Positions 1-41,427 of a DNA stretch of 41,427 bases are shown in pieces. Numbering within the stretch: the first letter of the stretch is position 1; every line of letters begins with the position of its first letter. The stretch lies in assembly GCA_030426395.1 (NCBI GenBank), contig JAUHYE010000018.1:1-41427 (forward strand). Direction: 5' to 3'. The notes under the pieces were generated by a model. That model had not been told where the DNA came from. It ran no database searches and saw nothing but the letters and a program-made list of their open reading frames with translations. This stretch comes from Phycisphaerae bacterium. GTDB lineage: Bacteria; Planctomycetota; Phycisphaerae; Phycisphaerales; UBA1924. The position numbers and the translations under genes are program-made.

Positions 1-128
1 AAGTTCCACACGTGTCCGACGATGTCGGCCTTCGACAGCACGGTGCCCGCGCCGCGCATGAGGACCTCGAGCACGGCGAACTCCTTCGACGTGAGTTCGA
101 TCTCGGCATCGCCGCGGCGGCGTTCGCG
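1..128 (-). CDS. Fragment of OmpR/PhoB-type response regulator (winged-helix part)
   Basis: Read on the minus strand, the first ~125 bases encode a typical start of an OmpR-family winged-helix DNA-binding domain: E-I-E-L-T-S-K-E-F-A-V-L-E-V-L, followed by G-T-V-L-S-K-A-D-I-V-G-H-V-W-N. These are the beta-hairpin, the first helix and the start of the recognition region. In this family the protein is a two-component transcription factor whose N-terminal receiver domain is phosphorylated on Asp. Here only about 40 residues are present. The frame runs off the left edge on its C-terminal side, and on its N-terminal side it stops making sense where ftsW begins (about 110-135). It is therefore a scrap, not a gene, and its abutment to ftsW is suspicious. 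Family assignment is confident from the pattern; the exact end is approximate. Confidence 0.7.
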
Positions 129-1133
129 GGCACCCTGCCCTATATCGCGGTCGCCGTGCTGCTGATCGTGGGCGTGCTGGTGCTGGTGTACGTCCCCGGG
201 CTCAGCCGGGAGGCCAAGGGCGCCAAACGATGGGTCGAGTTCACGCTGCCGGGCGTGGGCCTGTTCAGTTGGCAGCCCAGCGAGGTGGCAAAGTGGCTGC
301 TGCCGGCGATTATCGCGATCTTTGCTGCCGCCCGTGGGCCGGCCATCGGCACCATCCTGAAGGGCCTGCTGCCCACCGGCATCGCCGTCGCCTTGGTCTG
401 TGGGCTCATCATGAAGGAAGACTTGGGCACGGCGGTGATCATCGGGGCGGCCTGCGGCGTGGTGCTGCTGGCTGCGGGCATCCGGTGGTGGCACGTGGGC
501 GTGCTGGCGGCGATGGCGCTGGGCGCATCGGTGCAGGCGGTTCGCACCAGCCCCTATCGCATGGAACGCATCACCAGCTTCATGGACCCCTGGGCCGACC
601 CGGCCGACACGGGCTACCACATGATCCAGTCTCTTGCGGCCATCTCGGGCGGCGAGTTGACCGGCCGCGGCTTGGGCAACGGACTTCACAAACTGGGCTA
701 CCTGCCCGAAGACACCACCGACTTCCTCTTCGCGATCATTTGCGAAGAACTGGGCGTGCTTGGGGCCGCCGGCGTCGTGGGCGTATTTGCACTGCTGACT
801 TGGGCTTGTATTGGAGTCGTGAAGCAAGAGAAGGGCGCAGCGTGCCAACTCGTGGCGTTGGGCGTGACAGCGACCGTATCGCTGCAAGCCATCATGAATC
901 TGGCCGTCGTCACCGGCCTTGGGCCGACCAAGGGCATCGCTCTGCCGCTCGTGAGCGCGGGCGGCACGGGCTGGGTGTTGACGGGCGCGTCGCTCGGCCT
1001 GCTCATCGCGATGGACCGACGCCAGGCCAAGCGCATGCCCGCCGTGCAGACCGAAACCAATCGCCCTTCGCCCGAGCCCCGTCCGAACCGCCTCGGTCGC
1101 GTGCGCTCGCACCCGGCCGAGGCCGTGGCGTGA
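129..1133 (+). CDS. ftsW: Cell-division protein FtsW (SEDS glycosyltransferase), 5'-truncated
   Basis: FtsW/RodA (SEDS) proteins are integral-membrane peptidoglycan glycosyltransferases of the divisome. The readable part starts at a transmembrane segment (LPYIAVAVLLIVGVLVLVYV) and contains the family signatures GAKRWVEF, QPSEVAKW, KEDLGTA, a loop with GRGLGNGLHKLGYLPE and TDFLFAIICEELG, and the C-terminal PLVSAGGTGW. About 335 residues are present. The first roughly 70-80 residues expected for the family (two membrane spans) are missing and replaced by antisense response-regulator sequence. An open frame happens to continue upstream to base 12, but that part is not FtsW. The 3' end overlaps the murG start by 4 bases (GTGA), as expected for a dcw-type cluster with translational coupling. 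The start given is only the point where FtsW similarity begins. Confidence 0.88.
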   Translation, partial: GTLPYIAVAVLLIVGVLVLVYVPGLSREAKGAKRWVEFTLPGVGLFSWQPSEVAKWLLPAIIAIFAAARGPAIGTILKGLLPTGIAVALVCGLIMKEDLGTAVIIGAACGVVLLAAGIRWWHVGVLAAMALGASVQAVRTSPYRMERITSFMDPWADPADTGYHMIQSLAAISGGELTGRGLGNGLHKLGYLPEDTTDFLFAIICEELGVLGAAGVVGVFALLTWACIGVVKQEKGAACQLVALGVTATVSLQAIMNLAVVTGLGPTKGIALPLVSAGGTGWVLTGASLGLLIAMDRRQAKRMPAVQTETNRPSPEPRPNRLGRVRSHPAEAVA

Positions 1134-2269
1134 GCGGCAGGGCGGCACTGGGCATCGCGTTCTTCGGCGGGGGCACTGGCGGGCACATCTACCCCTCGCT
1201 GGCTATCGCCGAAACGCTCGAACGGCTGGAACCCAACGCCCGAGCCGTGTTCATCACGGGCGATCGCCCGGCCGACGAAAGCTCGCTTGATGGCCAGCTC
1301 GTCTTCGGCCATCCCACCATGCGCGTGGCGATCGGGGCCAGACCGCCCTCGGCGAAGCCCCATGCCATGCTGCGGTGCGTTCGTGCGTGGGGCCAAGCGG
1401 TGCGCGACAGCCGCGAAGCCTTGAGAGAGCTACAAGCCGAGTGTGATTCAATCGTCGCAATGTCAACCGGCGGGTACGTCTCCGCTCCCGCAGCTCAGGC
1501 CGCACGCGTCGAAAGGGTGCCATTGGTGCTGGTGAGCCTGGATGCCCGCATTGGCAAAGCTAATCGCTTCATCTCGAAGCGGGCCAGGCATCGGCTCGTG
1601 GCGCAAAACGACGGGCCTAAGGGCTGGGACGCCATCGGCCCCATTGTCGGCAACCGCGCCATCGCGCCCGCGGCCAAACCCGAGTGCCGTCGCATGCTCG
1701 GGCTCGACCCCGACACGCCGACGCTGTTCATCATGGGTGGCAGCCAGGGCGCGACGTCGATCAATGTGTTCATGTCGGCTCTGTGCGACACGTCACCCGA
1801 CGCACTCGACGGCTGGCAAGTGCTGCACCTGGCCGGCGATGCGCGCGCGGCAGCGGACGTTCAGATCGCATACGAGAGCGCCGGCCTACGAGGCAGGGTG
1901 CTCGAACGCCAGAACCCCATCGGCCCGGCCTGGGGCGCCGCCGACCTCGCGCTGTGCCGCAGCGGCGCGGGGACCGTTGCCGAAGCCCACGCCAATGGTG
2001 TACCGTCAATATTCCTGCCCTACCCCTACCACCGCGACCAGCATCAGGCGGCCAATGCCCAGCCATTGGTTGACGCCGGCGGCGCGATCGTGCTGGAAGA
2101 TCGCATCACGCCGCAGGCCAACCTTGAAGCGGTCGGTCCCCCATTGCGCGAATTGCTGGCGTCGCCAGAACGACGGAATGCGATGACGAGGGCCCTCGGC
2201 CAACTGCCTTGCAAGGACGGCGCCTCGACCTGCGCTCGCCTGCTGATTGATGCTGCAAAGAAGGTGTGA
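1130..2269 (+). CDS. murG: UDP-N-acetylglucosamine--N-acetylmuramyl-(pentapeptide) pyrophosphoryl-undecaprenol GlcNAc transferase MurG
   Basis: MurG adds GlcNAc to lipid I to make lipid II on the inner face of the cytoplasmic membrane. The 379-residue product has the N-terminal glycine loop GGGTGGHIYPSLAIAE, a second glycine motif GGSQGATSIN near residue 202, and the UDP-sugar-binding stretch RSGAGTVAEAHANGVPSIFL followed by YHRDQHQAANA. This is the normal GT-B layout and length (about 350-380). The start is a GTG that overlaps the ftsW stop, giving coupled translation. The same frame is open far upstream inside ftsW, but that part has no MurG features. The ftsW-murG order is that of the division and cell-wall cluster. 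Codon use matches the neighbours. The identification is secure. Confidence 0.95.
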   Translation: MSGRAALGIAFFGGGTGGHIYPSLAIAETLERLEPNARAVFITGDRPADESSLDGQLVFGHPTMRVAIGARPPSAKPHAMLRCVRAWGQAVRDSREALRELQAECDSIVAMSTGGYVSAPAAQAARVERVPLVLVSLDARIGKANRFISKRARHRLVAQNDGPKGWDAIGPIVGNRAIAPAAKPECRRMLGLDPDTPTLFIMGGSQGATSINVFMSALCDTSPDALDGWQVLHLAGDARAAADVQIAYESAGLRGRVLERQNPIGPAWGAADLALCRSGAGTVAEAHANGVPSIFLPYPYHRDQHQAANAQPLVDAGGAIVLEDRITPQANLEAVGPPLRELLASPERRNAMTRALGQLPCKDGASTCARLLIDAAKKV

Positions 2270-2306
2270 AACCTCGCCAACCGACAAGCCACGCCGGGCG
2301 ATCTGG

Positions 2307-2312
2307 TATACT
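2307..2312 (+). promoter_or_regulatory. Leaderless-type -10 box before the gene at 2320
   Basis: TATACT lies exactly 7 bases before the ATG at 2320, with no Shine-Dalgarno-like sequence between. Transcription initiating about 7 bases after the hexamer would begin at the start codon. No convincing -35 hexamer is visible. Confidence 0.5.
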
Positions 2313-2319
2313 TGGGGTG

Positions 2320-2844
2320 ATGGGGCAAAACGGCCACAGCAACTTCGATCGCACGCCCAAAATCGGGCCCTGCTGCGTGCTGTGGACACCCGCCGGGCAG
2401 GAGCCGCCTCGCGAGTTGCTGGCGTCGCTCGAGCGACGCGGGCTGGCATGGGTGGCCGCCCAGGACGGGTACTCCGCCATGGCCGAGATCCTGCTCCGCC
2501 AGAAGGTCGGCAATGGGACCAAATCGGCCGTCCTCGTGCTGGTCCACCCCACAAAGCTCGACTTATCGGGCATGGTTGTCGACGCCCTGGGCCGCTTTGC
2601 CGGGCCCGTGGCGGTGTGGAGGTACGATCCTGAGGCCCACCCGGTGCTCGCGGCTGCCCAGCGGCACGAACTGGCGACCGTGTTCGTGCGAACAGAATCA
2701 ATAGAGCCAAGGCCCATCCGCACGCCCGAGCCAAAGCCCCAGGCGTCCCTTCCCAAAGAAGAAGAGGACGACGAGCCCACGGCGACCTCGTTGCTGAGCG
2801 ACGAGGAGTTGAGCATGCTGCTGGCCGAGAGGCCCGAGCGTTGA
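2320..2844 (+). CDS. Conserved-looking hypothetical protein
   Basis: I do not recognise this 174-residue protein. The N-terminal ~115 residues look like a compact alpha/beta fold, with alternating strands such as GPCCVLWTPAG, KSAVLVLVHP and GPVAVWRYD. An acidic, low-complexity tail rich in P, K and E follows (PKEEEDDEP), ending with a short helix DEELSMLLAE. The ATG at 2320 is chosen because a TATACT hexamer sits 7 bases upstream and the 18 extra codons back to the GTG at 2266 do not look coding. The GTG at 2266 overlaps the murG stop and is the alternative, coupled start. The stop overlaps a possible TTG start of the following diguanylate cyclase, so the two may be co-transcribed. The N-terminal part is vaguely receiver-like, but I see no phospho-acceptor signature and assign no function. 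Confidence 0.7.
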   Translation: MGQNGHSNFDRTPKIGPCCVLWTPAGQEPPRELLASLERRGLAWVAAQDGYSAMAEILLRQKVGNGTKSAVLVLVHPTKLDLSGMVVDALGRFAGPVAVWRYDPEAHPVLAAAQRHELATVFVRTESIEPRPIRTPEPKPQASLPKEEEDDEPTATSLLSDEELSMLLAERPER

Positions 2845-4184
2845 ATCGCCTCGGCGGGAGGATTCTGGAAGCGACCGTGGATACCAACGGCACATCAATG
2901 GCACGCCAGCATGCCGAGCCGAGCCCCGAGGGCCCGGCCCGGATCGTGCTTGTTGGTCGCACCGGCCTGGACGGGGTGCTGGCCGCGCCATCGACCACGG
3001 AGCTCGTCCGCGTGCGCAGCGGCATGGATGCGCTGGGCGAGGTGTCGTCCTGGAAGCGCGGCGGCGCGCACGCAGCCGACGAGCAGGTCGTCGTGCTTGG
3101 CGAGGCCATCGATGCCGACCCGTCGCTGCTCCGGGCCCGCCGGTTCGTCGAGGCGTTGCGCCGGTTCGATCCCGAGGTCCGTGTGCTGGCTGTCGGCCGA
3201 CCGCTCCACGACGAAGGCGAGGGCGCCGAAGCGTTCGACGGCTGGCTGGATATCGACGATCCTGTGTACTCCTCCCGCGTGCTGCTCCAGGGCCAGCGCA
3301 ACGCGCGCTCGATGCCGCGCGAGCGGAGCACGCCGGTCGAGGTTGTGGCTCCCGAGCTGCCGCCGGCTGCCGGCGATGATGGTGAGTTGGTTGCCCTGTT
3401 ACTCGACGACAAGAGTATCGTGCCCGCAGCGGTTGACCTCGCGTCGCGACGCCTGGGTGTGCCGCTGCGGCTCCAGGACGTCGCCGATGCCCCGGCAGGA
3501 CCCGGGCGTGCGCCGGTACCCGGGATCGACGGCAAGGTGCTCTTCGGCCCACGCGCCACGGGAGAGGCGCTCGAACAGGCGGCGGCGTGGCTGGCCGGCT
3601 GGATGCGGCTCGAAGCCCGCCACAAGACGCTCGCGATGCAGGCCAGCACCGACCCGCTGACCGGCGCGTGGAACCGCCGCTTCTTCGACGCGACGCTGGC
3701 CGAGGCCATCGAGCACGCGGGCGAGGCGCGGCGGGATCTCTCCGTGCTGGTCTTCGACATCGACGATTTCAAGCGGTACAACGACGAGCACGGGCACGAC
3801 GCCGGCGACGAGATCCTGTGCGAGGTCGTGCAACTGCTCCAGAGCGTCATCCGCCCCAGCGACAAGGTCTGCCGTATCGGCGGCGACGAGTTCGCGGTGA
3901 TCTTCGACGACCCCGCCGGCCCCCGCGAGCCGGCCAGCCGCCACCCGACCAGCGTCTTCGACATCGCCGAGCGTTTCCGGGCGCTGGTGCGCGAGGCTCG
4001 GTTCCGCAAGCTGGCCGACGACGCCCCCGGGCAGCTGACGATCTCGGGCGGGCTGGCGACCTTCCCCTGGGACGGCCTCGACGGCGCCGCGCTCGTTCGC
4101 GCCGCCGACCAGCGTGCGATCGAGAGCAAGCACCACGGCAAGAACGCGATCGAGCTCGGGCCCACGGGCGATCGCCGCGGCTGA
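2841..4184 (+). CDS. Diguanylate cyclase (GGDEF domain) with divergent N-terminal region
   Basis: The C-terminal ~170 residues form a GGDEF domain, which makes cyclic-di-GMP from two GTP. Visible signatures are TDPLTGAWNRRFFD at the domain start, VLVFDIDDFKRYND with the metal-binding Asp, and IGGDEFAVIF for the active site (about residue 346). The allosteric inhibitory RxxD site is intact as RPSD, exactly five residues before GGDEF, so product inhibition is expected. Residues 30-250 resemble two receiver-like or PAS-like alpha/beta modules, but no phosphorylatable Asp can be pinned down. There is no membrane segment. The start is uncertain: TTG 2841 overlaps the upstream stop, GTG 2877 has a weak GGAAG 5 bases upstream, and ATG 2898 is also possible. 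The stop abuts the stop of an opposing GGDEF gene. Confidence 0.88.
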   Translation: MNRLGGRILEATVDTNGTSMARQHAEPSPEGPARIVLVGRTGLDGVLAAPSTTELVRVRSGMDALGEVSSWKRGGAHAADEQVVVLGEAIDADPSLLRARRFVEALRRFDPEVRVLAVGRPLHDEGEGAEAFDGWLDIDDPVYSSRVLLQGQRNARSMPRERSTPVEVVAPELPPAAGDDGELVALLLDDKSIVPAAVDLASRRLGVPLRLQDVADAPAGPGRAPVPGIDGKVLFGPRATGEALEQAAAWLAGWMRLEARHKTLAMQASTDPLTGAWNRRFFDATLAEAIEHAGEARRDLSVLVFDIDDFKRYNDEHGHDAGDEILCEVVQLLQSVIRPSDKVCRIGGDEFAVIFDDPAGPREPASRHPTSVFDIAERFRALVREARFRKLADDAPGQLTISGGLATFPWDGLDGAALVRAADQRAIESKHHGKNAIELGPTGDRRG

Positions 4185-5171
4185 TCACGCCGCCTCGGAC
4201 GACGCCTTGCCGTCGCCGGGCTTGCGCCAGAATTCGTACCGACCCTTACCCGCACGCTTCGCGATATAGAGCGCTTCATCGGCGGCGCTGAGCAATTCCT
4301 CTGGAGAAGCTGCGCCGCTGTGCTCAATGGTGGCGATGCCCACGCTGAGGGACGGCATTGCCGGCACGCACCGACCGTCGAGCCAGGTTTGTGCGTGAGC
4401 GCCGAAGTTCTCGAGCAATCGATTCGCGATGGGCTCGGCGTCGCGCGGTTGGCGCATCGGCAACAGGATGATGAACTCATCGCCGCCGAGGCGTGCGGGC
4501 ACGTCGCCCTCGCGGCAAACTTCCTTGAACAGGTCGCCGGCGATCTTCAGGAGCTCGTCACCGGCCGCGTGACCCAGCGTGTCGTTCACGCCCTTGAAGC
4601 CGTCAAGGTCGATGGCCAGGCACATCAGGTCCACGCCGGCCTCGCGAGAGGCACGGAACATCTCCTCGAGCGCACTCATCATGGCGTAGCGGTTGGGAAG
4701 GCTTGTGAGCACATCCCTCGAAGCGAGTTCCGCGAGGCGTGCGGCGGCCTCGGCCAACTGGGCCATCCGCTTCTCAACGCACCGCTCCAGGTCTTCGTTC
4801 ACGCGGAGCAACTGCCGACGCTGCTCACACAGGCGGCCGGTCATGTCGTTGAATGCGATGGCGAGACACGAGAGCTCATCACCACCACGAACGGCCACGG
4901 GCGAGGGCTGCACATGCCGATACGCGACGCATGAGTCGGACAACACGGAGTCGGCCACTGCACCGGCGGCGGCCAACTTCGAGACCATCCGCCGGAGCGC
5001 CGCGCCCGCCGTTTCCGCGGGATGCACGCACTCCACGCTCACTTCGCACCGATCATCGATGCAACGCACGACACACGCCCGGTCGTCGGCCAGAGCACAC
5101 TCGATTCGGATGTAAGTCCGGACACCACCATGGCCATGTCGTCTGACTCTCCGGCGTCGCATCCCAGCCAC
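4185..5171 (-). CDS. Diguanylate cyclase with HAMP-like linker
   Basis: A HAMP-like second helix (DELSCLAIAFNDMTGRL) leads into a coiled linker and a full GGDEF domain: SRDVLTSLPNRYAMM, LAIDLDGFKGVND, and LGGDEFIILL near residue 228, ending with ADEALYIAKRAGKGR. The inhibitory RxxD motif is present as REGD, five residues before GGDEF. HAMP domains normally follow a membrane helix and an extracytoplasmic sensor. Neither exists here: the ~80 N-terminal residues are Cys-rich and unlike a sensor. The gene may therefore have lost its original N-terminus, or the true start may be further downstream. The ATG at 5171 is the longest choice and is uncertain. It is transcribed divergently from the EAL-HDOD remnant and converges with the other cyclase. 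Confidence 0.85.
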   Translation of the reverse strand: MAGMRRRRVRRHGHGGVRTYIRIECALADDRACVVRCIDDRCEVSVECVHPAETAGAALRRMVSKLAAAGAVADSVLSDSCVAYRHVQPSPVAVRGGDELSCLAIAFNDMTGRLCEQRRQLLRVNEDLERCVEKRMAQLAEAAARLAELASRDVLTSLPNRYAMMSALEEMFRASREAGVDLMCLAIDLDGFKGVNDTLGHAAGDELLKIAGDLFKEVCREGDVPARLGGDEFIILLPMRQPRDAEPIANRLLENFGAHAQTWLDGRCVPAMPSLSVGIATIEHSGAASPEELLSAADEALYIAKRAGKGRYEFWRKPGDGKASSEAA

Positions 5172-5311
5172 CTTGCCATCGGGCCACGTCCAGTCCAGGC
5201 CGTGTCATCGGTGGGGATCTTGATGGACTTGAGGCGACTCGATGTCGTGCCGATGTCAGCCTGCAATTCGCGACTGCGGTCTCCAGGAGCACCCCATTCG
5301 AGGGACACGCC

Positions 5312-6367
5312 ATGACAGCAGAGATGCACACTCCAGCGACCAACGAGCCGCAATGCGCAATCACACGCATTCCGGTCTTCAACAGACAACGCCAGCTCAT
5401 CGCGTACGAGATAGCCCCCTGGAACAGGGGATGGCGCAAGGGGAAGACACCCAATCAGACGTGTGCCGTGCCACGATCGGCAGCTCCTTGCACGCCATCG
5501 GGCTCGACGAGCTTCTGGGTGAGTGCCACGGGCTCATGCCATGCACGCTTGGGATGATCGATGCCGGCGAACATTGCGTGCTGTTGCCCGATCGCGTCAC
5601 ACTCTTGCAGCCATCGATCCCCAGAAGTGGGGATGCGACCAAGTCCTGCCAACGCGCGATCAACGATGGCTACACGCTCGCCGTCGAGGCAGGCTTCCAG
5701 GGCGCGGGGCTGGTTCTTCTGCCAGCCCGAGCCGCTTCGTGGCCGATCGCCCGGCACGCTCTTACCCACATGCATTCGCATGATCTCACTCGTCGCAGCA
5801 CAACAGTTTGATGTCGCTGCGATCGAGGCATCCATCAAGGGCGATGTGGGACTCACCCATGCGCTGCTCCAACAAGTCAATGCCTCCGCTCGAGGCGTTC
5901 TCTCTCGCGTGTCGTCGGCTCGAATGGCGATGAGCCTGCTCGGCGAGCGTCACGCACGAGCGTGGGCCACCATCGCAGCTATGAGGTCCGCCGCACCGCA
6001 TAAGCCCGAAGAACTCGTGCGTATTGCCTTGCTGCGCGGCCGGTTCTGCGAACTCGCTGGCGACCAGGTGAAGATCGACGTCAACGCTGGCTTCCTTGCT
6101 GGCTTGCTCTCGGTGCTCGACGCGCTGCTCGATCTGCCGATGGAACGCGCCATCGGCACGCTCCCCATCGAAGACGCCGTGCGGGATGCACTGCTCGCCT
6201 GGCACGACAGCAAGCTTGCTGCACTTCTGGAACTCGCCAAGGCCAGCGAACGCGGCGCATGGGCCAGCGCACAGCGTTTCGGTGAGAGCCTTGGCATCTC
6301 CCGCCGAAGCGCTTCGAACCTGTACTTCAAGGCGATGCGGAACTCGCCAAACGGCCAAGCCGCCTGA
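5312..6367 (+). pseudogene. Frameshifted EAL-HDOD (YuxH-type) signalling protein remnant
   Basis: Three successive frames together resemble an EAL-HDOD protein. The first frame, from the ATG at 5312 (GAGGG 7 bases upstream), gives TRIPVFNRQRQLIAYEIA, the classic start of a degenerate EAL domain. From about 5420 the signal moves to a second frame (ATIGSSLHAIGLDELLG, LLPDRVTLLQPS, NDGYTLAVEAGF). From about 5780 it moves to a third frame encoding an HDOD domain (MISLVAAQQFD, KGDVGLTHALLQQVNAS, and a long helical C-terminus to 6367). The middle of the EAL fold, including the K-I-D and E-K-V-E segments, is missing, so there appear to be two frameshifts and an internal loss. An independently expressed HDOD piece starting near 5781 cannot be excluded. 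Sequencing error is the alternative explanation. Confidence 0.7.
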
Positions 6368-6373
6368 CGGTGC

Positions 6374-7414
6374 TCAGGCGGTGCCGACGCCGACGCGCAA
6401 CAACCGCGTTTGCCCGAGGGGCGCCGCAGGATCGCAGACGAATGTCACACGATCCGCGCACGCGGCCGGCACGACGACGGTGTGTCCGGCGTGCACCGGC
6501 AGGCTCGCGGCGTCGTCGCCCTCCACCACCACCTCGCCCACGCCACTGACCAGCATGAGAATCTGGCAGCGGCCGTCGAAGCTGAGCGGGAGCTCATCGC
6601 CACCATGCGGCCGGGCCTCGTCGATCGAGAATGCGTCCAGAGCGCACAGCCGGCCCGCGTCGTCACTGCGGCCCAACCGGCTCGTCGCCGGCGGCGGACC
6701 CTCGAGGATGCACTGCACGGCCTGCTCCAGATGCAACTCGCGCCCGGACCGTCCATACTCGCGCGCCCAGTCATACACGCGGAACGTCGTGTCGCTGGGC
6801 GTCTGCACCTCTGCCACCAACGTGCCCGCGCCAAGCGCATGAATCGTGCCGGTCGGCAGCGTGTGCAGGTCACCAACAGCCGATGGCGCGCTGTGCAACA
6901 TGCCGGAAACATCGTCACCGTTGAGCGCCGCGGCCCGCACGCCCTCGGGCGTCACGCCCGGTGCGAGGCCCTTGAGAATCCGCGACCCCTCGTCGGCCTG
7001 CACAACGTACCAGCACTCGGTCTTCACATGCGCCTCGGCGTGCGCGGCGGCGTAGGCCGGGCTGGGATGCACCTGCACCGACAGATCCTCGCGAGCGTCG
7101 AGATACTTCACCAGCAGCGGGAATCGCCCATCGAGCGATGGCGTCGGGCCGAGCAAATCAGCCCCCCAAAGCGCAACAGCGTCTCGGATCGTCCTGCCTT
7201 CGAGTGCGCCGCGCGCGATGATCGACGACACCGCACCACCACCAGCGCCAGACGCGCTCGTTGAGTCGAGGTCGGCAAGCTCCCAGCTCTCACCGATGTC
7301 GCCAATGTCAGGCAAGTCCTTGCCCAGCGTGGCCAGACGCCGACCGCCCCACACTTTCTCGAAGAGCCTGGGCTCGAGGACGAATGGCAGCGGTTGTGGG
7401 CTTCGCGTCGGCAC
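6374..7414 (-). CDS. manA: Mannose-6-phosphate isomerase, class I
   Basis: This zinc enzyme interconverts mannose 6-phosphate and fructose 6-phosphate, feeding GDP-mannose and polysaccharide synthesis in the cytoplasm. The 346-residue protein starts with the family pattern FEKVWGGRRLATLG and GESWELAD. It carries the zinc ligands in LSVQVHPSPAYA and KTECWYV and the conserved GTIHALG that completes the cupin metal site. The C-terminal half is a second, less conserved cupin lobe. Length is normal for the short bacterial form. The start is a GTG 9 bases after the stop of the FabZ-like gene, with an AGG 5 bases ahead. It is the last gene of a three-gene minus-strand operon. Its 3' end nearly touches the EAL-HDOD remnant. 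Confidence 0.92.
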   Translation of the reverse strand: MPTRSPQPLPFVLEPRLFEKVWGGRRLATLGKDLPDIGDIGESWELADLDSTSASGAGGGAVSSIIARGALEGRTIRDAVALWGADLLGPTPSLDGRFPLLVKYLDAREDLSVQVHPSPAYAAAHAEAHVKTECWYVVQADEGSRILKGLAPGVTPEGVRAAALNGDDVSGMLHSAPSAVGDLHTLPTGTIHALGAGTLVAEVQTPSDTTFRVYDWAREYGRSGRELHLEQAVQCILEGPPPATSRLGRSDDAGRLCALDAFSIDEARPHGGDELPLSFDGRCQILMLVSGVGEVVVEGDDAASLPVHAGHTVVVPAACADRVTFVCDPAAPLGQTRLLRVGVGTA

Positions 7415-7423
7415 GTCGCCTGA

Positions 7424-8002
7424 TCAGCCGCCCTGCCCGGCCACCGGATCGATGGCCATGCCGGAAACCGTGGCCTCGAACGCCACGCGATCGCCCACCA
7501 CTCCCTGAACGTTGGCGGTGAATCGGCGGCGGCCGAACTTCACCTCTTCGCCCAGCACGATGAGCTCGTCACCAGGCGCGACCATCGAGCGGAACGCCGC
7601 GTTCTCGATGCGCAGGAACGCGGCCAGGAAGGGCTCGGTCTGCCGAGCCAGAAACATGAAACACGCGAGTTGAGCGCCGGCCTCGATCTGCAGCACGCCG
7701 GGAAACATCGGCTTGCCCGGGAAGTGCCCAGCGACCCAGAACTCATTGTCAGCGATCGTCTTGGCGGCAACGGCCTTGGTAAAGCCCTCGTTGTGCCAGA
7801 TGACACGGTCGATCAGCCGCATGTGCCCGCGATGGGGCAGCACTCGCTCAACGCCCTCGGCGTCGTACGCCGCGACCGAACGATCAACACCATCGAGCGA
7901 AAACAGCAAGCCCTTGACCTCCCCGAGTGCAGGCGCAGCGCCGCCGCGGGCCTTGGCGCCCGCGGGGCTTGTAGCCGAAGTATCGCTCGAGATCGTTGGC
8001 AT
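7424..8002 (-). CDS. FabZ/FabA-family 3-hydroxyacyl-ACP dehydratase
   Basis: The 192-residue product has the hot-dog dehydratase signatures: LPHRGHMRLIDRVI near residue 55 and GHFPGKPMFPGVLQIEA near residue 92. The catalytic His lies in the GHFPG stretch, and a C-terminal strand VKFGRRRFTANVQG follows. FabZ removes water from 3-hydroxyacyl-ACP during fatty acid elongation. The protein is longer than E. coli FabZ (about 150) because of a ~45-residue N-terminal extension with low-complexity Ala/Gly. The gene lies 9 bases after the HC1-like gene and 9 bases before manA, indicating one transcript. It could be the housekeeping FabZ or a paralogue dedicated to a special lipid; nothing here decides which, so I give no symbol. 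Confidence 0.88.
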   Translation of the reverse strand: MPTISSDTSATSPAGAKARGGAAPALGEVKGLLFSLDGVDRSVAAYDAEGVERVLPHRGHMRLIDRVIWHNEGFTKAVAAKTIADNEFWVAGHFPGKPMFPGVLQIEAGAQLACFMFLARQTEPFLAAFLRIENAAFRSMVAPGDELIVLGEEVKFGRRRFTANVQGVVGDRVAFEATVSGMAIDPVAGQGG

Positions 8003-8011
8003 CGGGTGCGA

Positions 8012-8185
8012 TCAGTCCTGCTTGCGCATCTCCAGGACTTCCTTGCGGAGGTCCTGGGCCAGATTCTTGATTTCCTGCATCGCCGTGCGAACGCGGGTGC
8101 CCGCGGCCTTGTTGCCGGCCTTGACCTTGTCCATGTCCTCGGCGATGGAATCGAGGACCTGTTTCATCTGCTCATACTTTTCCAT
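8012..8185 (-). CDS. Histone H1-like DNA-binding protein (HC1 family), short
   Basis: The 57-residue basic/acidic helical protein beginning MEKYEQMKQVLDSIAEDMDK, then GNKAAGTRVRTAMQEIKNLA and ending EVLEMRKQD, matches the conserved core of the Hc1-like histone H1 family known from chlamydiae, planctomycetes and Bacteroidetes. These small proteins bind DNA non-specifically and compact the nucleoid. The usual lysine-rich C-terminal tail of longer members is absent. The ATG at 8185 is chosen because it begins the family pattern. GGGAG lies about 10 bases upstream. The open frame runs 34 codons further upstream but that part is Gly/Pro-rich and unlike the family. The gene heads the operon HC1 > FabZ-like > ManA. 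Confidence 0.82.
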   Translation of the reverse strand: MEKYEQMKQVLDSIAEDMDKVKAGNKAAGTRVRTAMQEIKNLAQDLRKEVLEMRKQD

Positions 8186-8347
8186 GGACGGGGTCTCCCA
8201 CATATTGCCGGGTGCATTTCGGCCCCACGGGCCGGCTGTGATACTTCCCACCCCCAACGGCCGGGGCAAGCGGAGGCACCGCCCCAAGATGCCGGGACGG
8301 GCCGATTCGGAGATTTCCGACCGAACAGCGTCCGGTCAGGCACCAGT

Positions 8348-9376
8348 CTATCCACCTAAAGCCCGCACGGAACGCTCGAGCACGGCCAAGGCCCCACTCA
8401 GGTAGATCCCGTCTCCCTCGTGTTCAAGGTTAGCCGGGGCGGCCGCAGAGGCGATCAGACGCTTGCTCTGGAGCAGTTTGGCGTAATCCGGCTCGACCGG
8501 CAAACCGGCCTCACGGCGGGCCCTGGCCACCTGCGAGACCGGCTTGAGCCCATACAACCGCTCGGTGCGGCCCCAGAACTGCCGCTCCAGATACAGGCCA
8601 TCCTCGGCCCAGTGGCCGGGGTGGACCATCCCAAGGTCGATCAGGGCACACTTCTGGCCCTGGTGGCCGTGGCCGTTGTTCGAGGCCTGCCGCCACATGG
8701 CGTTGGCCGGATGCACGTCGCCGTGCAGCCAGGCGTTCACAGGTCGGGCTCGCCACATCGCCAGAGCCTCGGGCAGCAACTTGCGGGCGTGCTTTAAGGC
8801 GTTGTTCCAATGCTGGGCGTCGGGGATGGCCCCATCATGGGCCATCTGGCGGGCGTGCTCGTGTGCGTGGGCCCAATCGGGGTCGAAGGCCATGCCGTGG
8901 GGCTCGAACTGCCGATGGGCCCGGATCTGGAAATCGCTGGCCGCATCGACCAAGGCTTCCAGCGAGTGCTTATCGAAGCCGGTAGCCACAGTGCCGCCCT
9001 CGAACCGCTCCACCACCAGCCAGCACAGGTCGTACGAGCCCAAACTGTCGGCCGAAGCCAGCACCCGAGGCGTCGACAGGGCCTGGCAGTCCGGGGCCGT
9101 CCAACCACGCTTCCAACACTCGCCCAGGGCGCTCGCCCAGCGCCGCTCGACGGGCCCCACGGGCACCTTCACCATGCACGGAACGGTCTGGCCGTCCTCG
9201 AGGGTCCATGTCGAAAAACCGGTGGCCGCGCCGCCGCGCTGCCAACTGGTACGAAACCATTCGATGTCACCGAGGTTGTCCCCCGCCGCCTGCTTGACGG
9301 CCGGGGCGAGCATCGCCCCGAGCGCCAGCGGATCGCTGGAGTCCAGGGCGGTCGCGTTGGGCTGCGGATCGGCCAT
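8348..9376 (-). CDS. Aminoglycoside phosphotransferase/choline kinase-fold protein
   Basis: The 342-residue cytoplasmic protein has the kinase-like fold of the APH family. The catalytic loop is WLHGDVHPANAMW (His-x-Asp-x4-Asn) and the metal-binding Asp lies in CALIDLGMVHPGHWAEDGLYLE. A nucleotide-binding N-lobe includes VPCMVKVPVG with the ATP Lys. Family members phosphorylate small alcohols, amino sugars or antibiotics; the substrate cannot be read from this sequence. The start ATG at 9376 has GGGAGG 12 bases upstream, rather far. The gene follows the glutamine amidotransferase gene by 53 bases on the same strand, so they are probably co-transcribed. The 162 bases after it, up to the HC1 gene, hold an imperfect GACCG/CGGTC hairpin without a T-run and no convincing gene. 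Confidence 0.8.
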   Translation of the reverse strand: MADPQPNATALDSSDPLALGAMLAPAVKQAAGDNLGDIEWFRTSWQRGGAATGFSTWTLEDGQTVPCMVKVPVGPVERRWASALGECWKRGWTAPDCQALSTPRVLASADSLGSYDLCWLVVERFEGGTVATGFDKHSLEALVDAASDFQIRAHRQFEPHGMAFDPDWAHAHEHARQMAHDGAIPDAQHWNNALKHARKLLPEALAMWRARPVNAWLHGDVHPANAMWRQASNNGHGHQGQKCALIDLGMVHPGHWAEDGLYLERQFWGRTERLYGLKPVSQVARARREAGLPVEPDYAKLLQSKRLIASAAAPANLEHEGDGIYLSGALAVLERSVRALGG

Positions 9377-9429
9377 CGCCGGGTGGCGCCTCCCTTGCCC
9401 GAGGTCCGGGTCCTGCCCTGGGAGTCGTC

Positions 9430-10149
9430 CTAACCCCCGCAAGCCCGAACGAACACACTGTACACGCCCAAACCGAGCAGACCGTTTCCGCTGATCTCGG
9501 GATGCCATTGGATCCCTACGTAAAACGGCCGCTCCGGGTTGTGGATAACTTCCACTATGCCGTCGGGCGCAACCCCAGCCACGGCCAGAGAACCCGCATT
9601 GGCAACGGCCTGGCGGTGTCTACTGACAGGATTATCAGACGCTGTCGTTAGCCAATCTGGTGCGCCAGGTTTTGCATCGATCGCGTGTGGTTGGCGCCAA
9701 TGCGCCGTCCACGCCTCGCCCAAAGTGTCGGGCAAATGCTGGTGCAAACAGCCACCCGCGACCAGCGCCATCATCTGCATGCCGTAGCAGACACCCAGCA
9801 CCGGGAGTTCGGGCTTGGCTTCCAGGGCGGTCAGCAGCGCCATGTCGTATCCCTGACGCAGCGGCTCGACTGGCGTGATGCGCGGGTCGGTTGGCTCGCC
9901 GAAGGGCTCGGTACGCGGGTCGTCTCCCCCGATGAGCAGCACGCCGTCGACGAGCGAGAGTTGTTCGGGAATCTGATCGATCACCGGCGGCAGAACAATT
10001 GGCAAACCTCCCGACGCCGTGACAGCCTGGACATACGTCATGCGGCAGCACGACCGCAGGGCCGGCGGAGCGAGGGGGTCGCTGCTGGGCGCGACGTCGA
10101 CGTCGCCGGCGATCCCGATCACTGGGCGGTTGGCTTGTCGCTGGCCCAT
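9430..10149 (-). CDS. Class I glutamine amidotransferase, peptidase C26 (gamma-Glu-GABA hydrolase-like)
   Basis: The 239-residue protein opens with RPVIGIAGD and has VDGVLLIGGDDPRTEPFG. The nucleophile elbow is LGVCYGMQMM (Cys near residue 122) and the His-Glu pair sits in IQWHPEIS near residue 214. This is the PuuD/C26 pattern: hydrolysis of gamma-glutamyl amides, as in putrescine breakdown or gamma-glutamyl conjugate turnover. No partner synthetase is adjacent, so it is probably a stand-alone hydrolase. GGAGG lies 6 bases before the ATG at 10149, which fixes the start. The gene is divergent from the DUF4340-like gene and upstream of the APH-fold gene on the same strand. The enzyme class is confident; the substrate is inferred. 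Confidence 0.88.
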   Translation of the reverse strand: MGQRQANRPVIGIAGDVDVAPSSDPLAPPALRSCCRMTYVQAVTASGGLPIVLPPVIDQIPEQLSLVDGVLLIGGDDPRTEPFGEPTDPRITPVEPLRQGYDMALLTALEAKPELPVLGVCYGMQMMALVAGGCLHQHLPDTLGEAWTAHWRQPHAIDAKPGAPDWLTTASDNPVSRHRQAVANAGSLAVAGVAPDGIVEVIHNPERPFYVGIQWHPEISGNGLLGLGVYSVFVRACGG

Positions 10150-10203
10150 CCACGGCCTCCATGCCGATGGTGCGTTGGAGCGCCCCGGGTCGGGACGCGG
10201 GAG

Positions 10204-10209
10204 TATGCT
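10204..10209 (+). promoter_or_regulatory. Leaderless-type -10 box before the DUF4340-like gene
   Basis: TATGCT is followed by exactly 6 bases and the ATG at 10216. There is no room for, and no sign of, a Shine-Dalgarno sequence. No -35 hexamer is recognisable. Confidence 0.5.
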
Positions 10210-10215
10210 GCGCCG

Positions 10216-11628
10216 ATGCCCAAGAAGCCGGTGATCATTGCGTTGTCGGCGGCCATCATCATCGTGGTCGCGTCGATCTGGCTCCTGCGACCACCATCGG
10301 CCACCGGGGCCGCCGGGCCCCAGCCGGTGCTCGACACCGACGCCGCATCGATCGTCGCCTTCGAGACCACCTACCGCGACGGCGGCACCACCCGCGTCGA
10401 GCGAACCTTGCTGGGTTGGCAGCTTGTCGGCGAGGACGGCCCGCCATGGGCGGTGCAGGATGTCCGGGCCCGCGTCGCGGCGCGCATCCTCGACGATCTG
10501 CAAGGCCGGCCGATCGAGGATCCCGGCGACCTGTCACCGGTCGCCACCACGCTGACCATCACCGACGCCCGCGGCCGGCAGATGTCGCTGGGTCTGCGTG
10601 AACCGGTGATCGGCGGCCGCCGCGTGGTCGACCGCGTCGATGCCGACGGCGCCGTGCAGCACTTCTCGATCGACGACCAGCTCTACGAGATGTTCGAACG
10701 GAAGGGTTTGTTGGCCTGGCGAGACGAGGGATTGCTCGGCGCGCTGCCAGGCCGGCCCGCACGGCTCGCGCTCTCGAGCGGCTCGACCCAGATCGATCTG
10801 GCCCGCGTCGAGGGCAACTGGTCGCTACGCGCTCCAGTCGCGGCCCGCGCCAGCGAGGAAGCCATCGACACCCTGCTCCGCGCCATCGCGGATCTGCGTG
10901 TCGAGCGATTCAACGAATCACCGCCTTCCCTGCTAGAAGATTCCGACCCCGTGTCGATCACCCTCGAGGCCGACACCACCCAGCCAGGCGAGGACCCCAG
11001 CCGGCCGCTGCGAATCACCGAACGCGTCATCCTCACCCTGCACGGCCCGGCGGACACCGGCGGCCGCCTGACGCGCGTCGGCGTGACGCGAGAGCGCGAG
11101 GAACGCCGGGCGGGCGCCGAAGTTGAGCCGCTCGGCACGACCTACGTCGCCATCGACCTCGAACCCCTGCAGCAGATCGCCCTGCGACCGCACAACTTCG
11201 TGGCCCGCACCGCGCTCGCGGGCGACGCCTCGCTCATCACCGGCATCAAGCTGGGCGAGCGCTCCTACACGCGCACCGCGGACGGCTGGTCCGAGGGCGA
11301 AACCGCGCTGCCGCAAGACCGCGCCGCCGCGCTCGACGCCCTCACCACGCAACTGACTTCGACCGCCTCGACCGGCATCAATCTCACGACAGCACCCGAG
11401 TTGCTCGGCAGGGCATCACGGCGGGTGCCGATCGAAGCAACAACCATCTCGGGCGACCCCTTAGGCTCCGCCGACGGGCTCACGCTCCTGACTGTCACCG
11501 GTGCCGGGGGCGACTCGGCCGCGCTGATCATCGGGGGCGGTGTCACACGCGAATACAAGGACCCCACGAGCATGGCGATCGCTCGTGCGGTCCTCGTGCT
11601 GAGTGAACCGATCGAATCCGGCGGCTAA
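10216..11628 (+). CDS. DUF4340-like membrane-anchored protein
   Basis: This 470-residue protein starts with a single membrane anchor (KKPVIIALSAAIIIVVASIWLL) followed by a large extracytoplasmic region of repeated beta-rich modules of about 100-150 residues. Examples are WQLVGEDGPPWAVQDVRARV, GNWSLRAPVAARASEEAIDT and DGWSEGETALPQDRAAALDA: each has a Trp followed by a helix that would count off a residue set. That W-x-L/P plus helix repetition is the hallmark of DUF4340 proteins, which often sit beside ABC-2 type transporters and gliding-type complexes. No transporter gene is adjacent here, so the role is open. The start is supported by the TATGCT hexamer 6 bases before it. The 3' end overlaps the stop of the convergent gene by 4 bases. 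Confidence 0.72.
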   Translation: MPKKPVIIALSAAIIIVVASIWLLRPPSATGAAGPQPVLDTDAASIVAFETTYRDGGTTRVERTLLGWQLVGEDGPPWAVQDVRARVAARILDDLQGRPIEDPGDLSPVATTLTITDARGRQMSLGLREPVIGGRRVVDRVDADGAVQHFSIDDQLYEMFERKGLLAWRDEGLLGALPGRPARLALSSGSTQIDLARVEGNWSLRAPVAARASEEAIDTLLRAIADLRVERFNESPPSLLEDSDPVSITLEADTTQPGEDPSRPLRITERVILTLHGPADTGGRLTRVGVTREREERRAGAEVEPLGTTYVAIDLEPLQQIALRPHNFVARTALAGDASLITGIKLGERSYTRTADGWSEGETALPQDRAAALDALTTQLTSTASTGINLTTAPELLGRASRRVPIEATTISGDPLGSADGLTLLTVTGAGGDSAALIIGGGVTREYKDPTSMAIARAVLVLSEPIESGG

Positions 11629-12734
11629 TACCCGCTCGACACCATCTTCGCCGCCCGCTCGCGGATGCCGTCGAGAAGCTCGCGCACCTCGGCGGCCATC
11701 TTGGAGTTAGGGAACTCGGCGATGATCCGCTCGCCGTGCCCCGCCGCCTCGACCCACCGCTTGTCGCGCACGGCCAACTTGAACTTGGCGCCCAGGTTAT
11801 CACGGGCCTTGCCAATAACACCGCGCGCGACCTCTCGGAATGGCGCCGCCTCGTCCTCGCGCAGGTGCTGGTCCAGACGCTTGAGCAGTTCCATTGCTTC
11901 CTCGACGCGGTCGTCCTCGGCGGCTTCGAGGAACTGCCGCTCGAGGTCGGCCTTGAATCGCTCGACCTCGCGGCTCACACGCTCTGGCGCCGCTTGTGCG
12001 CGCGGCGAATCTGGGAACGTGCGCGCGATGCGGACGGCCTCACGCTGGGCCTCGTCCCAATGCCGATGCAGCACGAGGTCCTCGAGCCGCGCCATCGCCG
12101 TGCCGAGTTGGTGCTCGAGCGTCGCCCGGCGTGAGCGATCGATGCGGCGGCGGAAGTCTTCGGCGTCTTGCCGGTATCCAAACCGATCGGCGAGTTCGCC
12201 CGAGAGCACGAGCGCCGCGTCCCAATCCTCGGCGGCGATGTCTTCCTCGATCGCGCGACGCAGCAGCGTGCGCTCGCGCGAACGATGCAGCACACGGCGG
12301 GCGTCGTCGCTGAGCGCGGCCTGCTCGCCGAGCGATCGCAGCGCCATGATGGTGCCGTGCAGGTCCTCGCGTGTGCGACGGACGTCTCCCACGAGATAGA
12401 CCAGCCCCACCGACGCCGGCGCGAGCACAACGGCCAGCACCATCGCCAGCAACCCCGCCACGCCCATGCTCTCGGGCACGAGCAGGCCCGCCGCGCTCGC
12501 GGCATCGCCCGTGGTCAGAGCCGCCTCGGTGTCGCCCGACAGCAGGCTCTGGAGGTCTATGCCCGCAACGCCGGCCGCCGCCGCAGGCCTCAACGCCCAC
12601 AGCACGACCGCCGCCGCACCCAGCACGAACACGAAGCCGTGCGTCAGCAGCACCAGCACCATGGGCCATCGGCTTGGCCGGGCCTTGGGCAGGTTGGGTT
12701 CGAGGGAGTTGGTATCGGGAAGCTTCTGGCTCAT
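11625..12734 (-). CDS. Hypothetical two-span membrane protein with long helical-repeat domain
   Basis: The 369-residue product is not one I recognise. A short polar N-terminus leads to one membrane span (MVLVLLTHGFVFVLGAAAVV), an extracytoplasmic loop of ~45 residues, and a second span (GVAGLLAMVLAVVLAPASVG). About 240 residues of charged amphipathic helices follow, apparently TPR-like or coiled (DWDAALVLSGELADRFGY, HWDEAQREAVRIARTFPD, RWVEAAGHGERIIAEFPNSK). The W/Y-x-x-A spacing in those three stretches is typical of TPR-type helical pairs that mediate protein contacts. The start ATG has GGAGG 8 bases upstream; a TATAGT hexamer on this strand at 12776-12781 could be its promoter, giving a ~40-base leader. 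The gene is divergent from the hydrolase at 12892. Confidence 0.72.
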   Translation of the reverse strand: MSQKLPDTNSLEPNLPKARPSRWPMVLVLLTHGFVFVLGAAAVVLWALRPAAAAGVAGIDLQSLLSGDTEAALTTGDAASAAGLLVPESMGVAGLLAMVLAVVLAPASVGLVYLVGDVRRTREDLHGTIMALRSLGEQAALSDDARRVLHRSRERTLLRRAIEEDIAAEDWDAALVLSGELADRFGYRQDAEDFRRRIDRSRRATLEHQLGTAMARLEDLVLHRHWDEAQREAVRIARTFPDSPRAQAAPERVSREVERFKADLERQFLEAAEDDRVEEAMELLKRLDQHLREDEAAPFREVARGVIGKARDNLGAKFKLAVRDKRWVEAAGHGERIIAEFPNSKMAAEVRELLDGIRERAAKMVSSGY

Positions 12735-12879
12735 GGTCGGCCCTCCATGCCTGGGTGGCGCATCCCCGCCACATCACTATAACGGCAATGGAGCCAGCCT
12801 GATGCACACCAAGAGGCTCAGGAGGGCCACTTCCGGCCCAGAATGGCTCCCAGAGCCTTTAGTCCGGCCAAAGGGTGGG

Positions 12880-12885
12880 TACACT
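12880..12885 (+). promoter_or_regulatory. Leaderless-type -10 box before the metallo-hydrolase gene
   Basis: TACACT is separated by the six bases GGGCCC from the ATG at 12892. No Shine-Dalgarno sequence is present. Confidence 0.5.
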
Positions 12886-12891
12886 GGGCCC

Positions 12892-13569
12892 ATGCAGCCT
12901 GTTGACATTTCCGGACGTATGCCCGAACAAAGCAGAAACGCCGCCCTCTGGGTGGCCGTCTTGGGCCCCTTCGAGACCAACGCCTACGTCTATACGCCCG
13001 ACGGCAAGAACGCCTGGATCATCGACCCGGGCCTGGAGCCACGGGCCATCATCGATCAGGTGAACGAAGCCGGCCTGAACGTCGAGGCCGTCCTGCTCAC
13101 CCACGCCCACGCCGACCACGTGATGGGGCTGAGCGACGTGATGGACGCCTTTCCCGGCACGCCGCTCATCATCCACGAGGCCGAGGCGGACTGGCCCGAG
13201 GACCCGGCCCTGAACCTGAGCGCGATGTTCGGCATGCCCTACAGCGGGCCCAAGCCGACACGGCTGCTCAAGCACGGAGATGAGGTTTCCATCGGCGGCG
13301 AGACCTGGGACGTGCGGCACGTGCCGGGCCACAGCCCGGGCGGGTGCGTGTTCGTCGCGCCCGGCGGCGGCGTTGCCATCGTCGGTGACACGCTCTTCAG
13401 TGGCAGCGTCGGTCGCACCGACTTCCCGGGCGGAAACTTCGACCAACTCGCCGAGAGCATCCGCCGCGAGATCTACAGCATGGACGGAGCCTGTCTCTGC
13501 CTGCCCGGCCACGGCCCAACCACAACAGTGGCCCAGGAGCGCTCGCACAACCCGTTCGTGCGGCGATAA
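12892..13569 (+). CDS. Metallo-beta-lactamase-fold hydrolase (glyoxalase II-like)
   Basis: The 225-residue cytoplasmic protein shows the dinuclear metal signature THAHADHVMG (H-x-H-x-D-H), then HVPGHSPGGCVF, GDTLFSGSVGRTDFPGG and a last ligand in CLPGHGPTTT. These match the short, bacterial hydroxyacylglutathione-hydrolase-like group, whose members cleave thioesters or related substrates. Length and motif order are normal. The start ATG follows a TACACT hexamer by 6 bases, and upstream in-frame sequence has no family features. It faces the secreted serine protease tail to tail, separated by a hairpin terminator. The exact substrate cannot be inferred from context. Confidence 0.9.
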   Translation: MQPVDISGRMPEQSRNAALWVAVLGPFETNAYVYTPDGKNAWIIDPGLEPRAIIDQVNEAGLNVEAVLLTHAHADHVMGLSDVMDAFPGTPLIIHEAEADWPEDPALNLSAMFGMPYSGPKPTRLLKHGDEVSIGGETWDVRHVPGHSPGGCVFVAPGGGVAIVGDTLFSGSVGRTDFPGGNFDQLAESIRREIYSMDGACLCLPGHGPTTTVAQERSHNPFVRR

Positions 13570-13580
13570 GCCAGCGGTGC

Positions 13581-13621
13581 AAAACACAAACCGGGATCGA
13601 CCGTGAGGCCGACCCCGGTTT
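13581..13621 (-). terminator. Hairpin terminator between convergent genes
   Basis: AAACCGGG at 13588-13595 pairs with CCCGGTTT at 13614-13621; the stem extends inward to about 15 bp with two mismatches around a GTGA loop. On the minus strand it is followed by TTTGTGTTTTG, so it fits the serine protease transcript. It may also stop the convergent hydrolase transcript. Confidence 0.7.
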
Positions 13622-13657
13622 GCTCCAAGGAGGGGACACCGCTGAAACCGGTCGCGT

Positions 13658-15841
13658 TCAGCAGCCGGTATCGAATTCGCTTTGGAACTCCAGGAAGTCG
13701 AAGAGCGTCAGGCTGCCGTCGCCGTCGAAGTCGGCCCGCAAGTCGCCCATGTCGAAGGCGCTCTGGAACGCCAGGAAGTCGAAGATGGTCAGGGCGCCGT
13801 CGCCGTCTATGTCGGCTCGGCACTCGCCACAGTCCAGGCCCTCGATGATGAACGCGTCGATCGCCGCCTCCATCACCGAGTCGTTGGGATTGTCCATCAC
13901 GGTGAATCGCACCTGCACCTGGCTGGTCAGGCTGATGTGATCGGCCATCGTCCACCGCATGTTGGTCCACGCGTCGCCGCCCATGGATTGGTCGACGGTC
14001 TCCAGCGTCGTCCATCGGGCGCCGGCGTCGTCGGTGATCTCGATCACCAGGCGATCCTGGTCGCCGATGCCCGCGCGCTGGTCATCGTTGGAGAACCAGC
14101 GGGCGTAGCTCAGCACGGCGTTGCCGGGCACGCCCGAGAGGTCGAGCACCGGGCTCGTCAGCACGGTCGGGCCGCCGTCCAGGTCTTCACCGCGATCCGA
14201 ACCCGTGACGAACGCGTTGCCCGAGCCATCGAAGTCGGCCGAGGCGCTCCCGCGGAAGCCGTCGGGCTCGCCAAGTTCCCAGCCACCCTCGAGCACGTCG
14301 CCGGTCACGGTCCAGCCGGGCGCGCTCTGGAAGTTCTGATTGATTGCGGTCACCACGGCGTTGGCGGCAAGCGCGTCGTACCCGACGGCCGGAGCGCCAA
14401 AGGGCTCGATGGTCTCGCGCCCGTCGCTCGTTGCTCGGACGTAGTACTCGACCACCTGGCCGCAATCCAGCGCGGGGAACGTCGCCTCGAACTGGTCACC
14501 GCCCAAGGCCACCAGAGGCGAGCTCTCGTACGCGCCGCCTGCGACCGAATAGAACAGTTCGGCCGAACCGGGGTCGAGCGGGCCGTCAACCTCGACGATG
14601 GTCACCCCAAAGCTTTGCGGCGAGCCGGGGTCAACCAGGTCCAGGTCGGGCAGCGTGATCTCGATGCCAAGGATCGGCGGGCAGCACACGCCGATGGGGT
14701 TGGCCAGGGCGTCCTGCAGGTCGCCGTGGTCGATGGCGGTACCGTTGTTGCCACTCGTGGTGCTGCAGCCGGCGTGGGTGTGGATGCCGATGGCAAGGCC
14801 GGTCGTCTCGTCGAGCACGGGCGAACCGGAGTTGCCGCCGCTGGTGTCGGTCTGGTACGAGATGCCGAAGCCATCCTTCTCGACGAAGGGGCCCAGGTGG
14901 GTCTTCTGGATCTGGTTCCACTCGCGAGGCACGCCCGAACCTGTGGTGCCGTAGCCGGTGATGCGGATGTCGCCGGTGGCCGTGGGCGCCGCGGGGGCAA
15001 GGCGGTAGAACTCGCCCTGCACCGCGCCGGCGGTCAGGCCGGTGTCGCTGTTGGGGTGGGTGCCGAAGTACGCCCAGTCGTCGCCGATGCCCTGGCCACC
15101 GTTGGACTGCATCGAGTCGTCGTCGACGGGGTACTGGTCCTCGGGAGCGGCCATCACGATCGAGCCGCTCGACGTGCTCATGGGCACGTTGAACTCCACC
15201 ACGTCGGCGCTGAACGTGCAGTGACCCGCCGTCAGGAAGCACTTGGCGCAGTCGTCGATGAGCCAGGCCGTGCAGCCCACGGGCAGCAGGCGCGCGTTGC
15301 GTGGGTCGGCCGAGGGCATGCGGTCGTCGGTCGGGCCGCAGATGCTGTCGAAGCCGGCGCTTTGCGTGAAGCCGCTGCCCGCGGTCAGGTGATCGATCAC
15401 GACGTGGCCCACGCCCTCGCCCGGCGTGGCCAGCACTTCGACCAGCAGCGTATCGCCATTGAAGTAGGCGCTCGAGTGCTTCCACTGCCGCAGGCTCTGG
15501 GCATTCAGGTGCTGGTCGTGATTGTCCTTCAGGCTGGTGATACGCAGCCGCATGTTGCTTGGCAGGGCGGTCGCCTGGGCATCGAACCGCACGCGGCTCC
15601 AGCCGGCGCCGGGGGCCTGCAGCGTGGCGCTGTAGATGACCTCCTCGAAGCCACCGGGAGCGCCGGGCAACGCAAGCGGACCGCTATCCAGGCGGTTGGG
15701 CACGTCGTACTGCTGCAGCGGGTCGGCCTGAGCAGAGGCCACCGATGCGGTGCTTAGCACGCCGCCGCACACGCAGGCGATCAAAGCGGCGGCCGTGCCG
15801 CCTCGGCGAACGTTCTTCGAGACCCGGTTCAGTTTTTCCAC
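13658..15841 (-). CDS. Secreted trypsin-like serine protease with dockerin-like C-terminus
   Basis: The 727-residue protein starts at a GTG with GAGGAG 6 bases upstream. It has a signal peptide (VRRGGTAAALIACVCGGVLS, cleavage at ASA|Q), a ~120-residue beta domain, then an S1-type protease domain. The catalytic His is in FLTAGHCTF (~205), Asp in DDWAYFG (~254) and Ser in TSGGNSGSPVLDE (~336). After it come a beta-sandwich module ending CGQVVEYYVRATSDG, a jelly-roll-like module (QSAPGWTVTGDVLEGGWELG), and two EF-hand/dockerin-like repeats. Each repeat has a DxDGDG calcium loop followed by FDFLxFQ, and the protein ends in Gly-Cys. It should act outside the cytoplasm. The tail is shared with the metalloprotease at the right end of the window and is probably a surface-docking or sorting device. 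Confidence 0.92.
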   Translation of the reverse strand: MEKLNRVSKNVRRGGTAAALIACVCGGVLSTASVASAQADPLQQYDVPNRLDSGPLALPGAPGGFEEVIYSATLQAPGAGWSRVRFDAQATALPSNMRLRITSLKDNHDQHLNAQSLRQWKHSSAYFNGDTLLVEVLATPGEGVGHVVIDHLTAGSGFTQSAGFDSICGPTDDRMPSADPRNARLLPVGCTAWLIDDCAKCFLTAGHCTFSADVVEFNVPMSTSSGSIVMAAPEDQYPVDDDSMQSNGGQGIGDDWAYFGTHPNSDTGLTAGAVQGEFYRLAPAAPTATGDIRITGYGTTGSGVPREWNQIQKTHLGPFVEKDGFGISYQTDTSGGNSGSPVLDETTGLAIGIHTHAGCSTTSGNNGTAIDHGDLQDALANPIGVCCPPILGIEITLPDLDLVDPGSPQSFGVTIVEVDGPLDPGSAELFYSVAGGAYESSPLVALGGDQFEATFPALDCGQVVEYYVRATSDGRETIEPFGAPAVGYDALAANAVVTAINQNFQSAPGWTVTGDVLEGGWELGEPDGFRGSASADFDGSGNAFVTGSDRGEDLDGGPTVLTSPVLDLSGVPGNAVLSYARWFSNDDQRAGIGDQDRLVIEITDDAGARWTTLETVDQSMGGDAWTNMRWTMADHISLTSQVQVRFTVMDNPNDSVMEAAIDAFIIEGLDCGECRADIDGDGALTIFDFLAFQSAFDMGDLRADFDGDGSLTLFDFLEFQSEFDTGC

Positions 15842-16024
15842 GGTCCGCTCCTCGGTTTGGCAATGGGCCCTTGGCGACCCATAGGGAGGGAATTGGGGCA
15901 ACCCCAGCACGAGCCGATCGCTCCCCACTCGTCCGGCGTGCTGGGAGGGCTACGCCGACTCCGTGTGGCCCGTTTCGCGCCGTTTGAGGCTGCTCGAGCC
16001 GCAACCGGCCCGCACAGAGCCCGG

Positions 16025-16030
16025 TAACAT
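16025..16030 (+). promoter_or_regulatory. Leaderless-type -10 box before the zinc-ribbon gene
   Basis: TAACAT is followed by six bases (GACCCC) and the ATG at 16037. No Shine-Dalgarno sequence is present. Confidence 0.45.
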
Positions 16031-16036
16031 GACCCC

Positions 16037-16420
16037 ATGCGGCTCGACACCACCCCCCAAGCCGTCGCCAGCCGGGTTCGGCTGACCCGCTCCATCACGC
16101 TCTGGACGCTCCGGCTCGTGGGCCTCACGCTGCTCGTGCGCGGCGTGTATCTGGGCATCAACCGCGCCGTCTTCGCGATTTCCCTCAGCGATATCACCTT
16201 CGCGTACGAGATTTACACCGGTGCGGGCGAGGGCCACATCCTCTCAACCGCGGCCGCGGCATCTCTGGTGGGTCTGGCCCTCATCCTGCTCGCCCGCCCG
16301 CTCAGCCGCCTGGCCATCCCCATGCCCGACGCCGGCTGCCCGGCGTGCGGGCACACGGGGGAGGTGGATAGGCAGGGCAGGTGCGTGGAGTGCGGGTGGG
16401 AGTTGTGCCGTAAAGGGTGA
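16037..16420 (+). CDS. Small membrane protein with C-terminal zinc ribbon
   Basis: The 127-residue product has two membrane spans (about residues 22-44, SITLWTLRLVGLTLLVRGVY, and 75-95, LSTAAAASLVGLALILLARP). A treble-clef/zinc-ribbon tail follows, with CPACG, 13 residues, then CVECGW. Such CPxCG ribbons attached to short membrane domains recur in planctomycete genomes; the function is unknown. It is one of three in this window. The start is supported by TAACAT 6 bases upstream. The 195 bases between it and the divergent protease hold no other convincing feature. The gene converges on dxs with 6 bases between the stops. Confidence 0.72.
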   Translation: MRLDTTPQAVASRVRLTRSITLWTLRLVGLTLLVRGVYLGINRAVFAISLSDITFAYEIYTGAGEGHILSTAAAASLVGLALILLARPLSRLAIPMPDAGCPACGHTGEVDRQGRCVECGWELCRKG

Positions 16421-16426
16421 CCAGGC

Positions 16427-18394
16427 TTAGACCTCGACGCCCTGACGCACATCGCTCTGCCGCGCCAGCAACGCCCGCACCTGCTTCTCGATCCCCTCCG
16501 CATCGAGCCCAACTTCGGCAAGCTGCTGCTTGCGTCCGTCCTGCTTGATCCACCGGTCGGGCATGCCGTGGCGACGGACGGTGGCGTTCTTCAGGCCCAT
16601 CTCTTCGATCGCCTCGAGTACGGCGCTGCCGAAGCCGCCCTGGAGGGTGTGCTCCTCGACGGTCAGGATGGGCACGCCGGCCTCGACCAATTCGCGGATG
16701 AGCGAGCGATCGACCGGCTTGGCGAAGCGGGCGTCGTAGACGGCGATGCTCGCATCGCTGGCCATCATCTCGGCCGCCTGCACCGCCGCGAGCGCGGGCA
16801 CGCCGAAGGCGAGGATGGCGGCATCGGGCTTCTCGACTGCTTCGGTCAGTAGGCGAGCCTTGCCGAGCTCGAAGGGCGGGCATGCATCGGCGAAGCGGTC
16901 CGACACGTCGTCGCGCGGATAGCGCACGCTCGACAACCCACGGTCGTACTCGCGCATGAACTCGAGCGAAGCGCGCAAACTCGGCTCGTCGATGGCCGCC
17001 ATGATCGCAGCGTCGGGCAGCGTGCGGAGCAAGGAAACGTCGGCAAAACCGTGGTGCACCGCGCCGTCGCCGCCAACCAAACCCGCGCGATCGAGGCACA
17101 GCCGCACCGGCAGGCCCTGAAGCGAGGCTTCCTGGAACGCCTGGTCGTAGGCCCGCTGCAGGAACGTGCTGTAGACCGCGAAGAACGGCTTGTAGCCCGT
17201 CTTCGCCAGCCCGGCCATCATGTCCAGCGCGTGGCTCTCGCAGATGCCCGTGTCCCACACGCGGCTTGGGAACTTCTCCATCGCGGGCGTCGTGCCAGTG
17301 CCGTCGGGCATGGCGGCGGTGCAGGCAACGACCGATTCGTCGCGCTCCATCAGGTCGACGAGCGCATCGCCGAACGCGCTGGTGAAGCTGCGCCCGCCGC
17401 TCTTGACGACAACCTTGCAGCCCTCGGACTCGAGTTCCTGCCCCTCGGCCGCGGTAAACGGCTGGGGGGAGTGGAACGTCCGCGCGTCTCCCTCGGCGAA
17501 CGCGAAGCCCTTGCCCTTGATCGTCTTCACGTGCAGCACGCACGGGCGGTCGAGGTCCTTGACGGCCTCAAGGAACTCGATGAGCGTGGGCAGGTGGTGG
17601 CCGTCGATGGGCCCGACGGTCAGCAGGCCGAAGTGCTCGAACCATGTGCTCTCGGGCGTGCCGTCGCCCACCATGGCCTTGGCGGCCTCACCCATGCGGT
17701 GGTAGGCGTCACGCAGGGCCTCGCCGCCTGGCAGGCCCTTGAGGATTTCCTTGCCCGTGCGCTTCAGGCCGGTATAGGTGTGGCTCACACGCACGCGATC
17801 GAAGTGCTGCGCGAGCGCGCCCTGCGGGCCGGCGATGGACATGCCGTTGTCGTTGAGCACCACGAGCATCTGCCGCTTGAGCGTGCCGGCGTTGTTGAGC
17901 CCTTCCATCGCCACGCCGTTGACAATCGACGAGTCGCCGATGATCGTGACGACACGGCGGCCGTCCTTGCGGCTCTTGGGGTCGTACCCCTCGCCGTTGA
18001 GCGTGTCGCCGCGCGCCATGCCCACGGCCGTCGAGATGCCCGTGCCGGCGTGGCCGACGCGGAAGAGGTCGTAGGGCGATTCGTCGGGCTCGGGGAAGCC
18101 GGCCATGCCCTCGCGCGTGCGCAGCTTGCTCAAGAGCGGCAATCGACCGGTCAGCAGCTTGTGCGGATAGCACTGGTGGCCGACATCGAACAGCAACCTG
18201 TCCCAGCCGAAGTCGAACACGCGGTGCATGGCGATAGTCAATTCGACCACGCCCAGGTTGGGCGCCAAGTGGCCGCCGGTGCGCGACACCTGCTCGCAGA
18301 TAGCCGCCCGGATCTCGCCGGCCAGCTCCTCGAGCTGGTCGATGGACATCGAGCGCAGTTGCTCGGGCCCGGTCAGCGTGTCCAGCAGTGCCAT
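16427..18394 (-). CDS. dxs: 1-deoxy-D-xylulose-5-phosphate synthase
   Basis: DXS condenses pyruvate and glyceraldehyde 3-phosphate, the first and flux-controlling step of the MEP isoprenoid pathway, using thiamine diphosphate. The 655-residue protein has GGHLAPNLGVVELTIAMHRV, DVGHQCYPHKLLTGR, IGDSSIVNGVAMEGLNNAG, HVKTIKGKGFAFAE, the transketolase central part with GLVGGDGAVHHG, and a normal C-terminal domain. In the TPP motif the usual GDG reads GDS, a variation to note. The ATG at 18394 has a strong GGAGG 6 bases upstream, and the N-terminus fits the family there. It follows the ispA-like gene on the same strand, so precursor synthesis and chain elongation are linked. A sigma70-like promoter with an overlapping palindrome lies upstream. 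Confidence 0.96.
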   Translation of the reverse strand: MALLDTLTGPEQLRSMSIDQLEELAGEIRAAICEQVSRTGGHLAPNLGVVELTIAMHRVFDFGWDRLLFDVGHQCYPHKLLTGRLPLLSKLRTREGMAGFPEPDESPYDLFRVGHAGTGISTAVGMARGDTLNGEGYDPKSRKDGRRVVTIIGDSSIVNGVAMEGLNNAGTLKRQMLVVLNDNGMSIAGPQGALAQHFDRVRVSHTYTGLKRTGKEILKGLPGGEALRDAYHRMGEAAKAMVGDGTPESTWFEHFGLLTVGPIDGHHLPTLIEFLEAVKDLDRPCVLHVKTIKGKGFAFAEGDARTFHSPQPFTAAEGQELESEGCKVVVKSGGRSFTSAFGDALVDLMERDESVVACTAAMPDGTGTTPAMEKFPSRVWDTGICESHALDMMAGLAKTGYKPFFAVYSTFLQRAYDQAFQEASLQGLPVRLCLDRAGLVGGDGAVHHGFADVSLLRTLPDAAIMAAIDEPSLRASLEFMREYDRGLSSVRYPRDDVSDRFADACPPFELGKARLLTEAVEKPDAAILAFGVPALAAVQAAEMMASDASIAVYDARFAKPVDRSLIRELVEAGVPILTVEEHTLQGGFGSAVLEAIEEMGLKNATVRRHGMPDRWIKQDGRKQQLAEVGLDAEGIEKQVRALLARQSDVRQGVEV

Positions 18395-18447
18395 GCGAAG
18401 CCTCCAATCCCGCTCGCGGCCCGCAACAGGCCGCTCTCCAACCCTGT

Positions 18448-18476
18448 TTCTTAGGCGGAATCCCAATAATTTTCAA
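18448..18476 (-). promoter_or_regulatory. Sigma70-like promoter of dxs
   Basis: On the minus strand, TTGAAA (18471-18476) is followed by a 17-base spacer and TAAGAA (18448-18453). The start point would be near 18441, giving a ~47-base leader that contains the GGAGG site of dxs. Confidence 0.55.
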
Positions 18477-18490
18477 TGATTATTGAAAAT
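18469..18490. promoter_or_regulatory. Perfect AT-rich palindrome, possible operator over the dxs -35 box
   Basis: ATTTTCAAT, 4 bases (GATT), ATTGAAAAT: a perfect 9-bp inverted repeat in a GC-rich region. It covers the dxs -35 hexamer. The centre AATGATTATT is reminiscent of Fur-family boxes, but the arms differ from the usual consensus. Without a T-run in the right place it is a poor terminator for the upstream ispA-like gene. Confidence 0.5.
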
Positions 18491-18534
18491 ATCAGGACTA
18501 TCCCTGCCCAACATGCCACTCGGCACCATCGGCC

Positions 18535-19452
18535 TCACCGCGTCCGGCCGGCCAGCACACGGGCCAGGTCGGCCAAGTCGACGGCCGCCTCCCCCATCGG
18601 CTCGATCGCCGACAGGCTCGCGTCCAGCAGCTTGGCCACTTCGGCTCGGGATGCCTCGACCCCCAGCACGCCGGGGAATGTGAGCTTGCCGGCGTCGGCA
18701 TCCTTACCCGTGCGCTTGCCCGCTTGTTCGGTCGATTGCTCGACGTCGATCAGGTCGTCGACCACCTGGAACATCAGCCCCACCGCTTCGGCGTACCTCG
18801 TGATAGCGTCCAGGTCGGCGTCAGTGGCCTGTGCACTGATCGCCCCCATCCGGCACGCCGCCCGCATCAGGGCGCCGGTCTTCCAGCGATGGATCAGGCG
18901 CAAACGCTGCTCGTCGCCCGACACACCCGCGTCGAAACCGCCCAGTGAATCCAGCGTCTGCCCATCGATCATCCGGGCGCTGGCGTCGGCTAGTTCGCCG
19001 ATGAGCGATGCCGAGAGCGCTCGATCAGCGACCCGCATCGCCAAGGTCCAATACGCCGCGTTGAGCATCGAATCGCCCGCGAGCAAGGCCGCGGCCTCCC
19101 CGGCATGGACGTGCAAGGTGGGCCGGCCCCGTCGCAGGTCGTCGTCATCCATGCAGGGCAGGTCGTCGTGGACGAGGCTGAAGGCGTGGACCAGTTCGAC
19201 CGCCGCGGCAGCGGGCAGGGCGGCCCGGGCTTCACCACCGCATGCTTGCGCGCACAGCAGGGCCAGCGCAGGCCGCAACCGCTTGCCACCACCCAGCACC
19301 GCGTACCGCGCCGCTTCGCGCATGGGCGTCGACTGGCAGACGGCGTCGATGGCCTCGCCCAGTTCACCGTCCACCAGCGACGCCAACTCGGCCACACGCG
19401 ACTTCACGCGGGCTTCCAGGGCGTCGAGTTCGGGCATGGGCTGGCCGGTCAT
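18535..19452 (-). CDS. ispA: Polyprenyl synthase (geranyl/farnesyl/geranylgeranyl diphosphate synthase)
   Basis: The 305-residue trans-prenyltransferase elongates allylic diphosphates with isopentenyl diphosphate. It has GGGKRLRPALALL, the first Asp-rich motif VHDDLPCMDDDDLRRGRP (DDxxxxD type, as in bacterial FPP/GGPP synthases), and the second Asp-rich motif QVVDDLIDVEQ, followed by KRTGKDADAGKLTFPGVLG. All are normal for IspA-type enzymes. Product length cannot be decided by eye. The ATG at 19452 is chosen because TACCGT lies 7 bases upstream; an alternative ATG lies 5 codons further on. It sits just upstream of dxs and divergently from the ExbB-like gene, whose promoter overlaps its own. 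Confidence 0.92.
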   Translation of the reverse strand: MTGQPMPELDALEARVKSRVAELASLVDGELGEAIDAVCQSTPMREAARYAVLGGGKRLRPALALLCAQACGGEARAALPAAAAVELVHAFSLVHDDLPCMDDDDLRRGRPTLHVHAGEAAALLAGDSMLNAAYWTLAMRVADRALSASLIGELADASARMIDGQTLDSLGGFDAGVSGDEQRLRLIHRWKTGALMRAACRMGAISAQATDADLDAITRYAEAVGLMFQVVDDLIDVEQSTEQAGKRTGKDADAGKLTFPGVLGVEASRAEVAKLLDASLSAIEPMGEAAVDLADLARVLAGRTR

Positions 19453-19459
19453 GGGGCAT

Positions 19460-19469
19460 ACGGTACGAT
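19460..19469. promoter_or_regulatory. Overlapping divergent -10 boxes
   Basis: The ten bases ACGGTACGAT contain TACCGT on the minus strand (19465-19460, 7 bases before the ispA-like ATG) and TACGAT on the plus strand (19464-19469, 28 bases before the GTG of the ExbB-like gene). The two hexamers share the central TA, so the two promoters would be mutually exclusive. Confidence 0.4.
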
Positions 19470-19497
19470 CCCGACCCCTTCGGCACCGGAGAAACCA

Positions 19498-20139
19498 GTG
19501 GAAGCCCTTCTGTCCGCCATCAGGCATTGGTTCGACGTCGGCGGCTGGGTCATGCTGCCGCTTGCCCTGGTCAGCCTGCTCGGGCTCACCGTGGTGTTCG
19601 AGCGGGCGCTCTTCTGGGCCAGGCTCACCGGGCCGGCGGTCCGCAACCGGACGTCGAAGCTCGCTGCCAAGCTCAGGCAGGGCGACTTCGCCGGCGTGAT
19701 CAAGTCGACCAGTGAACGGCGAGACCCGTACTCCCGGCTCGCCCGCGATCTGTCGGTGGACATCACCGAGCCCATCGGCGAGGCCCAGGCCCGAGAGGCC
19801 ATCGAGGCCCAGCGTTACGCCGTCGAGCGATTCCAGGGCGCCCTGAGCATCATCATCACCGCGGCCCCGATGCTGGGCATCCTGGGCACCGTTACGGGCA
19901 TCATCACCAGTTTCGCGGCAATCGGCGACGCGGGCGACAGCGACCCCAGACTGGTGGCTGGCGGAATCGCCCAGGCGCTCTACACCACGGCCTTCGGCCT
20001 GGCGATCGCCGTCGCGGCGTTGTTCCCCTACGCGATCTTCAAGGGGCTGGCCGACCGGGCGCTCACGCGTCTGGAACTGCTCGCGGCCTCGGCGATGGAA
20101 GGTTCGAGTAAGCTCAAAGCCCCGCCCACTCGCGGATGA
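19498..20139 (+). CDS. MotA/TolQ/ExbB family proton channel protein
   Basis: The 213-residue inner-membrane protein has one span near the N-terminus (MLPLALVSLLGLTVVFERAL) and a cytoplasmic loop. The family core follows: APMLGILGTVTGIITSFAAI, then GGIAQALYTTAFGLAIAVAALFPY. These build the proton-conducting pentamer that works with an ExbD/TolR partner. No ExbD/TolR gene follows, because the next gene is on the other strand, so the partner must be elsewhere. The GTG at 19498 has GGAGA 6 bases upstream and an upstream TACGAT hexamer. Its last 26 bases overlap the 3' end of the EVE gene. ExbB, TolQ and MotA cannot be separated with certainty; the short form favours ExbB/TolQ. Confidence 0.9.
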   Translation: MEALLSAIRHWFDVGGWVMLPLALVSLLGLTVVFERALFWARLTGPAVRNRTSKLAAKLRQGDFAGVIKSTSERRDPYSRLARDLSVDITEPIGEAQAREAIEAQRYAVERFQGALSIIITAAPMLGILGTVTGIITSFAAIGDAGDSDPRLVAGGIAQALYTTAFGLAIAVAALFPYAIFKGLADRALTRLELLAASAMEGSSKLKAPPTRG

Positions 20140-20539
20140 TGGTCTCGAGCCTGGCCGGCACGGGCAGCACGCTCAGCCGCGCCTGCCGCACGAGCTCGAA
20201 GTCCTTGAAACGGTCGTCGGCCTTGATGTCCTTGAGCGTGACGGGCGTCTTGGCCTTCTTGCCCACCGACACGTCGAACAGCGGCGCCTTCATCTCGCCC
20301 TTGCCGTTCAGGCCCGGGTCGGACGGGTCCTCGTACGGGTTGGTCACGATCTTGACGACCCCCATGATGGCCTTGTCGTCGCCCGTGTGGTAGAAGAACG
20401 CCTCATCGCCCTTCTTGACCGCACGCATGTGCATGCGGGCGGAGTTGTTGGCCACGCCCGTCCACGCTGTGCGCTTGTCCTTTACCATGTCATCCCACGA
20501 GTAATCGCCCGGCTCGGTCTTGATCAGCCACGTTGCCAT
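20114..20539 (-). CDS. EVE domain protein (YTH/PUA-like fold)
   Basis: The 141-residue protein has the EVE signature from its first residues: MATWLIKTEPGDYSWDDM, then W-T-G-V-A-N-N-S-A-R, EAFFYHTGDDKAIMGVVKI and a DVSVGKKAKTPVTLKDIK stretch. EVE domains are PUA-like and bind modified bases in nucleic acids; some occur next to restriction or anti-phage genes, but no such neighbours are seen here. The ATG at 20539 starts exactly at the family's first residue and has TATCCT 6 bases upstream. The frame is open 9 codons further, but that is not conserved sequence. It converges with the ExbB-like gene (26-base overlap). Confidence 0.93.
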   Translation of the reverse strand: MATWLIKTEPGDYSWDDMVKDKRTAWTGVANNSARMHMRAVKKGDEAFFYHTGDDKAIMGVVKIVTNPYEDPSDPGLNGKGEMKAPLFDVSVGKKAKTPVTLKDIKADDRFKDFELVRQARLSVLPVPARLETIIREWAGL

Positions 20540-20545
20540 GTAACG

Positions 20546-20551
20546 AGGATA
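20546..20551 (-). promoter_or_regulatory. Leaderless-type -10 box before the EVE gene
   Basis: TATCCT on the minus strand is followed by six bases and the ATG at 20539. No Shine-Dalgarno sequence is present. It lies immediately after the terminator of the Cys-rich gene. Confidence 0.55.
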
Positions 20552-20554
20552 GCC

Positions 20555-20589
20555 AGAAACAAACAACCGCGTACCAGGGCACGCGGTTG
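20555..20589 (-). terminator. Terminator of the Cys-rich gene
   Basis: On the minus strand, CAACCGCGT (20589-20581) pairs over 9 bp with ACGCGGTTG (20572-20564) around an 8-base loop, followed by TTTGTTT. It is 30 bases after the stop at 20619. Confidence 0.75.
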
Positions 20590-20618
20590 CTCAGAGTTTG
20601 GCATGGAAGAGCAGAGTC

Positions 20619-21131
20619 TTACTGAGGGGCCTTAGCCAGTTCCTTGCCGGCCTCGCACTTGCCGCAGCAGGCGTCGGCGTCCTTGCCGCAGGCGTCGCCC
20701 GCGCAGGCCGAGCCGCACTCGTCGGCGGCCTCGGTGGTGGTCGAGATCATCTCAACCTGAGCGGCCTCGCCCTCGCAGGCGGCCTTCTCCGAGCAGGAGC
20801 TCTCGCAGCTCTCGGCGGTGGTCGAGACCAGTTCGGCCTTGGCGGCGCCGCCCGAGCAGGAAGTCTCCATGCCGCAGGCCTTCTCGCCGCTGCACGACTC
20901 GCCAGCGGCTTCGGTGGCCACCAGGGTCGCGGTGCTCTCGCTGCCGGCCTTCAGGGCGCAGCAGGAGTCGCCGGTGCTCTCGGTGGACACGGTGGTGGTG
21001 CTGACCTCGGCGCCCGAGATGGCGCAGGTCGAGCAGTCGCCCGACATCATGCGATAGCCCGCGATGCCCAGAACGGAAAGGCCGGCGATCGTCGCGATCA
21101 CGATGCTGGTGGTCGAACCCTTGCGCTTCAT
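20619..21131 (-). CDS. Membrane-anchored Cys-rich repeat protein
   Basis: I do not recognise the family. The 170-residue protein has a basic start and one membrane span (SIVIATIAGLSVLGIAGYRM), then ~140 residues rich in Ser, Thr, Glu, Ala and 16 Cys. Four imperfect repeats of about 30 residues can be seen, each with a V/I-S-T-T-x-E-like stretch followed by Cys pairs (DSCCALKAG, ESCSGEKACG, ESCESSCSEKAAC, DECGSACAGDAC), ending ACCGKCE. Cys spacing C-x2-3-C suggests metal binding or multiple disulfides outside the cytoplasm. GAGGAGG lies 6 bases before the ATG at 21131. The gene has its own terminator and is divergent from the coiled-coil genes. Metallothionein-like storage or a disulfide-rich envelope protein are both guesses. 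Confidence 0.75.
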   Translation of the reverse strand: MKRKGSTTSIVIATIAGLSVLGIAGYRMMSGDCSTCAISGAEVSTTTVSTESTGDSCCALKAGSESTATLVATEAAGESCSGEKACGMETSCSGGAAKAELVSTTAESCESSCSEKAACEGEAAQVEMISTTTEAADECGSACAGDACGKDADACCGKCEAGKELAKAPQ

Positions 21132-21470
21132 CTGCTGCCTCCTCAAAGGTCGTGTCTCGCCGGGCCGCATTCGGAAGGCAGGCGAGCGTCCAAGTTTGGT
21201 GCTTGAGTCCCCCAAGCGTATCCACCGCGCGGCACGCCGCCGACGGCTTGCTTAACAACATACCACATTCGACCTGATTTGTTCCCGACCTCTGAAGGGT
21301 TTATCCCTTATCGGGTTTCTACCCATATTCGGCACCACAGCACCGATAACGGCGACCGCACCGAGATTCACCCCCACAACCGGCACTCGACATTCAGACC
21401 GACCCCGAGCTCGCCGATGACCACTGGGAACTCGGACCCCGCAACGCACGCCCGGAAACAGGTCGGTCAT
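21132..21470. other. Divergent intergenic region
   Basis: 339 bases with lower GC than the genes. It has two small inverted repeats in tandem (AAGGG-TTTAT-CCCTT at about 21295-21309, then GGG-TTTCTA-CCC) and GTTAAG/TATGTT-like hexamers on the minus strand that could drive the Cys-rich gene. A start for the coiled-coil gene could also lie at 21417 (ATG). No other gene is convincing. Confidence 0.4.
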
Positions 21471-22583
21471 ATGCCACAGCACGAAGACCAGCACCACGTC
21501 GAAGACGGCCCCGAAACCCGCGAGCGCGACGGGTACACGCACGACGAGCCGCAGGATGCCGACGTGGACAACGTGCTGGCGTCCATCGAGCAGGAACTCA
21601 ACGCGCTCGTCGAGCGGTGCGAGCAAACCACCGCCCAGCATGCCCGAGAATTCACTCAACGCCAGGCCGAGATCGATCGCACCATCCAGATCGCCCTCAA
21701 GCGGCAGGTCGAGATCGACCGCCAGACCGCCGAGCTGCGCGGTCTGGCCGACGAGGTCGTGAAGGCCGAGGCCGCCCTTGCCCAGCGCAAGAAGCGGCTT
21801 GCCGAACGGCTACGCCGCCGAAAGGCCCGGATGGCCGCCCGGGCAACCTCAGCGGTGGACCGCCACGCGCAGCAGGCAGCTGAGGAGATGGAAGCTCGGG
21901 CCCACGAACTCGCCGAGCGCGAGGCCGCGCTGGCGATGGAATCCGACCTGATCAAGAAGAAGGCAGAATCGATCGCGCAAGAGACCGAGCGTCTCGACGA
22001 GGTCAAGCAACTCGTCGAGCAACAGGCCAAACTGACCGCCCAGCACGCCCAGAGCATGGACGAGTTGCTCGCCAAGCGCGAGCACGCCTCGCTCGAACTC
22101 GTCGAGAGACTCGGCGACGCTTGCGGCCTGGCCGACCGCGTGCGCGACCTGACCGAGCAGGTCCGTGAGGGCCGCCTTGAATGCCGCGAGAGCGCCCAGC
22201 GCGCTGCCGACGCCGAGCAGGAAGCCTCCGAGGCGCGATCGGCCCTTGAAGCCGCACGGGCGCGCATCGCCCAGCTCGAGGCTCGCATCGAGGGCATGAG
22301 CCGTGACAACCTGCTGCTCGAACAGCGGTCTCTTCGGATCGAAGAAGACCTGGGCACCCGCGAGGCAAAGCTAGCCGAGCGCGAGCACCGCGTGCACCGG
22401 GAATCGCTCCGGCTGGCCGACGACCAGGCCGCATGCGACGCCAAGCTGCGCGAGCTGGGCCACAAGCTGTCCGAGACCGAGCGACGCGAGCGTGCCCGCC
22501 GGCTCGACCCGCGCACACCCATGGCGATCACGTCGGTGCCCGTGAGCTTGCGGCGACGCCCCGAGCTGCGATTGGTGAACTAG
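21471..22583 (+). CDS. Cytoplasmic long coiled-coil protein
   Basis: The ~370-residue protein is almost entirely a charged coiled coil from about residue 35 to 355, rich in Glu, Arg, Ala, Leu and Gln with leucine heptads (for example ELRGLADEVVKAEAALAQRK and ELVERLGDACGLADRVRDLT). The N-terminus is acidic and polar; the C-terminus ends in a short basic stretch. No signal peptide or membrane segment is seen. The start is uncertain: ATG 21471 has an AGG 8 bases upstream, and ATG 21417 is an alternative. It lies 25 bases before a second coiled-coil gene with very similar composition, and the two probably act together as a scaffold. No enzymatic motif is visible. Confidence 0.75.
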   Translation: MPQHEDQHHVEDGPETRERDGYTHDEPQDADVDNVLASIEQELNALVERCEQTTAQHAREFTQRQAEIDRTIQIALKRQVEIDRQTAELRGLADEVVKAEAALAQRKKRLAERLRRRKARMAARATSAVDRHAQQAAEEMEARAHELAEREAALAMESDLIKKKAESIAQETERLDEVKQLVEQQAKLTAQHAQSMDELLAKREHASLELVERLGDACGLADRVRDLTEQVREGRLECRESAQRAADAEQEASEARSALEAARARIAQLEARIEGMSRDNLLLEQRSLRIEEDLGTREAKLAEREHRVHRESLRLADDQAACDAKLRELGHKLSETERRERARRLDPRTPMAITSVPVSLRRRPELRLVN

Positions 22584-22608
22584 GCCCGAGAACAACGAGC
22601 GAGACAGC

Positions 22609-24462
22609 ATGAGCGAGACGAATATGGACCAGAGCACCAAAGAGCCGCAGCAACGCCCCAACTCCGCCGGCCTTACCGAGGACATTCGCGGGGTGATGTC
22701 CGACATCGAGCGGCGGCTCGACCGCCTGCGCGTGGCCCACGCCGACCGTGAGCGTGAGCGCGAGGAACTCGAAGCACGCAGCCAGGCCGTCGAACATCGA
22801 GCTCAGGAGCTGGAGGCCGCCGCGGCGGAGCTGGGCGAGCGCCGACGCGAGCATGAGGAAGCTGTCGCCGCCGCCGAAGCAAGGTTCGCCGAGCTGGATC
22901 ATCGCGAGACGCAGGCACGCGAAGCGTTCGAGCAGGCCAAGGCCCGCCACGACGCCGTGCGCGCCGAGCTGGCCGAGCAACGCGCGCAAATCGATGGCGA
23001 ACGCGAGCAACTCAACGAGCAGCGAGAGGAATTCGAGGGCGAACGCGTGCGCACCCGCGAGATCGCCGACGAGGCAACCCAGCAGCTCAAGGACCTCGAA
23101 GACGACCGGGCGGCGTTGGAGTCAACCGCACGGGAGATCGACGAGCGTCAGAAGGACCTGGACGACCAGGCCTCAGCGCTGGCCGAACGCGTGCGTGAGA
23201 TCGACCAGCAACGCAAGGCACTCGATGCGCGGGCCGAGCAGCTCAAGCAGCAGGACCAGAAGCTGGCCGAGCTGAGCCGTCAGGCCGCCGAGCAGCGTGA
23301 GAAGCTCTCGGGCGACAGCTCCGACCTGCAACAGCAAAAGCAGTGGCTGGCCGAGCAGACCAAGCAGGCCGACATGCTCCGGGCCCGTGTGAAGCAGCTC
23401 GAAGCCGAACTGGCCGAGGCCAGGGAGCAGGCGGCCGAGGTGTCTCAAGCCGAAGCTGCCCCGACCGAGGCCGACGAGGCGATGGCCGAAGAGCTCGAGC
23501 AAACGCGTGGCAAGCTGCGCGACGCGGCCGGCATGATCGCCAAGCTCCGCGAGCAACTCGACCAGACCGCAACGAACGCTCCGGTGGAATCGGGAGATGT
23601 CGATACTCAGCACTTGCGGCGCCGCCAGCGCCGGCTGCGGTTCGTACGCCAGACACTCCAGCAGGAGCACGCCAAGCTCGCCAAGGCAAGCGAGCTCATG
23701 CGTCAGCGGGCCGCCGCCATGGCGCAGCAGGGTGCGGGTGGTAATGCCACACAGAGCGAACCAAAGCCGGTCTCTACCGGCCCCATCGCCACGATCGCAC
23801 GCACGGGCATGGGCATGGCCGGCGTCGCGATCGCGCTCGCCGTGCTCGCCGCCGTGAGTTGGGTGGCCGCGGGCGAGATCACCACCCCCACCTACGCCGC
23901 GAGCGTGACGGTGGCCCACGACGCCAGGGGCCGCGAGGTGCTCGCCCAAGACCTGGCCGGGTGGCAGGCTTTCCACGAATCGCTCATGAGCGACCCACGA
24001 TTCTTCGAGTTCGCCGCCGAGCGGATGCGTCAGCGCGGCTTGCTCGAATTGGGCGATGCCGTCTCGGTCAAGGCGTTCGTCGAGAACTCGGTGAGCTGGG
24101 AATCGGGCCGCGACGGGGAACTGATGATCGAGGTGCGCGAGCAGGGCTCGGGCCGAGCGCGGCGTGTGGCCGAAACGCTGGCGATCGCGCTGGTCGGCCA
24201 GGCCAACACCGCACGCGAGCGCCGGCCCGACGGCCTGCCCAGCGTGATCTCCGAGGAAGCAACACCCGACGATCGCCCCCTGACCAACGAGCAGCCGTTG
24301 CTCGCCGGCGGCGTGTTCGTGGGGCTCGCGCTCGTCAGCGCGGCCCTGGGCGGTCTGGTGTCACGCCGCGTGGCCAAGCTGCGCGAGCAGGCGGCCGCCG
24401 AGGGTCACACCGCGATGGACGACATGGGCGAGCAGCACGAAGGCCGCATCAACATCGGTTGA
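22609..24462 (+). CDS. Coiled-coil membrane protein with Wzz-like two-span domain
   Basis: The 617-residue protein has a cytoplasmic coiled coil of ~360 residues (about 20-385) rich in E, Q, A and R with heptads. A membrane span follows at ~400-422 (GVAIALAVLAAVSWVAAGEI), then ~140 residues outside the cytoplasm, a second span at ~563-585 (GGVFVGLALVSAALGGLVSR) and a short polar tail. The outer segment starts with a beta-strand TYAASVTVAHDARG and then helices. Two spans flanking a helical domain is the layout of Wzz/polysaccharide co-polymerase proteins, but here it follows a long N-terminal coiled coil instead of being an isolated module. The start ATG at 22609 has no strong Shine-Dalgarno sequence and follows the previous coiled-coil gene closely. 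The function is unproven; a scaffold linking the envelope to the cytoplasm is plausible. Confidence 0.75.
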   Translation: MSETNMDQSTKEPQQRPNSAGLTEDIRGVMSDIERRLDRLRVAHADREREREELEARSQAVEHRAQELEAAAAELGERRREHEEAVAAAEARFAELDHRETQAREAFEQAKARHDAVRAELAEQRAQIDGEREQLNEQREEFEGERVRTREIADEATQQLKDLEDDRAALESTAREIDERQKDLDDQASALAERVREIDQQRKALDARAEQLKQQDQKLAELSRQAAEQREKLSGDSSDLQQQKQWLAEQTKQADMLRARVKQLEAELAEAREQAAEVSQAEAAPTEADEAMAEELEQTRGKLRDAAGMIAKLREQLDQTATNAPVESGDVDTQHLRRRQRRLRFVRQTLQQEHAKLAKASELMRQRAAAMAQQGAGGNATQSEPKPVSTGPIATIARTGMGMAGVAIALAVLAAVSWVAAGEITTPTYAASVTVAHDARGREVLAQDLAGWQAFHESLMSDPRFFEFAAERMRQRGLLELGDAVSVKAFVENSVSWESGRDGELMIEVREQGSGRARRVAETLAIALVGQANTARERRPDGLPSVISEEATPDDRPLTNEQPLLAGGVFVGLALVSAALGGLVSRRVAKLREQAAAEGHTAMDDMGEQHEGRINIG

Positions 24463-24506
24463 CCGCGGCCTTCTCGTGGTGTGCGCTTTGATGCGGCAGG
24501 ACGGGC

Positions 24507-25310
24507 TTAGAGCGAAACAGTGGTCGTCGCCATGATCTGCTTACTGCCGTTGGTCACACTGACCAACGCCAGCCGCATGCCCTCGTGCAGTGCGAGGCTC
24601 TCAAGCCTCTGAATCGTCAGGCGGCCCGATGGGGAAAACTGCTGGATCGTGGGACCGATCTGCCCATTGCCATTCAGTTCGACAAGGGCATACTGCGTGT
24701 TCTCGACCGTCGGAAGGTGGCCGCAATGCACGAACCCGAGATGACGCTCTTCGAGATATTTGAGGACGACAACGACGTTGGACTCGGGATCGACGGGCGT
24801 GAACTCTACAACCTTGGCCAAGTCCGGCTGGAGCATCATTTCCATCGTTTCGGCCCCGTACGCATTAATGGCGCCGTCGAGGGCGAGATTGCGTTCGAAT
24901 CGGTCGTTGAGTTCGTTGTACCTCAGCGTCGAACTGATGAACGCCACACCGAGGGCCACCGCCGCGGCAGCAGCGCCGATTGCCCCGATGCGCCAAGTGC
25001 GGGCCACACCACGGCTCTGACGAAGGCTCAGCGTGTCGTCGTCATCCTCGGCCTCGGCGGCCTTGGCGATGGCCTGGGCCAGCATGGCCTCGCGAATGGC
25101 CGTGATCACCCGATCACGCATGTCCGGAGAGGGTGAGACCTCGGGCAAGAGCCGCTCGAGGTTCGCCAATCGGGCCTGTTCGGTCAACACACGGTCTTGT
25201 GTGGCGGGGGGGGCGGCGCGGAAGGCCGCGTCGAACTCGGCGGATTCCTCCGCGTCGAGCATTCCGAGCGCGTCCAAGACGGCCAACTCAATGAGATCGA
25301 TCATGTTCAT
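24507..25310 (-). CDS. Anti-sigma factor (RskA-like)
   Basis: The 267-residue protein has a small N-terminal helical sigma-binding domain (LIELAVLDALGMLDAEESAE, typical anti-sigma start). A single membrane span at ~100-122 (WRIGAIGAAAAAVALGVAFI) is followed by a ~145-residue extracytoplasmic beta-rich RskA-type domain (VVVLKYLEERHLGFVHCGHL, YALVELNGNGQIGP). It would hold the ECF sigma factor inactive at the membrane until a signal triggers release, usually by proteolysis. Its ATG overlaps the sigma stop (ATGA), so the two are translationally coupled. This layout and order match known sigma/anti-sigma pairs. There is no zinc HRxH-type motif in the N-terminal part. Confidence 0.85.
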   Translation of the reverse strand: MNMIDLIELAVLDALGMLDAEESAEFDAAFRAAPPATQDRVLTEQARLANLERLLPEVSPSPDMRDRVITAIREAMLAQAIAKAAEAEDDDDTLSLRQSRGVARTWRIGAIGAAAAAVALGVAFISSTLRYNELNDRFERNLALDGAINAYGAETMEMMLQPDLAKVVEFTPVDPESNVVVVLKYLEERHLGFVHCGHLPTVENTQYALVELNGNGQIGPTIQQFSPSGRLTIQRLESLALHEGMRLALVSVTNGSKQIMATTTVSL

Positions 25311-25882
25311 GTGGCCTGTTCCTCGACGGCTCTCTCTCGCAAACGCACCAGCGCCCTGCTCAGGGCCGACTTTACCGTACCGATAGGCGTATCCAACTCC
25401 TCGCCGATCTGCCGGAGCGTCTGCCCCCCTAGATACGCACGAATCACCACGCGCTGTTGCAGTTCGGGCAAGGTCTTTACGAGTTCCAGAACGTCACGAT
25501 AACGCTCGTCTTGCTCCAGATGCTTCATTTCTCCCGATCCGTCGCCGGGCATGTTTCCGCTGGAATCCCCCAATGCGGTCGTCTTGAGCCTCGCCTGGCT
25601 CCGGCGGAGGCGATCTACGAGATGCCGGCGGCTGAGCAGCATGACCCAGGTGACCAGGGCGGCGCGCTTGGGGTCGTACCGGTCGGCCGTCTTCCAAAGG
25701 CGTACGAAGATCTCCTGGACGGCGTCCTCGGCGTCGGCGCGGGTTGGCATGGTCTGATAAGCCATGCGATAGACCAGCGACCCGAATCGGTCGTACAGGT
25801 CGCCAAGGGCGGCTTCCTCGCCCGACGCGACGCGACGCATCAGATCGAGGTCTGCTTTGGGGTCTCGTGGATGCCTGGTCAT
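25307..25882 (-). CDS. ECF RNA polymerase sigma factor
   Basis: The 191-residue protein contains region 2 (FGSLVYRMAYQTMPTRADAE, DAVQEIFVRLWKTADRYDP with the core-binding and -10 recognition parts) and region 4 (LPELQQRVVIRAYLGG followed by QTLRQIGEELDTPIGTVKSA, the -35 recognition helix-turn-helix). Length is standard for the class. The ATG at 25882 has AGGTGG shortly upstream; the longer frame to 25930 adds a non-conserved piece. It is encoded immediately upstream of its anti-sigma factor and is divergent from a prepilin-like gene, a probable target by position, though not proven. Confidence 0.92.
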   Translation of the reverse strand: MTRHPRDPKADLDLMRRVASGEEAALGDLYDRFGSLVYRMAYQTMPTRADAEDAVQEIFVRLWKTADRYDPKRAALVTWVMLLSRRHLVDRLRRSQARLKTTALGDSSGNMPGDGSGEMKHLEQDERYRDVLELVKTLPELQQRVVIRAYLGGQTLRQIGEELDTPIGTVKSALSRALVRLRERAVEEQAT

Positions 25883-25930
25883 GTCCCACCTGCCGAGCCG
25901 GGGCATCCGGCGGCACGGATATGCCAGCAA

Positions 25931-26138
25931 ATGGCCCGGTGTTTCTATTCGTTTCGGAACCGATCAGGATCCGTTCGGATGGGTGCGAACGCGCAAGATT
26001 TGGACTTTAATTGATTTTTGATCGTATTTTGTTTGGTTTTTCTTTGCTTCATGTTGATTGATGACAAATAAAAGCCTTGTTTTCACCTATTAGTTTCGTG
26101 TATACTCGACACACGATCAGCCGCTTTGGGGACCGCGG
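25931..26138. other. AT-rich divergent regulatory region
   Basis: Between the ECF sigma start region and the prepilin-like gene, about 26000-26110 is strikingly AT-rich (ATTGATTTTTGATCG, ATAAAAGCC, TTTCGTG) in a GC-rich genome. It contains the promoter at 26077-26106. No ORF is convincing. Confidence 0.55.
26077..26106 (+). promoter_or_regulatory. Sigma70-like promoter of the prepilin-like gene
   Basis: TTGTTT (26077-26082), an 18-base spacer and TATACT (26101-26106). Transcription would begin near 26113, giving a ~26-base leader with only a weak GGGG-like site before the ATG at 26139. Confidence 0.55.
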
Positions 26139-26942
26139 ATGAGTGGGGCGCTTGTGAAAATACAGCCAACCAGCCATGGATCGCGTGGGACTCTCGGCGA
26201 ACGCCGCGGGTTCACCATGGTTGACGTTCTCGTGTCCATCGCGGTCATCATGGTGTTGATTTCGCTGATGATGCCCGCCATTCGCAAGGCCACAGAGACC
26301 GCCCATCGCGTTGTGTGCTCGTCGAATGTCCGCCAGATCGGCATGGCGATGATGATGTACGCCGACGCCAACCACGACTTCATCCCCCCCACCACGTTCT
26401 ACGACCCCTCCAGGAACAGAGCTGAGGAAACCCTGATCCTCCGTCTGCCGGGTGTCACTTCGGCTCCACGAGACTACAACCCAAAGACCAAGGGCTGGGA
26501 CGGCCTGGGGGTCTTGTATCACGACCAATATCTGGACAACGCCGCGTGCTTCTATTGCCCATCGCACGACGGGGCCCACCCGCTGTCGCAGTATGCCGAC
26601 AAGTTTGGCGGCGAGCCGGCCGTCGTCGTGGGCAACTATCAATACCGCGGTGCGGGCCCGGGCGGCCAGACGCACCTGAGCAAGATCGAACCACGCCGCA
26701 CGGCGTTGATCGCTGACGGCATGCGCCTCCGCAGCGACTACAACCACGACGTCGGCTCCAATGTCATGCGTGCCGACCTCTCTGTCACCTGGTTCCACGA
26801 CTACGGCGGCCGTGTCCTGTCGCGTCTGCCCAGGACCGAGGCCGAGGCCCGTTCGGCGGCGGTCATCGCGGCGTGGGCGCTCATCGACCAGCAACTCGAG
26901 GGCGGCTCGGTCGGCGATTCGCCGCCTCCGGGCGAAAACTGA
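26139..26942 (+). CDS. Prepilin-like / DUF1559-type protein
   Basis: The 267-residue protein has a 24-residue leader ending RRG, followed by FTMVDVLVSIAVIMVLISLMM: a class III (type IV prepilin) signal cleaved before Phe, with Asp rather than the usual Glu at +5. The hydrophobic helix continues to ~residue 45. The rest is a globular domain with RQIGMAMMMYADANHDFIPP, like type II/IV pseudopilins and the planctomycete DUF1559 family, which carry H-x-G-D-x-L-H-like sequence elsewhere. Two Cys appear in CFYCPSHDG. It sits beside an ECF sigma pair, divergently. A hairpin terminator follows. Whether it is assembled into a pilus or stays as an envelope protein cannot be told. Confidence 0.82.
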   Translation: MSGALVKIQPTSHGSRGTLGERRGFTMVDVLVSIAVIMVLISLMMPAIRKATETAHRVVCSSNVRQIGMAMMMYADANHDFIPPTTFYDPSRNRAEETLILRLPGVTSAPRDYNPKTKGWDGLGVLYHDQYLDNAACFYCPSHDGAHPLSQYADKFGGEPAVVVGNYQYRGAGPGGQTHLSKIEPRRTALIADGMRLRSDYNHDVGSNVMRADLSVTWFHDYGGRVLSRLPRTEAEARSAAVIAAWALIDQQLEGGSVGDSPPPGEN

Positions 26943-26967
26943 GTCGAAAATCGACCGACGAGAGACG

Positions 26968-26999
26968 ACGGAGCTGGCCCCTGCCCGCTCCGTTTTTGT
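26968..26999 (+). terminator. Terminator of the prepilin-like gene
   Basis: ACGGAGC (26968-26974) pairs with GCTCCGT (26987-26993) around a 12-base loop, followed by TTTTTGTTT. It begins 25 bases after the stop at 26942. Confidence 0.8.
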
Positions 27000-27151
27000 T
27001 TGGGCTCGCTGCATGGGTCTCTGGGCATTGGTCCTGCAACGATCGCACACGACGCGTCCGCCGTCGTACCGTTGACTCCTTCGGGTCGTGCCCGGCAAGC
27101 GGCCGGGGCGGAGCCCGGACTGGGAGCGCGACGCGCCGAGGAGGATCGAAG

Positions 27152-28228
27152 ATGGGTACCAACCGAGCCCTTGCGGGCACGCGCACCGGGAGTCTGGCTC
27201 TTGCGATGATCGGCGTGATGCTCGCGATGCTGCCGGCGGCCGCGTTGGCGCAGCTCTCGCCCGATCGCCTGTACTACGGCATCGATCGCGAGATCCCCGT
27301 CACGGTCGCCATGCCCGAGGGCCAGGACGGCGAGGCGAGCATCGTCCTGTTCAACGCACGCGGCGATCAGGTCGCTCGGGCGGACGTGCTCGCGGGCAAG
27401 GTCGACCTCGCGGCGTTCTTCCAGATCTTGTGGGATCAGAACGACCCGATCGTGATGTACGCGCAGCTCTTCGCGTCGGGTGAGGGCGCTGGCGAGAGCG
27501 AGAGCGCAGGGGGTGCGCAAGACAACGGCACGCCCATCGGCGCGCCGCTGGTTCTCCAGCCTCTGGTCACGCCACAGCGTGGGGTTTCGGCGGGCAACAA
27601 CATCCAGTGGCGTGACTCGGGCGGCACGTTCTCGGGCCTGCGCATCTACGTCGACAAGCTGCTGAAGCTCAACACGACCGAGGGCGAGATCGTCTTCCGC
27701 CTGCGCCCCGACGAGGCTCCCAACACGGTGTGGCACATCCGCCAGCTCGCCGAGGGAGGTTTCTACACCGACATCGAGTTCCACCGCGTCGTGCCGACGC
27801 ACCCGACGGGCAAGCCGTTCGTCATCCAGGTTGGCGACCCGACCGCCAGCGGCCAGGGCGGCCCGGGCGTGTTCATCGATCTGGAGCCCAGCAACCTGGA
27901 GCACCGCTTCGGCGTGCTGTCGATGGCGCGCACGCCCGACCCGGACACGAATGGCTCGCAGTTCTTCGTCGCACTCAGCCGCGAGGCGACGGCCATGCTC
28001 GACACGCGATACACCGGCTTCGGCGAGGCCGTCTCGGGCGCGGACGTGATCGTGGCCATCGAGCAGACGCCCCTCGAGGATCCCACCCGCCCGCCGACGC
28101 ACCCGCGAGCCGGCCGGCCCGCCGTGGCCCCGCGCATCGTGACCGCCGAGATGATCGACGCCCAGCCCTTTGGCACCGGGCCCGAGCCGGTGAAGCGGCC
28201 GACGGACCCCAGCGCGGGCGAGCGGTAA
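27152..28228 (+). CDS. Secreted cyclophilin-type peptidyl-prolyl isomerase
   Basis: The 358-residue protein has a signal peptide (TGSLALAMIGVMLAMLPAAA, cleavage at ALA|Q), ~130 residues of beta-rich sequence, then a cyclophilin domain. That domain has GEIVFRLRPDEAPNTVWHIR, FYTDIEFHRVVP, VIQVGDPTASGQGGPG, GVLSMARTPDPDTNGSQFFV and GFGEAVSGADVI. The catalytic Arg (in FHRV) and the substrate-pocket residues are present. It is a folding catalyst outside the cytoplasm. GAGGAGG lies 7 bases before the ATG at 27152. It converges with the beta-barrel gene (12 bases between the stops). Confidence 0.9.
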   Translation: MGTNRALAGTRTGSLALAMIGVMLAMLPAAALAQLSPDRLYYGIDREIPVTVAMPEGQDGEASIVLFNARGDQVARADVLAGKVDLAAFFQILWDQNDPIVMYAQLFASGEGAGESESAGGAQDNGTPIGAPLVLQPLVTPQRGVSAGNNIQWRDSGGTFSGLRIYVDKLLKLNTTEGEIVFRLRPDEAPNTVWHIRQLAEGGFYTDIEFHRVVPTHPTGKPFVIQVGDPTASGQGGPGVFIDLEPSNLEHRFGVLSMARTPDPDTNGSQFFVALSREATAMLDTRYTGFGEAVSGADVIVAIEQTPLEDPTRPPTHPRAGRPAVAPRIVTAEMIDAQPFGTGPEPVKRPTDPSAGER

Positions 28229-28240
28229 GCTCCCAAGCCG

Positions 28241-29227
28241 CTAGAAGCTGTACGAGAGCCCCGCGAAGAGCATGAACGTGGGGTCGGTCTCGGGCCGGCT
28301 GAGGCGGTTGCCGTCGGCGTCCTTGATCTTGAACCGCCGCCAGAGCTGGGAGCCCAGGCCGGCGTTGACCTCCAGGCCGGGGATGGGCTGCCAGTTGACG
28401 CCGGCGGTGAGGTCGATGGACTTGTCCTGGAAGACGCCCTCGGGCGCGAAGCCCTCGTCGTCCAGGCGGTACTGGCGTTCCTGGTAGCCCAGCTTGAGGG
28501 TGAAGGCCAGCTCCTCGAAGGCCTGGTACGCCAGCGTCGCGCCGCCGATGGTGGCCAGCTTGAGGCTCCACTGCTCGTCGAACTCGAAGGTCGCGTCGAT
28601 CTGGGGCAACGGCAGGATCTCGACGTGGCCCTCCAGCTCGCTCTGGACGAGGAAGCTCACGCCCAGCGAGACGTTGCGGGTGACGTAATAGCTCGTGCCC
28701 ACGCCCACGCGCCACACGACCGAGTCGCCCACGTCGGCGGTGCGTTCGCGGGCGAAGCCGGCCCCGGCCAGGCCCAGCACGCGCCAGCGCTGGCTGATGG
28801 CGTGGGCGACGGTCAGGTCGAAGTTCTGGCGGCTGAAGCTGCCGAAGGGCGAGCCGTCGACCGGGTCGAGGCGGTACGCCTCGTCGAAGTCGTAGTAGGC
28901 GAACTCGTTGCTGACCTCGAGGATGGCCCGGGTGCGCTGGGAGGCCAGCCAGGTGACGGCGAACTCGGCCCGGGTCAGGGTGCTCGTCGCGTCGCCGCCG
29001 CCGTCGATGTGGGGGATGGTCTCGGCGTGGGTGTTGAGGCTGAGCTCGTAGAGGAAGCGGGGCTGGGCCTGGGCTTCGCTCTCGGCTTGGTCTTCATCGG
29101 GGGCTTGGCCCACCGGCTCGTCGGGCCGGTTGGCCGCCTCCAGCTCGGTGGTCTGGGCGCTCGCCACCCCCACCATCGACGCGACGACGAACGAGCAGGC
29201 GAGGGCTACAGCTACGGCGGGACGCAT
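28241..29227 (-). CDS. Outer-membrane beta-barrel protein
   Basis: The 328-residue protein has a signal peptide (VAVALACSFVVASMVGVASA|Q) and an acidic linker. A series of amphipathic beta-strands follows (SLNTHAETIPH, RAILEVSNEFAYYDF, NFDLTVAHAISQRWRVLGLA, VWRVGVGTSYYVTRNVSLGV, ELAFTLKLGYQERQYRL, SIDLTAGVNWQPIPGLEVNA), with the C-terminal FAGLSYSF ending in Phe as outer-membrane proteins usually do. It resembles the beta-barrel, autotransporter-like or DUF3570-style proteins of Gram-negative envelopes. No family name is certain. GGAG lies 8 bases before the ATG at 29227, and upstream in-frame sequence is not a signal peptide. Divergent from the zinc-ribbon gene at 29319. Confidence 0.78.
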   Translation of the reverse strand: MRPAVAVALACSFVVASMVGVASAQTTELEAANRPDEPVGQAPDEDQAESEAQAQPRFLYELSLNTHAETIPHIDGGGDATSTLTRAEFAVTWLASQRTRAILEVSNEFAYYDFDEAYRLDPVDGSPFGSFSRQNFDLTVAHAISQRWRVLGLAGAGFARERTADVGDSVVWRVGVGTSYYVTRNVSLGVSFLVQSELEGHVEILPLPQIDATFEFDEQWSLKLATIGGATLAYQAFEELAFTLKLGYQERQYRLDDEGFAPEGVFQDKSIDLTAGVNWQPIPGLEVNAGLGSQLWRRFKIKDADGNRLSRPETDPTFMLFAGLSYSF

Positions 29228-29318
29228 ACGCAAGGCTCCAAACACAAGCCGGGGCGGCAACGGTAGTCTGTACGAATCTCCCGCAGTGGAGCGGGGCCAG
29301 GAGCGATGGGGATCGGCC

Positions 29319-30146
29319 ATGCTGTGGACGGTGCTGTGGTGGACCGGGGGCGTCGCGGGCGGCCTGGTGGCCCTGTGGGTGCTGGCGGCGGCGGCGGGGC
29401 TCGATAGGCCGAGGCGCTGGCTGCGTGGCCAGAGTGGTGCGCTCGCCTGCGGGGCGTGCGGGCACGAGGCCGTCACCCCCGACCGCATCGCCACGTGCCC
29501 CGAGTGCGGGGCCGAATACGCCCGGGCGGGCCTGCTGACGCCCAGAGCGGGCCTGCGGTACGGGCCGCCGCTGTGGGTGGTGTCTTTGCTGCTGCTGGCG
29601 TTGGTGGTCATCGGCTCGGCGCTGCTGGCGCCCATCGCCGGGCGGGCGGCGAACACGGCGACCATCGGCGGGCCGCAGATCATTCTGCAGCGGCAGACGG
29701 CCTCGTACGCACCGGGAATCATGGGCTCGGTGCCCGGCGTCACTACCCAGGGCATGCCCGACTACCGGCTGGCGTTCCACCGTGACCTGGCCGTCACGCG
29801 AGTGCCGCCTTCGCCCTCAGCGGGAGCGAACGAGCTGGCGTGCGCGCTTGAGGTCGAACTGGTGGTGGGCCCAGGAGCGCGGAGCGGCCCCACGAGCCAT
29901 GGCACTGCCGGCCTGTCCGTGTACCACCTGCACGCGACCGCCGGGAACGGCCTGTGGCGTATCGAGGACGCCGGCGGCGCGGAACTTGGGCGCGGTACGG
30001 GCGGCCCGGCCGCCGGAGTCGAGAAGCTGTACGAGGCCGGCGGGATCCACTCGACCCAGCCGGCAGGGTGGACCGGCTCTGCCGACGAACTCAGGGAGGC
30101 ACAGACGATCGCCATCGGCAGCGCGGAGTCGGGAGCAAGGCTATGA
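29319..30146 (+). CDS. Zinc-ribbon membrane protein
   Basis: The 275-residue product starts with a membrane span (TGGVAGGLVALWVLAAAAGL), then a cytoplasmic zinc ribbon (CGACGHEAVTPDRIATCPEC, C-x2-C to C-x2-C over 20 residues). A second span follows (LWVVSLLLLALVVIGSALLA) and then ~170 residues of beta-rich sequence outside the cytoplasm. I know no function. It belongs with the CPxCG membrane proteins at 16037 and 33362, though the rest of the sequences differ. GGGGA lies 6 bases before the ATG at 29319. The final ATGA overlaps a mini-ORF. Divergent from the beta-barrel protein gene. Confidence 0.72.
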   Translation: MLWTVLWWTGGVAGGLVALWVLAAAAGLDRPRRWLRGQSGALACGACGHEAVTPDRIATCPECGAEYARAGLLTPRAGLRYGPPLWVVSLLLLALVVIGSALLAPIAGRAANTATIGGPQIILQRQTASYAPGIMGSVPGVTTQGMPDYRLAFHRDLAVTRVPPSPSAGANELACALEVELVVGPGARSGPTSHGTAGLSVYHLHATAGNGLWRIEDAGGAELGRGTGGPAAGVEKLYEAGGIHSTQPAGWTGSADELREAQTIAIGSAESGARL

Positions 30147-30346
30147 ATAGCGTCAACTTCCCGGCCGCCTACGGCCTCGGGTTGACTGGACGATCGACCG
30201 CAATGCAGGGCCTTGCGATCTTCCACCGGGCCTCGCCCTGGGGCATCGCGGCGGGGGCGGGCTCGGGGGCGGGGCTCCTGGCCCTCGCCCTGCTGCTGCT
30301 CGGGGCCATCGCGTGGTCGCGGCGGCGGATGGTGCGGGTTCGGTAG
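30143..30346 (+). CDS. Possible small single-span membrane protein
   Basis: This 67-residue ORF overlaps the previous stop as ATGA, a sign of translational coupling. The second half is a membrane helix ([20 protein letters not shown]) followed by a basic end ([10 protein letters not shown]), so the C-terminus would face the cytoplasm. No family is recognised. In GC-rich DNA an ORF of this size can arise by chance, so support rests on the overlap and the hydrophobic helix only. Confidence 0.45.
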
Positions 30347-30365
30347 ACCGGGCGGGGGGCTCGGT

Positions 30366-30556
30366 TCTCCCCCCGGACACCGTCGATCGCCCCCCGGACA
30401 CCGTCGATCTCCCCTCGGACACCGTCGATGGCCCCCCGGCAACCGTCGATCTCCCCCCGGAGACCGTCGATCTCCCCCCGGCAACCGACGATGGCCCCCC
30501 GGAGACCGTCGATCTCCCCCCGGCAACCGACGATCTCCCCGCGGAGATCGGCGATG
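30366..30556. repeat. 21-bp minisatellite, about nine units
   Basis: A unit of the type ACCGTCGATCTCCCCCCGGAG repeats about nine times, starting at 30379, 30400, 30421, 30442, 30463, 30484, 30505, 30526 and a degenerate 30547. Two positions in the unit vary (T/A in ACCGTCGAT; CTC/GGC/CGC and GGAG/GGCA/GGAC). The surrounding 413 bases between the mini-ORF and the OppF-like gene hold no other convincing gene. All three plus frames and at least one minus frame stay open through it. Confidence 0.85.
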
Positions 30557-30746
30557 GATGTTGGGGTCGCCGGGGACTCGGCCCGTCCGGAGGGCCCGTC
30601 GGGGCCGTTTCTGGCGATGGGAACCCGAACAGGCGTGGGACGGACCGGGAACGTACGTGGTTTCCTGTAGACACCGGCGGTCTGGCCGGGCCCGGCGGTG
30701 CCATCGGCGGGCCTTCCGAGAGATGGGTCGCGTGGCCCTGGCCGCA

Positions 30747-30752
30747 TAGGAT
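30747..30752 (+). promoter_or_regulatory. Leaderless-type -10 box before the OppF-like gene
   Basis: TAGGAT is followed by seven bases and the ATG at 30760, with no Shine-Dalgarno sequence. It lies ~190 bases downstream of the minisatellite. Confidence 0.45.
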
Positions 30753-30759
30753 CGCCGCT

Positions 30760-31683
30760 ATGACAGCCCCCTCAGCACCCCCAGCACCCCCAGCACCGGA
30801 CGCGCCGACCGACCCCGCCCCCAAGGGCGGCCACTACCAGGGTTCCGAGCCCCCGCTGCTGAGCGTGAAGGACCTCAAGACCCACTTCCCCGTCCGCAGC
30901 GGCCTGCTGCAACGCGTGACCGGCTGGGTGCGGGCCGTCGACGGCGTCAGCTTCGACCTGGGCAAGGGCGAGACGCTCGGCCTGGTGGGCGAGAGCGGCT
31001 GCGGCAAGACGACCGTGGGCCGCACGCTGCTGAAGCTCATCCCCGCCACCGGCGGCACGGTGACCTTCGAGGGCAGGGACGTCATGAAGGCCCAGGGCGC
31101 CGAGATGAAGGCGCTGCGGCGGGACATGCAGATCATCTTCCAGGACCCCGCCGGCAGCCTGAACCCCCGCATGCGCATCGCGAGCATCGTGGGCGAGCCA
31201 TTGATCGTGCACGGCCTGGTGACCGACCGCCGCAAGCTGCGCAAGCAGGTGGAAGAACTGCTCGTGCGCTGCGGCATGCCCGCGGCCGCGGCCGACCGCT
31301 ACCCGCACGAGTTCAGCGGCGGCCAGCGCCAGCGCATCGGCATCGCCCGCGCGCTCGCGCTGGAGCCCAAGTTCATCGTGTGCGACGAGCCGACCAGCGC
31401 GCTGGACGTGAGCATCCAGGCCCAGATCATCAACCTCCTGACCGATCTCCAGGAAGAATTCGGCCTGAGTTATCTCTTCATCAGCCACGACATGGCCGTC
31501 ATCCAGCACGTGTGCAAGCGCATCGCGGTCATGTATAAAGGCAAGATCGTCGAGACCGGCTCGCGCGACGACATCCTCAAGAACCCCCAGCACAAGTACA
31601 CCCAGAGCCTGCTGAGCGCCGTGCCCGAGCCCGACCCAAGGCGCGTGAAGGAGCGGGTGATCTTCGAGGGCGGGGCGATGTAG
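30760..31683 (+). CDS. Peptide/nickel ABC transporter ATP-binding protein (OppF/DppF type)
   Basis: The 307-residue cytoplasmic ATPase has Walker [12 protein letters not shown], the Q-loop [12 protein letters not shown], the signature [15 protein letters not shown], Walker [14 protein letters not shown] and the H-loop ISHDMAV, and ends with the OppF-type C-terminal region ([19 protein letters not shown]). It would energise uptake of peptides or related solutes together with OppB/C permeases and OppD, but none of these is adjacent, so it works with distantly encoded partners. The Pro/Ala-rich first 30 residues are an unusual extension. The ATG at 30760 is supported by TAGGAT 7 bases upstream. 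Repeats follow the stop. Confidence 0.93.
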
Positions 31684-31685
31684 CC

Positions 31686-31749
31686 GCTCCGCGGGGGGGT
31701 TGCTCCGCGGTGGGTTCGCTCCGCGGTGGGTTCGCTCCGCGGGGTGAAT
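31686..31749. repeat. 16-bp direct repeats after the OppF-like gene
   Basis: GCTCCGCGGTGGGTTC occurs about four times in a row (31686, 31702, 31718, 31734), the first and last slightly altered. Each copy contains the palindrome CCGCGG. Immediately after, GGGTGAA (31742-31748) and TTCACCC (31755-31761) form a perfect 7-bp hairpin without a T-run. Confidence 0.8.
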
Positions 31750-31865
31750 TCGGGTTCACCCGAGGATCGGCCAGAGAAGCGGGCATACATTGCTCCTCGA
31801 AGCCCCGGCACGCCGCCGGGCTCGCGATGCTCCGGCACGGGCCGGACCAAGCAAGGAGAAGTCGC

Positions 31866-32024
31866 ATGGACCGCAACACCGAATCGAAGAAAAGCCCCGT
31901 CCGCGCCGCCCTGACCGGCGTGCTCGTCGCCATGGCCGTGGCCGCCGCCGCGTGCAACACCGTCGAGGGCGCCGGCGAGGACATGGAAGCCGCCGGCGAG
32001 GGCGTGCAGGACGCCGCCAAGTAA
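31866..32024 (+). CDS. Entericidin EcnA/B-like small lipoprotein
   Basis: The 52-residue protein has a basic start, a hydrophobic stretch (ALTGVLVAMAVAAAACNT) with a lipobox ending in Cys, and then NTVEGAGEDMEAAGEGVQDA, the typical entericidin core of Gly-x-Gly-x-Asp spacing. Entericidins are small envelope lipoproteins; in enterobacteria a toxin/antidote pair is known, but most relatives in other phyla are of unknown role. AAGGAG lies 7 bases before the ATG at 31866, a strong Shine-Dalgarno sequence. A possible -10 (TACATT, 31786-31791) lies upstream. A strong terminator follows. Only one such gene is present, not a pair. Confidence 0.83.
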   Translation: MDRNTESKKSPVRAALTGVLVAMAVAAAACNTVEGAGEDMEAAGEGVQDAAK

Positions 32025-32051
32025 ATCCGCTTCCACACCCCAGAATCGATG

Positions 32052-32074
32052 GCGGCCGCAGCGGCCGCTTTTTT
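32052..32074 (+). terminator. Terminator of the entericidin-like gene
   Basis: GCGGCC (32052-32057), 5-base loop, GGCCGC (32063-32068), then six T (32069-32074). The T-run overlaps the last two bases of the convergent gene's stop codon (32073-32075). Confidence 0.85.
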
Positions 32075-33353
32075 ATTGGCCGTCGCCGACGCGCACGTTG
32101 GCGAGGCGCTCCAGGTAGTCCTCTGGAAACTCCCAGAAGCCGGTGTCGCCGTTCTTCACGAGGCCTCGTTGTTCGGGGCTCAAGCCGTAGATGAGCAGGA
32201 GGCCCACGTCGCCACTCACCCACGGGTCGCGCTGGTAATAGCTGTGGCCCAGCAGGTCGCCGTACTTCTTCTCGGCCCGCGAGACGTCGATGGCCTCGGT
32301 GTGGCCGAAGTGGTGGATGGCCTCGAGTTCCCATGTGTGCAGGTGGCCGACCGAGTCGCCCAGGCGGTCCTGGTGGCTCAGCCATCGGCTGAGCGAGAGG
32401 GCGCGATCGGTGCGGTTGGCGTAGAAAGCCACGCGATCGGCCATCTCGTGGAAGCCGTCCTCGCGGGCGGCGAAGAAGCCCATCAGGTCCATGTCGGGGG
32501 CTGCCAGCACGACCGTGCCGATGCGGAACTGCTCGAGCAGCTCTTCACGCGAGAGGCCGTGGTGCTTCAGACGCAGCTCGCGCAGGGCGTGGATGGCGAT
32601 GGGCGCGCCGGCGCTGTGGGCGATGATGTGGACGTTGTCGGCCCACGTCTTCTCGGAGAGGAACTCGACGAGCTCGCGGAACTGCCGCGTGGCATACGCG
32701 GCGTTGGCCTTGTCGGCGTTGTAGCCCAGGATGGCGTGGCGGCTGGGCCAGGCGAAGCTGAGCACCACGCCCTTTCGCCCCGCGTAGTGCCAGAACTCGG
32801 CGGCCAGCCCGGTGTTGTGGGGGAAGGTCGTGTTGTAGCCGTGGACGTAGATGATGATCTCGGGGCGATGGGTGCCCTCGAGCTGGTCGTTGAGCGCGTC
32901 GAGCCACGCGTGGGTGAGCTCGACGTCGCCCTCCATGTGCGTCTCGTCGATGGCGCCCGCAATCGCGGGGATGGGCAGCGTGCCGGGCATGACGCCGAAG
33001 TGCTCGTAGCCGACGAGCTCGACCATGGGCGACTGGCCGGTGCGCTTCTCGGCCCGCGAAGCCACGACCAGTTCCTCCCACTCGCCCTCGATCGACACGT
33101 GCGCGATGCCCAGGCGGGTGAGCGGGCTGCGTTCGTCGTCGAAGGGATGGGTCGCGTCCTCGGGCACGGCCGGCCGCCGCACGCTGGCGATGAAGACCGG
33201 CACATGACTGCGTCGGGACTCGGGAACATCCGCGAACGGATCAACGACGCCCAGCGCGATCGACTCGGGTGTCGGCATCAGTCGCTGCGGCTTGTGGGCG
33301 CAGGCGGCCAAGGCGACGAGCAGGCAGAGCGTGCAGGCGATCGTCGTGCGCAT
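32073..33353 (-). CDS. Lipoprotein alpha/beta-hydrolase (DUF900-like)
   Basis: The 426-residue protein has a lipoprotein signal (IACTLCLLVALAAC with the modified Cys at residue 16) and an alpha/beta-hydrolase domain typical of the DUF900 group. Features are EIIIYVHGYNTTFPHNTGLA (oxyanion HGYN), FAWPSRHAILGYNADKANA, and the nucleophile elbow HIIAHSAGAPIAI (Ser in A-H-S-A-G), followed by VVLAAPDMDLMGFF with a probable acid residue. It is an envelope-attached esterase/lipase-like enzyme of unknown substrate. The ATG at 33353 is 8 bases after the stop of the zinc-ribbon gene, forming an operon; the longer frame upstream overlaps that gene and is not a signal peptide. Confidence 0.85.
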   Translation of the reverse strand: MRTTIACTLCLLVALAACAHKPQRLMPTPESIALGVVDPFADVPESRRSHVPVFIASVRRPAVPEDATHPFDDERSPLTRLGIAHVSIEGEWEELVVASRAEKRTGQSPMVELVGYEHFGVMPGTLPIPAIAGAIDETHMEGDVELTHAWLDALNDQLEGTHRPEIIIYVHGYNTTFPHNTGLAAEFWHYAGRKGVVLSFAWPSRHAILGYNADKANAAYATRQFRELVEFLSEKTWADNVHIIAHSAGAPIAIHALRELRLKHHGLSREELLEQFRIGTVVLAAPDMDLMGFFAAREDGFHEMADRVAFYANRTDRALSLSRWLSHQDRLGDSVGHLHTWELEAIHHFGHTEAIDVSRAEKKYGDLLGHSYYQRDPWVSGDVGLLLIYGLSPEQRGLVKNGDTGFWEFPEDYLERLANVRVGDGQ

Positions 33354-33361
33354 GGGCAAGG

Positions 33362-34306
33362 CTAGCCGCGGCGCTTGGCGTGGAAGAGGAAGCGCTTCAG
33401 GTCGTCGCGGAGCAGACCGGCGGCGTTGGCTTGCCTGACCATGACGATGATCGCCAGGACGAGGAAGGTGAGATTGATCAGGCCAAGCAGGAAGCGAGCA
33501 ACCGAGCCCGCGCTGCCGCGTGGCGGATGGAAGTTGATGGCGCTCTGCACGCCCCGGATCGCCAGGCACGCCGCGATGATCGCCACGAGTACGCCGACTT
33601 GCCGGGCCTGTGCGGCCGCCCGCCGATTACCCGCGCTCAGCGCGATGCGCCGCAGGCGCATCGAGCCTGCCCAGTATTGCACGAGCAGCACGGCCATCAG
33701 ACCCAAACCGGCGAGCCGGACGGGCCCGATGAACTGCGAACCGACGAGCATGGCCACGAACGCCATCGCGAACACCACGGCCGACCATCGCGCCACGGCG
33801 TTGTGCCAGTCCGGTTCCTGATCGGCCAGCCGGGGGTCGGGCGTGGTCACCATCCACCATCCGGCGATCCAGAGCACGAAGCAGGCCATCACCGGGCCGG
33901 CGACGATGATGTCGGCCACCCATCGCGGCGGCATGGAAGAGGTGAGCATCGAGACCGCAATGTTCAACACGATGCTGCATATCGCGATGGCGATGAGCAG
34001 CCCCACGCCGAGCCGTGTGAAGGCCAGCCCCTTCTCCAGCATCGCCAGGTGCTTCGGGCTTGCGAAGGCAAGCCCGTCGCCGCGGAGCGACTCGGCGATG
34101 GGCGTGGCGCACTCGGGGCACGGGCCGTCGGCATCAAGGCCGGCGAGGTAGTATCCGCACGAGACGCAGTGGAAATCTGGCCGCCAGCCGCACTGGGGGC
34201 AAGATTTCGAAAACGGCACGTCCGACAAGTCATGCTCGCACTGCCCGCACGAACGGGGCGGAGCGATCTTGCGTGATCTAGGGAATGAGCGGTCCGCCGT
34301 CGTCAC
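33362..34306 (-). CDS. Multi-span membrane protein with two N-terminal zinc ribbons
   Basis: The 314-residue protein carries two four-Cys ribbons at its N-terminus: CGQCEHD...CPQCGW, then CVSCGYYLAGLDADGPCPEC. The second is the planctomycete-type CPxCGY-x-L-x-G pattern. About six membrane spans follow (for example LGVGLLIAIAICSIVLNIAV, GPVMACFVLWIAGWWMV and LINLTFLVLAIIVMV). No known function. It starts with GTG at 34306, and TATGCT lies exactly 6 bases upstream. The hydrolase lipoprotein follows by 8 bases and is probably co-transcribed. PheA is encoded 19 bases upstream on the same strand but this gene seems to have its own promoter. Confidence 0.78.
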   Translation of the reverse strand: MTTADRSFPRSRKIAPPRSCGQCEHDLSDVPFSKSCPQCGWRPDFHCVSCGYYLAGLDADGPCPECATPIAESLRGDGLAFASPKHLAMLEKGLAFTRLGVGLLIAIAICSIVLNIAVSMLTSSMPPRWVADIIVAGPVMACFVLWIAGWWMVTTPDPRLADQEPDWHNAVARWSAVVFAMAFVAMLVGSQFIGPVRLAGLGLMAVLLVQYWAGSMRLRRIALSAGNRRAAAQARQVGVLVAIIAACLAIRGVQSAINFHPPRGSAGSVARFLLGLINLTFLVLAIIVMVRQANAAGLLRDDLKRFLFHAKRRG

Positions 34307-34312
34307 GCTGGC

Positions 34313-34318
34313 AGCATA
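34313..34318 (-). promoter_or_regulatory. Leaderless-type -10 box before a GTG-start gene
   Basis: TATGCT on the minus strand is followed by six bases and the GTG at 34306. This is the clearest case with a GTG start. No Shine-Dalgarno sequence is present. Confidence 0.55.
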
Positions 34319-34325
34319 GACCCGA

Positions 34326-35444
34326 CTACAGCAACCCCTTCGCCCGCGGGTAACTCCCCAGCACCGTCAGTCGCCGGCACTTGGTCTTCGCGTCCTCGAC
34401 CGCCCCCACCACCGCCTCGTCCTGCACGTGACCGGCGGCGTCGATGAAGAACATGTAGGTCCAGTTCTCACGGCCGCTAGGGCGTTTTTCGATGTGGGTG
34501 AGGTTCACGCCGTGGGCGCGGAAGACGGCCAGCACGTCGGCGAGCGCGCCGGGTTCGTCGCTGGTCTCGAAGAGCATGCTGGTCTTGTCCTGGCCGGTTC
34601 GCCCCGTCTTCTCCCGACTCAAAATCACGAAGCGGGTGATGTTGTTGGGCTGGTCCTGGATCGATTCGATCAGCACGTTGAGCCCGTACAACTCGGCGGC
34701 GAGCGTAGTGCCGATGGCGGCGCTGCCGGGGCGGGCACCGATGCCTCGTGCTTTCTCGGTTTCCTCGGCAGCGGTGATGGCGGCGCGACTGGATGATGCC
34801 GCGGGGATGAGCTCGGCCTTGGGATACCGGGCGCTCAGCCAGTTCTGGCACTGCGCGAAGACTTCGGGCTTGCTGTGGATACGCGTGACGTCCTCGGCCG
34901 GACAGCCGGCCATGAGCGCGTGGCGCACGGCGACTTGGGCCTCGGCGTAGATCGATACCTCGCCCGCATGCTCGATGAACGCGTCCAGCGTCTCGACGAT
35001 GCCGCCGGCGGTGCTGTTCTCGATCGGGGCGAGCCCGTAGTCGACGTGGCCCTTGATCACCTCGTCGAACACCGCGCCGATGCTCGTGACGCTGGCGAAC
35101 TCGACGCTGGCGCCGAAGTGGGCCCGGGCGGCCAGGTGCGAGTACGAGCCGGCGGGTCCGAGGTAGCCGATACGCAAGGGTCGCTCCAGTGCGAACGAGC
35201 CGGACATCATCTGCCGGTAGATGGCCTCGATGGTGGTGTCGCTGAGCGGCCCCTTGTTGCGGGCCTTGGCCTTGTCGAGCACCATGCGTTCGCGGTCGGG
35301 TGCGTAGATGGGCGTGCCGTCGTGCTGCTTGCGCTTGCCGACCTCCACGACCAGGTTGGCCCGCTCGTTGAGCAACGCCACGAGCCTCTCGTCGGCGTCG
35401 TCGATGAGGCGGCGGAGGTCTTCGAGGGGGCGGGGGTGGTCCAT
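34326..35444 (-). CDS. pheA: Bifunctional chorismate mutase / prephenate dehydratase (P-protein)
   Basis: The 372-residue protein has an N-terminal chorismate mutase helical domain (LRRLIDDADERLVALLNERA, with VGKRK), then the prephenate dehydratase domain from about residue 90 (IGYLGPAGSYSHLAARAHFG, APIENSTAGGIVETLDAF, NNITRFVILSRE) and a C-terminal ACT domain (FETSDEPGALADVLAVFRAH, HIEKRPSGRENWTYMFFID). It makes phenylpyruvate on the phenylalanine branch and is probably inhibited by phenylalanine through the ACT domain, in which the usual ESRP reads EKRP. The ATG at 35444 has GATAAT 6 bases upstream. It is upstream of the zinc-ribbon and hydrolase genes. Confidence 0.96.
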   Translation of the reverse strand: MDHPRPLEDLRRLIDDADERLVALLNERANLVVEVGKRKQHDGTPIYAPDRERMVLDKAKARNKGPLSDTTIEAIYRQMMSGSFALERPLRIGYLGPAGSYSHLAARAHFGASVEFASVTSIGAVFDEVIKGHVDYGLAPIENSTAGGIVETLDAFIEHAGEVSIYAEAQVAVRHALMAGCPAEDVTRIHSKPEVFAQCQNWLSARYPKAELIPAASSSRAAITAAEETEKARGIGARPGSAAIGTTLAAELYGLNVLIESIQDQPNNITRFVILSREKTGRTGQDKTSMLFETSDEPGALADVLAVFRAHGVNLTHIEKRPSGRENWTYMFFIDAAGHVQDEAVVGAVEDAKTKCRRLTVLGSYPRAKGLL

Positions 35445-35450
35445 GCCCTG

Positions 35451-35456
35451 ATTATC
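35451..35456 (-). promoter_or_regulatory. Leaderless-type -10 box before pheA
   Basis: GATAAT on the minus strand is followed by CAGGGC (6 bases) and the ATG at 35444. It is close to TATAAT but lacks the first T. Confidence 0.45.
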
Positions 35457-35606
35457 GGGTGGTCAGGCCCCCGGCGTGAGGGCGATCGCGGATGATCCAG
35501 CGCTGACACTAAGCAACACCGGTGCCGCGAGAAACAGGGCCTCGGCTGGAAACCTGGCCGATGCTGGGACGAACACGATTTCGGGGCTAACCCTCAGGAG
35601 TCACGC

Positions 35607-36440
35607 ATGGAACTGGTCAGATCCGAAGCCGCGCTGCCGCACCCGCCGGGGAGTGTCATCTTTCGAGCCTCGCGACTGGCCCTGACGATCGCAGCGGTCA
35701 CGCTCACCGGCGCGGGCGTGGCGTACGGCTGGTTCGTCTTCGCTGGGGCTCCGTGGCCGTTCTGGGTCGGGTTCGCGTTGTACGTGCTGATCGTGATGCC
35801 GATCTATGTGGTCATGTGCTTCAGGAGCTTGAGCCGGCACAACTGGCTGCTTCGCGTCTCGCCGGAGGGGCTGGCCGTGCGTTTCCACTCGTGGGCACGG
35901 GGGCGCGCGGGCGGCGACGCATCAGAGGTCGTGTTGCTGAGTTGGGCGGAGATCGAGCATGTCCAACGCGTCGACGAAGTCATGCGTGAGCAAACCAGCG
36001 ACGGCACGCAGAAGTGGACGCGCAAGGCCCTTGAAGTGCATGTGGCGCCCGAGTTGAGCGACGAGATCGGGCTCGCGCTGCTCGAGAGTCTCCGCGGGAC
36101 GAGCGAACGATCCGGTCGCGTGCGCGGCGGCGTACGCCACCACCCCGTGCGATGGGTTGAGGACGGCGTGATCCGCTTAACGCTGAGGGGCAAGAACGAC
36201 TTCGTGCGACCGGGCCCCGCGGCAGCGGAGCGTGCGCTCGCCCAATACGTCCGCGTCGCTCCCGGCATCAAGATCGATCGCGGCTCGACCAAAGATCTCG
36301 ACGACGCCGGCTTCCGCGCGAAGCTCTACGACTTGGTCGACAGCGGCCAGACGATCCAAGCCGTGCGCCACGTGCGTGAGCGACGCGGGTGCTCGCTGGC
36401 GGAGGCCAAGGCCGAGGTCGACGCCGCCGCGGGCCGCTGA
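35607..36440 (+). CDS. Two-span membrane protein with L7/L12-like C-terminal helices
   Basis: The 277-residue protein has two membrane spans near the N-terminus (LTIAAVTLTGAGVAYGWFVF and FWVGFALYVLIVMPIYVVMC), then a cytoplasmic beta-rich domain (NWLLRVSPEGLAVRFHSWA, VLLSWAEIEHVQRVDEV) that looks PH-like (compare YdbS/DUF304-type membrane proteins). The C-terminal ~50 residues (KLYDLVDSGQTIQAVRHVRE, then RGCSLAEAKAEVDA) match the helix pattern of the ribosomal L7/L12 C-terminal domain (VKEATGLGLKEAKELV). AGGAG lies 6 bases before the ATG at 35607. Function unknown. Confidence 0.72.
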   Translation: MELVRSEAALPHPPGSVIFRASRLALTIAAVTLTGAGVAYGWFVFAGAPWPFWVGFALYVLIVMPIYVVMCFRSLSRHNWLLRVSPEGLAVRFHSWARGRAGGDASEVVLLSWAEIEHVQRVDEVMREQTSDGTQKWTRKALEVHVAPELSDEIGLALLESLRGTSERSGRVRGGVRHHPVRWVEDGVIRLTLRGKNDFVRPGPAAAERALAQYVRVAPGIKIDRGSTKDLDDAGFRAKLYDLVDSGQTIQAVRHVRERRGCSLAEAKAEVDAAAGR

Positions 36441-36459
36441 ACACATGTGGAGCCAAATG

Positions 36460-36486
36460 AAAAACGCCCGACCATGGGCCGGGCGT
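36460..36486 (-). terminator. Terminator of the rplM-rpsI operon
   Basis: On the minus strand, ACGCCCG (36486-36480) pairs with CGGGCGT (36470-36464) around a 9-base loop, followed by TTTTC from the A-run at 36460-36464. It lies ~25 bases after the rpsI stop. Confidence 0.8.
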
Positions 36487-36510
36487 GAGAGGTACCAGTA
36501 AAGCCGCGAA

Positions 36511-37083
36511 TCAGCGCTTCGAGAACTGGAAGCGGCGGCGGGCGCCGGGCTGGCCGGGCTTCTTGCGCTCGACCTTGCGGGCGTCGCGCGAGAGGAAGCC
36601 GGCGTCGCGGAGGGCGTCCTCGAGGCTCGGGTCGTAGTCGCGCAGGGCGCGGGCGATGCCGAGGCGGACAGCCTGGGCCTGGCCCATGTAGCCGCCGCCG
36701 CTGCAGCGGACGACCACGTCGAAGCGGCCCTTGGTGCCGGTGACGTCCAGCGGCGAGTACACGTCGGCGCGGTCGCGGTCCTCGGTGAAGTACTCGGTCA
36801 CGGCCTTGAGCTTCTTGCGGGTGCACTGGATCTGCACGTCGCCCTTGCCCTCGTCGGCGGCGGGCTTCATGCGGACGCGGGCCACGGCGCGCTTGCGGCG
36901 GCCGGTGCCCCACCACCAGCCGTGGCGATCGGGCGGCAGGGCCTCGCGGACCTTGCGAGTCATGGGGCCGCCCTCGGCGGTCCCTTCATCGGCGGCGACA
37001 GCTTGGGCCAGGGCGCTGCCGCCCAACAGGCTCGAGCCGCTGGTCTGGGTGGATTCGGTCGAAGGGGTGTTCGTGTCGGCCAT
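36511..37083 (-). CDS. rpsI: 30S ribosomal protein S9 (uS9), N-terminally extended
   Basis: S9 binds 16S rRNA in the head of the small subunit with its C-terminal tail near the P-site tRNA. The 190-residue protein has GTGRRKRAVARVRM at about residue 60, DVVVRCSGGGYMGQAQAVRL, ALRDYDPSLEDALRDAGFLS and the conserved end FQFSKR. Normal bacterial S9 is about 130 residues, so ~55 residues at the N-terminus are extra ([20 protein letters not shown] and further); these look unstructured. The ATG at 37083 overlaps the L13 stop by one base (TAATG). It is the second gene of the rplM-rpsI operon. Confidence 0.97.
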   Translation of the reverse strand: MADTNTPSTESTQTSGSSLLGGSALAQAVAADEGTAEGGPMTRKVREALPPDRHGWWWGTGRRKRAVARVRMKPAADEGKGDVQIQCTRKKLKAVTEYFTEDRDRADVYSPLDVTGTKGRFDVVVRCSGGGYMGQAQAVRLGIARALRDYDPSLEDALRDAGFLSRDARKVERKKPGQPGARRRFQFSKR

Positions 37084-37517
37084 TAGAGCTTCATCTCCAC
37101 CGGTTGCTGGGCCTGATGCGGGTGCTCACTGCCCGCGTACACCTTGAGCTTCTTGAGCATGACCCGGCCGAGCCGGTTCTTGGGCAGCATGCGACGGACG
37201 GCGTCCTCGATCAGCATCTCGGGCTTGCGCTCCCGCAGCGATCCGAAGGTCTCGACCTTCAGGCCGCCGGGGTAGCCCGTATAGCGCTGGCGGACGCTCT
37301 GGGTGTCCTTGCGGCCCGTGAGCTTGACGTTCTTCGCGTTGGTCACGACGACGTAGTCGCCCGTGTCCACGTGGGGGGTGTACTCGGGGCGATGCTTGCC
37401 CATGAGCACCTGGGCGATCTCGGTGGCCATCCGGCCGAGCACCTGGTCCGTGGCATCCACCACGTGCCAGTTCTGCTCGACCTCACCGGCCTTGGCCATG
37501 TAGGTTTGCCGACGCAT
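37083..37517 (-). CDS. rplM: 50S ribosomal protein L13 (uL13)
   Basis: The 144-residue protein has [52 protein letters not shown], then YTGYPGGLK and [20 protein letters not shown], all typical of L13. It binds 23S rRNA early in assembly. AGGAG lies upstream of the ATG at 37517; the longer open frame upstream is not L13. A sigma70-like promoter at 37689-37716 would give a ~165-base leader, long enough for autogenous control as known for L13 operons in other bacteria. rpsI follows immediately. Confidence 0.97.
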
Positions 37518-37784
37518 TGCAATCTCCTGCGGCCGACGACGAAAAAACGCATCGCCGGGGGCACTTCTCATACGCCGCCTACCGGGCGGGGCGGGCACGC
37601 CGGCTGGTGGGCCGGGGTGCAGGATTGACCATCTCGGTCCGCCGGGCGGGGCAAAGGCCACCAGCCGCCACCGTCCGGCGTGAGGGGAAGCGTAGACGCT
37701 CTCCACGCCCCGTCAAGCCCCAAACCCCTGGCCGGCCGCCCAGAGGGGTGGCCCGGGCCCCTCCCCTGGCCGATGATTGGGGCG
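37518..37784. other. Intergenic leader/promoter region of rplM and the CPBP gene
   Basis: 267 bases between two divergent genes. It contains the rplM promoter (37689-37716), the ~165-base rplM leader with a GCGTTTTTTCGTCG stretch near its 3' end, and, for the plus-strand gene, a GATGAT hexamer 7 bases before the ATG at 37785. No other gene is convincing. Confidence 0.5.
37689..37716 (-). promoter_or_regulatory. Sigma70-like promoter of rplM-rpsI
   Basis: On the minus strand, TTGACG (37711-37716) is followed by a 16-base spacer and TACGCT (37689-37694). Transcription would start near 37682. Confidence 0.6.
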
Positions 37785-39308
37785 ATGGACGAGCCTTACC
37801 AGACCTCCGGGGTGCTCCACCCGCCGACCGAGCCGCCGCCACCTGTGCCAGGCCCCAAGCCCGACCCTGGGTCTCGTGGATCGGCCGCCCTGGCTTGGCT
37901 GGTGCTGCTCGTGGTGCTGCCGCTGGTGGTCGTGATGCAGCAGATGCAGGCCCACGACGTGATCGAGGCCGATCCATCAACCATCTCGCCGCCTGCGGGC
38001 GACAGCGTCGAGGTGTCGGCTCGCATGGGCACGCGGATGGCGTACAACATGCCCTCCGCCGCGCCCAGCTTCCAGGCCCAGGTCGATCAGGCGGCCCAGA
38101 CGCCGCTCCAGCGATTCCGCGCTGCCATCGCAGCCGGTGAACTGGACAGCCCGGAAGAGGCTGCCGACCGGCTGGGCGACGTCATCTACGACCTCGAGAA
38201 CGACGACCGCAACGACTACGACCCCGACAACGAGGACGACCAAGCCCGCAAGACCCAATTGCTAGCCGACGCCGAGACGCTTCGGCCGTATTACCAGGAC
38301 ATTGCCCAGAGCGAGGACACCGTCGAGCCGCTCGACGAGACGACGTTGCAGGGCTTAGAGGACCGGCACGGCTTCTTCGCCGAGCTCGCGCGTATCGCGA
38401 GGCTGCCCAAGGGCAGTGCGGAGCGCAAGGAACTGCTCGACGGTGCGATGGTGCCGTTCGCGATCATGGGCTTGCTGATGGTCGTAATGGGTGTCGCGGT
38501 GCTGGTCGGCCTCGGGCTGGGCATCGCCGCCATCGTGGTCATAGCTGGCAAGCGTGTGCGGGTCACGATGGAGCGACCCGCCAAGGGCGGCAGCGTGTAC
38601 CTCGAGACGGCGGTGCTGTTCGTGGTATGCTTCGCGCTGTTGCAGGTCGCCCAGGTGATTGCGGCGATGATCAGCGAAGAGGCGGCGATGGTGGCGGGCA
38701 TGATCGCCCTGCCAACCCAGTGGCTGCTGCTTCTCGTGCCGTTGTGGCCGTTGGCTCGCGGTGTCTCGTGGGGGCAGATCCGCGACGATCTCGGGCTCCG
38801 GGCGCCCCAGGGCGTGATGACCGAGGTCTTTATGGGCGCAGTGGGATACCTGGCCCTGCTGCCAATCCTGCTTGCAGGAGTCGGCGTGATGCTCCTGCTA
38901 TTGATCCTCCAGGAAACGTTTTTCCCGGCCGACACCGAGGGGCTGGCCCCGGCGAACCCGATGCTGGAGATGGTCCGCGGCCTCGACCCCGTCCTGATGG
39001 TGTTGTTCTTCACACTGGCGACCATCTGGGCGCCGCTGTGCGAGGAGCTCATCTTCCGTGGCGCGTTCTTCCGCCACCTGCGGTCACGCCTGGCGCTGCC
39101 CCTCGCTGCGGTGTGCAGCGCCCTGGTCTTCGGCATGATGCACGGCTACGCCGGCGTGCAGCTCATTCCGGTCATCATCATCGGGTTCAACTTTGCGCTC
39201 ATCCGCGCGTGGCGGGGTTCGCTGTACGGCTGCATTGCGGCCCACGCGCTCAACAACGCGGTGGTGTTGTCGCTGCTTTTCGCGTTCGCCCACGTGCTGT
39301 ACGGCTGA
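37785..39308 (+). CDS. CPBP-family intramembrane metalloprotease (Rce1/AbiI-like)
   Basis: The 507-residue polytopic membrane protein has the CPBP motifs in order: CEELIFRGAFFRHLRSRLAL (EExxxR), VFGMMHGYAG (FxxxH) and AAHALNNAVV (HxxxN). These build the intramembrane glutamic/metal protease site. A long N-terminal part (one span at ~28-50 then ~180 acidic, Asp-rich residues) precedes the multi-span core and is absent from simple CPBP proteins. Such proteases process lipoproteins, prenylated proteins or bacteriocin immunity factors; no substrate is adjacent. The ATG at 37785 has only a weak GATGAT hexamer 7 bases before it. Confidence 0.88.
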   Translation: MDEPYQTSGVLHPPTEPPPPVPGPKPDPGSRGSAALAWLVLLVVLPLVVVMQQMQAHDVIEADPSTISPPAGDSVEVSARMGTRMAYNMPSAAPSFQAQVDQAAQTPLQRFRAAIAAGELDSPEEAADRLGDVIYDLENDDRNDYDPDNEDDQARKTQLLADAETLRPYYQDIAQSEDTVEPLDETTLQGLEDRHGFFAELARIARLPKGSAERKELLDGAMVPFAIMGLLMVVMGVAVLVGLGLGIAAIVVIAGKRVRVTMERPAKGGSVYLETAVLFVVCFALLQVAQVIAAMISEEAAMVAGMIALPTQWLLLLVPLWPLARGVSWGQIRDDLGLRAPQGVMTEVFMGAVGYLALLPILLAGVGVMLLLLILQETFFPADTEGLAPANPMLEMVRGLDPVLMVLFFTLATIWAPLCEELIFRGAFFRHLRSRLALPLAAVCSALVFGMMHGYAGVQLIPVIIIGFNFALIRAWRGSLYGCIAAHALNNAVVLSLLFAFAHVLYG

Positions 39309-39310
39309 CG

Positions 39311-40243
39311 CTAGACCAGCACATCAATCAGCCCGGTGATCCCCAGCAGCACGCTCACCATCCCGTTGAGCGTAAAGAACGCCATCGGGATGCCCGCGGC
39401 CCCGCGCCTGGTCAGCACCATGTGCTCGTACACCAGCAGCGCGACCGCCGCGGCGACACCGACGCCGAAGATGACGCCAAACATGGGCTCGACGATCAGC
39501 ACGCTCACGAGGCACGCGATGGCCCCAGCGTGCATGATGCGGCTGAGGGTGTTGGCCCGACGCCAGCCGAAGCGGGCGGGGATGCTGTTGAGCCCGGCCT
39601 GGCGATCGAAGTCGAGGTCTTGCAGGGCATAGATGGCGTCGAAGCCGGCGACCCACAGCAGCACCATGCCCGCCAGCAGCCAGAGCGCTGGATTCGAGAG
39701 CACGTCGATGCCGCCCACCGCGATCGCGGCCGCAAGCGGGCTGGCCGCTAATGCTCCGCCCAGAAAGATGTGGCACAGCCAGGTAAACCGCTTGGTGAAC
39801 GAGTAGAACGCGATCCACGCAAGCACGGGAGCACCGAGGATGGCCGGCCACCAGTTGCCAAAGAACACGCCGAAGAGTGCGCACACCGCCAGGAACAGTG
39901 CAGCGCACGCCGCGAGCGTGGCCAGACCAGCCTTGGTTGGCAGGGCTCCCGAGGCGAACACCCGGCCCTTCGTTCTCGGGTTGGCGGCGTCGATGTCGCG
40001 GTCGGCCAAGCGGTTGACCACCATGGCCCACGTGCGGGCCGCCACCATGCACACGAGCACGAGCGTCAGCAACCCCACCATGCGTGACCAGTTGACGCCA
40101 CCCGACTCGTGCCGCGGCGCAACCATGAACGCCCCGAGCACGGCGAACGGCAACGCGAACACCGAGTGGGCCAGCTTGATATCGCGGGCGATGAGCGTGA
40201 TCGTGCTCGGGCAGTGCGTGGCGGCGGGAACCTGGGTCGTCAT
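39311..40243 (-). CDS. UbiA-family prenyltransferase (UbiA/MqnP-like)
   Basis: The 310-residue integral-membrane protein has the UbiA start IARDIKLAHSVFALPFAVLG, the first Asp-rich motif NRLADRDIDAANPRTKGR (N-x3-D-x3-D), a second Asp-rich motif YALQDLDFDRQAGLNSIPAR, and about eight hydrophobic spans. It prenylates 4-hydroxybenzoate or a futalosine-pathway intermediate during quinone synthesis; the sequence alone does not separate UbiA from MqnP. The ATG at 40243 is supported by TACCTT 6 bases upstream. It converges with the CPBP gene (2 bases between the stops). Confidence 0.92.
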   Translation of the reverse strand: MTTQVPAATHCPSTITLIARDIKLAHSVFALPFAVLGAFMVAPRHESGGVNWSRMVGLLTLVLVCMVAARTWAMVVNRLADRDIDAANPRTKGRVFASGALPTKAGLATLAACAALFLAVCALFGVFFGNWWPAILGAPVLAWIAFYSFTKRFTWLCHIFLGGALAASPLAAAIAVGGIDVLSNPALWLLAGMVLLWVAGFDAIYALQDLDFDRQAGLNSIPARFGWRRANTLSRIMHAGAIACLVSVLIVEPMFGVIFGVGVAAAVALLVYEHMVLTRRGAAGIPMAFFTLNGMVSVLLGITGLIDVLV

Positions 40244-40249
40244 CGCCGA

Positions 40250-40255
40250 AAGGTA
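40250..40255 (-). promoter_or_regulatory. Leaderless-type -10 box before the UbiA-like gene
   Basis: TACCTT on the minus strand is followed by six bases and the ATG at 40243. No Shine-Dalgarno sequence is present. It is 14 bases after the terminator of the metalloprotease gene. Confidence 0.55.
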
Positions 40256-40269
40256 CGCCGTCCACAGGC

Positions 40270-40301
40270 AAAACACCCGGCCAGCGTGGCTGGCCGGGTG
40301 T
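40270..40301 (-). terminator. Strong terminator of the metalloprotease gene
   Basis: A perfect 13-bp stem (ACACCCGGCCAGC with GCTGGCCGGGTGT, 40273-40285 and 40289-40301) around a 3-base loop, with TTTT on the minus strand after it. It lies ~40 bases after the stop at 40341. Confidence 0.9.
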
Positions 40302-40340
40302 CGAGGCAACCCAGGAAGAGTGGTCGGTCGGCTTGCAGCC

Positions 40341-41427
40341 TTACGGGCAGCCGGCGCCGAACTGGTTCTGGAACTCGAGGAAGTCGAACACGTTCAGCAC
40401 GGTGTCGTTGTTGAAGTCGGCCAGCGGGCTGCCGGTATCGAAGGCGGTCTGGAAGGCCAGGAAGTCGAACAGGTCGGCGCTGCCGTCCTTGTTGATATCC
40501 ACCCGGCAGAACTCATCGATGGTCATGCTGTCGATGAACCACGCGTCGGCGGTGTCCGAGCCCACCGTCGTCACGCGGACACGGAACTCGGGGCCCGTGG
40601 CCAGCAGGGGCAATTGCCACTGGTTCAGCACGAACTGATCCTGGTTGGTGCCGTCCGACTGGATGGCGCCCAGGGGCTCCCAATCAGCGTTGAAGGTCGA
40701 GAAGTACTCGACCCGCAGGAACTTGCCGGTCTCGACGAATCGGTGCTGCGACCAGATGCTGACGTAGCTCACCTGGTCACCCGGTGCGGGCACATCGAAA
40801 CGCGTGGTGGTCATCGTGCCGCCGGGCTGGAAGCTCACGGCGTTGGGCGCGGTGATCGGGTTCACAACCGATGGCGTCACGATCACGCTCGACGCGTCGG
40901 CCCAGTTCTCTGGGTCGAGATCGCGCGAGACATCGAACTCGTCGTTGAACGGAAGCGGCTGGGGCTCGGGCTCGGTCACCAACTCGTCGATGCAAGGCAC
41001 GGCGTCGAGGAAGTTGCGGATGATGTTCTTCGACGACGTGCCGAAGCGGCTGATGTCGCCGGCGCACCCGCCGATGCCCGGGCACATGATGCGGCAGTCG
41101 CCGCCCGAGCAGTGCGGGGCGTTGTTGTTGTGGCCGATCTCGTGGGCCTGCACCGCGACGCGGGCACCGGTACTCAGCGAGACGTACTGGTTCACGTTGT
41201 AGCCGGTGGAACGGGAGCAGGTGCCAGCGATCCACGCCACGCCAAGCACGCCGCCATCGAAATTGCGGCCGCTGATCAGGGACGCCGTATCACGACGGAC
41301 GCCGGTCTGCTGCGTACGCCAGTGGTTGGACATCTGGTTAAGCAGGTCGCCACCGTCCGAAACGGTGTACGGATCAGACGCACTCGAACGCACGATGATC
41401 GTCGTGATCTGGATCTCGGTGTCAACG
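40341..41427 (-). CDS. Secreted M12-type zinc metalloprotease with dockerin-like C-terminus, 5'-truncated
   Basis: The frame is open to the right edge, so the signal peptide, any propeptide and the start are outside the window. The protease domain contains the zinc site AHEIGHNNNAPHC (HExxHxxxxxH, third position Asn-Asn-Asn rather than the usual Gly) and a Met-turn-like IMCPG. A beta-sandwich follows (PFNDEFDVSRDLDPENWADA, WSQHRFVETGKFLRVEYFST). The last ~55 residues have two EF-hand/dockerin-like repeats (DINKDGSADLFDFLAFQTAF and ADFNNDTVLNVFDFLEFQNQ) and end GAGCP. The tail closely resembles that of the serine protease at 13658. It has a perfect terminator. The enzyme is predicted to act outside the cell or at the surface. 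Confidence 0.88.
   Translation of the reverse strand, partial: VDTEIQITTIIVRSSASDPYTVSDGGDLLNQMSNHWRTQQTGVRRDTASLISGRNFDGGVLGVAWIAGTCSRSTGYNVNQYVSLSTGARVAVQAHEIGHNNNAPHCSGGDCRIMCPGIGGCAGDISRFGTSSKNIIRNFLDAVPCIDELVTEPEPQPLPFNDEFDVSRDLDPENWADASSVIVTPSVVNPITAPNAVSFQPGGTMTTTRFDVPAPGDQVSYVSIWSQHRFVETGKFLRVEYFSTFNADWEPLGAIQSDGTNQDQFVLNQWQLPLLATGPEFRVRVTTVGSDTADAWFIDSMTIDEFCRVDINKDGSADLFDFLAFQTAFDTGSPLADFNNDTVLNVFDFLEFQNQFGAGCP

Follow-up and report, generated by a model that had tools for sequence, protein, structure and literature searches.

Start-adjacent −10-like hexamers and predicted leaderless mRNAs in a Phycisphaeraceae genome

Introduction

Promoters that lie directly against the start codon, giving rise to leaderless transcripts, are known from Deinococcus and mycobacteria. 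For Mycobacterium tuberculosis, a start-site map is available (PMC3898074).

In the available text of a study of −10-adjacent open reading frames in Deinococcus-Thermus (PMC12340547), a TANNNT hexamer is placed a few bases before the reading frame and is subject to a spacing requirement, as in the genome considered here, a Phycisphaeraceae MAG of 3.49 Mb (Planctomycetota, Phycisphaerales). That text puts the leaderless share of D. radiodurans genes at about one third, compared with an estimated share of about 18–25%, or roughly a fifth, of TA-led genes in the MAG. The role of the −10 element and of its spacing was tested by experiment in Deinococcus-Thermus, where adding a −35 element also raised expression, whereas the evidence for the MAG, from another phylum, is comparative. 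The TA-led genes of Actinobacteria (Zheng 2011, PMC3160421), which average about 19% in the portion of the paper available, resemble those of the MAG in their TAnnnT motif, the high GC content of their genomes and the presence of SD-led and TA-led genes together. The middle of the hexamer is described as uninformative for the groups in PMC3160421; in the Phycisphaeraceae MAG, these central positions are rich in C.

As reported in the available text of PMC9581028, GeneMarkS-2 predicts leaderless transcription in 21.6% of 4,769 bacterial species, accounting for up to 40% of transcripts. Planctomycetes are listed among the groups with intermediate Shine-Dalgarno (SD) use in PMC6728339, as far as its text was available. 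They are unnamed among the leaderless groups of PMC3160421, with the string "planctomyc" absent from its main text as distinct from its supplements, and "Planctomyc" is absent from the available text of PMC9581028. Planctomycete leaderless genes receive no mention in the available text of PMC6728339, PMC2784483, PMC9581028 and PMC10434106. Leaderless genes are already known elsewhere, and no description for the Phycisphaerales lineage was found in the available text of the literature searched. A first description is not claimed since the species predicted to be leaderless by GeneMarkS-2 may include planctomycetes.

Genome Sample and Counting

The window, which is the whole stretch of DNA that was analysed (41,427 nucleotides), was combined with 521 kb of the same genome to give a gene sample of 41 stretches totalling 563 kb, or 16% of the 3.49 Mb. 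Loci L001 and L002 were excluded from this sample. The counts leave out genes whose coding score was below 15 or 20, those running off the end of a contig and those close to the end of a stretch. The gene caller weighs coding score and start codon only. For pattern counts with a six-base spacer (N6), a twelve-base spacer (N12) served as the background, which keeps the codon phase; a reversed-pattern control was unsuitable because it scores AT instead of the rarer TA (216 vs 168 in G000). Congener orthologues with an alignment starting past residue 30 were left out of the conservation counts, and L141 and G002:C89, which are taken as one record, were counted once. Hard-assignment EM lost the TA class altogether, and a soft EM whose spacing prior was flat was used in its place.

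Hexamers in the Window

An earlier note on this DNA listed ten −10-like hexamers, each 6–7 bases before a start codon. All ten were found in place, nine of them TANNNT and one GATAAT. On the forward strand, TATACT (2307..2312) has a spacer of 7 to ATG 2320, and TANNNT is present at spacer 5–8 in 5/5 congener orthologues. TATGCT (10204..10209, spacer 6 to ATG 10216) is kept in 4/5 orthologues, while TACACT (12880..12885), with a spacer of 6 to ATG 12892 of a metallo-beta-lactamase-fold protein, and TAGGAT (30747..30752), with a spacer of 7 to ATG 30760 of an ABC transporter ATPase, are each kept in 5/5. The weakest of the nine TANNNT sites is TAACAT (16025..16030, spacer 6 to ATG 16037), for which strict TANNNT is found in 1/4 orthologues and TANNNC near the start in the remaining three.

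On the reverse strand, TACCGT (19460..19465) is located with a spacer of 7 to ATG 19452 of a polyprenyl synthetase and TATCCT (20546..20551) with a spacer of 6 to ATG 20539 of an EVE-domain protein. Both are kept in 5/5 orthologues and 7/7 genus genomes. Directly upstream of the putative 20539 promoter is a terminator-like element (20557..20588) made up of a hairpin at 20565–20588 and a T-rich tract at 20557–20564. A second terminator-like hairpin followed by a T-run (40273..40301, reverse strand) lies upstream of the putative promoter TACCTT (40250..40255, spacer 6 to ATG 40243), which precedes a UbiA prenyltransferase gene and is kept in 4/4 orthologues. TATGCT (34313..34318) has a spacer of 6 to GTG 34306, and both the hexamer and the GTG start are found in 3/3 qualifying orthologues; a fourth aligned from residue 43 only and was not counted, and one genome had no match. 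The exception to the TANNNT form, GATAAT (35451..35456), is six bases from ATG 35444 of PheA (chorismate mutase / prephenate dehydratase). GATAAT is near the start of the orthologues in G004, G003, G002 and L140 and is absent in G005. One further reverse-strand hexamer, TAGCCT (33359..33364, spacer 5 to ATG 33353), had not been on the earlier list and is kept in the sole qualifying orthologue (1/1).

Motif and Spacing across the Genome

A −10-like TANNNT is found before the start more often than in the background, at a sharply fixed distance of about 10 bp. At spacers 5, 6, 7 and 8, the 627 in-frame ATG candidates of the 41 stretches gave TANNNT counts of 10, 33, 9 and 8, respectively, compared with an average of 1.4 for the remaining 27 spacers in the range 0–30. 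The 479 ATGs in the two other frames presented no TANNNT spacing peak. When in-frame ATGs were subjected to a scan of three-letter gapped patterns without prior selection, TA...T at spacer 6 ranked first (ln P −57.8) and every Shine-Dalgarno fragment ranked below it. With both ATG and GTG candidates considered, 72/389 genes had TANNNT at spacer 5–8 versus 8, 16, 11, 14 and 16 at five control spacings. The rate of TA genes is similar outside and inside the window (74/409 vs 7/36).

It had been proposed in the earlier note that the hexamer be counted before starts across the genome and before internal ATG codons, and both comparisons came out in its favor. TANNNT exceeded control spacings in the 16% sample and in a whole-genome pattern count (216 for TANNNT-N6-ATG vs 68 for N12), while 5/2,615 internal in-frame ATGs had TANNNT at spacer 5–8, with control spacings giving 1 to 6.

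Soft EM seeded with TANNNT and AGGAGG converged on T.78 A.91 N N N T.87 in 109/445 genes, with weights of.23/.48/.13/.10 at spacings 5/6/7/8 that were unchanged at three coding weights. The SD class of this model (~303/445) takes in unclear genes and is not usable as a count of SD genes. In four dinucleotide shuffles, 110–215 genes were labelled TA but the motif and the spacing peak were gone. Since the shuffled TA class is equally large or larger, the evidence is the motif together with the spacing peak and not the class size.

Conservation in Congeners

Between congeners, the upstream DNA drifts and the start-adjacent hexamer is conserved. In five congeners, TANNNT is kept in 37/45 orthologues of the ten listed genes, compared with 0/112 for other window genes. 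At control spacers 11–14 and 17–20, the orthologues of the ten genes gave 1/45 and 0/45 while the other window genes gave 0/112 and 1/112. The start mode is not fixed for each gene, as two EVE orthologues from the MAG's family (L060 and L062) bear a GGAG-like site instead of the hexamer.

Gene Context and Shine-Dalgarno Sites

The anti-SD sequence CACCTCCTTT is intact in the MAG's own 16S fragment and in the loci of 8 relatives. SD-like sequence was found in 3/81 TA genes and 207/316 others, in keeping with the earlier observation that the listed genes lack a Shine-Dalgarno sequence; this scarcity is partly built in because the TA and SD classes compete in the model. Start codons presented no clear difference between the TA class (70 ATG, 10 GTG, 1 TTG) and the SD class (208, 40 and 4).

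Genes inside operons had been thought to use SD sites instead. This held in part: TANNNT was present in 1/38 overlapping genes compared with 39/148 divergent genes. As 17 of the 81 confident TA genes begin 40 bp or less behind a co-directional neighbor, the split between unit starts and operon interiors is a tendency that is sharp only for overlapping genes. A comparison of TA and SD genes was significant for divergent versus co-directional context (OR 2.2, P 0.006), and significance was lost on pooling divergent with far co-directional genes (OR 1.4, P 0.30).

Evidence for a Probable Promoter Role

Given its start-adjacent conservation in congeners and its position just before the 5' ends of non-coding RNA genes, the hexamer is most likely a transcription element. 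It may instead be supposed that the hexamer is a translation signal within the mRNA, either AT-rich and unstructured or bound by S1, and that transcripts begin further upstream. Such a signal would be expected near start codons in genes without SD-like sites, which is where the hexamer is found, and possible RPS1 sites have been seen in the AT-rich stretches that non-SD genes have in other phyla (PMC5397173, in the text available). The 17 TA genes that closely follow a co-directional gene would also suit a signal of this kind. However, the hexamer also stands in front of RNase P RNA, an untranslated product: TANNNT was found 4–12 bases before the model's 5' end in 26/29 loci and in 0/29 at 13–30 bases. 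The 29 loci include L133, which has an irregular flank and no match, and two with the hexamer at spacers 1 and 3. The RNase P spacer in the genus is 11–12 and not 6–7; this discrepancy may be real or may stem from where the model sets the 5' boundary.

Three further observations count against a translation signal. TA...T peaks at spacer 6, whereas the related AT-rich patterns AT..T, TA..A, T..AT and AA..T do not; for AT..T a single count stood out (89 at spacer 4, mean 57). The hexamer is almost never present in overlapping genes, for which a shared mRNA is expected. Lastly, terminator-like hairpins are present between the hexamer and the upstream gene. In co-directional genes with a gap of more than 40 bp, such hairpins end 18–32 bases before the start in 6/20 TA genes and 2/109 others (P 1.6e-4), and across all co-directional genes the counts are 6/37 and 3/189, respectively (P 7.7e-4). 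None were found upstream of the 39 divergent TA genes, as expected, or of the 17 close co-directional ones. With these considerations, a role confined to translation appears improbable.

The earlier note had also stated that no clear −35 accompanies the hexamer. In general this holds: TTGACA, TTGAC, TTGCC and TTGNNA at spacers 8–29 identified no general −35 among 80 TA genes, and in the 45 bases before the hexamer every column of the 80 aligned genes is at or below 0.15 bit. TTGACA with up to two mismatches produced a small bump at the canonical 17 bp (5/80 TA genes vs 0–3 at other spacings), and a few TA genes could carry such an element. At spacer 18, a TTGAC count of 4 reflects the same position as TTGACA at 17.

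A Divergent Pair Sharing One TA

At locus L009, two divergent starts are 22 bp apart and are separated by two −10-like hexamers that share a TA, following the pattern CATN6ANNNTANNNTN6ATG. With so short a distance, and with terminator-like hairpins abutting the hexamer elsewhere, little space is left for a leader. The same divergent gene pair with shared-TA hexamers is found in 5/7 genus genomes, the MAG included. Although the search fixed four letters, the ten-base core is identical in all five pairs, and the flanking six-mers vary.

Throughout the order, the shared-TA pattern has 188 matches in 108/251 genomes versus 96 in 65/251 for the N12 control, so that background accounts for about half of these matches; the reversed-pattern control gave 72 matches in 48 genomes. 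The MAG's own family has 37 matches in 29 genomes compared with 15 in 14 for N12. A single perfect palindrome, recurring in G394 and G412, makes up five of the matches listed. Among ten loci considered in other genomes of the order, L043, L044, L046, L049 and L051 are flanked on each side by an open frame of 140 aa or longer, while in the remaining five the frame on one side reaches at most 95 aa. The evidence drawn from shared-TA pairs is that of the conserved gene pair of the genus.

In the available text of a study on bidirectional promoters (Middlemiss 2023, PMC10268837), part of a symmetric −10 is common to both divergent starts, and the predicted −10 elements of the L009 pair likewise overlap. 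The usual spacing in that study is 18 bp with reciprocal pairing of −7 and −11, whereas the L009 pair has an implied spacing of 23 bp, shares the TA alone and does not take this commonest form. The wider definition, with starts 7–25 bp apart, would fit the L009 pair if both RNAs start at their codons. While the divergent RNA in PMC10268837 is often non-coding, the entire intergenic region of the L009 pair is bounded by two start codons.

Assignment of Start Codons

An alternative that is slightly less probable than a translation signal is that the starts have been misjudged, in which case the hexamer would serve as an ordinary −10 for an mRNA with a leader, translated from an internal start further downstream. 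The gene caller did place internal starts at 2377 (for 2320), 12919 (for 12892) and 34042 (for 34306), and also one start upstream, at 40276 for 40243. Against this, the spacing peak is confined to ATGs in the gene's own frame, 28/46 tblastn alignments with congeners start from residue 1 of the proposed frame, and GTG 34306 and its hexamer occur together in every qualifying orthologue. That TANNNT is near ATG at the rate expected by chance or composition, the motif being short and the examples hand-picked by eye from a high-GC genome, is opposed by the in-frame, spacing, shuffle, internal-ATG and orthologue controls and by a similar rate outside the window, and can be set aside.

Distribution in the Order and Phylum

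The hexamer signal was detected in 15/15 sampled Phycisphaerales genomes and is patchy by family elsewhere in the phylum. A z over 3 was obtained in all genomes drawn from families f30 (16/16), f64 (12/12) and f26 (7/7), and in none of those drawn from f32 (0/16), f50 (0/15) and f40 (0/12). These counts across the phylum are based on one control spacing, and in AT-rich genomes (f7–f9, f50) a missing excess is weak evidence of absence because the N12 background is high. The distribution suggests that a leaderless system may have been gained or lost several times within Planctomycetota.

Proposed Explanation and Significance

The motif, spacing, specificity, conservation and position before a non-coding RNA gene that were observed would be explained if TANNNT is the −10 of a widely used promoter type that is start-adjacent in roughly a fifth of genes and yields leaderless mRNA. 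This explanation is very probably correct. The housekeeping sigma factor would probably be the one to recognise the hexamer, usually with no discernible −35. In the genes concerned, it would be situated 5–8 bases (most often 6) before ATG or GTG, placing the start of transcription at the codon or within about 2 bases of it. Translation would have to be initiated at a 5'-terminal start codon with no Shine-Dalgarno contact. Many other genes, including overlapping operon genes, would use GGAG-type sites with the intact anti-SD. The earlier proposal of leaderless transcription is supported, at the level of sequence comparison, by the pattern counts, congener conservation, RNase P genes, hairpins and the 22-bp pair.

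There is perhaps an even chance that Phycisphaerales use leaderless initiation as a second standard gene-start system, switched on or off by family elsewhere in the phylum, with its limit in a 22-bp intergenic region where two −10 elements with a shared TA, each six bases from a start codon, would produce opposite leaderless mRNAs. The findings point to one more large lineage of high GC content, besides Deinococcota and Actinomycetota, where leaderless mRNA appears to be standard at gene starts. Gene callers that expect SD sites may misplace starts in genomes of the Phycisphaerales type, and TANNNT at spacer 5–8 offers an aid to re-annotation. The 22-bp divergent pairs provide compact test objects in which two polymerases and two ribosomes would meet at one start region. 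With sharp differences between families of one phylum, the causes and consequences of the leaderless signal become comparable and, if the explanation is true, Planctomycetota would serve as a natural experiment on the changes that a lineage needs for leaderless mRNA.

Motif and spacing upstream of start codons

The window corresponds to contig C23 of a draft genome of 3.49 Mb (186 contigs, 93% complete). Two named relatives, with PheA proteins 91% and 89% identical, are Phycisphaeraceae MAGs (lineage Planctomycetota; Phycisphaerae; Phycisphaerales). Besides the window, 40 other stretches of its genome were sampled (41 stretches in all; G+C 67.5%). Since genes were called throughout by coding potential and start-codon weight only, the upstream motif had no part in the choice of starts. 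At positions 1-135 of the window, the minus strand resembles by eye the C-terminal, DNA-binding portion of a response regulator of the OmpR type, and an FtsW/RodA-like frame on the plus strand apparently lacks its N-terminus; this segment may be a chimeric junction or a frayed contig end. In draft genome G002, two 16S rRNA matches with rather different scores (C97:412-1931 and C31:63917-65390) are possibly a sign of contamination.

All ten hexamers that the earlier note had placed before start codons were found. Nine of them are TANNNT; the tenth, upstream of the PheA gene, is GATAAT. Before in-frame ATG candidates, TANNNT occurred 10, 33, 9 and 8 times at spacers of 5, 6, 7 and 8 bases between hexamer and start codon, against a mean of 1.4 elsewhere, and out-of-frame ATGs in the 41 stretches had no such peak. 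When three-letter gapped patterns were ranked with none chosen beforehand, TA...T at spacer 6 came first, followed by GGAG fragments at the Shine-Dalgarno distance; related AT-rich patterns had no peak at spacer 6. A soft EM analysis with three classes and a flat starting spacing retained these two signals, a GGAG class and a TA class of 109 of the 445 genes, 81 of them confident (posterior > 0.8). Shuffled upstream regions gave a TA-labelled class as large or larger (110-215 genes) with neither TA...T nor a spacing peak. A model-free count over the sampled genes, with internal ATG codons as a control as proposed in the earlier note, also showed enrichment: TANNNT preceded 72 of 389 genes, the control spacings gave 8-16, and of 2,615 internal ATGs only 5 had the motif. 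With similar rates outside (74/409 genes) and inside (7/36), the window is no special case.

The earlier note had assigned the hexamer to genes that begin transcription units and GGAGG-like sites to operon interiors. The tendency held by gene arrangement (TANNNT before 39 of 148 divergent genes and 1 of 38 overlapping genes), but the clean split was too strong, since 17 of the 81 confident TA genes follow a co-directional gene at a distance of no more than 40 bp, so that promoters inside operons, or neighbours that do not form an operon, are common. The anti-Shine-Dalgarno sequence is intact.

Conservation among relatives

The syntenic region was taken from five congeners, and orthologues were scored for TANNNT at spacer 5-8 upstream of an ATG or GTG that is in frame and close to the start in the alignment. 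For the ten genes, 37 of 45 qualifying orthologues carried the motif, a count to which four PheA orthologues could not contribute because their site is GATAAT; control spacers of 11-14 and 17-20 gave 1 and 0. Among 112 orthologues of other window genes, in which the window itself lacks the motif, none had it at spacer 5-8, and the two control ranges gave 0 and 1. The surrounding DNA drifts while the motif persists. Exceptions are the gene at 16037, where strict TANNNT is kept in one of four orthologues, the gene at 10216, where it is lost in G006, and the PheA gene, where GATAAT is absent in G005.

In all seven genus genomes, the EVE-domain gene has the hexamer at spacer 5-6, as TATCCT, TACCCT, TATGCT or TAGCGT. 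In its orthologues from more distant family members (L060 and L062), a GGAG-like site replaces TANNNT. Thus, the gene appears to have switched between a leaderless and a Shine-Dalgarno-led start within the family.

Evidence for a probable promoter element

RNase P RNA is made by transcription and never translated. It was located in 29 of 31 genomes, and TANNNT lies 4-12 bases before the 5' end given by the model in 26 of the 29. Two more have it closer than 4 bases, and no locus has it at 13-30 bases. The -10 hexamer stands at 12 bases in six of the seven genus genomes (L123, L126, L128, L129, L130 and L131), with a common GTACGAG between it and the modelled end, which may reflect an extended 5' end. 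It stands at 11 bases in L138 and at 6 or 7 bases in 14 of 22 loci outside the genus.

In 80 aligned TA genes no general -35 was visible. A TTGACA-like hexamer occurred at the canonical 17 bp in five of the 80 and at other spacings in 0-3.

Probably little room for a leader

Among genes behind a co-directional gene at a gap > 40 bp, 6 of 20 TA genes versus 2 of 109 others have a terminator-like hairpin whose T-run stops 18-32 bases short of the start codon, so that terminator and next promoter stand back to back. Within the window, both examples are on the minus strand, at 20557-20588 before the EVE gene (20539) and at 40273-40301 before the UbiA prenyltransferase gene (40243). Outside it, such hairpins precede putative leaderless starts in L029 (two), L035 and L020.

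At L009:7746-7773 (contig C7 of the same genome), a divergent gene pair, named from the translations as an SDR-type oxidoreductase and a substrate-binding-like protein, has start codons separated by 22 bp, and the hexamers of the two genes have one TA in common. The pair is present in five of seven genus genomes, this one included (other loci L106, L107, L109 and L110), with an identical ten-base core, AGCGTAGACT, and freely varying flanking six-mers; a spaced control of the pattern occurred in none of the seven. If each RNA begins six bases past its own hexamer, both would start on their start codons. In the whole order, the shared-TA pattern gave 188 matches versus 96 for its control, an excess of only about twofold. 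The core AATCATAGACTC was seen in at least seven genomes of genus g286 (G494, G469, G378, G396, G505, G490 and G414), and GCAGCGTACACTC in at least four of genus g317 (G429, G492, G439 and G526). A perfect 28-bp palindrome repeated close to contig ends in G394 (one end, four contigs) and G412 (C38:13742-13769) may belong to a mobile or repeated element.

Distribution in the phylum

TANNNT-N6-ATG was counted against an N12 control of the same codon phase. Every one of the 31 genomes in the near draw (this one and 30 relatives) had an excess. Among 294 genomes drawn across the phylum, z > 3 was reached by 15 of 15 genomes of the order (own included), 0 of 7 from the other orders within the class, and 121 of the remaining 272. 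Some families carry the signal uniformly (f30, 16/16; f64, 12/12), others are mixed (for example f17, 12/20), and others uniformly lack it (f32, 0/16; f40, 0/12). Zeros in AT-rich genomes are weak owing to their high background.

Relation to known systems

According to the available part of one study, Actinobacteria and Deinococcus-Thermus are established as having leaderless TA-led genes; such genes are also predicted for several further groups, among which that part does not name Planctomycetes (PMC3160421). The accessible text of another describes experimental tests of the role and spacing of the TANNNT -10 in D. radiodurans (PMC12340547). Of 4,769 bacterial species, 21.6% are reportedly predicted by GeneMarkS-2 to use leaderless transcription (PMC9581028, in part), and the available portion of a 2024 survey gives the anti-Shine-Dalgarno sequence for Phycisphaerae and does not mention a leaderless class for them (PMC10783764). 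The open-licence literature yielded nothing further on start-site mapping or leaderless genes in planctomycetes or Phycisphaerae.

The TANNNT motif before start codons is real and conserved in Phycisphaerales. The best reading is that it marks -10 promoters, mostly without a -35, from which leaderless transcription starts; we infer both where the RNA 5' end lies relative to the promoter and how leaderless RNA would be translated. On this reading, Phycisphaerales would add a new lineage to a known type of gene, and the unusually compact divergent form is the newest aspect.
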